Part shown: piece after piece, positions 1-64,000 of the stretch | Numbering within the stretch: the stretch's first letter is position 1 | How the letters are laid out: every line of letters starts with the position of its first letter | Source: Straminergon stramineum | Taxonomy: Eukaryota; Streptophyta; Bryopsida; Hypnales; Calliergonaceae | Assembly (NCBI GenBank): GCA_963920665.1 | Contig: OY987273.1 | Coordinates: 10,294,501-10,358,500, forward strand | DNA length: 64,000 bases | Direction: 5' to 3' | The notes under the pieces: generated by a model | What the model was told of the DNA's origin: nothing | Database searches by the model: none | Seen by the model: the letters and a program-made list of their open reading frames with translations, nothing else | Position numbers and translations under genes: made by a program

Positions 1-154
1 AGTGCAATGCATTGTGAATAGGAAAGTGGACACATTGAAGTTTCTCCCTACTAGGAACAATTGGAAGTGCATTCATGCTAATGCTAATGAGGTATTATAA
101 TGAACCTGTAATATTATTGGTTAGAATTATTTCTAGCTTTTTTGGAGTGCAATG

Positions 155-345
155 TATCGAGAGATCCCCCGATACATTTTTCTAAACAAAATTGTCTTTG
201 TTCCTATCTTATTGAGAGATCTCCCAATACATTTCTCTACATGGGCTTGACTTCATTCATACCTTATTAGAAGATCTCCTGATACATTTCTCTAAATGAA
301 CTTGTCTTCATTCCTACCTTATCGGGAGATCTCCCAATGATTGTT
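155..345. repeat. 55-bp tandem array with a palindromic core, four units
   Basis: Four units repeat at an exact 55-bp spacing (the shared AGATC falls at 162, 217, 272 and 327). Each carries an imperfect palindrome near TCGGGAGATCTCCCGAT followed by an ACATTTCTCTA-type spacer. A related array with a 52-bp period lies at 39480-39670. No coding potential is visible in bases 1-600. Function is unknown; it may be a small satellite or the internal repeat of an old element. Confidence 0.75.
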
Positions 346-600
346 TTTGAAATCATTTGTCGCCACTATTGTGGTTGTGATTGCTCTTTGTGGTGTTGTC
401 AATTCTATAATTTCACTACATCTAATGCTTAGTCCTTGATTTTTAATTGTAGTTGAATGTAGAGTATGGCCTTCGTCCCATCACCCAATCTACTATTAGT
501 AGAATAAACAAGGAACACTTCAATAACGTTTTGATTAAGCTTGTAGGCAGCTCTTTTGCAAAGTTTACGAAGTGCAATGAATTGTAGCAATTCATTTTGA

Positions 601-1935
601 AATCACCAAAAGGAAGCTTGGACTTTGTGGAGTTCATGAAGTAGAGAATTGAACATCTTAATCATCAAGCATCTTGCCATCAATTGTATGCCTTGTGGTG
701 TGAGGAATCTAAGAAGAAACTTGAGGAGATATTGTGCACTATTCTCTAGAAGATGGATACAAGGAAGACAACTCTCCCAAGAATACAGGTGCTGACACAA
801 GCCACACAAGGTTTGGGTCAACTTTCCATGAGTGTAACTAGTATGGTGGCTCGTGGTCATACCAATGGTGCATATGCCCATTATGGACCAGCGTGCTAGC
901 CGAGCGACTCAAACTTCACCATTTCATCATTGACTAAATTGTTTCGTGGACTTCTAGGTCCACCAATTCGGAAGACTGGCAACCTCTTCCCCTATCCGCC
1001 TATGAATGCAATGTTTTAGGCGCTACTTAGAGGAAAATCTAGGTATATGGACGCCTTGAAATTGATTCGAGAGGATGCCTGACGTGGATCTTGCCTTCTT
1101 CTTAAGAATCTCTATGTTCATTTTGACAACTCCACTACAAATAACAAGAACTAGTATTTCATGGTGTTCTTGTCCTTGCTTACTGCACGAGGAGTATTCA
1201 AGGAAATTCAGGTCTGTTTTTTACTAGTTGGACATACTCATGAGGACATTGATGCATATTTTAGCCACATGTCTAAGACTTTGAAGAGAAAGAATACATT
1301 TGTCATTACAAACCTTATGAAAGCCTTCACGGAGTCCTAGGAATTGTCATTCATGCTAGATTTCATCCCAAAAGTGGTAGATTTCAAGTCGTTTGTCAAG
1401 AGTTATCTATGTAGTGGCACAGCTAAATTAATTGATTTGGAAGAGATGCACCTCTTTTGGTTCTACATGGATTCTGATGGAGTCCTTGTCATGAAGTATA
1501 AGAAGTCAGCAGTTGATTCGTAGTGGCTATAATTTGATGGACCTTCGTGATGCTTGTAGAAGAAAGACCAAAACAGTTGGCCGAAGCTCCCTCACGGTTT
1601 TCCTAAAAGTGTTCCTTTGAAGCCCATGTGGGGTAGCGAAGTTCCGGTAGCATCAAGGAATGAAGAGAAGGTGGTTGAAGCAGGACAAAAAGTGACCTTA
1701 AACAAGGGTTTGATTATGTTAGGACTTGAAAAGTACATTGGTCTATGGGAAGATGGAATGTCCAAATGCGAGGGATTTGCAACCACTTTTGCTCCATATA
1801 TGGAGTATTGGAAATGTGTGTTGTGTGAGGTCATGGAGCCACTTCTAAACTGTCCTCTAGAATAGGTTGAAGGCTTCTAGCCAAAGTACGATTGGAAGGT
1901 GCAAGAATCATCTTGCTTGGGGCCGACAATCAATC
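601..1935 (+). pseudogene. DUF7869-type gene, 5' part, interrupted by a CACTA element
   Basis: The plus strand carries broken reading frames with landmarks of the DUF7869 family of uncharacterised plant and algal proteins. There is a KMDTRKTTLP-like segment near 750-790, then HFDNSTTNNKN near 1115-1155, and the hallmark GHTHEDIDAYFS near 1228-1266. In-frame stops follow NKN, ES and DS, mostly TAG, and look like decayed Gln codons. The frame 1617-1865 continues the same protein past two further TAG stops to the CACTA end at 1936. Joining 1935 to the sequence after 37704 keeps the frame (PTIN-PIDMI), so the 3' part is at 37702-38150. Family assignment is from remembered motifs; the start is not identified. 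The function of the family is unknown to me. Confidence 0.6.
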
Positions 1936-1980
1936 CACTACAAGAAAATGGCCAAATATGTGACTACAAAAGAATGACTT
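1936..1980 (+). repeat. CACTA left terminal inverted repeat
   Basis: About 45 bp beginning with CACTACAAGAAAATGG; it matches the reverse complement of 37657-37701 with few differences. Subterminal repeats follow to roughly 2800, with no gene seen there. Confidence 0.9.
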
Positions 1981-2879
1981 CATGTAAAATACGACTTTAG
2001 TGTGACTGGAGCTCCCTAATTGCACCATCGTGGGTATGTCTATAGCATCCGAGTTAGGGTGCAATTGCATTCGTGACTATAGGATGACCCCGATGACGGG
2101 GGGCAGTTTCATCTACCTAATTCTCTTGACAGTGTCGGAGATTTTCTAATGTGGTAGGTTTAGGGTTCCATTGTGGACACGCAGTCGTGAAGGAGTTAGT
2201 AGTTGTCATACACTATAACTTACGATGACTTTGACGCGACTACAAGATGACTTAAGGGATACTTGGACATGCAACAGAGTTCAAGGACTAAATATCCTTC
2301 TTGCAAGCAAGTGAACACGTGTCAATTAGGGGCTGGCAATAATAGAAAATTCGAAGTGAATTTCTTCATGATTTCAGAATCCACCATGTTTTTTTCATCA
2401 CAGCAAGTATAATTGCTTTTGCAAAAGTTAAATGGAAGGCACTCAATACTATAGAATTGCATTGTAGTGGGTCATGGTGATAGGAAACTTGGGAATTTTT
2501 AGCCAAGGATACTTCAATACATTTCAAAAATGCCCATAGTTAGAGGGTCACTCTATGCATAGTATAAGCAACTTCCAAACTGGGGCCATGTGTATTTTTC
2601 CTGTTACCCATAGGTGTTGACGTGATTGCTCAATGACTTCTACATGTCTCCGCTGCCACTAAGTACTAACTAAGATGTCACTGAAAGGGTAATGTAAGGG
2701 ACATTGACTACTAGTGCACTACTGAACTACGTCACTAGTGCTTTGAGTGTTGTAGTTTTGTGGAAAAGTTGTGAGTGTCATGTAAGACATAGCTTTCAAG
2801 TGTGAGATGTCTAGACACACAGTTGTTGACAATCTTAGAAATCACTACAACAACAAGTCTTTGTATTCTCACCGTTATT

Positions 2880-5278
2880 CTTCTTAGGCCAATAGGTTGT
2901 CTTCTACAGACAAATCTATGGCACCAACTAAATTCATTGTATCCATTGGTGCTGGCAGTTGATGGAGAGCACTAAGGCCTACACTCTCTATTGTAGTGCT
3001 GATAAATGCATCCATTGTGTCCAGAACTTCTCGCTTCACTCGGGCTTCCTTTCGTAAAACAACTTTCTAACCTAGTCTCTCCACAACATCCGAGAAAAAA
3101 CCCTAAGTGGCCTGGCTAGGAAAGATGAATGGCTCAGCTAAGTGTAGGAGTTTGTGACAGAAGTTCACCACCAGAAATCTAGCGTCGTCTCGAGTGTACG
3201 TTGGGAGACCTCGGTTGTCGTAGGGCTTGACCCACTCACATCACATGAGAATGATTTTTGTTTGCAGTGCTCCGTAATCTAGAAGCAGTATGTCTTGTAA
3301 AACTCCAACATATGGAACTGTTGCATCCGCTTCATTTTCGAAGGGTAATTTGAATAGTCAAGCTACGCCACTATTGTAGCTCACCATTCTTGTAGACGTC
3401 TCGTCCTCCACATGGAAGTGGTTACCGAACGCCGTCATTTGCGTATATTGAGTTGCCACTTGAGATGGCTTCTTACTTAATAAGAGGCGGTCCATGTCCT
3501 CTGGGTTCCTCAGATTCAAGTTGGACTCCTCAACAGAGTTCCGAATCCATTCTGCTAGTGCTGGAATGGACGGATTTGTCCTCTCCTCAATCCTCCACTT
3601 CTTGTGAGAAGGTAAACTTTTCACAATCAGGTGGAATCCCATATTTAATTTCGGAAAGAAAAAACAAAAACATGCAAGGCATAAGGGGCCCACGTGATGT
3701 GACTAGACACTGCACATATATACTATTTAGAAGTGACTTAGTACAATCGCTATGGAGTCGTCCAACTAGGGAATGACTTCATCTAACTTTCCACAAATGA
3801 CTTCATCGCATCTTCCATGAAACTACCAGGTGACATTGTGGACATGCTAAACGCCTACACTGCAGTGTTCTGCAATGGGTGCATCAAGGATATGTAGCAA
3901 GTGCCTTGAAAAGGAAAGGATTTAATTGGATTTTACTCGTAAAAATCCTCCATAACTGCCACATTTGTCAGCACGTACTGGTGTGCTACATCCCGGAGCT
4001 CAGGACTCATCACATACTGTTTGCCTACTCCTTGGAGCACTTCCTCAACATCACCATACTCTTCGTCTTCGTCCCATACTCGTCTTGTTGTAGCCTCAAA
4101 TCTCTGAAAGTACTCAGTTATAAAGCCAAGGCACTCATCTTTCAAGTAGCCCTCCGCCATACAAGCTTCGGGGCGTGCCATATTCCGCACGTGGTTCTTC
4201 AGCACTTTCATGTATCGTTCAACTAAATACATCCACCTTGTGCTCATTGGTCTGCACAAGTCCAGCTCCTTTGCCAGATGATAAGGGAGATGTGTCATTA
4301 TGTCAAAAAAAGATGGTGGAAATTCAATCTCCAATAGAGCCATGCTCTCTGCAACATCAACTTCTAGTGATGCAAAGTCTGTTGGATTGTAAACTTTGGT
4401 GCACAAGCGCTTGAAGACCTTGCACATTCGCATTACAGCCATGCGTGGCCCAGGTTGCATTAGCCCTCGTAGTACTAATGGAAAAACCTGCTGCATTAAC
4501 ACATGGTAATCATGGGACTTCAGGCCGCCAAAGTTTTTCTTCTGGATGCACTTGCCAAGGTCAAATGAATAGCCGCTCGGTGTCTTCAAAGACTCAAGAT
4601 AGCTTGCAAACTTCTCAAATTCACTATCCGACATAACAAAAGAAGCACGAGGCTTCACCATCTTCCCCAATTTCCGTGGATTTGGTGTCAACCAAAGGTG
4701 CTTCCTAATATTCCGCCGTTGCAAATCTCTCCTCACCTTCACAGTATCTTTCTTCCCTATAATGGTTTTCAAAAAATTCTTTGCCAAATTCATTTCGTAG
4801 TGCATAGCATCCAATGTGTAGGGAATTAGAAGTTTCTGTGGAGCAACACATTGAGGCTTAGTAGAGAAACTTCAGATTCTCAAAGTAGTGGTTCGTAGGC
4901 TTGATCATGTCTAAGCAACAGAACTTCCTTGTCAAAGACGGGACACAGTTCTAAAGATACTAAACATTCCAGAACCACGACAACCTCAGACTTCCCTTCT
5001 CCGCTTGCAATTGCACTATAGGACGGTTCCAATCAACCCCCCAATGAGACTAGTCATTCCAAGGCACTAGGTGTGACTGCATACATTTTCTACACTTGGA
5101 TCCGACTACTGGGACACTCCATAAGCGCCTAGGAGTCACCCAAAAGTCAATGTTGTGACTAAGGGAATGCAGTGCTTCAACTTACCTTCTAATACGGCAA
5201 TCGGAAGAGACTACTTAGTCGCTTGATGCCGTGTAGCTTGGAAGGGTCCCCGGCACTACCATCTCTATGTCTTGATGC
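2880..5278 (-). pseudogene. CACTA transposase TNP2, C-terminal half (DUF4218 then DUF4216)
   Basis: The minus strand directly beside the hAT insertion encodes AWRASRHRDGS, then SKLHGIKRLSSLFRLPY, then PYTLDAMHYEMNLAKN. These are the TNP2 segments leading to its conserved 'LDVMH..KN' motif. The open stretch 4814-3933 is a DUF4218-type domain (HYHVLMQQVFPLVLRG, PYHLAKELDLCRPMSTRWMY, RYMKVLKNHVRN, AEGYLKDE). The stretch 3693 to about 2880 resembles DUF4216 (VSYNSGVA, YVGVLQDILLLDYG, CEWVKPYDNRG). Frameshifts and stops occur at 4815-5200, and an intron is likely near 3700-3930. The N-terminal half is at 26528-28150, beyond the hAT element. TNP2 is the catalytic transposase of CACTA elements. Confidence 0.82.
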
Positions 5279-5286
5279 TCTCCAAG
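5279..5286. other. 8-bp target-site duplication of giant hAT copy 1, left
   Basis: TCTCCAAG lies immediately outside the left terminus. The partner at 26528-26535 is TCTCCAGG, 7 of 8 identical. On the TNP2 strand the duplicated bases make Ala-Trp-Arg appear at the end of the N-terminal half and again at the start of the C-terminal half. Confidence 0.85.
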
Positions 5287-5289
5287 CAG

Positions 5290-5608
5290 GGTTGACAGGG
5301 CGTCTTGGCGCAGCCACCAGCATCCGTGTCGGCGACCCCCCCGGACGTCCTATGACATTCGCAAAATCACGTTTTTACCCTAGGGTAATTTCCCGTCCAT
5401 GACCCCGTCCGCACCGCCATCTGCGGTTTCTACGGCCTATCCGCCTGTCCCCGACCATGTCCGCGACCTCGTCCACGGTTTCTGCGGCCCGTCCGCCATC
5501 CCGTCCGCTCGTCCGCAACCCCATCCGCGGATTCTGCAGCCCATCCGCCAATCCGTTGGCCCGTCTGCGGTCTCTGGAGCCCATCCGCCAACCTGTCCGA
5601 CCGCTTAA
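5290..5608. promoter_or_regulatory. Left terminal region: TIR, subterminal palindrome and GTCCG island
   Basis: After the terminus comes a stretch sharing short blocks with the right end (GGTTGAC, GCGTC, GGACGTCC, ACATTCGC). A palindrome TTTACCCTAGGGTAA follows near 5374-5388, then about 200 bp of CCCGTCCGC/CATCCGCC-type repeats (5394-5607). GC content is far above the flanks. Overlapping open frames here are a by-product of the repeat and I do not call them genes. The pattern resembles subterminal transposase-binding arrays, but binding is inferred. Confidence 0.65.
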
Positions 5609-6164
5609 GACTCCCCGAATTTAGTCTCTATCCTTATTTTTTTATTCTAAGAGAATTTCTAATGCGATTTTATTTTTGAAATTTGGTACAGTTCATGCTC
5701 ATTTCTAAGAGTCCTTAGCAATGAACAAAAAGAACATTGCAATTTACAAATTTGTAAAGAGAAAAGTCATTTATTTTCATAATTCATTTTTGAGTGTTGC
5801 AATAGAATTTCAAAGGATTTTTTTAATAAATATACAAAGAACCGGTACTCAAAATAACAAATTAATTACGGTTTCGGGTTTAGGAAAATATTGGACACAC
5901 ATACATTTTGTAACCCATTCATTTAGAGCTTAATTTCCTATTTTCCTTTGTTCATTTTATGAAAACAATGCAATGAAAAAAAAATTGAGGGTCTAAATTG
6001 GAAACCCAAAGGCTTCTAAAAATCCAAGTGTCGTAAAGTCCTAAACCTTTTTGAAAAAACACTAAAATTGAATCACTCTCATTTGTGATGAATTTACTAA
6101 TTACGTCTCTTCATAGTTGATTCATTATAAGTATACACACTAAAACAATAAAACCACAATTGCT
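5609..6164. other. AT-rich non-coding spacer
   Basis: No supported gene. The 70-residue frame at 5721-5933 has no recognisable domain, and the part of copy 2 that could test it lies beyond the window. Confidence 0.6.
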
Positions 6165-7094
6165 TTAACCCCTAAAGGACCATTGTTCCCTCGGGGGACA
6201 AAATGGATTTTGGGCAGGTTCCTATGACTTCAATTTTTAGTCAAACTTTTTGAAACTTTCTCATAAGATAGAAAAACTGATAAGCTTCGTGGGAATATAA
6301 TTTTTATTTCAATCGGTGCCCGGGAGCAAAAGTTATGCCATCTTAAACATAATTTTCATATCACTGGGCAGAAAAATAAATCCACAAAAAATTGAAATCT
6401 AATTTAAAATTTTTTTTTCTTATAGATTATATTTTTGTCTACATGTGAAGCTTTGATTCATTCCATTTGGATTAGTAATGTGAAAGTTATGAACAATATT
6501 GTTTTTTGGGCAATATGAGCATCTTCTTGAAAAAATAACTTATAGGATTCATTTCTGAATGCAATTTTCACAATTTTGCAAAAAATATTGTTTGACAAAG
6601 TTAAATTTGTTTGCTAAAACAATCTCACCATTGGGATTATTGAGTTTCAATCCCATCTTAGAGCTATTAATGATTTAGTTTTTCATGTAATCTTGGACCT
6701 ACTTCTACTTAACAATTTTTTAGAGAATGAAAATCAAGAGTTTTTCTTTAGAAATTTTTTTCCTAGAACATCAACTCAATTCTTCAACACAGAAAATTTT
6801 AAATTCACAGTCCCTAGTGCAAAAAATTTCAACAAAAGGTGGTCAAAGTCATCTGAAATTGCAGGCCAGTGTTCAAAAAAACTTCTTTTTCCAACTTTGA
6901 ATGCTAATATCTCTCAATCTGTGCAATAAAAATTCATGAAATTTTTACCCCATGTTCTGAGACAAATAAAGTACAAGATCCAATGGTTAGATTTTTTTTA
7001 ACTATTTTTTTGGGATTTTATAGGTGAACACAGCAGAAATGGCAGTTTTGAGTGGTTTTTGACAGAAAAATGGCCTTGGTCCTTTAGGGGTTAA
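6165..7094. mobile_element. piggyBac-type MITE, 922 bp with TTAA target duplication
   Basis: The element runs 6169-7090. It starts CCCCTAAAGGACC and ends GGTCCTTTAGGGG, a perfect 13-bp inverted pair, and is flanked on both sides by TTAA (6165-6168 and 7091-7094). TTAA duplication and a CCC-start terminus are signatures of the piggyBac superfamily. The interior is AT-rich with no transposase, so it is non-autonomous. A related tail (GGCAGTTTTGAGTG followed by CTTTAGGG) occurs near 17110-17165 and in copy 2 near 57850-57905. Confidence 0.75.
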
Positions 7095-7545
7095 CGGGTC
7101 GTCATGATAATTCAAATATCAATGGAATTGTTGGAACACAACTTCTAAGAAGGTCCAAGTAATTCCATATCATAAATGAATGGTCTTCTTCCAAGACTTA
7201 TTCCAAATGAAATAGAACGGGCTCAGAAACTTTTGCACCCACACATCATACATCATGCAATTTGTCATACAAGCTTGTCAACTAAATAACCATCTACATT
7301 CAAGAAGAAATATTGCACTTTGCACTCAAACAAGAGATATTTTTGATTTGTCAAAAATTGATACTCATTCAAAAAGAATTCAAATACATGGAAAAATTCA
7401 AAATGTATGTCCAATTTCACATATATTGACATACTCTAGGGGTGCATATATACTAAGCAATCTACATGCATAAATCCAAAGTTCTACATTTATTAAATAT
7501 TTATAAAACTCTATATAGTGCACTCTTGCACTATATTACTAAATA

Positions 7546-9027
7546 CTAATATGAATGTCGGAAGTGTTCATCCGGCATAGGCCAATTGAATTGGCTAGTG
7601 AACCGATTGATGATGTGGGCCAAACCACCCTGATAACCATCACCTCTTTGACAAAGCCGATCCAAGTATTGGTGAAACACAATTCCCAATTGGTGGTGGC
7701 TAAACATGGCCATTGCATTTGTTTCCCGTTGCAATTTGCTATAGTTCTCTGACATGCATTGTTTATTGATCCTTTGAGCTATTTTACCAATTGCATATTC
7801 CTCCGATGCACGTGGTAAATGTGGAATGATTTCCACATTTGCATCTCTTCTATGCAAATATGCAATGCTTGGATCCACCTACCACCTCCTTGTTAAAGCT
7901 TCATTCATTTCACTTGTAGATGTGAACGTATACAAGGATTTCATCGGTTCGGTAGCTACAGTAGTCATGCCCCAATCGCAAATGCCAATGAAAACACGTG
8001 ATTCATCATCAGAAAAATGAAACATGATGTTGTCTGGAGAAATATCATTGTGTAGATGTCCAAATACATGTACCGCATTCATGATATGCACCAATGCCCA
8101 AGCAAGCTCGGTGCGCTTCTTCCGAAACCGAGCGAGATGAAAAGCTTTAGTCACATCGGACTTTGTTGGGTTCAAATACTGTAACCGAACATATATGTTG
8201 TTTGGATAATCGTTATCCAGGTTCAACATTTGCCGAAGTGTTCCGCCATTCCACCAATACAAGTACCCTTCATTTGTTCTTGCATGAAGTGCAATAAAAT
8301 GTATAATTCCTGAATGTGGAATCCTCACTGCCATTGATTCATTTTGATATTCCAACTTTGCAAGCTGAGGTTGCGTACCGTGGTGGTTGGATATCTTTGT
8401 TGTGAACTCCCAAGATGGAGCTATCCCTAGACATCCTTCAATTCTCACCCTCCGAATCGTTGCATATCTTCCCTTCATGATTAAGCCATCTTCAGGAATC
8501 ACCTGTGCAGTGTCCGGAAGTGCTATAAGATGACGTCTACCCATATCCAATTGAGTAAGACCCTCATCGCTAGTCCACCAACCCAATGACCCTCGTCTAT
8601 TACGCCTCTTCGCAAATGGGGCGCAACGCCCAATAAACAATTGAGCTTTGAGAATGACTTGCTCAAAGGCTTCATCATTTGCACGATGTTGTTTCTCGTA
8701 TTTTCCGAGAACCACATCAGCGTTCCACAATGCATCATGCACCTTGTTCTCCAAACATTTGTTGAAACCCCTCTTCTCCGTCTCATGTTGCCATTGCGGA
8801 ACGTATAAGGCATCCAACATTCTCTGCGTCATGTCTGCCTTGAATTTGGATGGACACTCCTCTCCATATCTTACATATTTTGTGTCAAGAGACACAGTGG
8901 TTTCCAATTCATAGAATTTTGCAATGCATTCGGTCATGAATGCTTTGCATGCACCGGATGGAATTTCCTTACTTTCCACCTCCTGTACCACTTGTTTTCC
9001 CTTTGCCGCCTTCTTCGATCTTGGCAT
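7546..9027 (-). pseudogene. Protein-kinase-like cargo gene of hAT copy 1, one internal stop
   Basis: About 490 codons from the ATG at 9027, beginning with a basic MPRSKKAAKGK stretch that could be a nuclear signal. The first roughly 170 residues have no domain I recognise. Kinase features follow: GRYATIRRVRI as a glycine-loop-like strand, a Lys-containing strand (TTKIS here, AAKIS in copy 2), HLHNDISPDNIMF as catalytic loop with HND in place of HRD, and GICDWG in the DFG position. Both Asp residues and the loop Asn are present, so catalysis is conceivable but unproven. A TAG at 7879-7881, shared with copy 2, separates the kinase core from a C-terminal lobe-like part (VDPSIAYLHRRD to the end). 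It may be an ancestral nonsense change or a mis-seen intron. A GTCCG island lies 200-600 bp upstream. Target unknown. Confidence 0.7.
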
Positions 9028-9189
9028 CGTGATAAATTTTTAATACCCAAAATTTGTAACTAAAACTTCGAAGTTCGCTACAAAAAATGGCAATAGTGGG
9101 GCCCCCAAATAAGACTTCCGCCTTCCCGAGGAGAGGAACCAATGGAGGACAAACCACCAAGCTCTCCACTCCACACTTGCAAAATGCAA

Positions 9190-9610
9190 GGGGCAAGGCA
9201 AAAGTGATTGCGGACGGGCCGTCCACCCCTCTTATACGAGGCAAATGGCTCGTCCCCATCCGCCTCCTCGTGGCCGTCCGATCATGTGGACGGCATTCCG
9301 TCCACCTCGTCGCAGTCGTCTGATCATTCGGCCACACTCCGACCACCTCGAGATGGCTGTCCGCCTTGTCGTGGCCGTCTGATTCTGGGGACGGTCTTCC
9401 ATCCACCCCAAGCCAGCCGTCCAACCGTACAGACAGTCATCCGTCCACCTTGAGCCAGCCGTCCGATCAAGAGGATGATCGGCGTTCGCCAAATCCAACG
9501 ACTGGCTTGTCGCGGACGCTGCGAGCTCGTCCGATCGGACGGATGGCAGGCTGTCCGTAGGATCGGACGGTGTGGATGGCGTGGATGCAGTAGCATGTCC
9601 GGCGACGGCA
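9190..9610. promoter_or_regulatory. GTCCG-type GC island upstream of the kinase gene
   Basis: About 400 bp rich in GTCCGATC/GTCCACC/GGACGG words in both orientations. Many overlapping open frames on both strands arise from the lack of stop words. The counterpart in copy 2 is at 61890-62330. The position just upstream of the gene start suggests a promoter or a transposase-binding array; this is inference. Confidence 0.55.
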
Positions 9611-10724
9611 AACAGATGAAACGAGGTGGATGGAAGAGATGAATTGCACGATCGGAGATTTTAATTTCTCTTGAACATCTCTAAGTCAAACATAGGTATC
9701 ATATTCAATATTTCAGTTTCAAACCGAAGTAAGAATCAAGTAAATCATCTATCATGGAAATGAAAAAAAATTATAGAGGGATAGTCGGTGACGTTTGCTT
9801 GTTTGAAATACTCTCACCATTGAGATTCTCATGTTTACATAATTCTTTCTTAAAATTGTTAATGTTCTAGTATCTATCTTGAATATATTCAACTTATCAA
9901 TTCTCTTATGAATAAAAACTAAACATCTTTTGGGGGAATTTTTCTTCCTACATTCTCATGCTCTCGTCTAAATTCTTCAAGTCTTCAACATACAAAATTA
10001 TAAAATCGTACTCATAAGTGGAAATATTTATTGTTTCAATAATTAGAAGCCAAAAATCTAGTCAAGCAAATAGCAAAATCATTTGTTTCAATCACCTTGA
10101 ATGCAAATAGCAAAATATCTTACAATCTATGTGGGTTAAGTTTTTGAAATTACTTCTACACATTCATAAATTGCTATAGTACAAAATCGTACAATCTGAC
10201 ATGCCAAAAACATTGTTCCTACATTTTCTAGTTCTTTGTAATTGAAATGGCAATTCTAAATCACTAAATGGTCTTGGATGGAAAAAAGCCTTCAAACTTC
10301 TAGGGTTTAGGGTTCAATTTCTAATAGCAAATGAAACTAAAATGGTGGTTCTCACTATTCTACAAACCTCTATTGTATATTTGGGACATCTTTTGCATTT
10401 GCAATTCACCTATTCACATTGAATGATTGAAATGAGAAAATTATAGAAAGTGGTCCAATACATTTTCCATTTTCACAAATATCCATTAACCCATAGTCAT
10501 ACATCAATGGTATTAAATCCTAAAATTTACATGACATAAATATCACTTTATTAAAATATAAAAATACAATGTATTTGTATCAAAATCACAAAAACGTGAT
10601 TACAACTCGTCAAGAGCATTGTGCTATATTTGCCGCACTCTCCCGTCTATGTACATTACAATGAGTGAACCATACAGTAAAACAAACATAAGATGACTAG
10701 AATACCATACTCTGCTTAACTACT
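9611..10724. other. AT-rich non-coding spacer with a short TTTAGGG motif
   Basis: No gene is supported. It is collinear with 60828-61889 of copy 2. A TAGGGTTTAGGG stretch lies near 10301-10312. This is probably the 3' flank of the short zinc-finger gene and the 5' spacer of the kinase island. Confidence 0.6.
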
Positions 10725-11807
10725 TTACTTGGAATCGGAATCCAAATCGGAATCCTTGTTTTCATTTGGGCCTAAAGGATGTACCCCAATATATGGTCCA
10801 CCCCCATAGTTGTAACCATATCCACTTGATGCACCTCCTTTTCCATATTCATTTCCATAAGAAGGACCTCCAAAGGTTGGAGGAGGAATTGGAGCACTTT
10901 CACTTGATCCGCCATAATAAGGGCCTCCCTGATGCCCATATGAACCATGTGTAGTCGATCCAGAGTAGTATTGAGAGCCTCCTTGGCTAGAACCACCATA
11001 TTGACCATAGTGTGTCGGTCCATGGCTTCCTCCTATACTTTGAGAGCCAACTTGGGGGGCATTACCATAATCTAAACCACCTGTCCCATCTCGTGATCCA
11101 CGTGCATTATAGTCACGGTAGTAGGACCCATCATGTTGCCGACCCCGGTCTTCCACGCTTCGACGCATGGCCTCTTGTATTTGTTGTTGGTACTCAATGT
11201 CTTCCTGATCTTCTCGACGTTCGTGTCTCTCACCAAATGTCACAGGTGCTAGATCATCTTCATCTGACCAATCATCTTCAGCATCCTTCAAGACGACCGA
11301 AGGAAGTCCTCCATAGCCTCGATTGGACCACTCCAGCATGCAATCGCTTGGTCCAATCTAGTTAGTAGGAATTATGGCTTCCTCGCGAGTTAAATTCTTG
11401 ACATTGCGCCCTGCAACCGTGCGCCAATCTACTTCTTTATGGAGTACTATCTCTGCCCAAATCATGGCCATGTTCGAGTAGTTCATGACGTTTGGTTTGG
11501 AGCTTGGTAAACGTGATGCAAATGTTATCTCCTCGTAGTGGCGATCAAAGTGCTTGCTCTTACATGTGAACATTTGTCCCTCCCAATGACGAACTTGCAC
11601 CTCTGCGCGATCATGTGGCCATAGTTTGGAGAGGTGCATCATTTTGACATACTTCTTGCATGTTGTGCAATCCCATATTTTCTTGGGCTCCTTTTCCCAT
11701 CCCTTCTCCGCAACACAAGTTACGTCTTCCAAATCTCTCCAATTGATCTCTTGTGATTTCCCCTTCTTACTACCTCCACCACTTCCACGCGACATGATAA
11801 CCTCCAA
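10725..11807 (-). pseudogene. Short zinc-finger cargo gene with Gly/Ser/Tyr-rich tail (copy 1)
   Basis: About 360 codons from the ATG at 11807, read through one TAG at 11358-11360; copy 2 has TGG (Trp) at that codon. Residues 1-25 are basic and Gly/Ser/Lys-rich. Residues 40-110 contain TCKKYVKM, then HLSKLWPHD, then CKSKHFDRHYEE, a Cys/His pattern that could bind zinc. NYSNMAMIWAEI and KEVDW follow. The same motif order is seen in the long cargo gene at 18868-21671, so the two are paralogues. After an acidic stretch (DAEDDWSDEDD) the tail is low-complexity, rich in Gly, Ser, Tyr and His (GGSSQGGSQYYSGS), like RNA-binding or condensate-forming proteins. I do not recognise a named family and assign no function. 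Confidence 0.65.
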
Positions 11808-12200
11808 ACCTCAATTAATAATGAACCGAAAGGATTACAAAGTTTAAATCCAATTTCTGCCCGCTTTGGCTAAATGTACCAAATGAAAAGTAAGAATTTG
11901 GATTAAAACAAATTCCACCTATTGTTACTAACAACCAAATCAACCGTAAACTTGAACACCTTGAGTTTTTGACAACCCAATCAACTCAAACACGGTTCAA
12001 GTAATTAAGAACACTAAATGAAGTTCATAAAATTAAAGACTTATAAGTTGGGGCAACCCCCTAATCACTCAAACCAATATGTGATAAAATAAGTTAATAC
12101 GAACACAATCATTCATGCACCAAGCCGGAAGGGGCGCGCAAATTCTCGAAGGCACTGGATCACCTACTCCGGAAGGGAAACGATTGTGAAGAAATGAGCC
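11808..12200. other. 5' flank of the short zinc-finger gene
   Basis: AT-rich sequence, collinear with about 59340-59738 of copy 2. It probably contains the promoter and 5' UTR. No further feature seen. Confidence 0.5.
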
Positions 12201-12204
12201 GTCC

Positions 12205-12910
12205 GCGCCGCCATTTATGCAGTCGGTGCTTTAGGGTATGCGGACGCTGCCGACCGCATCGGACGGCATGAAGGCGAACGGGCAGATCGAGTGGTCCGAA
12301 ATCGCGGTTCGCTGGATTGCACGGTCAATGACAAGTAGCGGACGGAGTAGCGTGGACACGGACGGGAAATGCGGACGGACTCCGGACAGGTGGACGGCGA
12401 CTGCGGATGGGGACTACGGACGCGCGGACGGGCGGGTGGACGGGCAGGCGGACGGAGAGGAAGGGCAGAGGGCAGAGGTGGGCGGGACTGTGGGAGGGAA
12501 GTGTTTTTCAATTTCAGAATTGTTACTTGGGCGGACGGGCGGATGGGCACGCGGATGGAGAGGAAGGGCAAAGGGGAGAAGTAGGCGGGACTACGGGAGG
12601 GAGGTGTTTTTCAATTTCGGAATTGTTACTTGGGCGGTCGGGTGGATGGGCGCGCGGACGGAGAGGAAGGTCAGAGTAGAGAGGTGGGTGGGACCATGGA
12701 GGGAGGTGTTTTTCAATTTCAGAATCCTTACTTGGGCGGACGGTCGGTCGGGTGGACGGAGAGAAGCATGGGAGGGGAGGGGAGAGCTGGATGGGAGGGA
12801 GGGAGAAAGGGAGGAGTTTTTCAATTTCTGAATTGGTGGACGAGCAGACGGGCGGGAGAGGTGTTTTGAACTATGTGGAGATGGGTGGACGGACGGTCTA
12901 GCGGGCAGAG
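12205..12910. repeat. GTCCG-type GC island with four ~105-bp tandem units
   Basis: A G-rich island (GGGCGGACGG words) whose inner part, about 12480-12850, is a tandem array. The block GTGTTTTTCAATTTC begins near 12501, 12604 and 12706, and a variant lies near 12814. Each unit joins this AT-rich block to a GGACGG segment. Copy 2 has the matching array at 58620-59050. The 197-residue open frame at 12238-12831 simply translates the repeat (FFNFRI...WADG) and I do not call it a gene. It sits 400 bp or more upstream of the short zinc-finger gene. Confidence 0.7.
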
Positions 12911-12948
12911 CTTGCATTACATGGTGAATTAAGAAAAGTAGAGAAATT

Positions 12949-15900
12949 TGTCGTACATGTAGCATGCGGTAAATACCATTTACAACACCCAAACGTGTAA
13001 ACTAACTCGAAATATCATCCCAGGGGATTCTAGTATGTTGTTGTAAGCCTAGGTTATCCGTTCTACCAACTTATGCTCTCTGTTTCCGGAATCCAATCCG
13101 GATTCACTCTGTTTCTGGATCCGTCACTTCACTTACAAACACTAGTTTTTGGTACCTCTGTTTTATCCTCAGAGGGTCCACCTTTGATTGTATAGAGGGG
13201 TAGGGACTCACCACTCGTATTCCTCACACTCTCTTCTCTCTCTAAACTACCCAAACCACATTTAGACCAAGTGTTGTATTAGATCAGCCCAGAAACACTC
13301 TCACAACTATCCGGATGGCCAATCCGGAAAGCAAGTCACGTAGAGCGGCCTCTAGACTTCTTCACTACAATGACAGACCAACAGAGACCGGATCTAAGGT
13401 AGGGATTGTAAGTCGTTTGCTAAACTAATCCTAGGGTTTGGCTGACCTTCCGATAAGTGATATGGGGGTTCTTCCACTATGGTTGTTTATCTCCACACGG
13501 AACCCTCCTTGGCATTCCGGATCTGCACCCACAACACTCCAAATCGGATTCCCATTCTAGGAGTTTAAAGCCACGTGCTCAAGACCAAAATCACAAGTCT
13601 AGACTACATGACAGACGTTCCTCCACACTTAAACCCAAGTCCCCTCAGATCCAGATTCCTCCTTTTCTCCTCCTCAATTACACTTCACATACTCACAAGG
13701 GATCACAAGGAAGTTGGATATACGACAGATCAATCCCTGAGGGTCCACTTGGTGGCTCAGATTAAAAGAAGGATGATAAAATACAAACTATAACGCTAGG
13801 ATGGAATGAGAGGCAACAAACTTGCCCCACCCATGAAAAACTCAAAAACACCCAAAGCCAAAAAGGCCAAAAAGGCACTCGGAAATCCAAGTGACCACTC
13901 ACAAACTCCCTGAGAAATCCGGGAAAGTGAGATCCTAGAAACCCGGAACCCGGTTCCACACCTTGAAATCTGGATTCGGTTCAAAATTAAAGTCCTATCT
14001 GCCTAAAGAAAAATTCTATCTACTTCCCCTTCCGCGCTTTCTTCTAGCTGCTCCCGCCTTGAGTTGCTGGTGCTCGCGTGGATGACCTCAGAGTTGCCTT
14101 CGGGGTTGTCTTGATGGGGGTCATTCGTAACACCACCTGGGTCTGTATCTTTTGGATTTCCGGAGGAGAGTATTCTGCTTCTTCCTCGTCCTCGTCCACC
14201 GATCCGGTTCGGTACTCTTCCTCCTCAGATTTCTCAATCTGAGTTATCTCCCTTTCATTTTCCTCGCCTGGAGACGTCTCATCCAACACGATAGGCTCGA
14301 TCTCCTTCCTGGGTTGCTGCTCCTCCAGCATATGCTCGAATTCCTCCGGATGAGATTGGGCCGGATTCAACAACCCCCCAATCTGCTCTATCAGTTGGCC
14401 ACGGGCTTGGATGTGCGGTGTCGGCAGCGGCTCCTTTTCCGAAAGGTTGAACACTAGGACGGGTGGAGAAATTGTAATCTCTGGAGGCGCCAACTCCCAT
14501 CTTGTATCCGATTGCGTGCTTGGCTCAGGTGTTGACTTCACGCTTCCTCGGATTGTCTTCTCCAACTGCTTGGAGAAGGGTTCCGTGGAGTACCGGAGAG
14601 TCTCCCGCGAGGCTTCCGGTTTTGAAGGTAGTAGCATTGAGGCGGTGAGCTTGACGGGTGTCTCCGTGTCGAAATGGATCTCCGGAAAGTTGGAGAAGTC
14701 CATTACCCAGTCGGGGTCGATCCGCCCAAGCAGCTGCCTCATCTCCTTGAGTGTGAGCTCTATCCGTGAGGAGAAGTCCACGAGTATCCAGATCACCTTG
14801 GATTCGGTGAGGTGCCCTTCCTCGGTCAACCAACTCTAGGTTCGAGCCGCCTTCATCACCATATCGGCCAGCTTGTCTACTAAGCCGGATAAGTTCTTCA
14901 GCAGCTGTAGGGCTTCCTTCTCCCTTTGCTTCGCTGCAGCCATCTCCCCTTGCGCCCAGCTCAGTCTTGCCTGAAGATCCGCTTTCTCTTTCTCTAGGGC
15001 TACGATCTGCTTGTCCTTCCACTCGAGGACTTCCAAATTTGGAAGTTTCTTCAACGCGTCGAGGATGTCTTCTGGTTCCGTCTTCAATTCTCGGCTTATC
15101 CTCCTGAGCAGATCCGTCAAGCTCTCTTGGTACTCTTGCGCTTGGAGTACCCAGTTGAATCCGGTCTTGAAGAACCCGGATATGCTTCCTTCCTCCTCTT
15201 CGGAGATCCTTTGTTGAGCTGGAAGCTTTCCCCGCGATGTCGGATTCGTCGACTTCTAGTGCCTCCGCTCCAAGGGTTGCTCATCCTCTTCCGGATCCTC
15301 CTCCTCTTCCACCGGTAGCTACTCCACCGTCACCTCTTTCATCAGGCCATATTGGAGGATGGTTGCTCCGGTGTTGTACTCCACCATTTCCGCATCGCTG
15401 AGAAGCTCTGCGTGGTGGTAGAGATGGAAAAGATACGGCCCTATGGGGCTGGTCTTTCCTTTTCCCACATTGGCAGCAAGCTTGGCGACTACGAATCCAA
15501 TCACCTTGCCCCAACTGATTGGTCTACCCTCAAAAGCACCAAATATGGTGTTTGTTACTGTAACCGTAACCCGAGTAGGCTTTTCCGGATACAGGATGGG
15601 GATCAGGAACTCTAGGACATGCCTCTGTTGTGGATCTAGGCAGTCACTAATCGCATACCCTTCCTTGGAATGGGCAGCGTTCTTGAATTTTCCTACCGTA
15701 AACTTGTCTGTCTGGGAAGCTAAACCGGATCCCTTCTTGGGAAATCCGTAAACCTTAGCCCAGACTTCATCAATCCAGGTTTGAGGCCTTCTTCTCACTG
15801 TCAACTCATACTGGTTGGAAGCTCCTACTATGAGTTCCTGAATCATCCGGTCGTTCTTTACGGTCCGCGGCCGCATGAACAAACCGACACACCCTATCTC

Positions 15901-16426
15901 ACTAAGGTCATCCTCTAGCTGGGATCTATCTCTCAGCCTTTTCGGAATGGTTGGACAAACCATCCGGCTAGTGACCAAAGTCTTCTGGATATCTCCCTCC
16001 GCCATCTCACACGGCTCAGAAAGTTGCGTATACTCTAGCTTTTCACCTGAACACTAACTCACCACTCTTTCACTCAACTATACACACACAAAACAGTTGT
16101 GGAGAAAGAGGGAGAACAAATGGGAGTGGCGGGGTTAAGTACCCGTCAAAATACTGACCGTTCTTAAAATGGACCATTCACCCGTAACGGGTTCCTATTT
16201 CTAGACCGGAAGTCTAGACAGTAGGCTGTCGCTATCTGGGTTTCCGGAATCCGGATCCGGCCTGGATCTCGTTACAGATTAGCTGGAGTGTTCTCTTAGT
16301 CTAAATGAGTTGTTTAGGCTAAGAGGGCTGTAATACTTTTTGCCTATTAGAAAGTTTGAAAAATTCTACATAGTTATACCCTTATAAATACTAACATGGT
16401 GACTTCTAAGATTACGGCTCGCGACA
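12949..16426 (-). mobile_element. Unclassified 3478-bp element nested in hAT copy 1
   Basis: The site is flanked by AAATT on both sides (12944-12948 and 16427-16431). Copy 2 at about 58565-58580 shows the uninterrupted site with one AAATT, which proves insertion. The ends are TGTCG and CGACA, a 5-bp inverted pair. A 5-bp duplication with TG..CA ends recalls LTR elements, but I could find no long terminal repeats. One long, broken reading frame occupies 16005-14044 on the minus strand. It arrived after the two giant copies separated, or was lost from copy 2 by exact excision. The superfamily is not determined. Confidence 0.8.
14044..16005 (-). pseudogene. Long ORF of the nested element, broken by in-frame TAG stops
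   Basis: A single frame of about 650 codons begins MAEGDIQKTLVTSRM at 16005. It is broken by TAG codons near 15319, 15265 and 14836 without loss of frame. The first 228 residues look globular (RRRPQTWIDEVWAKVYGFPKKG). Then comes an acidic stretch, then a Leu/Glu/Lys-rich coiled-coil-like region near 15060-14880 (VALEKEKADLQARLSW), then a Pro/Glu-rich acidic tail ending at 14044. No protease, reverse transcriptase, integrase or DDE motif is seen. It may be a gag-like or accessory protein of a non-autonomous element. All the stops are TAG, consistent with decayed CAG codons. Confidence 0.55.
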
Positions 16427-16431
16427 AAATT

Positions 16432-18010
16432 ATTTTTAATATGTTATGTCATGAGGTCTTAAATTGATACAACTATCAAAAGTGACATCCCAAAGTCTTT
16501 TGTTTGAAAAATCATTTGACTTGTAAATAAAGAATTCAAATAAGTGTGTAAAGAAATTTCTTTTTACATTGGTGCTTTTGTACAAGTTTTTGATGTCAAC
16601 AATACTTTTTGACTAATAGCAAAAGAAATTCGATGTTAAGATTGTAACAAAAGCCTTCGTGGTTCAATTTATAATATTTATTATTCTTTTTCATGCCTTT
16701 CAAGGAAAATAATGAATCCCTAAACTCCCAAAGGCCCTACACGGCTACACTCTTATACGAGACTCTTGTGATATGTGATCTCAATTAAATGATTTATTTC
16801 TAAATTTTTGGTTCAAAATTCTTCACTCAAGAGTTAAATTTTTCAACACAAGATATTCTAAAATGAAATTCATTAATGTAAAAAATCTAAAGTGAAGAAA
16901 ATGAAAAGCCCAACAATCTAGTATAGCAAGATGGAAGAAAAGATTTCATGGGCTTACTTTAAATGCAAATACCATGCGCAATGTATGTACTCAAAGTTTT
17001 CAAGATGACAAGATAACTCAATTAACTTTTATACTAGTCTAGTATAAATTCCTATGGTTAAATATGCCCAAAAATCAATTTTTAAAATTTTTATCTCTTT
17101 GCATTTGAAATGGCAGTTTTGAGTGATATTTGATGGGAAAGAAAGCATGAAGGCTTTAGGGATTCCAGATTTTAGAAAATCCTAGGCCTACATAACTACA
17201 AAATTAACATAAGAAATTCAATCAATATTGTAAATTTATAATTTAAAAGATATGATATTATGAACCTTTCTATATAATCATTTGCAAAAAAGTTTTGAGA
17301 TGAAACACACTTGTAATCATTGAAGTATGACCATTTCTAATTTCTTGTAATTGAAAACTCATCATATTTGAAGGTCAATCACATTGTACATTACCTAAGC
17401 TCTAATATTTTGGGGTTGTGATGAATTTATGATCAGTTTACAATTTAGGATGCACACAAGTATACATAGGTATAAGTGTCAAAGTGAATATGATATGAAT
17501 TTTCAATTCATTTTGTTGTATAAATGCTTACTTTAATCTTGTCCACAACATTTCACATTACATTAAAATGCTTGAATCATTTTAGCACCATCCCATACAT
17601 TCGATAAATGTTATAATAGAATAATGAGATAATATAATTTCTTTTAGTCTATACATAATTTCATATTGGTGTTTTAAACTATGAATACATTTGACAACAA
17701 AAATTGAAGATACACTCCAAGTTATAATTGAATGTTCCACATTTATTTAATGGCTCATAATAAAGTGATAATTGAGGTGCTCAATCTTAAGAAAAATTGA
17801 AACCTACCTGAGTAACGTACTCACATGAGTACATGACAAAGTAAGAAAGGTCTACATCTGCATTATATTGTCATGATTGCATTCCAAACTGCAAAGGAAT
17901 CATAGTCTCATAGGTAAAACATATTTCACACATCACATCAATAATTTTGAAAATTCGTGCAATGTTATAAATTCAATATATACAATTGAGGGTTGTATAA
18001 TTCTGATTTT
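16432..18010. other. AT-rich non-coding spacer in hAT copy 1
   Basis: No gene is supported. It is collinear, in reverse, with about 57020-58565 of copy 2. It contains a relic near 16710-17165 whose edges (CCCTAAACTCCC and GGCTTTAGGG) recall the MITE at 6169-7090. Confidence 0.6.
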
Positions 18011-18016
18011 TTTTGG

Positions 18017-18066
18017 AGGGTTAGGGTTTAGGGTTTAGGGTTTAGGGTTTAGGGTATAGGGTTTGG
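18017..18066 (+). repeat. Interstitial telomere-type TTTAGGG repeat
   Basis: About five consecutive GGGTTTA units, one altered to GGGTATA. This is the plant telomere motif. Copy 2 holds a shorter version at 55452-55487. It sits directly at the breakpoint of a 1.5-kb difference between the two copies. Confidence 0.85.
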
Positions 18067-18189
18067 ACTTGGGAGAGCATGTTTAAATGTGGGAAGGAAT
18101 ATCTGGAATTACCTTTTCTTACATTAATACTACATTGGATACTTCTAGCATTCAAGAGTATTTTTTGTACATGAATCTATCCTTCTCAG

Positions 18190-18650
18190 AATTCAATGCT
18201 TTCGGACTGCTGGCAGACTGACGTTAGGTGGGCTCCAAAGCGAGGTGAGCAGTGCAGGGTGTTGTTGGTCAGCAACGGTGGACGGCCAGGTGTGGGGTCG
18301 GTCGGCGATGGCGGACGGCCTAAGCGGACGGCCAAGTCCGCCATTCATGCGAACAGGCACGGCGGACAGCCTAAGCAGATGCCCAAGTGTAGGGCCGGTC
18401 AGGGATGGCGGATGGCCTGAGCGGACGGGATGGTTCAGGAGTGGCCTGCAGTTCCGATTGGCAGATGGGAGGTCTGGTCGCGGTCCAGAGCGGACGGATA
18501 GTTGCTTGTCCGCCACCGAAGCGAGTAGATCGGTGCGCATCCGCCAATCCCAGCGGTCGACCCGTGTCCGCCGTGGCGGACGACAGGTCCGGGTCCGCTT
18601 CGAGGCGGACGTTTTTTAGGTTTCGTGGTGGACGAGTATATGGGGGGACG
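18190..18650. promoter_or_regulatory. GTCCG-type GC island upstream of the long zinc-finger/RING gene
   Basis: A run of GGCGGACGGCC, GCCCAAGTG and CCGCCACCGAAGCG-type words, with high GC content. Copy 2 has its counterpart at 54880-55320. Open frames in all phases here are repeat artefacts. It ends about 200 bp before the likely gene start. Confidence 0.55.
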
Positions 18651-18867
18651 GCCTCCTCATTTGCTCTCACTTCTACTCTCCTTGAGCGCCAGGTTGGATG
18701 TGCTACTACTACTTTATGTGTCAGTTGCTCCTACAGGGTGGAGAGTGGAGGTCCTTGAGCTTTTGTTACTATTGCTGATTTATGTTGTTACTTATTTACA
18801 CACATCTCACGGTATTCACGTGCCGTGGTACTATTTTCGAAGGGCTCAAAAATTCAAATCATCTATT

Positions 18868-21671
18868 ATGGAAGATTAAGGTGTTCCTACCAACAATAGG
18901 AGGACTTCAGGAGGTGAAAAAAAGAAAGGGACTAAAGCGAAGGGGGCCCCTCATGGGCTTCACTATGAGATTTTAGATGACCCGAACATCAAAGCGGAGA
19001 GCGGTTGGCAGGAGGAGGAAGGGGAATATTGGACCTTCAAAACATGCAAGAAGTATGTTAAAATGTACCACATTGACAAGTTGTGGCCTCAAAATTGCCA
19101 CATGGTGCATACACATGGTTTTTGTTGTAAGCCACGTAATTGCAACAATAAGCATTTTGTGCATCGATCGGAGGAGGTGTGGCAGACGCTATTTGGGGAC
19201 AAGCCAAGGAGTAAGGGATGCATAAATTACAGTGTGGCGTCCATGGTGTATGTAGAACTCATTTCAAACCGCAAGGTAGATTGGAGCACTTATCCATCCA
19301 AGGTGGATTCTCCACTTTTACTTCAACCCAATCAAAAAGACATTCCTAATCTATACGATTCTCAGGCAGAACCAAGTAAACCAACAAAGACCCCAAAAGT
19401 ATTAAAAAATACTACAACGCGTACAACAAAGGTCTCCGAGGTTTTAGGTGATGCAGTACTATTAAGGCCCGTAGAAGTGGCACAACCTTGCACAGAAGTG
19501 AGCAATGTCTCCTCGGGATGTGTTGACGGAGAGGTTTTTGTAACTCCTCGAACGTGCTTCACATCCACACCGAATGTGATAACATTGGGTGAACAAAGCA
19601 TGGCCCCAAGCAAGGAAACTACAACGAATGAAACAACCTTGGGTGGTCTAGACATGGCTGCAAAGAAGGAAACACTGGTAGAAGAACGTGGGTCACCTTT
19701 TTTGCCAGATGGAGAGGTCAATGAGGAACAACTTGCAAGGACCAATGCTAGAATTCAGGGTTACATAGATAGTAAAGCTCTTGAGAGCTTGGTGGAATAT
19801 GCAACTCCGATTTCTCAGCTGCCAACGACGCTAAGGTGAAGCCAAACCTTGAGCCCAATTCGAATGTTGAGTCCGCATCAAAACCTAAGCCCAAGTCGAA
19901 GGTTGAGCCCAAGACAAATATTAAGCGCAAGGAACTGGAGGGCATCCACATTTGGCAACTTTAAGCTTGGCTCAATTGGAGATTCTTTGTTCCATACCCA
20001 CTGCCAATCAATTGAAAAAGTTGTTAGAATGTTGTAGTCATTGGTGAGTACTAGTAGAACAACATCTTCATTCTAATCCCGAAAATGAGGCAAGCAATTC
20101 TAGTCAGCCCACAGGAAAAGGGGGCTGGGATACTATTTCGCAAACCGCATACAGATTGAGAACTTCAGCTCAAATGGTAGTTGAAATTACTCCTTGGGTT
20201 AGGGACGTGGCAGAGGAATTTTCCAAAATGGCACCTGAATTGTTGATTGGTGCCTTGGCTTTTTGCAATTTCATCGAGAAAGTGGCACCAATTCTTAAAG
20301 GTGGCGTGATGAACTTAAAAAGTTTGATGGCCTTAGAGGAAGACATTCATCAGCTGAAGATGAAGTGTGAGGACTTGGAAATGAAGCTGCAGCTGTCGTA
20401 GAAAAACATGGAGTAGGAATGTTGTCACAAGGTGGTTCAAAGAAAGCGCATTGAAGAATTGGAGCTCGAAGTACAAAGAAGGACAATGTTGCACACATCG
20501 ATTGGGCCTTGGAAGTAGAGGAAGGGTGAGTCCCTTACAACATGCTTTTAGTGCACATCAAGGAGAAAGAGAAGACAGTAGTACATGCTTGCGATCTAGC
20601 CTCAGAAATCTTGAAGAGTCATTGTAGCCTTTGCCAAGGTCCTTTTGGCCCTGAAGGATCCCTAACCATGGGCCAATGTCGCCACACTTTTCACGTGACA
20701 TGCATCGTGAAAGCATCACTAATTCGTTCGGTTTGTGCTGAGTGTCGTTCTCCTCTGAGCCCTCGGTTCTATGAAATGCTTGGGATTTTGGAAGATATGC
20801 CCCTTGGCCACGAATACAACCGATGGACTCTTCCTCTTGATCAAGGGCCATACCAGTTCCAGAATTTCTCGCATTGGGGGCGACCTCTCACATGGGATTC
20901 AATTGATTGCCGACATGGATTGTATGAGTCTGAAGAGCCAGTGGATCCTTTCATGTGGATGATTGTTAACAGAGAGGTGGAGTTGCGGGCCCGGGATATT
21001 GAAGATGGCGAGGCTCGTGAATTGTTTTGTCGCAACATGGGGGGCCATTGGAGGGTGCAACACAAGAAGTTTTTTCGGTTTCCCGACAAAGAAGTGCGAA
21101 AAGGGCCCAAAAAAACTTGGGTAGAGGTGGAGCATGCTCAAGAGTTCAATGAGCAATACGGAGCTTATAATCACACTTTGATTGGTAGGGCCCTTTTCTT
21201 GTCAAAGTTGAAGTAGCTACTAAAGCTCATGCTCTTGTTGAAATAGATGGGGAAACAACTATAGGGCATTCATTTGTGGAGGTAGCTGGGGCATTTGACA
21301 AGAGGATAAGTGACATCGTAGCTAAATGGAGGGGGTTTCTATTGGACGATTTTCGACCAATAGGATCACCCATCGAAGTTGATGACAAACAGGTCAATGT
21401 GTTCATAGATCGAGTGGATGCTGCGTTGAGGGCCTTGAAGGTTGAAAAAGTAGATTTGTCTCCGAAGCGAAGCTCAAAACGGAAGAGAGAGGATGACGAT
21501 GACGATGACCACTCTCCTGAAACCAAACGACAGTTTATAGTGGTGGACATGGAGGTTAGATCCGGAGGAGGTGTTGTCTACAGTCCTAGGTCAAATACTC
21601 GACGAATGAGTGCAAGACTTTTGGCTAAAGAGGGGCCATCTCACGATTTAGGAGAGGGTAGTGGTTCTTAA
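18868..21671 (+). pseudogene. Long zinc-finger/RING-H2 cargo gene (copy 1)
   Basis: The N-terminal part (18868-19839) encodes a basic GGEKKKGTKAKG stretch and then TCKKYVKM, HIDKLWPQN, a Cys cluster (FCCKPRNCNNKHF), NYSVASMVYVEL and RKVDW. This is the same motif order as the short gene at 10725-11807. A Thr/Lys-rich linker follows. The segment near 19950-20400 is helical (LEILCSIP, VEITPWVRDVAEEF). The frame 20542-21216 holds a RING-H2 finger with ligands Cys28, Cys31, Cys46, His48, His51, Cys54, Cys65 and Cys68, then a conserved tail (WVEVEHAQEFNEQYG). RING fingers usually act in ubiquitin ligation. 21276-21671 adds an acidic, basic C-terminus. Stops and frameshifts are frequent, and about 590 bp present in copy 2 are missing at about 20475. 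Introns are possible. The start is uncertain, and an open hydrophobic frame precedes it at 18625. Confidence 0.65.
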
Positions 21672-22086
21672 GTATAAGAGAGGCTTTCCTTATTTTATTA
21701 TGTTTAAATGTTTAATAGTATAGAAGTATACCGGTGAGTGTGGCTTGAATGTTATAAGGGTTGAGTACTACTAGTAATTCATTGTACTCATGATGAATTT
21801 TGATTTGTTTTGAAGTTCTTTATATATCCAAATATGAAATATCAATATATATATATATATATATCTTTGAATTAATCATTTGTTTTTCTTTCTTTTAAGT
21901 TCATGCTATGATGATTTATGAAGGACAACTTTTTGTGAAGTATATTTTTTTCATGCTCATCTAGAAATTTTAAATTATAAGACCCTTTGACAAAACCATA
22001 ATTTTCTAAAATCTCCTCATTGGCTCATTCCATCCCTAAATCCCTATTTTGTCCCACATCTCTTGAAGCATTGAACATTTGAACAA
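21672..22086. other. Spacer with an (AT)n microsatellite
   Basis: 3' flank of the RING gene with a TA-dinucleotide run near 21844-21864. The matching place in copy 2 (about 51062-51084) is instead a GATA run. No gene. Confidence 0.7.
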
Positions 22087-22315
22087 TTGAACACAACCTA
22101 CCCCAACTGTCCGCTTGACCGCCCGTTTGCCTCAAACCACCCGTCCGCCCGACCTCTCGCCCGCAATATCCATCCGCCCATCCGCGTGTCTTCGCGTCAC
22201 TCCAACCGCTTGTCCGTCCGCCCGACCCCTATGGGCCCGACCACCTGTCCGTTGGACCGTCCGTCCACCCGACCGCCCGTCTGCTGCGCAATCAGGCGAC
22301 GGTGGATAGTGTGTT
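22087..22315 (+). promoter_or_regulatory. GTCCG-type GC island upstream of the hAT transposase gene
   Basis: About 220 bp of CCGTCCGCCCGACC-type repeats. It ends about 290 bp before the transposase ATG. Copy 2 has only a decayed remnant, about 50755-50860, with many C-to-T changes. Confidence 0.55.
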
Positions 22316-22604
22316 TTGTGGATTCAAAAATGGTTTGCAACGATCAGGCCAGTTTGGGAGTCTATAATTGTAGGAAAGAAGTCATTTGAGAGCACTCTTG
22401 AAAACTGAATGCTAAGATTTCCAAGGGCTAGGAGCTGCAATTTTTGTGTTCCTTGCTTGGTAATGTATAGTTCAATGGATGGGAGGGCCTTGAATATCAA
22501 CGCTTTGTGCACTCATTTTTTATTATATTTCGACATTTTTCATTTGGTTTCCACATTTTGAATTTGATTCCAATATACGGAATTAAAATTTGTGCCTTGC
22601 CACT

Positions 22605-25600
22605 ATGAGCAAGGATTGGTCTGGTTGGTATGGTACCCCATCAACCGGTAAGGTAAAGTGCAAGGCTTGCAACTTGGTGTTTGCCAAGAAGATAAGCCGT
22701 ATGTTGAGCCATTTAGGATATGAAGGCCCATCAGCTGTTCGTGATATAGGAGTGAGTCTTTGTTTGCAATTGACGTCGGATGTTCGAATCTTATTTCTTC
22801 GATCTAATGGGGCATTTCCGTAGAGACTGATCATTGACAATGTAGATGTTGGTAGCATGTGTATGGTCAGGAGGGATTTTTCAAATGAGAGGGATATGGC
22901 GCGTTCTACTCAAGAGGACTCATGCATAGTACTGGAAGAATTTGTTGGTGTAGGATCCGAAGTAAACCGAACTACAAAAACATCCAGTGATCGTGACACT
23001 CCAAGGGCATCAGGTAGTAGACCTCAAAGACAGAGTAGTCTAGTGGATGGCTTTGATTTCGTAGCAAAACACAATTTGAATGTAGTGTGGGCCAATTTCT
23101 TTTATGCGGCAAACATACCATTTGCCATAGCTCGAAATTTGGCATTTAAAGAAGTAGTGAAAAAAACAGCTGAGTACCGTGGGCCCTACGCTCCACCATT
23201 GTATCATAATTTACGCCATAAATTGCTTGACCAAGCGAAGACTGACATCAAGACAAAGCTTCATAGTCGAACCAAAGATAGCATTCGAAAGTTTGGAGCA
23301 ACATTGTCTATTGATGGATGGAGCTCGGTTACCAATCGACCATTGATAAATGCCATGCTTGTATCTTCTATGGGTGAGCAATTTTTTGGGATCGGTGGAT
23401 ACAAGTGGAATCGAAAAGAATGCTCCTTTTTTGGCCTCTGTCTTGGAAAAGTTTATAGAACAAGTAGGCCCCACAAATGTTGTGCAAGTGACTGCAGACA
23501 ATGCTCCTGTAAATCCAGCAGCATGGAATATGGTGTCGAGTAAATATCCGCACATTTTCTTTCAAGGTTGTGTGGTGCACGCCTTGAATTTGTTGCTTCA
23601 AGATTGGGGGAAGCAAGAATGGTTGAAGGAGCTAGTGGAAAAGGCCCAAACCATTGTGAAGTTCTTCAGATTGCAGCATATGCTGATAGTTATATTTCAA
23701 TAGCACGAAACGAAGAATAGCTTATTGATGTCGGTGAAAACAAGATTTGCCTCAAATTTCTTCATGATTTCTCATTTGTTGAAGGTCAAGATTGGATTGC
23801 AACAAAGTGTGGTGGATCCACAATGGGTAGAATATGTGCTCAAGTTACGAAACATGAAGAACGCAAAATCTCATACGGAGTCTTGGGAGGTGAAGAAGAC
23901 AATTTTAGATGAGCATTTTTGGGCCCGTGCCACTAATTTCCGAGAATTGATGGCTCCTATGGTGTTTGGTCTACGTGATTTGGATGCGAAGACACCATGC
24001 ATGGGCAAGGTGTTGCACATCATGAGGAATTTAGAGAAGCATGTCTTCTCTTTACGAGAAGAGCCCTTTGGTTTGTCCTCGGACTTAGCCATTCCTATCG
24101 AAAAGTTGTTTGGTAAGCATCGGGAAATGATACAGACTGATCTACATTATACAGGAGCTCTTTTGAACCCTTATCTTCTTCACGATAAAGAACTAGCTGA
24201 CGATCAAGATGCAATAGATGCATGCAAGCGCGTTATTAGGAAAATATGTCAACCGGGAACTGATCCTGACGTAGTGAAGGAGTTTGTAGCATTTCGACAC
24301 GGAGATCCTCTGTTCCACGACATGTTCAATCCGGCGGAGCAGAAATCGTTGGCACATACTTGGTGGGATTTTGAGGGTGCATGTGGCAAGCTCATTGCTC
24401 CAATTGCAAAGAGGATTTTGGCTCAATCGGTGTCATCATCTTCATGTGAACGAAATTGGAGTAGCTACTCTTTTGTTCACAACAAATCCCGAAATAAGTT
24501 GAGGCCATTGAGAGCAGTTGATTTGGTGTATGTATACACCAATTCCAAAGTCATAGTTGCATCGAAGGAGGAGGATGAAAAGAAGTGGTACCATGACAAT
24601 GTGGAGTCCAAAGATTGGAAAGGGCCTATCTCAGAAGACGAGGATGATGAATCTATATCTGATGATAGAGATGTTGTGAATTATGATATGCACAATTCTG
24701 ACGAAAAAATGTTTGAGACTCCTAATCAAAACAATGATGACTTCGGAGTCGCGGATGGAGACATGTATGAGTTTCGATCAGATGAGGATGATTGCAGGCT
24801 TGATGATGATGTACCTTCGATAGCTAGATTTGTGGATGGAACTGGATTCATGAGTAGCAAAAATCTTCTACCAAACGTGGAGGATATGTATGTAGAGATA
24901 AGGGCGACCCATAGGACAACGATTGCGAATGATGGGAGTCTTGAAAAGGATGAAGTAATTCCCATTTCCAATGCTCCATCCCTGATAATGGCGGTAGAAA
25001 AAAATGACCAATATGAAGACAAAGGAGGATGTGAGGTGAACGTTGAAATGAACGTGTCCAATGGAATTGTTGCGTCAATAGTGATATCGGCAAGCAAGAA
25101 ATGTAGGGAAGCAAATATTGGAAATGCCAAACCACACAAAGTACAAGACAATGTTGAAGCACGTTCGATGGAGTCAGGCAGCCCAATTTTTGTCAACAAT
25201 GGTGTTGGCAAAATACACCTCATGGAAGATTCTCTTGAACCACCACGTAGCACTCCTCCACGTGCACTATTTAAAAGCCATGCCACGACATTGGATGGTT
25301 CAAGGAAATCACGGCTTGGAAAAAGACATTTGTCTCCTATGAAAGAGATGAGTTCTAGAGGCAATCTAAGTCGAATCATTTTATCATGTACCAATGATGA
25401 TGATAAGGATGAGACATTGGTTTCAATGTTTATTCAACATTGGGGCCATCCACCACGCCAATCCTTGAAATCATTAGGCCACACATTGTAGTCTGTGAAT
25501 GCAATGTAGTTAATTATTCAAGGAGCGCCAAAAGCAGAGATATCACAGGGTGAAGACTCCATTAAAGCTCGGTAAAAAAGAATAATGCACCCCTTTGCTA

Positions 25601-25911
25601 CCTCCCCAACCAAAAGACCAAATGTGGGTAGAACCCCACTTGATACCTATCAAGTTTCTTCAAAGAAGAAAATGAAAACAATCCCTAGCCTTAAGGAAGG
25701 CATTGGTAAGTCTATTTTAAGAGCCAAAATGGAGAAGAAGACCAGTAGATCAATGAGATCATTGACATCTACACAAGTACAAGGAGTGAAAATTGTACAA
25801 TCTTCATCAAACGACATGGAAGAGACATCTAGTGATGAAGACGACCGATGGGGAACTAGATGTGAGAGTAGCGGGGCTGAGGTGAAAGGAGATAGTGATT
25901 ACAAGCCTTAG
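22605..25911 (+). pseudogene. hAT transposase, copy 1 (BED-like finger, DUF659, hAT C-terminal domain, long tail)
   Basis: Roughly 1100 codons from the ATG at 22605. A BED-like finger (KCKACNLVF with a later SHLGYEG) is at residues 15-45. DUF659 begins about residue 220 (ATLSIDGWSS, with a candidate catalytic Asp), then VTADNAPVN (second Asp) and GCVVHALNLLLQDW (the C-x2-H of hAT cores). The dimerisation region near 24430-24540 has SSSSCERNWSSYSFVHNKSR. A tail of about 450 residues, acidic then Lys/Ser-rich, follows and is open in copy 2 as well. Lesions here are TAG at 22821, a one-base T gain near 23383, TAG at 23701, TAG at 25489 and 25507, and TAA near 25573. Copy 2 has CAG at 22821, 25489 and 25507. 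The protein would bind the TIRs and cut and join the element. A related but inverted gene is at 47151-50458. Confidence 0.85.
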
Positions 25912-26395
25912 AGATTCAAGGGATGTAGGCTTAGGTGTTTAGGTGCTTATGATACATTGAACATGTAATGGCAATTGATTGATTGAAGCTTCTATTGCAT
26001 TTGGAGTTTTCATATTCATGTTGAAAATATGATTATTTTTTTTGGAATTACAAAACCAAGAAGAAGTCCCCCCAAAATTGATTGTGTTCCTCTTTCTTTG
26101 TATGAAGCATGATACATTGCAAGATATATATACAATGCAACAATTTTGACTTCATGATTGTCATAGAATCATAGATTTGGTAATTTTCAAGGTGAAGAGA
26201 ATTTTGAATTTTTTTTTTATTCCTTTCCCTTGATAATTCATAATTGCAATTATAATATACAATTTCTTTGGTTGAGTACACTGTAGACGATAGTCCATAA
26301 CTCCATATGTTATTGTAAAAAGCATTCAAGGAATCAAAGTTTACTTGAAGGACTTGAAGCTTTGTATTAAATAACTAGCCACTAGCCGTCCGCCC
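25912..26395. other. 3' flank of transposase gene and right-end approach
   Basis: AT-rich; collinear with 46690-47150 of copy 2. It probably holds the 3' UTR. No gene is supported. Confidence 0.55.
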
Positions 26396-26527
26396 GCCTG
26401 TCTGGATTTACCCAGGGTAAATTTGCGGACGGTGTCTTTTACCCACCGGAGACGCAACATTCGCAGAGTCCGGATGTCCGATTTTTGGACGCGATTTTGC
26501 CCGAGACGCTCACTTTCGTCAACCTTG
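26385..26527. promoter_or_regulatory. Right terminal region of hAT copy 1
   Basis: Short GTCCGCCCG block, then a palindrome ATTTACCCAGGGTAAAT at 26406-26422, then blocks shared with the left end in inverse order, and finally the terminus GTCAACCTTG at 26518-26527. The 8-bp target duplication follows. Confidence 0.75.
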
Positions 26528-28150
26528 TCTCCAGGCCTCACAATTCATTGCATGTTGTACTTGCTCCTCCACTGTTACTACATGGGGTTTAGGGCGGTTT
26601 TCCATGGCCCCATTGAAGTGGTCCTTCATTGCATTTGATCTGTAGGGATGATCTTCGGGCAACCATCTTCAGGTCCCCCCATACGTCTGCTTCCTAAGCT
26701 CTACAGAATGCTCAGCACCTAGGTCCACACCACACCAAGGACAAGCGGCATATCCTTGGTGGGAGAATCCTCCTACTATGCCATAGCCAGGAAAGTCATG
26801 AATAGTCCATAGTAGCATTACACGCAATTGAAATGATCTACAGCCTACATCCTTTGTCACGTCGTACGCAAGGACTCCTAACCATAACTCCAACAATTCA
26901 TCAACAAGGGGCTCCAAGTACACGTCAAATGTTTCAGACATCACTGATTCTTTACCTGGAATCAATAGGGCCAAGAGGACAAAAAACTTTTTTGTTGTCA
27001 ACCATGGAGGGAGATTGTAATTTAGCAACAACACTGGCCATGTGGACCATGATGACTGGTTCTGCTTGAAAGGGTTCACTCCATCTACGGCCAAAGCAAA
27101 GTGAGTGTTGCGTGGATCATTGTCAAAGCTTGGGTCCACATTATTGTGGAAATGCTACTAAGCTTTCGAGTCACATGGATGCCTAACAAGGCCATCCCCT
27201 CCAGCACGGTTGCTATGGTTCTCAGGATGCCACACCATCAGCTTGGAGATATTAGGACTCTGGAACATCCTTTGCAGACGTGGAATAATGGGAAAATGAC
27301 GTAAGACTTTCAATGGGACAGCCCGTCGAGCCTCATCTTTGTATCGATGCCCACCGCACTTAGGACAACATAAAGCATTCTCATGCTCACCACGAAATAG
27401 CTCACATCCCCTCTCGCATGCATAGAGGGTGTTATAAGTGAGCCACAACTTTGCAGTTATGGTCTTCGCAGCATAATATGTCTTCAGCAATGTATTCTTC
27501 TTTGGGAGAAGATAGAGGTGTAAGATGCTGAAAAGCTCATTTGCACAATGATTGCTTACCCCATGAATTGTACAAAGATTCATTAGCAAGACGATTGCTG
27601 CAATTTTGCTCGAACGTGAGCCATCATATACAGCCCCCAGGGACTCCTCCAATGCCTGGGCAACCATGTCAATGTCATCAGTGCCTTCATCCATGGGCAT
27701 GCCATTAGAAAGGGGATCGTCCCTACACTCCTCAACCTTTGTTGTGTCCTCCATGTTAGCTCCAACGAAGTCTTCGTGGATGGAGTCCGTTGTGGCAAAA
27801 GCCTCATTCACTTCATGGCGGACTATGTCAGTTGAAGATGTCAGTACATCCACTTGCTCCAACGCATGGTCAATCATGCTACGAGTATCAACATTGGCAT
27901 CAAATTCCATGGCTTCCTATGATAGTGGTCCCCAGAATTGTTGCTCCCACTCTTCATCGAAAGAGTCTCAACTGCCAGGACCTCTCCAAATCTGACAATT
28001 TGGATGTCTGCCATTTCGAATGAGGTGGTCTTTCACATTACGTATGAGTAACCTCCTTCCTCCACAACACTCCATGCACGGACAGTGCAATCTCTTCAAG
28101 TTGTGATGTGAAGCCCTTTCTAATTCCCTACTCCATAGTTGGTCATCCCG
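26528..28150 (-). pseudogene. CACTA transposase TNP2, N-terminal half
   Basis: Read on the minus strand from about 28150: HCPCMECCGGRRLLIRNVKDH (a Cys-rich TNP2 N-terminus), then the open frame 27910-27158 with YCK-type TNP2 motifs (YTLYACERGCELFRGEH, CPKCGGHRYKD). Next is 27139-26669 with DGVNPFKQNQSSWSTWPVLL, NLPPWLTTKKFF, VYLEPLVDELLELW and CPWCG. After a TGA the frame resumes RWLPEDHPYRS and ends EAWRQG at the hAT terminus. The sequence continues at 5278 as AWRASRHRD, the Ala-Trp-Arg being the target duplication. Stops at GS*DSF and LS*EAM (TGA, TAG) look like decayed Arg and Gln codons. The gene is dead both by insertion and by point decay. Confidence 0.85.
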
Positions 28151-28600
28151 TAGTCATTGCCTATGACTGTCAGTGAGGGGCAATCTAGTAGGTATCATCT
28201 CGTTTTAGTTCAGGAAGTGCCTTCACTTTGATTTCCAGCGAAGAATATATGTGGAAAAGTCAAGAGATGCCTTCACTCTGGGCTAATTCATCATGGCCGC
28301 AAGCTTGTGATTGGAAGTGCAACTAGAATGCAACTGACGCACAACTCCCATGACTTCTGAGCGACTTTAGAATGTATGTATACTCTTAGTCTTAGATCGA
28401 GCGACTTCGGCAATACAAAAATGTGAAGAAAAAATTGAAGGGGGGTGGGGGGTTGCTTTGTTTCATTTAAAATTTTTTTGCATATTCGACTTCACGAGGG
28501 TTATGGGATTCTCACGAAGATGGTATACAATGCATGATTGAACTATAGTGCTATTGGTGGACTTCTGCATAAGTAGAACCACAAAGTAGGGGGGACAATT
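28151..28600. other. CACTA interior, no gene recognised
   Basis: 5' flank of TNP2 with short GTGACT/CACTTC-type motifs. No supported reading frame. Confidence 0.4.
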
Positions 28601-28607
28601 CTCCTTT

Positions 28608-29120
28608 TCATTTAATGAGGAATTTTGAACAATGCCGCCAAAGAGAATTTTTTTTTATTCTCTGTAGAGATGTAGCCCCGACATCAGCGGATACCAATTC
28701 TTGCAATCCTACTCCCGCTAGTGAAGTGGCTACAGGGAGGTTTTGTCCTACTATAGCACGATGCCCATGTAGTGCCTGCTCAACCTTATTTGTGAAACTC
28801 AATTTCTGCTCTATTGTCCTAAATTCTGAAGGAGTTGTAGGCACATGCAATGTAGTAGGCTTTGCACACACTATGTAGCCAAGACCATGTTGAAGTTTCC
28901 CGAATGACTCCCTATCAACAAGAGGTACCATGGGCGTCTTCTTGCGCCTTGGGTGGCCACATACATCTGAAGATCCTAGAACAGGTGGAATAATTTTTGG
29001 CTGCTTTGATGTCTCATGTAATTGCCGTCCATCCTCCGGATCCAGGGTAATCATTCGGGGCTTCTTCGTACGTTGAAGGGGTGCGGCCCTGAGAACTCGC
29101 CGTTTAGGCATTCTCAGCAA
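28608..29120 (-). CDS. Hypothetical basic protein in the CACTA element
   Basis: A 170-residue frame rich in Lys and Arg at its start (MLRMPKRRVLRAAPLQRTKKPR), with Pro-rich segments (QPKIIPPVLGSSD, RRKKTPMVPLVD). It lies upstream of, and on the same strand as, TNP2, so it could be a leading exon or a separate small gene. I do not recognise it. It might also be a chance frame. Confidence 0.35.
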   Translation of the reverse strand: MLRMPKRRVLRAAPLQRTKKPRMITLDPEDGRQLHETSKQPKIIPPVLGSSDVCGHPRRKKTPMVPLVDRESFGKLQHGLGYIVCAKPTTLHVPTTPSEFRTIEQKLSFTNKVEQALHGHRAIVGQNLPVATSLAGVGLQELVSADVGATSLQRIKKNSLWRHCSKFLIK

Positions 29121-31022
29121 AGGTAGTACCTTCTATGGTCAGTTCTTTATAAAAATCTGATTATTACAGAAAAAACAAATGTTTGGAGCATGCACACTAA
29201 ATACCTGTAATATGTCTAGTGCACTGTGCAACACTGCTATCATTGTTGCCCCTTCGTTTTTGCAACATTGCTCTCTTGTACTGGAAGACTTCACAACAAC
29301 TTTGACTTTACTGAATGAGTTATGCCTTAGTCATTTTCCATAGGCAGTCACTAGAGAATGACTTTTGGCAATGTTGAAGAAGTCCCACTGTGCAAACATA
29401 GACAACATATACACAACGTGAGCGGAAGTGACTTTCAACTTTTGGCTCTTCAGCATCCGGTTCCCGTGATTACTACCCAAGACATTGCTCTCTGAATTCC
29501 CACAAAAAACAAAGTCTTCAAGTACTTCATTAATTAGCATGTAGTTGTTTTACCGATGACTTGTAAAGGTTTTAGGGTTCAAGGTACATAGATGTCAAGA
29601 ATGAAAGTATGAAAACAGAGTTAGACGGTGTCTTCGAACACCAAATTCCCCCCAGAAACATAAATTTATACAAGCAAGTATAAGTGTCAGACATGAACAA
29701 GAGAAAGGACCTCAAGAATAAGTTAAGCCAATTCCTTGACTTCGATTTAGCAGAATGGGATGCTTTGTTTTATAGGTGGATTCCCCGAATTTCAGGGTCC
29801 ACAAATGAAGTGCAGGTTTAGACATCCTAAAATCCCTTAGAGCAATAAGGGTCGTAATCTCTACATGTACTTCCTCATGGGCTTCAAGCTTTTCAGATAA
29901 TTTATATGGGAGTGAATGTGGAGGCGCGGAAATATAGAATCCCAAGAGAAAAAGCACTAGAACTGCACTTCGAAATAGAAAATGCATTATCAAATCTTCT
30001 GAGACTTCCTGAACTTGCATTAGGGTTTAGGCCTCAAGGCATCGGGTCAAAATTCACTTGAGGGTGGGTAGGGCCAAAGAAATTTAGAATAATACAAAAA
30101 GGAATCCTTCACGATATCGACTGAGTCAGCATGTATTCAATTCTGGAATTTCTTTGAAGAAGTTCATTAACAATGCCCTCATTTTAAACCACGTAGTGCT
30201 TCATTATGACTTCCGGGACCCTTTTCGTAACTAAATTGTTCTAAGTTTCAGACAGAGGTTATGATTCACTTGAACTATACCACAATCTTTTTCATGAAGA
30301 AAATGTCACTACTGATGAAGCCTACAAATCCGCATTGTGGACATCGAAGTTTAGTGAGGACCCTGCCTTAACCGCCCACTTTCTCTACAACTCAACTACG
30401 ACACAAGTTATTCAAGTCGTGATTCAGTCACTATAGGAAACTCAAGACTTCCACATGACTTACTATAGTTATATATAAGTTACGTGTAAGTCTTTGGACG
30501 TTGATAGTGTCTTCTATCGAAGGAGGTGTGTTGCATGGCACCGACAATAATTACTTGCAACCGACGGCAGCAATAGGTACGACTATACACATGAGCATTG
30601 AAGTCTCGGTCTATGAGTGGCCTCCCAATTCCAAATCTGTGGCGGATTGCCAGAGCTCAACATGTCCAATCGTAGATAGCTCATTGCCTCATTAGGTTGC
30701 GCTCTAGGAAAAAATTAATTGTCAGCCACCAAATTCTGTTAGCCTATTCAAGCCCACTACTTCTTCGAGATCAAGCTCTTCAGAAATTCTCACCTCCCTC
30801 AGTGAACAGAAGGTCGCACATTTGTTCATGCATCGTTGATGAAGGTAGCTGCTACCTCAACTAGAGTCCACCACCACGTTGCCCTCCAATTACTTGTGTG
30901 CTCTTAGATGCACTGTATCCTGCCTTCTGTTCAAGCTTGAACTTCCACACACCCTACAATAAGGGGACGATCCGACTTGCAATCCTGTGCAGAGTAACAT
31001 TGTCCTATACCAAATACCCACC
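29121..31022. other. CACTA interior between the divergent genes
   Basis: No frame with recognisable protein similarity. The 102-residue minus frame at 29712-30020 has a hydrophobic segment but no family I know. Promoters for the two CACTA transcription units would be expected here. Confidence 0.4.
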
Positions 31023-33474
31023 GATGGATAGCCCACCACCAAAGAAGATTGAGTATGAGCTCTTCCGCGACAGGCGTGTGGCAGAAATGAAGAAGGCTTT
31101 GGAGCCAGCCCTCCTTGCTCGTAAAGAATTGTGAGTTTCTCCTTCTTGTTGTAGCCTTCTTGTACAGAATTTTGAAGACGTAGTCTCCGAGTCTATCTAC
31201 AGCGTTGCAATGCAGGCATCGCAACAATAGGCGCTGCTACTATTGGTTGTCTTTCGCATGACTGGAGGAAGATGTCACAAAGTACTCCCTTTAGCCCTCA
31301 ATTCCTACTTCATGCTACATTCTTTTGTTTTCGGAATAGGTACACAATGCACACTGACGTCCAACTTGTGCTATGTCTCGTCGGCGCTAGGATTTAACGT
31401 AGGTTTTGCTTTGAAAAGTGCGCCACTTTAATGCATTGGGCATTGTGCAGTTGCTTTGTAGTAGTGCTAAAGTTCCCGTGTCCAAGTTATTTCTTCTCAG
31501 TGACTCCCTTAGAGTGACACTCTAGTTGTATGGAAGTTGCGTCTCAGACTAGGTAGGTAGCAAGTGCTCTCAAAGCGCCTTGGAAACCCCAAATAGCCAC
31601 GTGGAACCTCATGGGGATAAATGGATTGCTTCTTTGCCACATGACCTGCAAGGCGGAACCCTAACTTGGGTCTTTCTTCTTAGCAATGTCGTGTTCGTTG
31701 CTCTTCCCTTCTGTTCCACATCTCTCTCTTTTAGTCTTTTTGCTGCACATTTTTTTCCCGCGATGGAGTATGCATGCCTTGCGTGGTAACCGTGCTTTCT
31801 CACAGATAGTGCTTTGTGTCGCAATGTTGAAGAGTTAGGAAAGACCCCGACGACAAAGAAACCAGTGACAGAGAAACCAGTGAGGTCGAATAAACTTCAC
31901 AGTTAGAAGGGGAGGGCTGGTTTGCGTAGAAGTTTGAGGCGGCGGGGCCTCCGAGGATAGGGCGGAAGGGGGAAGCGCACTTCATCAATTGGTGGAGTAG
32001 AACGCACAAATTCTGCAAACATGAACAACGAGCGTGATTCCTCTTCCGTGGTGACGGAGTCCAATGAAGAGGCCATCGCAACAGGTACGATGCACTTAGC
32101 AATAGCTTGTAATCATGTTCGGCACCAATCAAATTTCAAGGCAAGTGCCGTAGGTAACACTTGTAGAACGCTCTCTCGCTCCGTAGTTAGGGTTTTAGGC
32201 ATCAAAGATGGACGCTGTGTAGCAGCTATCGTGGTCTGTGGAGTTGTTAGCCCTCTCCTTCTTCTTGAAGTCCATGTACCATTCACAATTCTATGCTCGT
32301 TGTTTCGTGAGCGTGCCCTTATAATGCATTTTGAATTTTGAGCCATGAAATTGCAATTGAAGCTATGCTTGCGACATTTCATAGAAATGTTGTTAGGGTT
32401 GAAATGCTAGCGTCATAGGAGGCAGGACATGTCCCCTTCTAGTGGAGTCGTCATTGAGTAGAGGCGTGTTTACAATTCATATGAGGGAAATTCCCCCACC
32501 TCATCACTAATTGTCTCATAAGCGCAGATGGACATCTCATTGATTCCAATGATGAGGAGCTCAAAGAAGAAGAGCCATTGGTGGTCCGAAGAATAAAAAA
32601 ATCCAAACCCATGTCGGTTTTGAAGTTGCCTGCAAAGGTGAATGCGTGCGGCCTGTCCACACAGCAAGCACGACCACCTCCAGGGCAATTTGGATCCAGA
32701 TGGTCTTGGGTGCCCAGGCAGTGGATGCCATAGCAAGCAAGCCAAGCACCACCTCCATGGTCTACCGGGCCTCCACTGCCTTATCAAAATGTCATGCAGG
32801 TAGGTGATCTACGGGAGCGCCCATCGGACTGCTCTAATCGGAGGAGGAAGCGAACTGCTTTCGAATTCGGCAATCAAGAGCAAGCTACAAGTAGTGGGAA
32901 GCCAAACTTTGTGGAAGTACTTGAGGGTGGCGAGGTAGATGTTGGTTGCAAGGGCAAAAATGCCTAGGACCTAGCTGTACGAAATCTTGTCCCCAAAATT
33001 CTTGACATGAGCATTGTAGACTGGTCGCAGCACAAGCCACACACATTGAAGAAGTTGAGGGAAGTTCTTGACAATGAGTTTGAGTATATCGGCGGAACTC
33101 TAAGCATGTCTAGGTTCTGATCAACTGTGACAAGGTATATGAAATCAAAGAGATCTCGTCTGAAAGTTCGGTGGCTATCCGGCAAAGATACCCCACTTGT
33201 ACACATAGACCTAGAGCAATGGAAATGCCTCATTGCGTATTGGCAAACGGATGCGCAAAAGTTAAAGTCTAGAAAAATGGCTGTCGCCTGTCAAAGTGTA
33301 AAGAGTTATGGTGGAGTGGGGAGGAAAGGGAGAGCAGGAGTAGAAGCTTCATTGGTGAGCATATTCTTTCATTACTATGTTCCCAGATCTTTTGAAATTG
33401 TGTTCAAGTATACACCTTCTTGGGCCCGTCATGTATTATATATTTGTGGATTGCATGTGATGTCGCTCTGACGG
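31023..33474 (+). pseudogene. TNPA-like CACTA gene (Ptta/En/Spm-type transposase segment)
   Basis: A likely first exon starts MDSPPPKKIEYELFRD at 31023 and meets a GTGAGT donor-like site near 31130. The decisive part is about 32980-33400. It reads KLREVLDNEFEYIGGTLSMSR, then RYMKSKRSRLKVRWLSG, then LEQWKCLIAYWQTDAQKLKSRKMAVACQ, then GVGRKG. This matches the core of plant Ptta/En/Spm-type transposase proteins (W..L..YW...A..KS..N). In-frame TAG and TGA occur between the pieces, and introns are likely. TNPA-type proteins bind the subterminal repeats and assist TNP2. It is transcribed away from TNP2. Confidence 0.65.
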
Positions 33475-33953
33475 TAAGGTTGTAGAGAGAAGGCAGGTCA
33501 ACGAGCCTTGGAATCACCAACCTCGCTGACAGCATGCGAAGCATTGGAGCAGCCGTAGTACAAGCAAACATGGTACGTTTCTCACGTACAACAAGATCTT
33601 TTGTCTTAGCTAGCTTGACAAAGGTGTTCCTATTGTAGCTCCATGTTTTCCTGCTATCGTTTTATATGTCCGCAGTGCTTAGTTGTTTGGCGCGACTATA
33701 GTAGAATCTCCTTGTTTCGTATGCCACAAGTGTACAGAGTTCACGGTTCCTTTAATTTTAGTTTAATTTAGTTTTTTTGTAGAAGTTATATTGAATAGGT
33801 GCACATCCAGTGGTCCGGTCGGCCCATGACTTCTCTGAAGTCACAGTGCAGTCGTCCATGAGTCGTTTCTAAATCACCACATCAGAAGTAGTAACTGAGT
33901 AGGTACTTCACTGTGACTCTACAGCACTTCATCGTCACTGAGCACTACACGTT

Positions 33954-35062
33954 GTCTGCTTCTGGAGAACCAGGGCGAGAGTGCAGGATCACCGGCTTTG
34001 CTTCTGGAGATGGACGCATTGAAGAAGGACGTCGACTCAAAGTTTGGCCACATCATGGCGACCTCAGCAGTTCACTCGGAAGCCATACAAGACCTGCAGT
34101 CAATGTTTTGGGACTTCATGGGGAAGTCGAAGCCCTTCTTTGGCGGGAGTCCATCTAGGACTTAGTCGGCATTGGAGAACCAAGAATCTTGTGGCTTGAA
34201 TGGTAGTGACGTTGCTGGAGCGCTTCCAAATTCTCGGAAGAAGGTTCGACCAATGGATGCCCTACTTCGAAAGACACGAGGCGCACTTCCTGAGAAGCAG
34301 ACGCCTATTGGGGAGGGCACGCGGGGTGAGCAAGACGTCACAACCACTGCTAAGGAAGTGACTTTGTCTTCGGACACAGATGTCAGTCTGAAGGACACTC
34401 CAACAATCAATTCAATCGGTTTCAGTCCAAAGTGGAAGGTTGAAGGAAGAAGAAGCCCTGATGCGACGACTAGAGCGTACAATGAAGACACCCCCCTTGT
34501 AACGACTCGCAATAGTGAGGGACCTCATGGCATCACCGAAACTACGCAAACTCCGGAGTCCGTGACCACCGATTCCCCAGAATCAACGAAGCACCTGGAG
34601 GACATGAGCACCGATATCGAGGTTGAAAACAAGGCAGTAGTCACAAGTGCTACTGCCACAACCCCTGCTAGTGATAGCCCAACACCTGCAGACCTTGAAG
34701 AAGACCCTTTGCCTTCCGCCTTGGACGTCGTAGAAGTAGTGGAAGTGACTACCGGAACTTCGGCACCGCAGGTGGACTTGGAACCGCACAGAGTTGCGGA
34801 ACCCATGGTGGTGGAGTTGTTACAAAAGAAGGGAAAGAAAGCGCCGAAGTCTCCGAGCAAGGTAAAAGCCCCCTCCGATGTCCTTCAGCGTACGTCAATG
34901 GAGGTGAGACCTACCTTGTCAATGCGTTCCCTCATCTACAGCCATCTGTGTGGGACGTTGAAATTACTAGTTTTTAATGTTCATGGCAGCCTTTTGGATT
35001 GCAATGTCCTTGGTGAAACAATCCCAATACTAGAATCCGGGGCACCACAAAAACAAGGCTGA
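33954..35062 (+). pseudogene. Thr/Pro/Glu-rich segment of the CACTA plus-strand gene
   Basis: An open frame of 296 residues from 34172, starting MENQESCGLNGSD. It is rich in Thr, Ser, Pro and Glu, with a basic block (KKGKKAPKSPSKVK) near 34830. A donor-like GTGAGA follows at about 34905. The 81-residue frame at 33913-34158 just upstream may be a preceding exon. It is likely a disordered linker exon of the TNPA-like gene or an accessory gene. No domain recognised. Confidence 0.45.
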
Positions 35063-36490
35063 GGAGAATCTTCATGAGGCCTTGGTTGAAACCTTTTCTG
35101 TCGAGATGATTTAGCTAGTTCGAGGTAGCATTCTGGGGCAGCATGACTACTTCATATTGTGGATGATGTTGTCCCGACTATGCTTGCCGGTCTTGCCGGT
35201 CCTTTCGAAGCAATTCCATTGTTCTGTTGGTCCGGTAAGCATTGTGAGGGACAGGAGGGTGAAGAGGGTACTAGAGTACATGGTGGGAAGAACTTGACAA
35301 AGGTCTATGAAACATGGCCTAGGTTTAATGCATTGAACACTATAATTATAGATAGCAAAGTCAGTAGAGTTGCGTGCAATCCGAATGCAAACGTCCTCAT
35401 CATTGCTCCTTTTTACGTGAAGTGGTTGCGCACCCTAGCTGACGACAAAGAGTACTTGAAGTGCTATCTATGGCTGTTGCTTTAGGCGCTACAGCAATGT
35501 CTAGACGTCCCTGCTTTTCGTGCGAAGTATCCCAGAATGGTAACCGAGTCTATTACACAAATGCTTCGAAAACGGCGCACTAGCTCACCTTATACCTTCC
35601 TTGACATTGTGGAAGGTGAGGGGGCTGGTAGACCACGTTTCAACGTATCCATGTGCTCTCCTTCACCTTCAGCTGAACTACATATCTGATGGAATGTATG
35701 TGTCTACAGGGAAAAACGCAGAAGAGGGAGACAAGGAGCAAGCAAGCTTTGACCGCGGACAAGAGAAAGGACGCTCCCACAAAGAAGGTAAGCAATAGGG
35801 TGCATTCACATTCAATTGCTTCCGTGCTCATGTAGTACTATGAAGTCTTGTTGTAGTCATTTAGAAGTCGAGCCGGAGTGCACCATAAGCCAATGCCCAC
35901 TGGAGGTGAGGTACGTGTTGGGTCGAAGTTGTTTCTCAGTCATGCATTGCGCAGACTGCAATAGGCATGTTGCATTGAAATGACTGTCGTAGTATTGCAC
36001 ACCACCGCATCGTAGACATCGTCATCCTAAGTGCCACGGCCGAAGTCAAAGTGCTCCATTGTAGGGAGAATGTGGTAGAGTATGAGAAATTGAATGCAGT
36101 CTTGTAGGTCTCACAAAATTTCGGAGTTCATAGGGATTTCTGGTGTAATAGATGTTGAGGAGGTCATTGTCTTAGCAATGAACTTTCATATGAAGTGTAT
36201 AATTGAAATGTAGAGAAGACATTGAAAATCTTGCCGATTCAATATTCATGAGTCTTTTTGCCCTAGAACTTAGCGGAAATGTCAATTAACACATAGAGAT
36301 CTCGTGATCTTCAATTTCTAGAATTTCTGCTCTTTACTTCCTCATCCGCGTTCATGGAAGTGCAAGTATGAAGTCATGTGGAAGTTCGTTCATAGTCCCT
36401 TCAGGACATGACTCATACCTTAGTCATTGGGAAGTTCTGCAAAAGTTAAGTGGTTGCTTTTGGGGGGAAATTGTGCATTGGTTCCTTACC
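35063..36490. other. CACTA interior, no supported gene
   Basis: Broken short frames only. Probably intron or decayed coding sequence between the exons on either side. Confidence 0.35.
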
Positions 36491-36499
36491 TTGAGGTAA

Positions 36500-36754
36500 A
36501 TGTCTTGTATTTTGCAGTTCAAACTCGGTGATGAAGTTTTCCTAATTAATTTGGGATCGGTGCAGCAGAAACTAGCCGAGGGGACCATCAGTGGAGTGCC
36601 AGGGGAACATAAATACCACTTTGAGAACATACCAGAGGGGTGGTGGAAGGTGGACGTCCACACCATTCTTCATGAGGGGGTGGCGCTCATGTACCTTAAT
36701 GAAAAAGGAGATCAACACAACATTGAGGATGTAAAAGGTTCTTCTACAATGTAG
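36500..36754 (+). pseudogene. C-terminal exon resembling the TNP1/En-Spm C-terminal domain
   Basis: An 84-residue frame containing LGDEVFLINLGSVQQKLAEG, then IPEGWWKVDV, then DVKGSSTM. Pattern and order (valine/leucine strand, 'K.AEGTI', 'G..WWKV.V', final 'I.D..GS') resemble the C-terminal domain of plant TNP1/En-Spm-like proteins. A CAG acceptor-like site lies just before 36520. It is most likely the last exon of the plus-strand CACTA gene. Confidence 0.5.
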
Positions 36755-37079
36755 GAGGAGAAGTACTTGAAGTTGTGCAGTTGATGGTGTATTCCTTATG
36801 TGGCTCACGTAGAGGAGTTAGGGTGCGCTTTAGGTGTTGCAAGTGACGGGCAACATTATGATGGAGTTGGACAATTTCTAGATGTATAGGACATCTCTCC
36901 ACTATAATACCAAGACAACATTTGTTTCTGATCTCCTATTTTTGTGCATGATCTTCCTTTTTATTGCACATTAGAAGTCTTTCATGTGGTTTTGCATTTC
37001 ATTAGCAAAGCGCCAACGTTATTCTAGCCTTTGGTGCCTATTGTAATATTGTATTGTAATCCACTTGGGCACACATTTT

Positions 37080-37656
37080 TCTGTAGCAAGTGACTACAAC
37101 ACAACACAGAGGATAGTGACGTGCGTCTCAATTTCATGACCATGACTAAACTCGCAACTCCCAGATAACTAAAATGTCACTCTGAAATGACTCCTGCAAG
37201 ACTACCTATGAACCCTAAACTGGACCCCCTAACCTAGCATTACTCACAGATTACTTCCAAATGATTAGGCTCCGTGCACTGCCATGTCAATATAACTCCC
37301 TCCGTGACCAACTTCACCATAACTCCGACGTGACTGTTGACGTGTCAGTCCACATCGGCAATATGACTTAGCATACTGTGACTCTAGAGTGACTAGTAAA
37401 TGACAGGCTTCAAACCACCTTGCGGCAAATGAGCAACTGCCACGTCCCCAATATCAGGGTGTGTGCCTAACACACGCCCTTTCCACCTCACCGTCCACAT
37501 GTACTAGTGTTAGTCAATATATCATCCGTCATACATCCAAGGTAGAACTGGATGGTGATAATACGTTTGCAATCATTTACATAAATGACTCAGCAACAAT
37601 GACTCCAGAGTTGTGAAGCCATTTCTGAGTCAAATGACTCCAAAACGACTGCATTG
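37080..37656. repeat. CACTA right subterminal repeats
   Basis: Dense GTGACT, GACTCC and ATGACT-type short motifs in both orientations. They mirror the left subterminal region at about 1960-2800. Such motifs are TNPA-binding sites in known En/Spm elements. Confidence 0.6.
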
Positions 37657-37701
37657 CAGTCATTCTTTTGCAGTCACATATTTGGCCATTTTCTTGTAGT
37701 A
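37657..37701 (-). repeat. CACTA right terminal inverted repeat
   Basis: Ends CTTGTAGTA, the final G of the expected CTTGTAGTG having become A. It pairs with 1936-1980. Confidence 0.9.
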
Positions 37702-38150
37702 ATACTATTGACATGATTCTAGAGGAAAAGGAATGGGAACCTTATTATAGACCCGCAAATGAGGCCCCAAGGGAAAGCTTCAATCTTTGGGTTAATATTC
37801 GTCCAAGTTCATGGGTTCTATTCCAACCCAAAGACCCCTCAATTTGCATTGTCTGGCAAGGAAGAGCATTGTCCAAGGTTTGCAGAGAGGAAGGGCATGA
37901 GAACAATAAGAAGTTCATGCTCCAATATTAGAGACCAACTAATTCCAAAAGTACGATGAAATTGAGGTACCAAAATTGTTAATACAGAAAATGGATTGTT
38001 GAAAATACACCTTCCATTTGGGTGGATGCATCTCCTATAGTATATGCATATTGGTCTAAGAAAGTTAACCCGAAATCATGGACTATTCTTGAAAAATGTA
38101 GAGAAGCTGCTCTTGTGAATTTGAATAGGGCAAAGGAAGTGGACCCCTAA
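37702..38150 (+). pseudogene. DUF7869-type gene, 3' part
   Basis: The plus strand carries DMILEEKEWEPYYRPANEAP, then NLWVNIRPSSWVLFQPKD, and after a TAG at 37929 further coding-like sequence to about 38150 (WVDASPIVYAYWSKK, then a final NRAKEVDP before TAA). It joins in frame to the 5' part at 601-1935 when the CACTA element and one ATC are removed. It ends with a stop near 38148. Confidence 0.6.
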
Positions 38151-38690
38151 TCAACTATTGTGTCATTGTTGCATTGTATATGCATTCATTATGTAAAAAT
38201 ATATAATTGTTTGTTAAATTAGAGGGGTTTTTTCCTAGAGTCTCAAGAAACAAATGGGGTCATACTCCACTTGAATTCTTTTTTTACCTCTATTTGACAA
38301 ACATTTGAATTTAGTTATTTGATTTCTATATTTGAAGATGTTTTAATATTTCAATTTGCGTGTTTGAAGTTGTAAAAACAAAAGGTAAAACTTGTTTTAC
38401 CTTTTTTGGGTTGTTTTTAATGAATTAGAAGTCCATGTAGATGATGTGGATAGACTATGGAGGATAGGAGGTGGCGTATGGGTGTATTATGGCCCATGTG
38501 ACATTTTAGTGGCCAAAATCCATTAGCTTAGGTGAATGGCATGGAGGTTGAGATTGAGGGTCATCTTCTTCCTCCTTGTTTGCTTGAGAGAACTCGTCAC
38601 TTTGAGAGGACATTTCACATTCTACATAGAGTTTTTTGTTATGAAATTTTTAAAATCTTGTGTATCTTGTTTTTGTGATTCCGAAAAGCT
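38151..38690. other. AT-rich DNA, no feature
   Basis: Low-complexity TTTG-rich sequence downstream of the DUF7869 relic. Nothing supported. Confidence 0.5.
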
Positions 38691-38710
38691 ATTAGTCATT
38701 AAATTTGGAG

Positions 38711-39215
38711 TTAGTATGTGAAAATTATGAGCTTAGGAGTGAAGTGTTATAGAGCTGCCTTCAGTTTTCAAGAGAGTGAACTTTGGAGAACTATGAAAAT
38801 TGGATAGTATCTTAGACTTGAATGAAACTTAAGGAGGTTGTATTTATTCATGTTAACTTTTCAAAATGATATTATTTTCTTAGTTTGGTAATAGTATGTG
38901 AAAGTTATAAGCTTCGGAGTCAAAAGGTGAAGAGCTGCCTTGAGTTTTCAAAAGAGTGAACTTTGGAGAACTATGAAAGTTGGACAATATCTTAGTTTTG
39001 AATGAAACTTGAAGAGGTTGTAGATAATTCTTTTAGATTTTCAAAATGGTATTATTTTCTTAGTTTGGTGTTAGTATGTGAAAGTTATTAGCTTCGGAGT
39101 GAAGTATAGGTGAGTTGCCTTTGAGTTGGGAAGGGTAAACTTTAACCAACCATTAAAGTTGGACAATACCTTCGTTTTGAGGGAATTTTGGAGAGATTGT
39201 AGAACCTTTTGTTAT
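38711..39215. repeat. 180-bp tandem repeat, about three units
   Basis: The word TAGTATGTGAAA recurs at 38712, 38892 and 39072, an exact 180-bp period. Units share AGTTATAAGCTTCGGAGT, GAGCTGCCTT and GTGAACTTTGGAGAAC blocks, with more divergence in the third. The unit length is typical of plant satellite monomers, but only three units are present. Confidence 0.75.
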
Positions 39216-39479
39216 TTTTCTAGAGACATATGGAGGGTATGGTATTTTTTCACTATCTTTTATAAATTTATGATGTATATTGAAACTCCATAATATCTTG
39301 TGAGGGATATGTGGAGTCGCGATATTATATTGGTTCATATGGCATCATTTGGAGGTTTACTATTATGTTTGTGACTTTATATAATCATAGGATCTTCCAT
39401 TATTTGAGCTACATCTAATTGCAGCTAGAAGCCCCGTGTTTCCCCAGAGGAAGGCCTTTCTACTTGACATTATGGTCTT

Positions 39480-39670
39480 TATGACTATTGGGAGATCTCT
39501 CAATAGCTTATTTTATCTATTGTAACCATGGCACAACTATCGAGAGATCTCCTGATATTTTGTTTTGTTTGGCGGGATAGTGGCACAATTGTTAGGTGAT
39601 CGCTTGATGCTTTTTTTTGCTCGATGTGGCAATGGCATAGCTATTGTGAGATCTCTTGATGATTCCTTCT
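39480..39670. repeat. 52-bp tandem array related to the array at 155-345
   Basis: Four units at a 52-bp period (GAT words at about 39494, 39546, 39598 and 39650), each with a GAGATCTC..GAT core like that of the first array. Isolated related palindromes also occur near 40390 and 40535-40590. Confidence 0.6.
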
Positions 39671-40730
39671 AACCAACACGAAAGCGACAACGTACATGTC
39701 CAAATATGGTTTTCTGTCTTTCAATTCAATTACCAACACTTGTTGTGAAAGCTTCTGTAGTCTATGGGATGCCTTTATTTTATGAATGAAGAGCGGAATG
39801 TATTCTTCTTGTTATTCCTTCAAGGAAACCTCCAAATCTCATTTCATAGTCATAGCAAGTGCCTACACTCTATTGGCTTTGCTATTCTATCTTTTCTTAT
39901 ACTCGATCTCTTAAGGGATTATTACTAGAATGTTGCAAGACAATTTTTTTCTTTCTTGCACTATAAGTTACTATTTTCAATATTCATTTTCATTTCTTTT
40001 ATTCCATTATCATTGACTTAGTCTTGTCATTATTTGAATTCTCGTACCTCACTACTTTGAAATGTTTATGCTACCAACTACTATGTTAATGTCAAATAAG
40101 GCAAAGTTTTTACATTCATTGTCCATGCAACAGACACTTTAGGAGCAATAGGAAGGCATAAGATGCACAAGACTAAAATGTTTATGTATACAAAATGAAC
40201 TAGCTAGCCTTACAAGGTTTGCACTCCATTGGAAAATTTACATGTAATTTAGTCCCCACTTCTGGGACCTCGATTCCAAGTAGTAGCATTTACTTCATCA
40301 TTTAGAGTTTCAGTCTTCTCTGACATGCATGTTCATGTGCTTTTGGAGGGCCTTGCACCACCCTTAGCAAAATGAACTTCAATGTATTTGGATATCTCCC
40401 TATGTATTGCCTAACATGCTTCCATTTGAACGTTATTTACTTCATCATTCATAGTTAATGTATATTTTGAGATGCACGTTCATGTGCTTGAATTGACCTA
40501 TCAAGAGCCTTGCATCATCCTTACAAAAATTAACTTCAGTGTATCTAGAAATCTCCCGGTATATTGCGTAATACCATGCATCGGGAGATTTCGGCATTTT
40601 TTTAATTTTAGACTTTCAATAGTCAAAAAGTAGTTAAATATAGCATAAGAGAAGGGATTTACCATTCTCTTATGCACAATATATTGTCTTCCATTCCAAC
40701 AAGCATGTACATCAATCATATAAAGTTGTT
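39671..40730. other. AT-rich DNA, no supported gene
   Basis: Short frames only. Two isolated ATCTCCC-type palindrome relics near 40390 and 40540-40590 belong to the family described at 39480-39670. Confidence 0.4.
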
Positions 40731-40734
40731 ATTT

Positions 40735-41095
40735 TGCAGACCATCCCCATCATGTATCTTTCTAGTGACATTTCTAGCGCAGTCTATGAGATCCATTTAC
40801 TTATCTCAATTTTGGAAAAAAATGGTTTCTACCTCAATAGGTTATTGGAATCTACTATTCAATTCCTTAGTACCAACAACTTTCTAGGTATTCAATTTGA
40901 TATCAACGCACTTATAAAAGTTTTGAGGTACTTGTCAATCTCTATGACCTACTTCTCACACATCAATATTTCATGTTATAGGATTGTGTAAGACATTGAG
41001 AATTTTTGTTTTGTTTTAAGTAAGCCTAGTGTGCCCTCTTACTAAGGGGTATACCAATACACTTACTAAAAGATACTATCTAGGGGTAGAGGCGG
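40735..41095 (+). pseudogene. Copia-like polyprotein 3' end relic
   Basis: Decayed frames read YEIHLLISILEKNGF, then a broken stretch, then TNTLTKRYYLGVE near 41050-41087. This order (a W/L-rich LLEELGF-like segment followed by an 'FTKPL..'-like end) recalls the RNase H end of Copia polyproteins. No intact catalytic motif is seen. Confidence 0.35.
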
Positions 41096-41107
41096 GAATC
41101 CTAAACC

Positions 41108-43000
41108 CTAAACCCTTAGTCTAATTACAATTTATTTTGTTAAAGATGTGTGCTAATTTTCCCCTTTAATGGAATTTATTTAAAATAATCATCAAGAGTT
41201 TGTACCCTTGATTTTTTTTTGCTTATAAATGAAATAGTGTACCTTTTGGAGCTATTTACTTTAACTTATGTATATTTTTAGGTTTAGGTGGTAAAATATG
41301 GTTACTTATCCTAGCCTTGTTACCCCTCCCAACTACCCTTCAAATCTATTTCTTCTATTTTACATGGTACTATAGTTAATATATAACCATATTTCACTTC
41401 AAAATTTAGGCTTTGATTATTTTTACTAGATCCTTTTCTACCTATGTTATTTCTTATACTGCCTCACCTGCCATTAGAAATTTGTTAGGAAATTCTCAAA
41501 CTTTAAAGATGTTGTGATACCATCTAACTATTCTTTGACATCATGGGTATGATGCAATAGTTTTTTGAAATTTGTGGTCCCAAATTAATTTTGGAGTATG
41601 GGATTCTAGTTTGAATTTTAAATATAGCACAAGTTTGTATGACTTGAATTGTTCTTTGTTTCCATTGGTGGATAAGGTTTTGGTCAACAACTACCATCTC
41701 AGAAAGTTCACATGATGGTACCATACCATGGTTAGAATGACAGATTCTTAATTAACCATGGGAAGTGGAAATTTTTGAAATCTTCCATATGTGAACCTTC
41801 TAGTACAAGTTCCTTTGACTTGACCAAGAATTTACTCCTCTTTTTGTTTGGAGGCCAAGGCACATATAGCCATGTCTGCACCAAGCCATTGACAAGTACT
41901 TTCATATAAATAGTTGGCTTGCACCATTGTTAAACCTCCTCATTTTGGTTTACAAACTACTAATTTAGAAGTGATTTAGAAGGAACCACGAGTGTTTGGA
42001 GTGTGGGAAGCACAAATGGTGTCTTCACAGGTCCCTTGTGTTTTGCATTTTGTTACACCGTGATGTGATTCCCATCTTCTTGTGTGAAGTTTTGAGTTTT
42101 GTTAGGTGCTTTTTCTTATGTGACTACTATAACAAATTGTTGTGAATTGTAGACACCTGACATACACATTCTAATTGATTATGTGTTTGTTGGGTTGTAT
42201 GGGTGCCAGTGAAGTTCATAGCCTCATAGGTAAAATCACCAATTTGCAACTCTATCCAAGTCTATGGCAATTCATTATCAATTTTTTGGGGTTTTAAATC
42301 CTATTGATTTGTGGGATTTTAATTATTGATATATGTAGTATGGAAGTCTATTATTACTTGATATTTGTACCTTATTGGAATATATACCATATAGGTTCTT
42401 GTTTTGATTCTTATTTGGTTTACTATGTATTGTCTTTTTTTAATTTCAATTAAAAAGATGTTGAAGAGATGTTTTGATGTTTTGATGATGTTTTGATGGT
42501 TTGATCTAAGATGGTGATATCGTGGCTGCTACATCTTGGATTTTATTTGTCTTGAGGTGTATATAATGAGGTTTTCTTGAAGAAATTAATAGGAAAAGCC
42601 CTACAATGGGGATGTCCCTCCCACCCACCAAGGTTACTCTAAATTCTATACTTTGAACCTTACATTAATTACTGTAAATATTGGTGCAATGCATGTAATA
42701 TGTTTGACCTTCAATCTCCTTTGAATGTAATTACCAAAATGCACTACCAAAGTAAACTCATAGACTTATTCATTTATATTCCAATGTTTTTAGTTTTTAG
42801 GATGTATGACATCAATTATTATGTACCACTAGACAAATGTGAAGCATTCAATTATAACTTGAAGTGTTCATTTAAGTTCTGTTGTAAAATGCATTGATAG
42901 TTCGAAGCACCAAGGTATTAGGGTACAAGCAATTATTTTATTTTATTATTCTATTAGAGAATGCTACTAAAAATACTTTAAGCACTTTACTATAATTTCT
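41108..43000 (+). repeat. Diverged segment homologous to 55470-57410 in hAT copy 2
   Basis: It begins at a CCCTAAACCCTTAGTCT edge, contains GTGACTACTATAACA, and ends with AAAAGCCCTACAATGGGGATGTCCC (shortened in copy 2 to GGCCCTATTTGGAATGTCCC). It then continues into CATTCAATTATAACTTG. The same blocks in the same order occur in copy 2. Non-coding. It shows that the intervening DNA shares ancestry with the interior of the giant hAT element. Confidence 0.6.
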
Positions 43001-43279
43001 TGTAATTTCTTGTAATTTACTGTAGCTCAAGTTTCAACATGTATTATTGTCATTACACCTAATAGTGTCATCTAAAAAATAAAAAACTGTTAAATATTTT
43101 AAAATCTTATATAATGTCACCATGTTGTATAGGTCCTTTCAAACTAAGAAATGGGGTAAGTATGTCTACTATGTTATATTTCAATGTAATAATGTGCAAC
43201 ATACAATAACAAAACAATATGTTTTGTAGACAAAAACTATATTTCAATTAATGAACCTATAAATGGATTGGCAGACTCA

Positions 43280-43980
43280 AGATGGGCTCATGAATTAGGG
43301 GACATTGTGGTGGACAAGCAAATGAACTAGTGTATGGACTAGTGGATATTGGACGAGTTGGTGGACTACAAATGGGTTCACAATCTAGGGGACAATGTAG
43401 TGGATAGTAGACGCATTAGCAGACGATTACTTACATGGTGAATAGTAGACGCATAAGTGGATGGCACTTTAGATTGTGCATGGTGGATTAGGTGGCAAAT
43501 GGCCAACACACTAGTGGACTAGTGAGAAGCCTAGCAAATGGTAGATGCACACCCCAAAACTTCAAAAATTGAAGTTGGAAATAGCAAAAGAAGTTATCTT
43601 CAAGTAAAGAGTGAGCGTCCACCTAAGTGTTTGCCCATCCACGCGTTTGCCAAGTGGATGAACGAACAACTAAGCAAATGCCCACTATGCCCTAGCAATC
43701 AACTTTTTTTGTCATTTCTAATAGGAGTATTTTAAGTTTGGGGGCATGTAATATATCATTGGAAAGGTCTTAAAACTAACTTTCCAACAATATATTATAC
43801 ATCCTAAAATTCCAAGTCAAAAATGACAAAAGAAGTTAATTGCTAGTGCATGGTGGGCAACAACCCAATTGTTTGTCCATCCACCATCAGCCGTCTGCTT
43901 ATCTGCTAATTTGCAAATGTGCACCCTTGTTTGTGTCTCGTTTGCCATTAGCCATCTACTTGTTTGCGTCACATCTACCA
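43280..43980. repeat. Decayed GTGGAC/GTCCAC-type island
   Basis: Recurrent GGTGGAC, GTGGATGG, GTCCATCCAC and CGTCTGCTTATC words, like the GTCCG islands of the hAT element after heavy C-to-T loss. It sits on the 3' side of the decayed kinase relic in 44500-46200. Interpretation as an old island is inference. Confidence 0.4.
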
Positions 43981-44499
43981 TTTAGATAAAAAACTAGCAT
44001 AAGGAACTACAATACTTTGTGTGATATTTTCTTTGAAATGCATCCTCCCTAAAATCAAACTTGTGACATGATTATTGAGACAACAAATCTTGCATCAACC
44101 TTGGTCTAGAGAAAATTATAAAAACAATTGCATACAATAGTCTTTTGAATATACTTGTAGTTTTATATATGGAACAAGGTTTGGTTGATGCCAAGTATAT
44201 ATGATCCTCTTTGAAGATAATAGGTGAACAACCCTTGCCTTCAACATAACTATCATATGCTAAACCATCAAGAGTGAAAACAAGAAATTATTGTCTTTGA
44301 TAACAAAAATCGAGCATATTCCAAGAGTATAGTGCCATCTTCAATGTATCAATAACATCTAGGATGGATGCCTTTTCTTGTGGATCTTCTTTTTGGAGGC
44401 TATTCAATTTCAATTATAGGTTTGTACATATTGCCACATGTATTCTTTGTGAATATAAATCGGATCCCACTCTTCTCTCCGAATCTTTTCTTCAAACCG

Positions 44500-46200
44500 T
44501 GTTGTTGCATATGCATGTACAGCTTTAGAATATACATGCTTTTTTGGTTCGACCTCAAGTGAGTTCTTAGAGCCTTCGTCTCCATATAAAAAGAATAATT
44601 ACAAAGCAACAACCTTTCAAATGGCTTTTACATCCTAAAGATCCTACTAGGCTTGATTACCATATCTAGACAATACATTTTCTACAACTCAACTAGCAAG
44701 TCCCCAATCACAAATCCCTAAATATATTATAGCTAGTTTCCATGGAGCAAAATGGAGCAATACCTTGGATGTAGATATGTTGTTGTGTATATAATTCACA
44801 TGATTTTTGTGGTATGTAGCAACCTACTACAATTCCTCCAATGTCAACTCTATATCAGTCATCTTCACAATGTCCTCCATGTCCATTGATTCCTTAACTT
44901 TGTCATCATACTATTTTCATAAAGAAATTAAAGGCTCTCCATTCCACAAAAGCGAATAGCCTTCCATCATTTTTGGATGCATGTATGTTAGTCTAATGAT
45001 GCCTGGATGCTTCACTAGACATCTTGTAGACTCAATGAATATATAGCAATGCTTCTCTTTTTAGTTTTTGGTTTTCAAAACCTTCCCCACAAACTCCAAC
45101 CAACTAGAAATAGTTGAAAGTTTGGTAAGTTGCACCCTCCTCACGGTCCCCAACACATCTTTTGCCTTTTGTTGTGGCATTGTTACCACTTTTATTGATG
45201 GTGATAGCCAATACATTGATCCACTCACACATTGAGTGAAATTTTTGTCTTCTCATGTTTTTTTCCACAATTGTTTTTGTTTTTGGTGCCTTATGCTAAA
45301 TGCATGACATCATTTATGAACCAGGGTTGTCATTGTCACGTCACATCTAAATGGACAACCGACCGACAAAACATCAAGATTCAACCTCGCGTCCATCTAG
45401 ATCAAACAAGAATTTTTTTTCTTTCGGAATTCGTCCATCAACTTGGACAAGAAGCCATCAATAGGGATGATTTGTTCGTTGACTTGGATGGTAGGTCGTC
45501 AACATGGATAGACAAAGTATCCAAATCTATAGTAGTTGGTTAGAAAAAAAATGAATTTTTGGACTTCAACTTTCAGATGCAATCTTGACACATCAGAACA
45601 CGTCTCGACAAATGCTAATGGACATCCCAATGTGAAAACCTAGCATTACATCGGAATGGATAATCCTAGTTTGAACCATGCGTAATTTTGAAGCAAACTC
45701 TCTATCTACTTCATCCCAATTGCTCTTATCTTCTTTTTTCTTTTTACAATAACACCAGTTTTCCACAACATTGGTAGTCATTCAAACCACCATCTTATCC
45801 GAAAAGTCATAATACAACTAGTAATCTAAGTAATTGTTGAATTGTTTAGATGCTTTGAAATTCTCTTCAAGCTATTACCATAAATGCTCGATTAGTGCAT
45901 CGTAATCGACATCGTTCTTGTTCACATAGTTCTTCTCCAACAATTGAATGCTTCCCTATTTGTAGAACTCCACCAATATTAATCTACCTTCATGTAAGTA
46001 CTAATATGTCCAGAGGCCAATTTGGGTTTGGCACCTTCTTCGACTTCTTCTTCCCCGATGACGACACAGGCTTTTATGAAGCTAAGGCCATTGACATGTC
46101 TCTTGGTGGAAGTCCTTCTTCATCATGCCTATCTAAGTCCACATACAATAGACACTTCCCAAACAAACCACTCTTTTCTACTACCATGTTCAAAATGAAT
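44500..46200 (-). pseudogene. Heavily decayed paralogue of the hAT cargo kinase
   Basis: On the minus strand, going down: KKKSKKVPNPNWPLD near 46060-46010, KNDVDYDALIEHLW near 45910, FASKLRMVQTRIIHSDVMLG near 45700-45640, and GTVRRVQLTKLS near 45150-45110 (glycine-loop-like). Then come KHPGIIRLTYMHPKMMEGYS near 45030-44970, YIHNNIST near 44790 and LGICDWGLAS near 44720. The last four match, in order, GRYATIRRVRI, PHSGIIHFIALHARTNEGYL, HLHNDISP and IGICDWGMTT of the kinase at 7546-9027. Many TAG/TAA stops lie between. It is clearly older than the two full hAT copies. Confidence 0.6.
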
Positions 46201-46531
46201 TCTTTGTATACTATTGCCTTCCAATCCCAACAAATGGTTTTTTAAAAAAAAGGCAAAGAAACCAGGTATGTTGTTGGGCCAAGCTTAAAACTCTACTAAT
46301 CTCCCTAATTAGGCCAAAGAGCAAGCTAATATGGGAGACCTCTAGAGAAGGCTTGGCAAGTGAAAAATGAAGGAAGAGGGGATTATATAGTTCCTACCTC
46401 AACATCTGCGAGTGTTCTTGTCTATGTTCCTAAAAGCGTTCTCATCAAGTTCAATTACATCCCTGCCCAAATCCATACATCCATGAACATTCAGATTAAG
46501 AATAATAAAATATAATGTTTATATTCAACAT
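46201..46531. other. Junction sequence left of hAT copy 2
   Basis: No gene. The last eight bases (46524-46531, TTCAACAT) should be the target duplication of copy 2; the partner lies outside the window. Confidence 0.4.
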
Positions 46532-46700
46532 TAGGGTTAACGAAAGTGAGCATCCCAGGCAAAATTGCATCCAAAAATCGGATGTCCGGACTCCGCGGAT
46601 GCTGCATCTCCGGTGGGTAAAAAACACCGTCCACAAATTTACCTTGGGTAAATGCGGTCGGGCGGATGGGTGGATGGGCGGTCGCTAGTTTTTTAATACA
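46532..46700. promoter_or_regulatory. Inner terminal region of hAT copy 2
   Basis: Terminus TAGGGTTAAC, then blocks shared with copy 1, then palindrome ATTTACCTTGGGTAAAT near 46637-46653, then a short GTCGGGCGGATGG island. The first C of the terminus has become T. Confidence 0.7.
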
Positions 46701-47150
46701 AAGCTTCAAGTAAACCTTAATTCCTTGAATGCTTTTTACAATAACATATAGAGTTATGGACTATCGTTTGTAGTGTACTCAACCAAAGAAATTGTACACT
46801 ATAATTGCAATTATGAATTATCAAAGGAAAGGATTAAAAAAAAAATTCAACATTCTCTTTCCCTTGAAAACTACCAAATCTATGATTCTATGACAATCAT
46901 GAAGTCCAAATTGTTGCATTATATATATATCTTGCAATTTATCATGCTTCATACAAAGAAAGAGGAACACAATCAATTTTGGGGGGACTTCTTCTTGGTT
47001 TTGCAATTTAAAAAAAAGTAATCATATTTTCAACATCAATAAGGAAATTCCAAGTCTCCAATTGCAATGAAAGCTTCAGACAATCAATTGACATTACATG
47101 CTCAATGTATCATAAGCACCTAAACACCTAAGCCTACATCCCTTGAATCT

Positions 47151-50100
47151 CTAAGGCTTGTAATCACTATCTCCTTTCACCTCAGCCCCGCTACTGTCAC
47201 ATCTAGTTCCCCATCGGTCATCTTCATCACTAGATGTCTCTTCCATGTCGTTTGATGAAGATTGTACAATTTTCACTCCTTGTACTTGTGTAGATGTCAA
47301 TGATCTCATTGATCTACTAGTCTTCTTCTCCATTTTGGCTCTTAATATAGCCTTACCAATGCCTTCCTTAAGGCTAGGGATTGTTTTCATTTTCTTCTTT
47401 GACCCCACTTGATAGGTATCAAGTGGGGTTCTATCCACATTCCGTCTTTTGCTTGGAGAGGTAGCAAAGAGTTGCATCATTCTTTTTTTACGAGCTTTAA
47501 TGGAGTCTTCACCCTGTGATATCTCTACTTTTGACGCTCCTTGAATAATTAACTGCATTGCATTCAAAGACTGCAATGTTTGGCCTAATGATTTCAAGGA
47601 ATGGCGTGGTGGATGGCCCCAATGTTGAATAAACATTGAAACCAATGTCTCATCCTTATCATCATCATGGGTACATGATAAAATGGTTCGACTTGGATTG
47701 CCTCCGGAACCCATCTCTTTCGTAGGAGACAAATGTCTTTTTCCAAGCCATGATTTCCTTGAACCATCCAATGTCGTGGCACCGGTTTTAAATAGTGCAC
47801 GTGGAGGAGTGCTACGTGGTGGTTCGGGAGAATCTTCCATGAGGTGCATTTTGCCAACACCATTGTTGACAAAAATTGGGCTGCCTGACTCCATCGAACG
47901 TGTTTCAACATTGTCTTGTACTTCGTGTGGTTTGGCATTTCCAATATTTGCTTCCCCACATTCCTTGCTTGCCAATATCACTATTGACGCACCAACTGCA
48001 TTGCACACGTTCATCTGAACGTTCACCTCACATCCTCCTTTGTCTTCATATTGGTCATTTTTTTCTACCACCATTATCGGGGATGGAGCATCAAAAATGG
48101 AAATCACTTCATCTTTTTCAAGACTCCCATCATTTGCAATCGTTGTTCCATTGGTCGCCCTTATCTCTACATATGTATCCTCCACGTTTGGTAGAAGATT
48201 TTTGCTACTCATGAATCTAGTTCCATCCACAAATCTAGCTATCAAAGGTACATCATCATCAAGCCCTCCAATCATCTTCATCTGATCAAAACTCATACAT
48301 GTCTCCATCCGCGATTCCAAACTCTTCATTGTTTTGATTAGGAGTCTCAAACATTTTGTCATCAAAATTGTGCATATCATAATTCACATCATCTCTATCA
48401 TCAGATACAAATTCATCATCTTCGTCTTCTGAGATAGGCCCTTCCAAATCTTCGGACTCCACGTTGTCATGGTACCACTTTTTTTCATCCTTCTCCTTTG
48501 ATGCGGCTATGACTTTGGAATTGGTGTATCCATACACCAAATTGGCTGCTCTCTCTGGCTTCAACTTCTTCCGGGATTTGTTGTGAACAAAAGAGTAGCT
48601 ACTCCAATTTCGTTCACATGAAGATGATGACACCAATTGAGCCAAAATCCTCTTTGCAATTGGAGCAATGAGCTTGCCACAAGCACCCTCAAAATCCCAC
48701 CAAGCATGTGCCGACAATTTTTGCTCGGACAAATCCAACATGTCGTGGAACGGAGGATCTTGGTGTCGAAATGCTACAAACTCCTTCACTACGTCAGGAT
48801 AAGTTCCTGGTTGACATATTTTCCTAATAACACGCTTGCATGCATTTGTTGCATATTGATTGTTGACAAGTTCTTTATCGTGAAGAAGATAAGGGTTCAA
48901 AAGAGCTCCTCTATAATGTAGATCAGTTTGTACCATTTCCCGTCGCTTACCAAATGACTTTTCGATAGGAATGGCTAAGTCCGAGGACAAACCAAAGGGC
49001 TCTTGTCGTAAAGAGAAGACATGCTTCTCTAAATTCCTCATGATGTGCAACACCTTGCCCATGCATGGTGTCTTCGCATCCAAATCATGTAGACCAAACA
49101 CCATAGGAGCCATCAATTCTCGGAAATTAGTGGCACGGGCCCAAAAATGCTCATCTAAAATTGTCTTCTTCACCTCCCAAGACTTCGTATGAGATTTTGC
49201 ATTCTTCGTGTTTCGTAACTTGAGCACATATTCTACCCATTGTGGATCCACCACACTTTGTTGCAATCCAGTCTTGACCTTCAACAAACGAGAAATCATG
49301 AAGAAATTTGAGGCAAATCTTGTTTTCACTGACATCAACAAGCTATTCTTTGTTTCATGCTTTTGAAATATAGCTAGCGGCATATGCAACAATCTGAAGA
49401 ACTTCACAATGATTAGGGCCTTTTTCCACTAGCTCCTTCAACCATTCTTGCTTCCCCCAATCTTGAAGCAACAAATTCAAGGCGTGCACCATACAACCTT
49501 GAAAGAAAATGTGCAGATATTTACTCAACACCATATTCCATGCTGCCGGATTTACAGGAGCGTTGTCTGCAGTCACTTGCACAACATTTGTGGGGCCTAC
49601 TTGTTCTATAAACTTTTCCAAGACAGAGGCCAAAAAAGGAGCATTCTTTTCGACTCCACTTGTATCCACTGATTCCAAAAATTGCTCACCCATAGAAGAT
49701 ACAAGCATGGCATTTATCAATGGTCGATTGGTAACCAAGCTCCCTCCATCAATAGACAATGTTGCTCCAAACTTCCGAATGCTATCTTTGGTTTAACTAT
49801 GAAGCTTTGTCTTGATGTCAGTCTTCGCTTGGTCAGGCAATTCATGGTGTAAATCATGATATGATGGTGGAGTATAGGGCCCACGGTACTCGGCTGATTT
49901 TTTCATTACTTCTTTAAATGCCGGATTTCGAGCTATGGCAAATGGTATGTTTGCCGCATAAAAGAAATTGGCCCACACTACATTCAAATTGTGTTTTGCT
50001 GCGAAATCAAAGCCATCTACTAGACTACTGTGTCTTTGAGGTCTACTACCTAATGCCCTTGGAGTATCACGATCATTGGATGTTTTTGTAGTTCGGTTTA

Positions 50101-50458
50101 CTTCGGATCCTACACCAACAAATTCTTCCGGTGTTGCACATGAGTCCTCTTGAGTAGAATGCGCCATATCCCTCTCATTTGAAAAATCCCTCCCGACCAT
50201 ACGCATGCTACCAACATCTACATTGTCAATGATCGGTCTCTGCGGGAATGCCCCATTAGATCGAAGAAATAGGATTCGAACATCCGACGTCAATTGCGAA
50301 CAAAGACTCACTCCTGTATCACAAACACTTGATGGGCCTTCATATCCTAAATGGCTCAACATATGGCTTATCTTCTTGGCAAACACCAAGTTGCAAGCCT
50401 TGCACTTTACCTTACCGGTTGATGGGGTACCATATCAACCAGACCAATCCTTGCTCAT
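47151..50458 (-). pseudogene. hAT transposase, copy 2
   Basis: Same domains as copy 1. The ATG is at 50456-50458, KCKACNMVF-type finger next, DUF659 with LSIDGGSLV near 49750 (copy 1 has DGWSS), VTADNAPVN and GCMVHALNLLLQDW near 49580-49460, and SSSSCERNWSSYSFVHNKSR near 48620. The long C-terminal tail is open from about 48290 to 47151, including codons that are stops in copy 1. Lesions are a TGA near 50433 (Trp in copy 1), TAA at 49793 (CGA in copy 1), one-base gains near 49425 and 48290. None of these occurs in copy 1, so the ancestral gene was open at all these sites. Confidence 0.85.
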
Positions 50459-50754
50459 AGTGGCAAGGCACAAATTTTAATTCCGTATATTGGAATCAAA
50501 TTCAAAATGCGAAGACCAAATGAACAATGTCCAAATATAATAAAAAATGAGTGCACAAAGCCTTGAAAATCAAGGCCCTCCCATCCACTGAACTATACAT
50601 TACCAAGCAAGGGACACAAAAACTGCAACTCTTAGCCCTTGGAAATCTTAGCGTTTAGTTTTCAAGAATGCTCTCAAATGAATTCTTTCCTATAGTTGTA
50701 GTCTCCCAAACTGGCCTGACCGTTGGAGACCATTTTTGAATCCACAGAATCTGC

Positions 50755-50865
50755 AATCCAACATCATTTGATTCCGCGGCAAACGGTTGGTTTAGCACGG
50801 ATGGGTAAATGGGCGAACGGGCAATTTAGGTAGATGGGCGGACGGGCGGGATAGATCGTTCAATG
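50755..50865. promoter_or_regulatory. Decayed GTCCG island upstream of transposase copy 2
   Basis: Remnant GGGCGAACGGGC and GGGCGGACGGGCGGG words in a region that is about 200 bp of clean island in copy 1. Much of the rest has lost its GC words. Confidence 0.45.
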
Positions 50866-51259
50866 CTTCAAGAGAGGTGGGAAATAATATGAATTTATGG
50901 ATGGAATGAGGAGATTTCAGAAAATTATGGTTTTGTCAGAGGGTCTTATAATTTAAAATTTCTAGATCAACATGAAAATAACATACTTCACAAAAAGGTG
51001 TCCTTCATAAATCATAATAGCATGAATTTAAAAGAAAGCAAAACAAATGATTCATTCTAAGATAAATAGATAGATAGATAGATAATTATATATTGATATT
51101 TGAATATATTTAGAACTTCAAAACAAATCAAAATTCATCATGAGTACAATGAATTACTAGTAGTACTCAACCCTTATAACATTCAAGCCACACTCGCTAG
51201 TATACTTCTATACTATTAAACATTTAAACATAATAAAATAAGGAAAGCCTCTCTTATAT
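50866..51259. other. Spacer with a GATA microsatellite
   Basis: Intergenic, collinear with 21672-22086. A (GATA)n run lies near 51062-51084. No gene. Confidence 0.6.
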
Positions 51260-54200
51260 TTAAGAACCACTACCCTCTCCTAAATTGTGAGATGGCCCCT
51301 CCTTAGCCAAAAGTCTTGCACTCATTCATCAAGTATTTGGCCTAGGACTGTAGACAACACCTCCTCTAGATCTAACCTCCATGTCAACCGCTGAAAACTG
51401 TCATTTGGTTTCTGGAGAGTGGTCATCATCATCGTCATCCTCTCTCTTCCGTTCTGAAGTTCGCTTTGGAGACAAATCTACTTCTTCAACCTTCAAGGCC
51501 CTCAATGCAGCATCCACTCGATCTACGAATACATTGACCTGTTCGTCATTAGCTTCGATGGGTAACCCTATTGGTTGAAAATCGGCCAATAGAAACCCCC
51601 TCCATTTAGCTATGATGTCACCTATCCTCTTGTCAAATGCCCCAGCTACCTCCACAAATGAATGCTCTGTAATTGTTTCCCCATCTATTTCCACAACAGC
51701 ACGAGCTTTGGCAGCTTCTTCCAACTTTGACAAGAAAAGGGCCCTACCAATCAAAGTGTGATTATAAGCCCCGTATTGCTCATTGAACTCTTGAGCATGC
51801 TCCACCTCTACCCAAGTTTTTTTGGGCCCTTTTCACACTTCTTTGTCGGGAAACCGAAAAAACTTCTTGTGTTGCACACTCCAATGGCCCCCCATGTTGC
51901 GACAAAACAATTCACAAGCCTCGTCATCTTCAATACCCCGGGCCTGCAACTCCACCTTTCTATTAACGGTCATCCACATGAAAGGATCCACTGGCTCTCC
52001 AGACTCCTCATACAATCCATGTCAGCAATCAATTGAATCCCACGTGAGAGGTCGCCCCCAATGCGAGAAATTTTGGAACTGGTATGGCCCTTAATCAGGA
52101 AGAAGGGTCCATCGGTTGTATTCGTGGCCAAGGGGCATATCTTCCAAGATCCCAAGCATTTCGTAGAACCGAGGGCTCAGAGGAGAACGACACTTGGCAC
52201 AAACCGAACGAATGAGTGATGCTTTCACGATGCATGTCACGTGAAAAGTGTGGCGACATTGGCCCATGGTTAGGGATCCTTTAGGGCCAAAAGGACCTTG
52301 GCAAAGACTACACTGACTCTTCAAGATTCCTGGGGCTAGATCGCAAGCATGCACTATTGTCTTCTCTTTCTCTTTGATGTGCGCTGAAAGCGTGTTGTAA
52401 GGGACCCACCCTTCCTCTACTTCCAAGGCCCAATCGATGTGTGCAACATTGTCCTTCTTTGCATGGTTCAACTGCTCAAACATGTCATCCATGTCCCCCC
52501 AACATGTAATTTCAGTGGAACCCCTTAGATGTTCATAATACACCTTATTGAACCGAGCCAAAGAGTTCTCCACGGCATTGCATTCTTCATCCGACTTCAT
52601 TGCCAATTTCATAAGCCCTTTCATTGCTTGAGATACTACAGAGGGTTTGTCTTGGAGTTTCTGTACCCATGCCAACCATCGAGACTCTAATCCACTCTTC
52701 GGCATGCATTCCTCCATGCCCATGATTCTTTGGAATCGGTCCAACTCCAACTCAACAAGGATTTTTTCTTGAATTGCTTCATCTAATTTCAACTGTAGCT
52801 CTTCCACCTCACTACCTTTCGTTTGTGTCAAAGCATCCTGCAATGTTAGGGAAACATTAGGAATGATGGTCCGTACTACCTCTTCACATTTCTTGTCATT
52901 CCCAACCTCATCCACATTCAAGATGATGGGCAATCATCTCCAACACTTTTGCCTTCTCAAAAGGAAGAGAGAGTTGATTGCTCTCTTGACTTTCTTGCAC
53001 AAATGGAATGTTCATGAAGTCCGTGGTAGGCCTACCCTTCTTCAACTCTTGTACTTCGAGCTCCAATTCTTCGATGCGCTTTCTTTGAACGACCTTGTTA
53101 CAACGTTTTTGCTCCATGTTTTTTTGTGATAGCTACAGCTTCATTTCCAATTCCTCACACTTCATCTTCAGCCAATGAATGTCTTCCTCTAAGGCCATCA
53201 AACTTTTTAAGTTCATCACGCCACCTTCAAGAATTGGTGCCACTTTCTTGGTGAAATTGCAAAAAGCCAAGGCACCAGTCAACAATTCAGGTGCCATTCT
53301 AGAAAATTCCTCTGCCACGTCCCTAACCCAAGGAGTAATTTCAACTACCATTTGAACTGAAGTTCTCAATCTATATGCGGTTTGCGAAATAGTACCCCAG
53401 CTACCTTCTCCTACGAGCTGACTAGAGCTGCCTGCCTCATTTTCAGGATTAGAATGAAGATGTTGTTCTGCTAGTACTCGCCCATGACTACAACATTCTA
53501 ACAGCTTTTCCAATTGATTGGCGGTGGGTATGGAACAAAGAATCTCCAATTGCGCCGAGCTTAAAGTTGCCAAATGTGGATGCCCTCCAGTTCCTAGCGC
53601 TTAATATTTGTCTTGGGCTCAACCTTCTACTCCGGCTTACTTTTTGATGCGGACTCAACATTCGAATTGGGCTCAAGGTTTGGCTTCACCTTGGCATCGT
53701 TGGCAGCTGAGAAATCAGAGTTGCATATTCCACCAAGCTCTCAAGAGCTTTACTATCTATGTAACCTTGAATTCTAGCAATGGTCCTTGCAAGTTGTTCC
53801 TCATTGACCTCTCCATCTGGCGAAAAAGGTGACCTACGTTCTTCTACCAGTGTTTCCTTCTTTGCAGCCATGTCTAGACCGCCCAAGGTTGTTTAATTTG
53901 TTGTAGTTTCCTTTCTTAGAGCCATGCTTTGTTCACCTAATGTTATCACATTTGGTGTGGATTTGAAGCACGTTCAAGGAGTTGCAAAAACCTCTTCGTC
54001 TACACCTCCCGAGGAGACATTGCTCACTACCATGCAAGGTTGTGCCACTTCTGCGGGCCTTAATTGTACTGCATCACCTAAAACCTTGGAGACCTTTGTT
54101 GTATGCATTGTAGTATTTTTTAATACTTTTGGGGTCTTCGTTGGTTCACTTGGTTCTGCCTAAGAATCGTACAGATTAGGAATGTCTTTTTGATTGGGTT

Positions 54201-54717
54201 GTAGTAAAAGTGGAGAATGCACCTTGGATGGATAAGTGCTCCAATCTACCTTGCGGTTTAAAATGAGTTCTACATACACCATGGACGCCACGTTGTAATT
54301 TATGCATCCCTTACTCCTTGGCTTGTCCCCAAATAGCGCTTGCCACACCTCCTCCGATCGATGCACAAAATGCTTATTGTTGCAATTACGTGGCTTACAA
54401 CAAAAACCATGTGTATGCACCATGTGGCAATTTTGAGGCCACAACTTGTCAATGTGTTACATTTTAACATACTTCTTGCATGTTTTGAAGGTCCAATATT
54501 CCCCTTCCTCCTCCTCCCAACCGCTCTCCGCTTTGATGTTCAGGTCATCTAAAATCTCATAGTGAAGCCCATGAGGGGCCCCCTTCGCTTTAGTCCCTTT
54601 ATTTTTTTCACCTCCTGAAGTCCTCCTGTCGTTGGTAGGAACACCTTGATCCACCTTGATAGATGATTTGAATTTTTGAGCCCTTCGAAAAATAGTACCA
54701 TGGCACATGAGTACCAT
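51260..54717 (-). pseudogene. Long zinc-finger/RING-H2 cargo gene, copy 2
   Basis: From 54717: a frame with GGEKNKGTKAKG and TCKKYVKM, ending in TAA where copy 1 has TAC (Tyr). Then 54444-54160 with FCCKPRNCNNKHF and NYNVASMVYVEL; 53573-53133 with LEILCSIPTANQLEKLL and VVEITPWVRDVAEEF; and 53117-52908, a Glu/Leu-rich coiled-coil-like stretch (RKRIEELELEVQELKKG). After a frameshift, 52933-52091 runs into the RING finger (CSLCQGPFG, QCRHTFHVTC, CAKC), then 52015-51401 with WVEVEHAQEFNEQYG-type tail. The segment of about 590 bp between the coiled coil and the RING part is missing in copy 1, so this copy better shows the original protein. One CAG of copy 1 is TAG here, and two CAA here are TAG in copy 1. 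Confidence 0.65.
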
Positions 54718-54879
54718 GAGATGTGTGTAAATAAGTAACAGTGTAAATCAGCAATAGTAACAAAAGCTCAAGGACCCCCATTCTCCACCTTGTAGGAGCA
54801 ACTGACACATAAAGCAGTAGTAGCACATCCAACCTGGCGCCGAAGGAGAGTAGAAGTGAGAGCAAATGAAGAGGCCGTC

Positions 54880-55320
54880 CCCCCATATACCCGTCCACCA
54901 CCAAACCTAAAAAATGTCCGCCCCGAAGCGGACTCGAACCTGGGGTCCTCCCTCGCAGACGACCGCCGACTGCTTCGGTGGCGGTCAGGTAGCTGTCCAA
55001 CCACTTCGGTGGTGGTCAGGCAACTATCTGACCGCTTCGGTGGCGGACAAGCAACTATTCGACCGCTTCAGTCGCATACGGGTAGCTGTTCGTCTGCTCC
55101 AAACCGCGACCGGACCTCCCCTCCACCAATCCCAACCACGGGCCGCTCTCGGACCATCCCGTCCGCTGAGGCCGTTTGCTCAGGCCGTTTGTCGTCCCCG
55201 TCTGAATAAATGACAGACCTAGCCATCTGTTCAGGCCGTTCGCCATCACTGACCGACTAGATGCAAGACTGTTCACCTCGCTGGGGACCCCACCTGACCT
55301 CAGTCCGCCGGCTGTCCTAA
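54880..55320. promoter_or_regulatory. GTCCG-type island upstream of the long zinc-finger/RING gene, copy 2
   Basis: Repeated TTCGGTGGCGGTCAGG, GACCGCTTC and CCGTCCGC words. Matches 18190-18650. The CGGACTCGAACCTGGGG stretch at about 54930 looks like a tRNA T-arm on the minus strand but no tRNA fold was found around it. Confidence 0.55.
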
Positions 55321-55451
55321 AGCATTGAATTCTGAGAAGGATAGATTCATGTACCAAAAAAACCTCTTCAATGCTAGAAGTATCCAATGTAGTATTAATG
55401 TAAGAAAAGGTAATTCTAGATATTCCTTCCCACATTTAAACATGCTCTCCA

Positions 55452-55487
55452 AACCCTATACCCTAAACCCTAAACCCTTAGTCTTAG
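55452..55487 (-). repeat. Interstitial telomere-type repeat, copy 2
   Basis: CCCTATACCCTAAACCCTAAACCC, the reverse of the array at 18017-18066 but with fewer units, including the same altered unit. Confidence 0.8.
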
Positions 55488-57012
55488 CAAATTATTTATA
55501 TTTTTGGTATTACAAAGGATATGGTGTTGGCACCTCTTTTGAAATACTATTGATGTTTATAAGAGAGTTAGCCTTTTATAAATATTTGTGACTATTTAAT
55601 GTCCAATATTTTCTTATATGGGTATTTTATAGTTATCTTCTATAATGGGTTGTCTTTTATACACCTGATAGTGGATTTATTGATAAGCCCCTCCCATCCC
55701 TCCCATAAGTCTTAGTTTCCTTAGGATTATTTCTTTTTCTTTTAATTAGCCGTTGGGGGTTTTTTACACTTTGACACCATTATATGCAATATGGAACTTT
55801 TTCTTTTGGTGGGTCTATATTCTTAATTAATTTTTTCTAGCCATGGACAAGTGATTGGAATCACCTGGCTGTTTCTCAATTATACGACAATTTTTTACAC
55901 TTGGTTGTAGGTCAGGAAATTATTAGAAGCTTCCATGCTTAAATGGAATTGGACACTTGTCAATTTGAATTGACTAGTGTCTTTTACTTCATTAGTTGTC
56001 ATTATAGGTTTGCTTGGCACATCATAGGGGGTACTATGCTAGTATTGTGATGGATGGCTAAAAGTGGTCCTTAAAAAATCCTTGGATTATGGAGAGTTGA
56101 TTTTTCCTAATTTGAGGGTTCCTTCTAGTACAAGTTTGACTGACTTGGCTAATTTTTTATCCCTAGACACCAAGTCATTAATTCTTGGGGCCAATGGGTG
56201 GTTGGGTTCCAAGGCACGTTTTCTTGGAGACCACGACATGGACTTGACCTAACATTAATTAAACACTACTATGGCCAATATATAAGGGATTGAAACTACC
56301 CTTGAGCCTTCACAATTTCATATTGTTGGCTTTTACAAGGTGTTGGAAGTGACTACAGTTGGTGGGAGTGAGGTCTAGGATGGCATCTACACAGGTCATC
56401 TATGGAGCACAATGTGTTAGGCTTTGATTTGTATTTTGTTGTTCATTTTCTTTTGTGTAGTTTTGAGCTTTGCTTGTTGATTTTTCTTTTGTGACTACTA
56501 TAACACGTTGTTGTGGGTTGAAGATACCTTGTCTACGACTTACTAACATTTCGATATTTGGTTTGTCATGGGGATAGGTGAGGTCCACAACCTCTTTGGT
56601 TAAATCTTCATGGCGACTCTATCCATAGACCTTGACAACAAATTCTTTTGGGGGATACTAAATCACTTTGATCTTACTTGATTTAGTTCCTAGTTTGAGG
56701 TGTCTCTACTGATTTGATATTTTCTACCTATTGGTACTGTACCAATGAAAAGATCTTAGTCATGATCTTTATTTGTTTTTTTGTACTTAAAAACTTCTTT
56801 TCATAAGTTTTTAAGTACAAAAAAACTTCTTTTCATTTATTGAGAAGATGTTGGGCTGATTTGATGGATATGATAGTTTGATGGATAAATATGTATATTC
56901 TCTATTTGGATGTGTACTATTTTTGGTTCTTCGAAGTTCTTTTTTGGATTATGATTGGTTTGTTATTTATAGGAAAGGCCCTATTTGGAATGTCCCTCCC
57001 ACCCGCTCGGGT
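55488..57012 (+). repeat. 1.5-kb non-coding segment present in copy 2 and missing from copy 1
   Basis: In copy 1 the flanks of this segment are joined directly at the telomere-type repeat (about 18017). A diverged relative with the same flank on its right side lies at 41108-43000. Presence is therefore probably ancestral and copy 1 lost it. It includes a short inverted repeat near 56785-56840 (AAGTTTTTAAGTACAAAAA). No gene recognised. Confidence 0.6.
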
Positions 57013-58570
57013 TCCCCAAAAAATCAGAATTATACAACCCTCAATTGTACATACTGAATTTATAGCATTGCATGAATTTTCAAAATTATTGATGCGATGT
57101 GTGGAATATGTTTTACCTATGAGGCTATGATTCCTTTGTAGTTTGGAATGCAACCATGATAATATAATGTAGATGTAGACCTTACTTAGTTTGTCAATTG
57201 TCATGTACTCGTGTTAGTATGTTACTCATGTAGATTTCAATTTTTCTTAAGATTTAGCACTTGAATTATCACTTTATTATGAGCCATTAAATAAATGTGG
57301 ATCATTCAATTATAACTTGGAGTGTGTCTTCAATTTTTGCTCTTGAATGTATTCATAGTTTAGAACACCAATATGAATATACTAAAAGAAATTATATTAT
57401 CTCATTATTCTATTATAACATTTATCGAATGTATAGGATGGTGCTAAAATGATTCAAGCATTTTAATGTAATGTGAAATGTTGTGGACAAGATTAAAGTA
57501 AGCATTTATACAACAAAATGAATTGAAAATTCATATCATATACACTTTGACACTTATACCTATGTATACTTGTGTGCATCCTAAATTGTAAACCGATCAT
57601 AAATTTATCACAACCCCAAAATATTAAAGCTGAGGTAATGTACAATGTGATTGAACTTCAAATATGATGAGTCTTCAATTACAAGAAATTAGAAATGGTC
57701 ATACTTCAATGATTACAAGTGTGTTTCATCTCAAAACTTTTTTGCGAATACTTATATAGAAAGATTCATAATATCATATCTTTTGAATTATAAATTTACA
57801 TTATTGATTGAATTGCTTATGTAGTTATGTAGGCCTAGGATTTTGTAAAATCTTGAACCCCTAAAGCCTTCATGCTTTTTTCCCCATCAAATATCACTCA
57901 AAACTGCCATTTCGAATGTAAAGAGACAAAAATCTTAAAAATTGATTTTTGGGCATATTTAACTATAGGAATTTATACTAGACTAGTATAAAAGTTAATT
58001 GAGTTATCTTGTCATCTTGAAAACTTTGAGTACATACATTGCATGGTATTTGCATTTAAAGTAAGTCCCCAATTTTTTTTTCCATCTTGCCAAACTAGAT
58101 TGTTGGGCTTCTCATTTTCTTCACTTTAGATTATTGGCACTAATGAATTTCATTTTAGAATATCTTGTGTTGAAAAATTTAACTCTTAAGTGAAGAATCT
58201 TGAACCAAAAATTTAGAAATAAATCATTTAATTGAGATCACATATCATAAGAGTCCCGTATAAGAGTGTAGGGCCTTTGGGAGTTTAGGGATTCATTATT
58301 TTTCTTGAAAGGCATGAAAAAGAATAATAAATTGAACCCTGAAGGCTTTTGTTACAATCTTAACATCGAATTTCTTTTGCTATTAGTCAAAAAGTATTGT
58401 TGACATCACAAACTTGTACAAAAGCACCAATGTAAAAAAAAATTTCTTTACACACTAATTTGAATTCTTTATTTACAAATCAAATGATTTTCCAAACAAG
58501 AGACTTTGGGATGTCACTTTTGATAGTTGTATCAATTTAAGACCTCATGACATAACATATTAAAAATAAT
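57013..58570. other. AT-rich non-coding spacer, copy 2
   Basis: Reverse of 16432-18010. It shows the uninterrupted AAATT site (about 58568-58576) of the element nested in copy 1. No gene. Confidence 0.7.
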
Positions 58571-58599
58571 TTCTCTACTTTTCTTAATTCACCATGTAA

Positions 58600-59338
58600 T
58601 GCAAGCTCTGCTTGTTGCCCTATTCGTCCACCCATCTCCACAAAGTTCAAAACACCTCTCCCACCTGTCCATCCAACCACCAATTCAGAAATTGAAAAAC
58701 TCCTCTCTCCCACAATCCCGCCCACTTCTCCCCTCCCACGCTCCTCTCCGTCCGCCCGTCCGCTCGTCCGCCCAACCACCAATTCAGAAATTGAAAAACT
58801 CCTCCTTCCTGCAGTCCCGCCCACCTCTCCCCTCCCACGCTCCTCTCCGTGCACCCGTGCGCCTGTCCGCCTGTGTGCCGTAAACCAAACACCAACTCCC
58901 AAACTCAAAAACGCCTCCCTCCCTCCCGCCTACCAACCCACCTCTCACCTCTCCCTCCCACGCTCCTCTTCGTCGGCCCGACCACTTGTCCGCTGTAAAG
59001 GAAGCACAAATTCCCAAAGTCAAAAACACCTCCCTCCCTCCCTTAGTCCCACGCTCCCTCCCACGCTCCTCTCCATCCGCGTGTTCGCGCGTCCGTAGTC
59101 TTCATCCAAGCTTCTGTAGTCCCCGTCCGCATTGTCTGTCCACCTGTTTGGAATCTGTCCACATTTCTCGTCCGCGTCTATGCTGCTCCGTCCGCTGCTT
59201 GTCGGTGACTATGCAATCCAAGGGACAGAGATTTCAGACCGCCCGATCTGCCCGTCCGCCTACGTGTCGTCCGATGTGGATGGCAGCGTCCGCATACCCT
59301 AAAGCGCTGACCACATAAATGCCAGCGCGGTCGGCTGA
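58600..59338. repeat. GTCCG-type island with tandem units upstream of the short zinc-finger gene, copy 2
   Basis: Tandem units with AATTCAGAAATTGAAAAACTCC and CCGTCCGCCCGTCCG blocks near 58675, 58785 and, with a different core, 58890-59040. Matches 12205-12910 in reverse. Confidence 0.65.
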
Positions 59339-59738
59339 TTTCTTCACAATCGTTTCCCTTCCAAAGTAGGTGATCCAGTGCCTTCGGGAATCTACATGCC
59401 CCTTCCGGCTTGGTGCGTGAACAATTGTGTTCGTATTAACTTTTTTTTATCACATATTGGTTTGAGTGATTAGGGGGTTGCCCCAACTTATTAGCCTTTA
59501 ATTTTCTGGACTTCATTTAGTGTTCTTAATTACTTGAACTGTGTTTGAGTTGATTGGATTGTCAGAAACTCAAGGTGTTCAAGTTTACGGTTGATTCGGT
59601 TGTCAATAATAGTAGGTGCAATTTGTTTTAATCCAAATTCTTTTTTTTCATTTGATACATTTAGCCAAAGCGGGCGGAAATTGGATTTAAACTTTGTAAT
59701 CCTTTTGGTTCATTATTAATTGAGGTTTGGAGGTTATC

Positions 59739-60827
59739 ATGTCGCGTGGAAGTGGTGGAGGTAGTAAGAAGGGGAAATCACAAGAGATCAATTGGAGAGA
59801 TTTGGAAGACGTAACTTGTGTTGCGGAGAAGGGATGGGAAAAGGAGCCCAAGAAAATATGGGATTGCACAACATGCAAGAAGTACGTCAAAATGACGCAC
59901 CTCTCCAAACTATGGTCACGTGATCGCACAGAGGTGCAAGTTCGTCGTTGGGAAGGACAAATGTCCACATGTAAGAGCAAACACTTTGTTCGCTGATACG
60001 AGGAGATAACATCTGCATCAAGTTTACCAAGCTCCAAGCCAAATGTCATGAACTATTCAAACATGGCTATGATTTGGGCGGAGATAGTACTCCATAAAGT
60101 AGATTGGTGCACGGTTGCAAGGCGAAATGTCAAGAATATAACTCGCGAGGAAGCGATAATTCCTACTAACTGGGTTGGACCAAGCAATTGCATGCCAGAG
60201 TGGTCCAATTGAGGCTATGGAGGACTTCCTTCGGTCGTCTTGAAGGATGCTGAAGATGATTGGTCAGATGAAGATGATGTTGATGATGATTTAGCACCCG
60301 TGACATTTGGTGAGAGACACGAACGTCGAGAAGATCGGGAAGACATTGAGTACCAACAACAAATGCAGGAGGCCATGTGCCGAAGCGTGGAAGACCGGGG
60401 TCGGCAATATGATGGGTCCTACTACCGTGACTATAATGCACATGGATCACGAGATGGGACAGGTGGTTCAGATTATGGTAATGCCCCGTGAGTTGGCTCT
60501 CAAAATATAGGAGGAAGCCATGGAACGACACACTATGGTGGTTCTAGCCAAGGAGGCTCTCAATACTACTATGGTGGATCGACCACACATGTTTCATATG
60601 GGCATCAAGGAGGCCCTTATTATGACAGATCAAGTGAAAGAGGGTCCTAAGAGAGTGCTCCAATTCCTCTTCCAACCTTTGGAGGTCCTTCTTATAGAAA
60701 TTAATATGGACAAGAAGGTGCATCAAGTGGATATGGTTACAACTATGGGGGTGGACCATATATTGGGGTACATCCTTCAGGCCCAAATGACAACAAAGAT
60801 TCTAATTCGGATTCCGATTCAGAGTAA
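59739..60827 (+). pseudogene. Short zinc-finger cargo gene, copy 2
   Basis: ATG at 59739, same basic start, TCKKYVKMTHLSKLW, CKSKHFVR, NYSNMAMIWAEI and an acidic stretch (DDWSDEDDVDDD), then a Gly/Ser/Tyr/His-rich tail ending at TAA 60825-60827. The codon that is TAG in copy 1 is TGG here (60171). Lesions here are TGA near 59994, TGA at 60210 (CGA in copy 1), TGA near 60489 and frameshifts in the tail. The two copies together imply an intact ancestral protein of about 360 residues. Confidence 0.65.
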
Positions 60828-61889
60828 AGTAGTTAAGTAGGGTATGGTATTCTAGTCATCTTATGTTTGCTTTATTGTATGGTTCACTCATTGTAATGTA
60901 CATAGATGGTAGAGTGCGGCCAATATAGCACAATGCTCTCGACGAGTTGTAATCACCTTTTTGTGATTTTGATAGAAATACATTATATTTTTATATTTTA
61001 ATAAAGTGATATTTATGTCATGTAATTTATAGGATTTAATACCATTGATGCATGACTATGGGTTAATGGGTATTTGTGAAAATGGAAAATGTATTGGACC
61101 ACTTTCTAGAATATTTTCATTCCAATCATTCAATGTGAATAGGTGAATTGCAAATGCAAAGGATGTCCCAAATATACAATAGAGGTTTGTAGAATAGCGA
61201 GAACCACCATTTTAGTTCCATTTGCTATTAGAAATTGAATTGTAAACCCTAGAAGTCCGAAGGCTTTTTTCCATCCAAGACCATTTAGTGATTTAGAATT
61301 GCCATTTCAATTACAAAGAACTAGAAAATGTAAGAACAATGTTTTTGGCATGTCGGATTGTACGATTTTGTACTATAGCAATTTATGAATGTGTAGAAGC
61401 AATTTCAAAAACTTATCGCACATAGATTGTAAGATATTTGAATTCAAGGTGACTGAAACAAATTATTTTGCTATTTGCTTGACTAGATTTTTGGCTTTTA
61501 ATTATTGAAACAATAAATATTTCCACTTGTCAGTACGATTTTATAATTTTGTATGTTGAAGACTTGAAAAATTTAGATGAGAGCATGAGAACGTAGGAAG
61601 AAAAATTCCCCCAAAAGATGTTTAGTTTTTATTCATAAGAGAATTGATAAGTTGAGTATATTCAAGATCAAAACTAGAACATTATTAATTTTAAGATAAA
61701 ATGATGTAAACATGAGAATCTCAATAGTGAGAGTATTTCAACAAGCAAACCTCACCGGCTATCCCTCTATAAATTTTTTTCATTTCCATGATAGATGATT
61801 ACTTGATTCTTACTTTTGTTTGAAACTGAAATGTTGAATATGATACCTATGTTTGACTTAGAGATGTTCAAGAGAAATTAAAATCTCTG
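60828..61889. other. AT-rich non-coding spacer, copy 2
   Basis: Reverse of 9611-10724. No supported gene. Confidence 0.6.
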
Positions 61890-62335
61890 ATCATGCGGAC
61901 GATCTACTGTCCGTCCGATCGGATGAGCTGGTGGCGTCCGCGACAAGCCGGCCGTCGGATCTGGCAGACACTGATCGCCCGATCATCTTGCTGATCAGAC
62001 AGCCGGCTCAAGGCAGATGGATGACCGTCTGCACGGTCAGACGGAAGACCATCCACAAAATCGGATGGCCAAGACAAGGCGGATGGCCATCTCGAGGCGA
62101 TCGAAATGCGCCCGGACCATCGGATGGCTACGACGAGGCAGACGATTGGACGGCTGCGACGAGGTGGACGGAAGGCCATCCGCACAATCAGATGGCCACG
62201 AGGAGGCGGTCGGGGACGAGGCAGACGGAAGCCCGTTCGCACGATCGGACGACCACGAGGAGGGGGATGGGGACAAGCCGGCCGCCCCGTATAAGAGGGG
62301 CAGACAGCCCGTCCGTAATCACTTTTGCCTTGCCC
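61890..62335. promoter_or_regulatory. GTCCG-type island upstream of the kinase gene, copy 2
   Basis: GGATGGCCACGAGGAGGCGG, CGATCGGACGACC and related words. Matches 9190-9610 in reverse. Overlapping open frames on both strands are repeat artefacts. Confidence 0.55.
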
Positions 62336-62394
62336 CTTGCATTTTGTAAGTGTGGACTAGGGAGCTTGGTGGTTCGTCCTCCATTGGTTCTTCT

Positions 62395-63702
62395 CCATCC
62401 AAATTCAAGGCAGACATGATGCAGAGAATGTTGGATGCCTTATACGTTCCGCAATGGCAACATGAGACGGAGAAGAGGAGTTTCAACAAATGTTTGGAGA
62501 ACAAGGTGCATGATGCATTGTGGATCGCTAATGTGGTTCTTGCAAAATACAGCAAACAACACCGTGCAAATGATGAAGCCTTTGAGCAAGTCATTCTCAA
62601 AGCTCAATTGTTTATTGGGCGTTGCGCCCCATATGCAAAGAGGCGTAATAGACGAGGGTCATTGGGTTGGTGGACTAGCGATGAGGGTCTTGCTCAATTG
62701 GATATGGGTAGACGTCATCTTATAGCACTTCCGGACACCACACGGGTGATTCCCCAAGATGGCTTAATCATGAGGGGAGGATATGCAACAATTGGGAGAG
62801 TGAAAATTAAAGGATGTCTAGGGATAGTTCTATCTTGGGAGTTCGCAGCAAAGATATCCAACCACCACGGTACACAGCCTCAGCTTGCAAAGTTGGAACA
62901 TCAAAATGAATCAATGGCAGTGAAGATTCTTCATTCAGGAGTCATACGGTTTGTTGCACTTCATGCAAGAACAAATGAAGGGTACTCGTATTGGTGGAAT
63001 GGCGGAACACTTCGGCAAATGTTGAACCTGGATAATGATTATCCAGACAACATATATGTTCGGTTACAATATTCAAACCCAATAGAGTCCGATGTGACTA
63101 AAGCTTTTCATCTCACTCGGTTTCGGAAGAAGCGCACCGAGCTTGCTTGGGCATTGGTGCATATCATGAATGCAGTACATGTGTCTGGACATCTACACAA
63201 TGATATTTCTCCAGACAACATCATGTTTCATTTTCCTGATGATGAATCACACGTCTACATTGGCATTTGCGATTGGGGCATGACTACTATAGCTACCGAA
63301 CCGATGAAATCCTTGTATACGTTCACATCTACAAGTGAAATGAATGAAGCTTTAACAAAGAGGTGGTAGGTGGATCCAAGCATTGCATATTTGCATAGAA
63401 GAGATGCAAATGTGGAAATCATTCCACATTTATCACGTGCATTGTAGGAATATGCGATTGGTAAAATAGCTCAAAGGATCAATAAACAATGCATGTCAGA
63501 GAACTACAACAGATTGCAACGAGAAACAAATGCAATGGCCATGTTTAGCCACCACCAGTTGGGAATTGTGTTTCACCAGTACTTGGACCGGCTTTGTCAA
63601 AGAGGTGATGGTCATCGGGGTGGTTTGGCCCACATCATCAATCGGTTCACTAGCCAATTCAATTGGCCTATGCCGGATGAACACTTCCGACATTCATATT
63701 AG
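62395..63702 (+). pseudogene. Kinase-like cargo gene, copy 2, 5' truncated
   Basis: Homology to the copy 1 kinase starts abruptly at about 62395, inside the protein. About 280 bp holding the 5' UTR, ATG and first roughly 60 codons are missing, with a TCTCC/TGTCC-type short match at the break. The rest keeps GGYATIGRVKI, FAAKIS, AVKILHSGVIRF, HLHNDISPDNIMF and GICDWG, so the Lys-bearing strands are more canonical than in copy 1. The TAG after KRW (63367) is shared with copy 1; a second TAG (about 63446) is private (GAG in copy 1). It ends in SFNWPMPDEHFRHSY-like sequence at about 63700. Confidence 0.7.
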
Positions 63703-64000
63703 TAATATAGTGCAAGAGTGTACTATATAGAGTTTTATAAATATTTGATAAATGTAGAACTTCAGATTTATGCATGTAGATTGTTTAGTATATATGCACC
63801 CCTAGAGTATGTCAATATATGTGAAATTAGACATACATTTTGAATTTTTCAATGTATTTGAATTGTTTTTGAATGAATATCAATTTTTGACAAATCAAGA
63901 ATATCTCTTGCTTGAGTGCAAAGTGCAATATTTCTTCTTGAATGTAGATGGCTATTTAGTTGACAAGCTTGTATGACAAATTGCATGATGTATGATGTGT
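63703..64000. other. 3' flank of kinase copy 2
   Basis: Collinear, in reverse, with 7240-7545. No gene. The element continues past the window end. Confidence 0.6.

What the first reader, a model, noticed from the sequence alone, without database searches (positions are those of the whole stretch)
5287..26527. A 21-kb hAT transposon carrying a kinase, two zinc-finger genes and a RING domain
Seen: termini CAGGGTTGAC and CAAGGTTGAC, an 8-bp flanking duplication, precise interruption of a TNP2 gene, and an internal hAT transposase. Known: hAT elements are normally a few kb and encode a transposase with little else. Inferred: this is a giant hAT with resident cargo genes rather than a chance capture, because a second copy has the same cargo in the same order. 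I know of no described plant hAT of this kind.
Basis: partly seen in the sequence, partly recalled or inferred. Interest (0 to 1): 0.95.

Follow-up and report, generated by a model that had tools for sequence, protein, structure and literature searches.

The report
Giant four-gene hAT jumping element
Two broken copies of an unusually large plant jumping gene, likely from a moss, carry three extra genes besides the mover enzyme, and in the copy seen whole one short DNA word clusters at both ends and in front of all four genes, so the extra proteins are predicted to recognise and switch on their own element.

Summary
Copy 1 (5287-26527) has hAT-type ends and a 7-of-8 target duplication, sits precisely in a CACTA TNP2-like reading frame and encodes a DUF659-type hAT transposase. 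Copy 2 (46532 to beyond 64000, minus strand) has the same genes in the same order (91-96% identity in 25 of 33 stretches), and its homology stops at the same terminus.

Corrections: 3.5 kb of the 21 kb is a later insertion, leaving about 17.8 kb. The second zinc finger and the RING are one gene of about 1,100 aa. Both copies are broken, and their divergence fits neutral decay.

Relatives suggest resident genes: kinase, zinc-finger/RING and transposase occur as long uninterrupted proteins. One fetched contig, about 36% identical in the transposase, has transposase and zinc-finger/RING side by side. Three more pairings are inferred from equal contig lengths.

New: all 33 exact CCGTCCG/CGTCCGC sites of copy 1 lie at its ends or upstream of its four genes, in fast-diverging stretches, resembling the VANC targets of Arabidopsis VANDAL elements. 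Self-recognition for anti-silencing is my best mechanism; it is inferred. The whole-genome search did not complete, so copy number is unknown.

The parts
5279..5286 (.). left target-site duplication TCTCCAAG
5287..26527 (+). copy 1 of the giant hAT (21,241 bp; 17,763 bp without the later insertion)
5287..5296 (+). left terminus CAGGGTTGAC
5405..5516 (+). motif cluster at left end, 4 exact sites
7549..9027 (-). protein kinase gene, one TAG at Trp384, also present in copy 2
   Evidence: family
9210..9570 (.). motif cluster upstream of the kinase, 6 exact sites
10725..11795 (-). zinc-finger gene A (paralogue of the N-terminus of the zinc-finger/RING protein)
12199..12896 (.). motif cluster upstream of zinc-finger A, 12 exact sites, in part a 103-bp tandem array
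12949..16426 (.). later 3,478-bp insertion, not part of the element
18311..18611 (.). motif cluster upstream of the zinc-finger/RING gene, 6 exact sites
18880..21671 (+). zinc-finger/coiled-coil/RING gene (lacks about 0.59 kb present in copy 2)
22141..22263 (+). motif cluster upstream of the transposase, 3 exact sites
22605..25908 (+). hAT transposase gene (Cys/His zinc-finger-like start, DUF659, hAT dimerisation), 5 stops and 1 frameshift
26386..26432 (.). motif cluster at right end, 2 exact sites
26518..26527 (-). right terminus CAAGGTTGAC
26528..26535 (.). right target-site duplication TCTCCAGG
46532..64000 (-). copy 2, cut off by the window end
47154..50458 (-). copy 2 transposase, lesions different from copy 1
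51266..54660 (-). copy 2 zinc-finger/RING gene, many lesions
59739..60395 (+). copy 2 zinc-finger A (aligned part)
62395..63699 (+). copy 2 kinase, lacking about the first 59 codons

Best explanation
Bases 5287-26527 hold a broken copy of a giant hAT transposon with four genes (transposase, protein kinase, zinc-finger protein, zinc-finger/RING protein), and the two zinc-finger proteins are predicted to bind the CCGTCCG word that clusters at both ends and upstream of all four genes, likely to lift host silencing so that the transposase can cut and paste the element. Shown: ends, target duplication, host reading interrupted, second insertion, gene set, motif layout in copy 1, and transposase beside zinc-finger/RING in a distant relative. 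Inferred: that the zinc-finger proteins, not the transposase, read the motif; that the RING domain acts as a ubiquitin ligase on a silencing or chromatin factor at the element; that the kinase, whose catalytic Lys, Asp, Asn and Asp (roles recalled) are invariant in 27 sequences, tunes the same step or the transposase.
For: Ends, duplication and empty-site reading. Separate second insertion with homology ending at the terminus. Transposase domains; Asp205, Asp266, Glu585 and Cys290/His293 invariant in 23 aligned relatives. Kinase family: 54 hits, 26 of them 478-542 aa, two from Ceratodon purpureus; invariant catalytic residues; kinase fold. Zinc-finger/RING family: 13 hits, 7 of them 1,039-1,140 aa. 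Linkage: L001, and equal contig lengths 17,649, 27,639 and 8,444 (jitter test). Motif: 33 of 33 exact sites of copy 1 in six clusters, 14 of 14 of copy 2 upstream of genes, none elsewhere in the window; first and second of 105 same-composition 7-mers. The upstream stretches diverge fastest and differ in tandem structure between copies. VANC targets are likewise motif arrays in noncoding DNA that form fast-diverging tandem repeats (PMC5735166 passages; PMC10398659 abstract).
Against: No binding, methylation or expression data. The zinc-finger domain was poorly predicted (mean pLDDT 60.7). The motif could be the transposase's own binding site or a promoter element. I set the motif intervals after seeing the bins, so P = 1.9e-18 is not a clean probability. 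Copy 2 has a single exact site upstream of each of transposase and zinc-finger/RING, and at its visible right end no exact site and one decayed form. With the decayed form allowed, 2 of 41 sites in copy 1 and 1 of 17 in copy 2 lie outside the stretches. Between the copies amino-acid changes match neutral expectation (281 seen, 283.7 expected), so this pair gives no sign of selection. Equal contig length is indirect. The motif excess in L001 is weak (5 seen, 1.2 expected, maximum 6 in 500 simulations), and L002 and L003 have none.
Confidence: 0.5

Rival explanations
1. The extra proteins are transposition accessories rather than anti-silencing factors: zinc-finger proteins bind the motif to pair the far-apart ends and regulate promoters (like TNPA of En/Spm, recalled), and the kinase and RING control transposase level.
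For: The motif lies at both ends of copy 1 as well as at the promoters; a long element may need help with end pairing (inference).
Against: 27 of 33 exact sites of copy 1 lie upstream of genes, only 6 at the ends; copy 2's visible end has no exact site.
Confidence: 0.3
2. Starship-like cargo: the kinase and RING genes serve the host or the spread of the element between species.
For: Deep conservation of the families.
Against: All four genes of copy 1 share one upstream motif and two share one N-terminal domain, which points to an integrated system.
Confidence: 0.1
3. Chance capture: a hAT that picked up host genes once (Pack-type), copied locally.
For: Window copies are broken and evolve neutrally relative to each other.
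Confidence: 0.06
4. Nested unrelated elements or assembly artefact giving a false giant.
For: One nested insertion is in fact present (12949-16426).
Against: Second copy at a different site with mostly different lesions.
Confidence: 0.03

Closest known systems
hAT superfamily of plants (Ac and Tam3 recalled as examples; DUF659-type transposases)
   Same: Left end fits the published pattern [T/C]AGNGNNG, 8-bp target duplication (7 of 8), DUF659 and hAT dimerisation domains.
   Different: A 2018 survey of 276 plant hAT sequences gives 7,144 bp as the longest consensus and found none in the moss Physcomitrella (PMC6027215, passages); this one is about 17.8 kb with four genes.
Arabidopsis VANDAL elements with VANC anti-silencing proteins (MULE type, recalled)
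   Same: Element-specific motif arrays in noncoding regions, tandem, fast-diverging, often one orientation (PMC5735166 passages; PMC10398659 abstract).
   Different: Other transposase superfamily; no search for a VANC relative was made; a zinc-finger/RING protein and a kinase instead; anti-silencing not shown here.
Fungal TET/JBP-carrying DNA transposons, including hAT7 and IS3EU with an alpha-kinase gene
   Same: DNA transposons, some hAT, with accessory enzyme genes; order conserved among some families (PMC12730594, passages).
   Different: Fungi; TET/JBP gene; 7-bp duplications in hAT7; the alpha-kinase is reported in IS3EU.
ToxhAT of wheat-pathogenic fungi
   Same: 14-kb element with a passenger gene, once called hAT.
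   Different: Now judged likely non-autonomous Tc1/mariner with TA duplication (PMC12506042, passages).

Membership tests
hAT superfamily | 8-bp target-site duplication | tested here: met
   TCTCCAAG/TCTCCAGG, 7 of 8, at a precise interruption; a second site could not be checked
hAT superfamily | short terminal inverted repeats of the pattern [T/C]AGNGNNG | tested here: met
   left end CAGGGTTG fits; copy 2 right end TAGGGTTA and copy 1 right end CAAGGTTG each miss one place
hAT superfamily | transposase with hAT dimerisation domain | tested here: met
   PF05699 E 8.5e-7, above cut-off in the window; PF04937 E 1.4e-7, below cut-off there; both above cut-off in P0056
hAT superfamily | conserved Asp-Asp-Glu residues (triad recalled) | tested here: met
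   D205, D266, E585 invariant in 23 aligned relatives; the same residues stand in the window reading
VANDAL/VANC system | MULE transposase (recalled) | tested here: not met
   the transposase is hAT
VANDAL/VANC system | dense element-specific motif arrays in noncoding regions | tested here: met
   density clear in copy 1, lower in copy 2
VANDAL/VANC system | protein that binds the motif and removes methylation | not testable with these tools
   no wet data
Pack-type (gene-fragment capturing) element | fragments of host genes, transposase supplied in trans | tested here: not met
   own transposase gene; extra genes full length in relatives
Starship | tyrosine-recombinase captain (DUF3435) | tested here: not met
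   no such hit in the ten window readings scanned against Pfam

The most novel reading that the evidence does not exclude
A moss-centred lineage of giant hAT elements has kept a four-gene system through deep divergence, in which zinc-finger proteins read a private DNA word at both ends and all promoters, and a RING ligase and a kinase take down host silencing there: an anti-silencing system invented independently of VANC, in another transposon superfamily.
Probability: 0.35. Interest if true: 0.88.

Novelty: new variant of a known kind. Interest (0 to 1): 0.76.

Why it matters
The plant hAT consensus elements in the 2018 survey of which I read passages reach at most about 7 kb. A hAT of nearly 18 kb that keeps a kinase and a zinc-finger/RING protein would show that this superfamily can build multi-gene systems. 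Its motif layout makes a concrete prediction, that the zinc-finger proteins bind CCGTCCG arrays, which would test how transposons beat silencing outside the VANC case. The kinase family reaches annotated moss proteins (Ceratodon purpureus, one cluster of 126 sequences), so transposon genes are likely being counted there as host kinases.

Tried and rejected
Selection between the two copies: simple dN/dS gave 0.25-1.13 by piece, which at first looked like constraint; against a null matched for mutation type and CpG context it vanished (400 single-difference codons used, codons with two or more differences or gaps dropped). Stops in the zinc-finger/RING gene even exceed the null (14 seen, 7.9 expected).

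Shared frameshift in the transposase: suspected from ORF ends, rejected by the lesion map, which shows different lesions in the two copies. One kinase stop is shared, and the zinc-finger/RING reading changes frame at about the same place in both copies (residues 291-335 of P0096).

Viral contigs: three scans (kinase, transposase, zinc-finger/RING profiles) found no relatives. Solved structures by sequence: none for the kinase profile, two RING chains for the zinc-finger/RING profile. The zinc-finger model was too poor to search with. No further transposase or zinc-finger relative was found in the spacer or left flank, only a degenerate kinase and patches of similarity.

Papers: nine searches listed no plant giant hAT with these genes; I saw 20 of 339, 20 of 109, 10 of 12,926, 0, 14 of 14, 3 of 3, 5 of 5, 10 of 43 and 0 titles, and the library lacks most subscription journals. 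I read passages of PMC6431247, PMC12730594, PMC6027215, PMC5735166 and PMC12506042 and the abstract of PMC10398659; the rest as listings only.

Full report
WHAT IS THERE. The left end CAGGGTTGAC begins at 5287 and the right end, the reverse complement of CAAGGTTGAC, finishes at 26527. The flanking octamers TCTCCAAG and TCTCCAGG match at 7 of 8 places. When the flanks are joined with one duplication kept, the host reading runs through (...NCEAWRASRHRDG...), although that host gene is itself broken by stops and shifts further out. Its left part carries DUF4218 (E 3.3e-31); I read it as a CACTA TNP2 gene. This is a precise insertion.

SECOND COPY. Copy 2 lies on the other strand from 46532 to beyond the window end. 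It aligns with copy 1 from 7241 to 26524, at 91-96% identity in 25 of 33 stretches and 75-90% in the other 8, and the similarity stops at the terminus. The flanks show no similarity, so it is a separate insertion rather than a segmental duplication. Its right end reads TAGGGTTAAC. Its left end and its duplication cannot be seen. Copy 1 has a 3,478-bp insertion at 12949-16426 with a perfect AAATT duplication that copy 2 lacks. Without it copy 1 measures 17,763 bp. Copy 2 has about 1.5 kb (55479-57017) and about 0.59 kb (52462-53048) that copy 1 lacks; the relative P0096 aligns through the latter in copy 2 but not in copy 1, so it is a deletion in copy 1 within the zinc-finger/RING gene.

THE GENES. 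(a) Kinase, 7549-9027 minus, about 495 aa. Of 54 database relatives 26 are 478-542 aa long; two carry the name Ceratodon purpureus, one of them standing for a cluster of 126 sequences, and one is filed under a Bacilli MAG; the others name no organism. The 26 relatives aligned are 40-71% identical to the window reading, and Lys214, Asp331, Asn336 and Asp354-Trp-Gly are invariant in all 27 rows. The Pfam kinase score is below the curated cut-off in the window and in P0001, above it in P0054. A predicted structure of P0001 (mean pLDDT 80.3, pTM 0.61) matches protein kinases by fold, loosely: best E 3.5e-8, TM-score 0.59 by target and 0.37 by query, rmsd 9.8. No solved structure matches by sequence. 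(b) Zinc-finger A, 10725-11795 minus; its relatives were not searched for. (c) Zinc-finger/coiled-coil/RING, 18880-21671 plus. Its N-terminal domain is a paralogue of zinc-finger A (33-41% identity). (d) hAT transposase, 22605-25908 plus, with DUF659 and the hAT dimerisation domain; Asp205, Asp266, Glu585 and Cys290/His293 are invariant in 23 aligned relatives.

STATE OF THE COPIES. Both are broken. Against the relative P0056 the transposase has 5 stops and a frameshift in copy 1, and 2 stops and 2 frameshifts at other places in copy 2, plus one stop in copy 2 in the N-terminal part that P0056 lacks. The zinc-finger/RING gene has many lesions in each; the kinase has one stop in copy 1 and two in copy 2. 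Two changes may be shared: kinase Trp384 to TAG, where relatives read Trp, and a change of frame at residues 291-335 of P0096 in the zinc-finger/RING gene. Either the parent already had them or they arose twice. Amino-acid changes between the copies fit a neutral null matched for mutation type (281 seen, 283.7 expected, 400 codons; by gene 0.90 to 1.02 of expectation). The case for functional genes therefore rests on the relatives, not on this pair.

RESIDENT, NOT CAPTURED. A scan of prokaryote assemblies with the transposase profile gave three loci that I take for eukaryotic contamination. One, L001 (6,291 bp, filed under a cyanobacterial MAG), has a transposase reading of 680 aa, cut on its 5' side by a stop near the contig start, and about 745 bp on, on the same strand, an uninterrupted 855-aa zinc-finger/RING reading; matches are about 36% and 28-39% identical to P0056 and to the zinc-finger/RING relatives used. 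In the window the order is the reverse (zinc-finger/RING first), so the association seems older than the arrangement. In the protein searches, three contig lengths recur exactly between gene families: 17,649 (transposase and RING), 27,639 (kinase and transposase), 8,444 (transposase and RING). With lengths jittered by 10%, 0.23 coincidences are expected and three or more occur in 0.2% of trials; above 8 kb the mean is 0.005. This is inference: the contigs themselves were not read, and no contig shows all four genes.

ONE WORD FOR THE WHOLE ELEMENT. CCGTCCG and its shifted form CGTCCGC occur at 33 places in copy 1. All 33 lie in six stretches: the left end (4), the right end (2), and upstream of kinase (6), zinc-finger A (12), zinc-finger/RING (6) and transposase (3). 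In copy 2 all 14 lie upstream of genes: kinase 4, zinc-finger A 8, zinc-finger/RING 1, transposase 1; its visible right end has no exact site and one decayed form. None of the 47 lies elsewhere in the window. With the decayed form CCATCCG allowed (CCRTCCG), 58 lie in the copies and 2 elsewhere, both within the 3.5-kb insertion; inside the copies 39 of 41 and 16 of 17 lie in the stretches. I chose the stretches after seeing a density table, so the formal P of 1.9e-18 overstates; but the two words rank first and second of 105 words of the same composition (28 and 25 against a mean of 1.6). Orientation is uniform or nearly so in four clusters of copy 1 (24 of 25 sites), mixed upstream of the kinase (4 to 2) and at the right end (1 to 1). 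Tandem arrays lie in several of these stretches, and unit and number differ between copies. The upstream stretches are also the least conserved parts: 75-84% in five windows; the left end has no counterpart in the window. L001 carries a 21-bp tandem array with CC(A/G)TCCG downstream of its RING gene, but its count (5 against 1.2 expected, maximum 6 of 500) is only suggestive, and L002 and L003 have none.

HOW IT LIKELY WORKS. In Arabidopsis VANDAL elements the VANC protein binds short motifs arrayed in one orientation in noncoding regions; the arrays evolve as tandem repeats and binding removes silencing (PMC5735166, passages; PMC10398659, abstract). The layout here is the same in kind. I propose that the two zinc-finger proteins read the CCGTCCG arrays, that the RING half brings ubiquitin-ligase activity to the element, and that the kinase tunes this step or the transposase. 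The layout is shown; every step of the action is inferred. The main rival is a role in transposition itself, such as pairing distant ends.

KNOWN OR NEW. A survey of 276 plant hAT sequences gives 7,144 bp as the longest and reports none in Physcomitrella (PMC6027215, passages). A review of giant transposons does not contain the word hAT in its main text (PMC6431247, word search). Fungal transposons, hAT7 among them, carry TET/JBP genes, and TET-carrying IS3EU families also an alpha-kinase (PMC12730594, passages). The 14-kb ToxhAT is now held to be likely Tc1/mariner (PMC12506042, passages). Nine searches listed no plant giant hAT of this kind, as far as the rows shown go. I file it as a hAT, a new variant of a known kind.

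LIMITS. The own-genome search was asked 13 times and never answered. Copy number, the left end of copy 2 and activity are unknown.

Noticed in passing
44482-45309 (minus): Degenerate, more distant member of the same kinase family (best match P0054, 29%, E 1.3e-28) between the two copies. Patches in 41100-42956 are 72-87% similar, in the same order, to copy 2 at 55462-57415 (56% over the whole stretch). An older related element probably lies there.
   Followed up: partly
12949-16426: 3,478-bp insertion in copy 1 with perfect 5-bp duplication AAATT and ends TGTCG...CGACA, without internal long repeats; perhaps a solo LTR.
   Followed up: partly
18017-18064: Seven units of AGGGTTT (plant telomere type, recalled) at a junction where copies 1 and 2 differ by 1.5 kb.
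   Followed up: no
L001, whole; P0005: Transposon and kinase genes of likely eukaryotic origin filed under bacterial genomes: L001 in a Synechococcales MAG, P0005 in a Bacilli MAG; probably contamination.
   Followed up: no
38658-39203: 180-bp tandem repeat of two to three units in the spacer.
   Followed up: no
43654-43884: 231-bp imperfect palindrome in the spacer.
   Followed up: no
5287-26527 and 46532-64000: Differences between copies in the coding pieces are mostly transitions (for example 50 of 59 in the kinase), as expected of methylated DNA.
   Followed up: no
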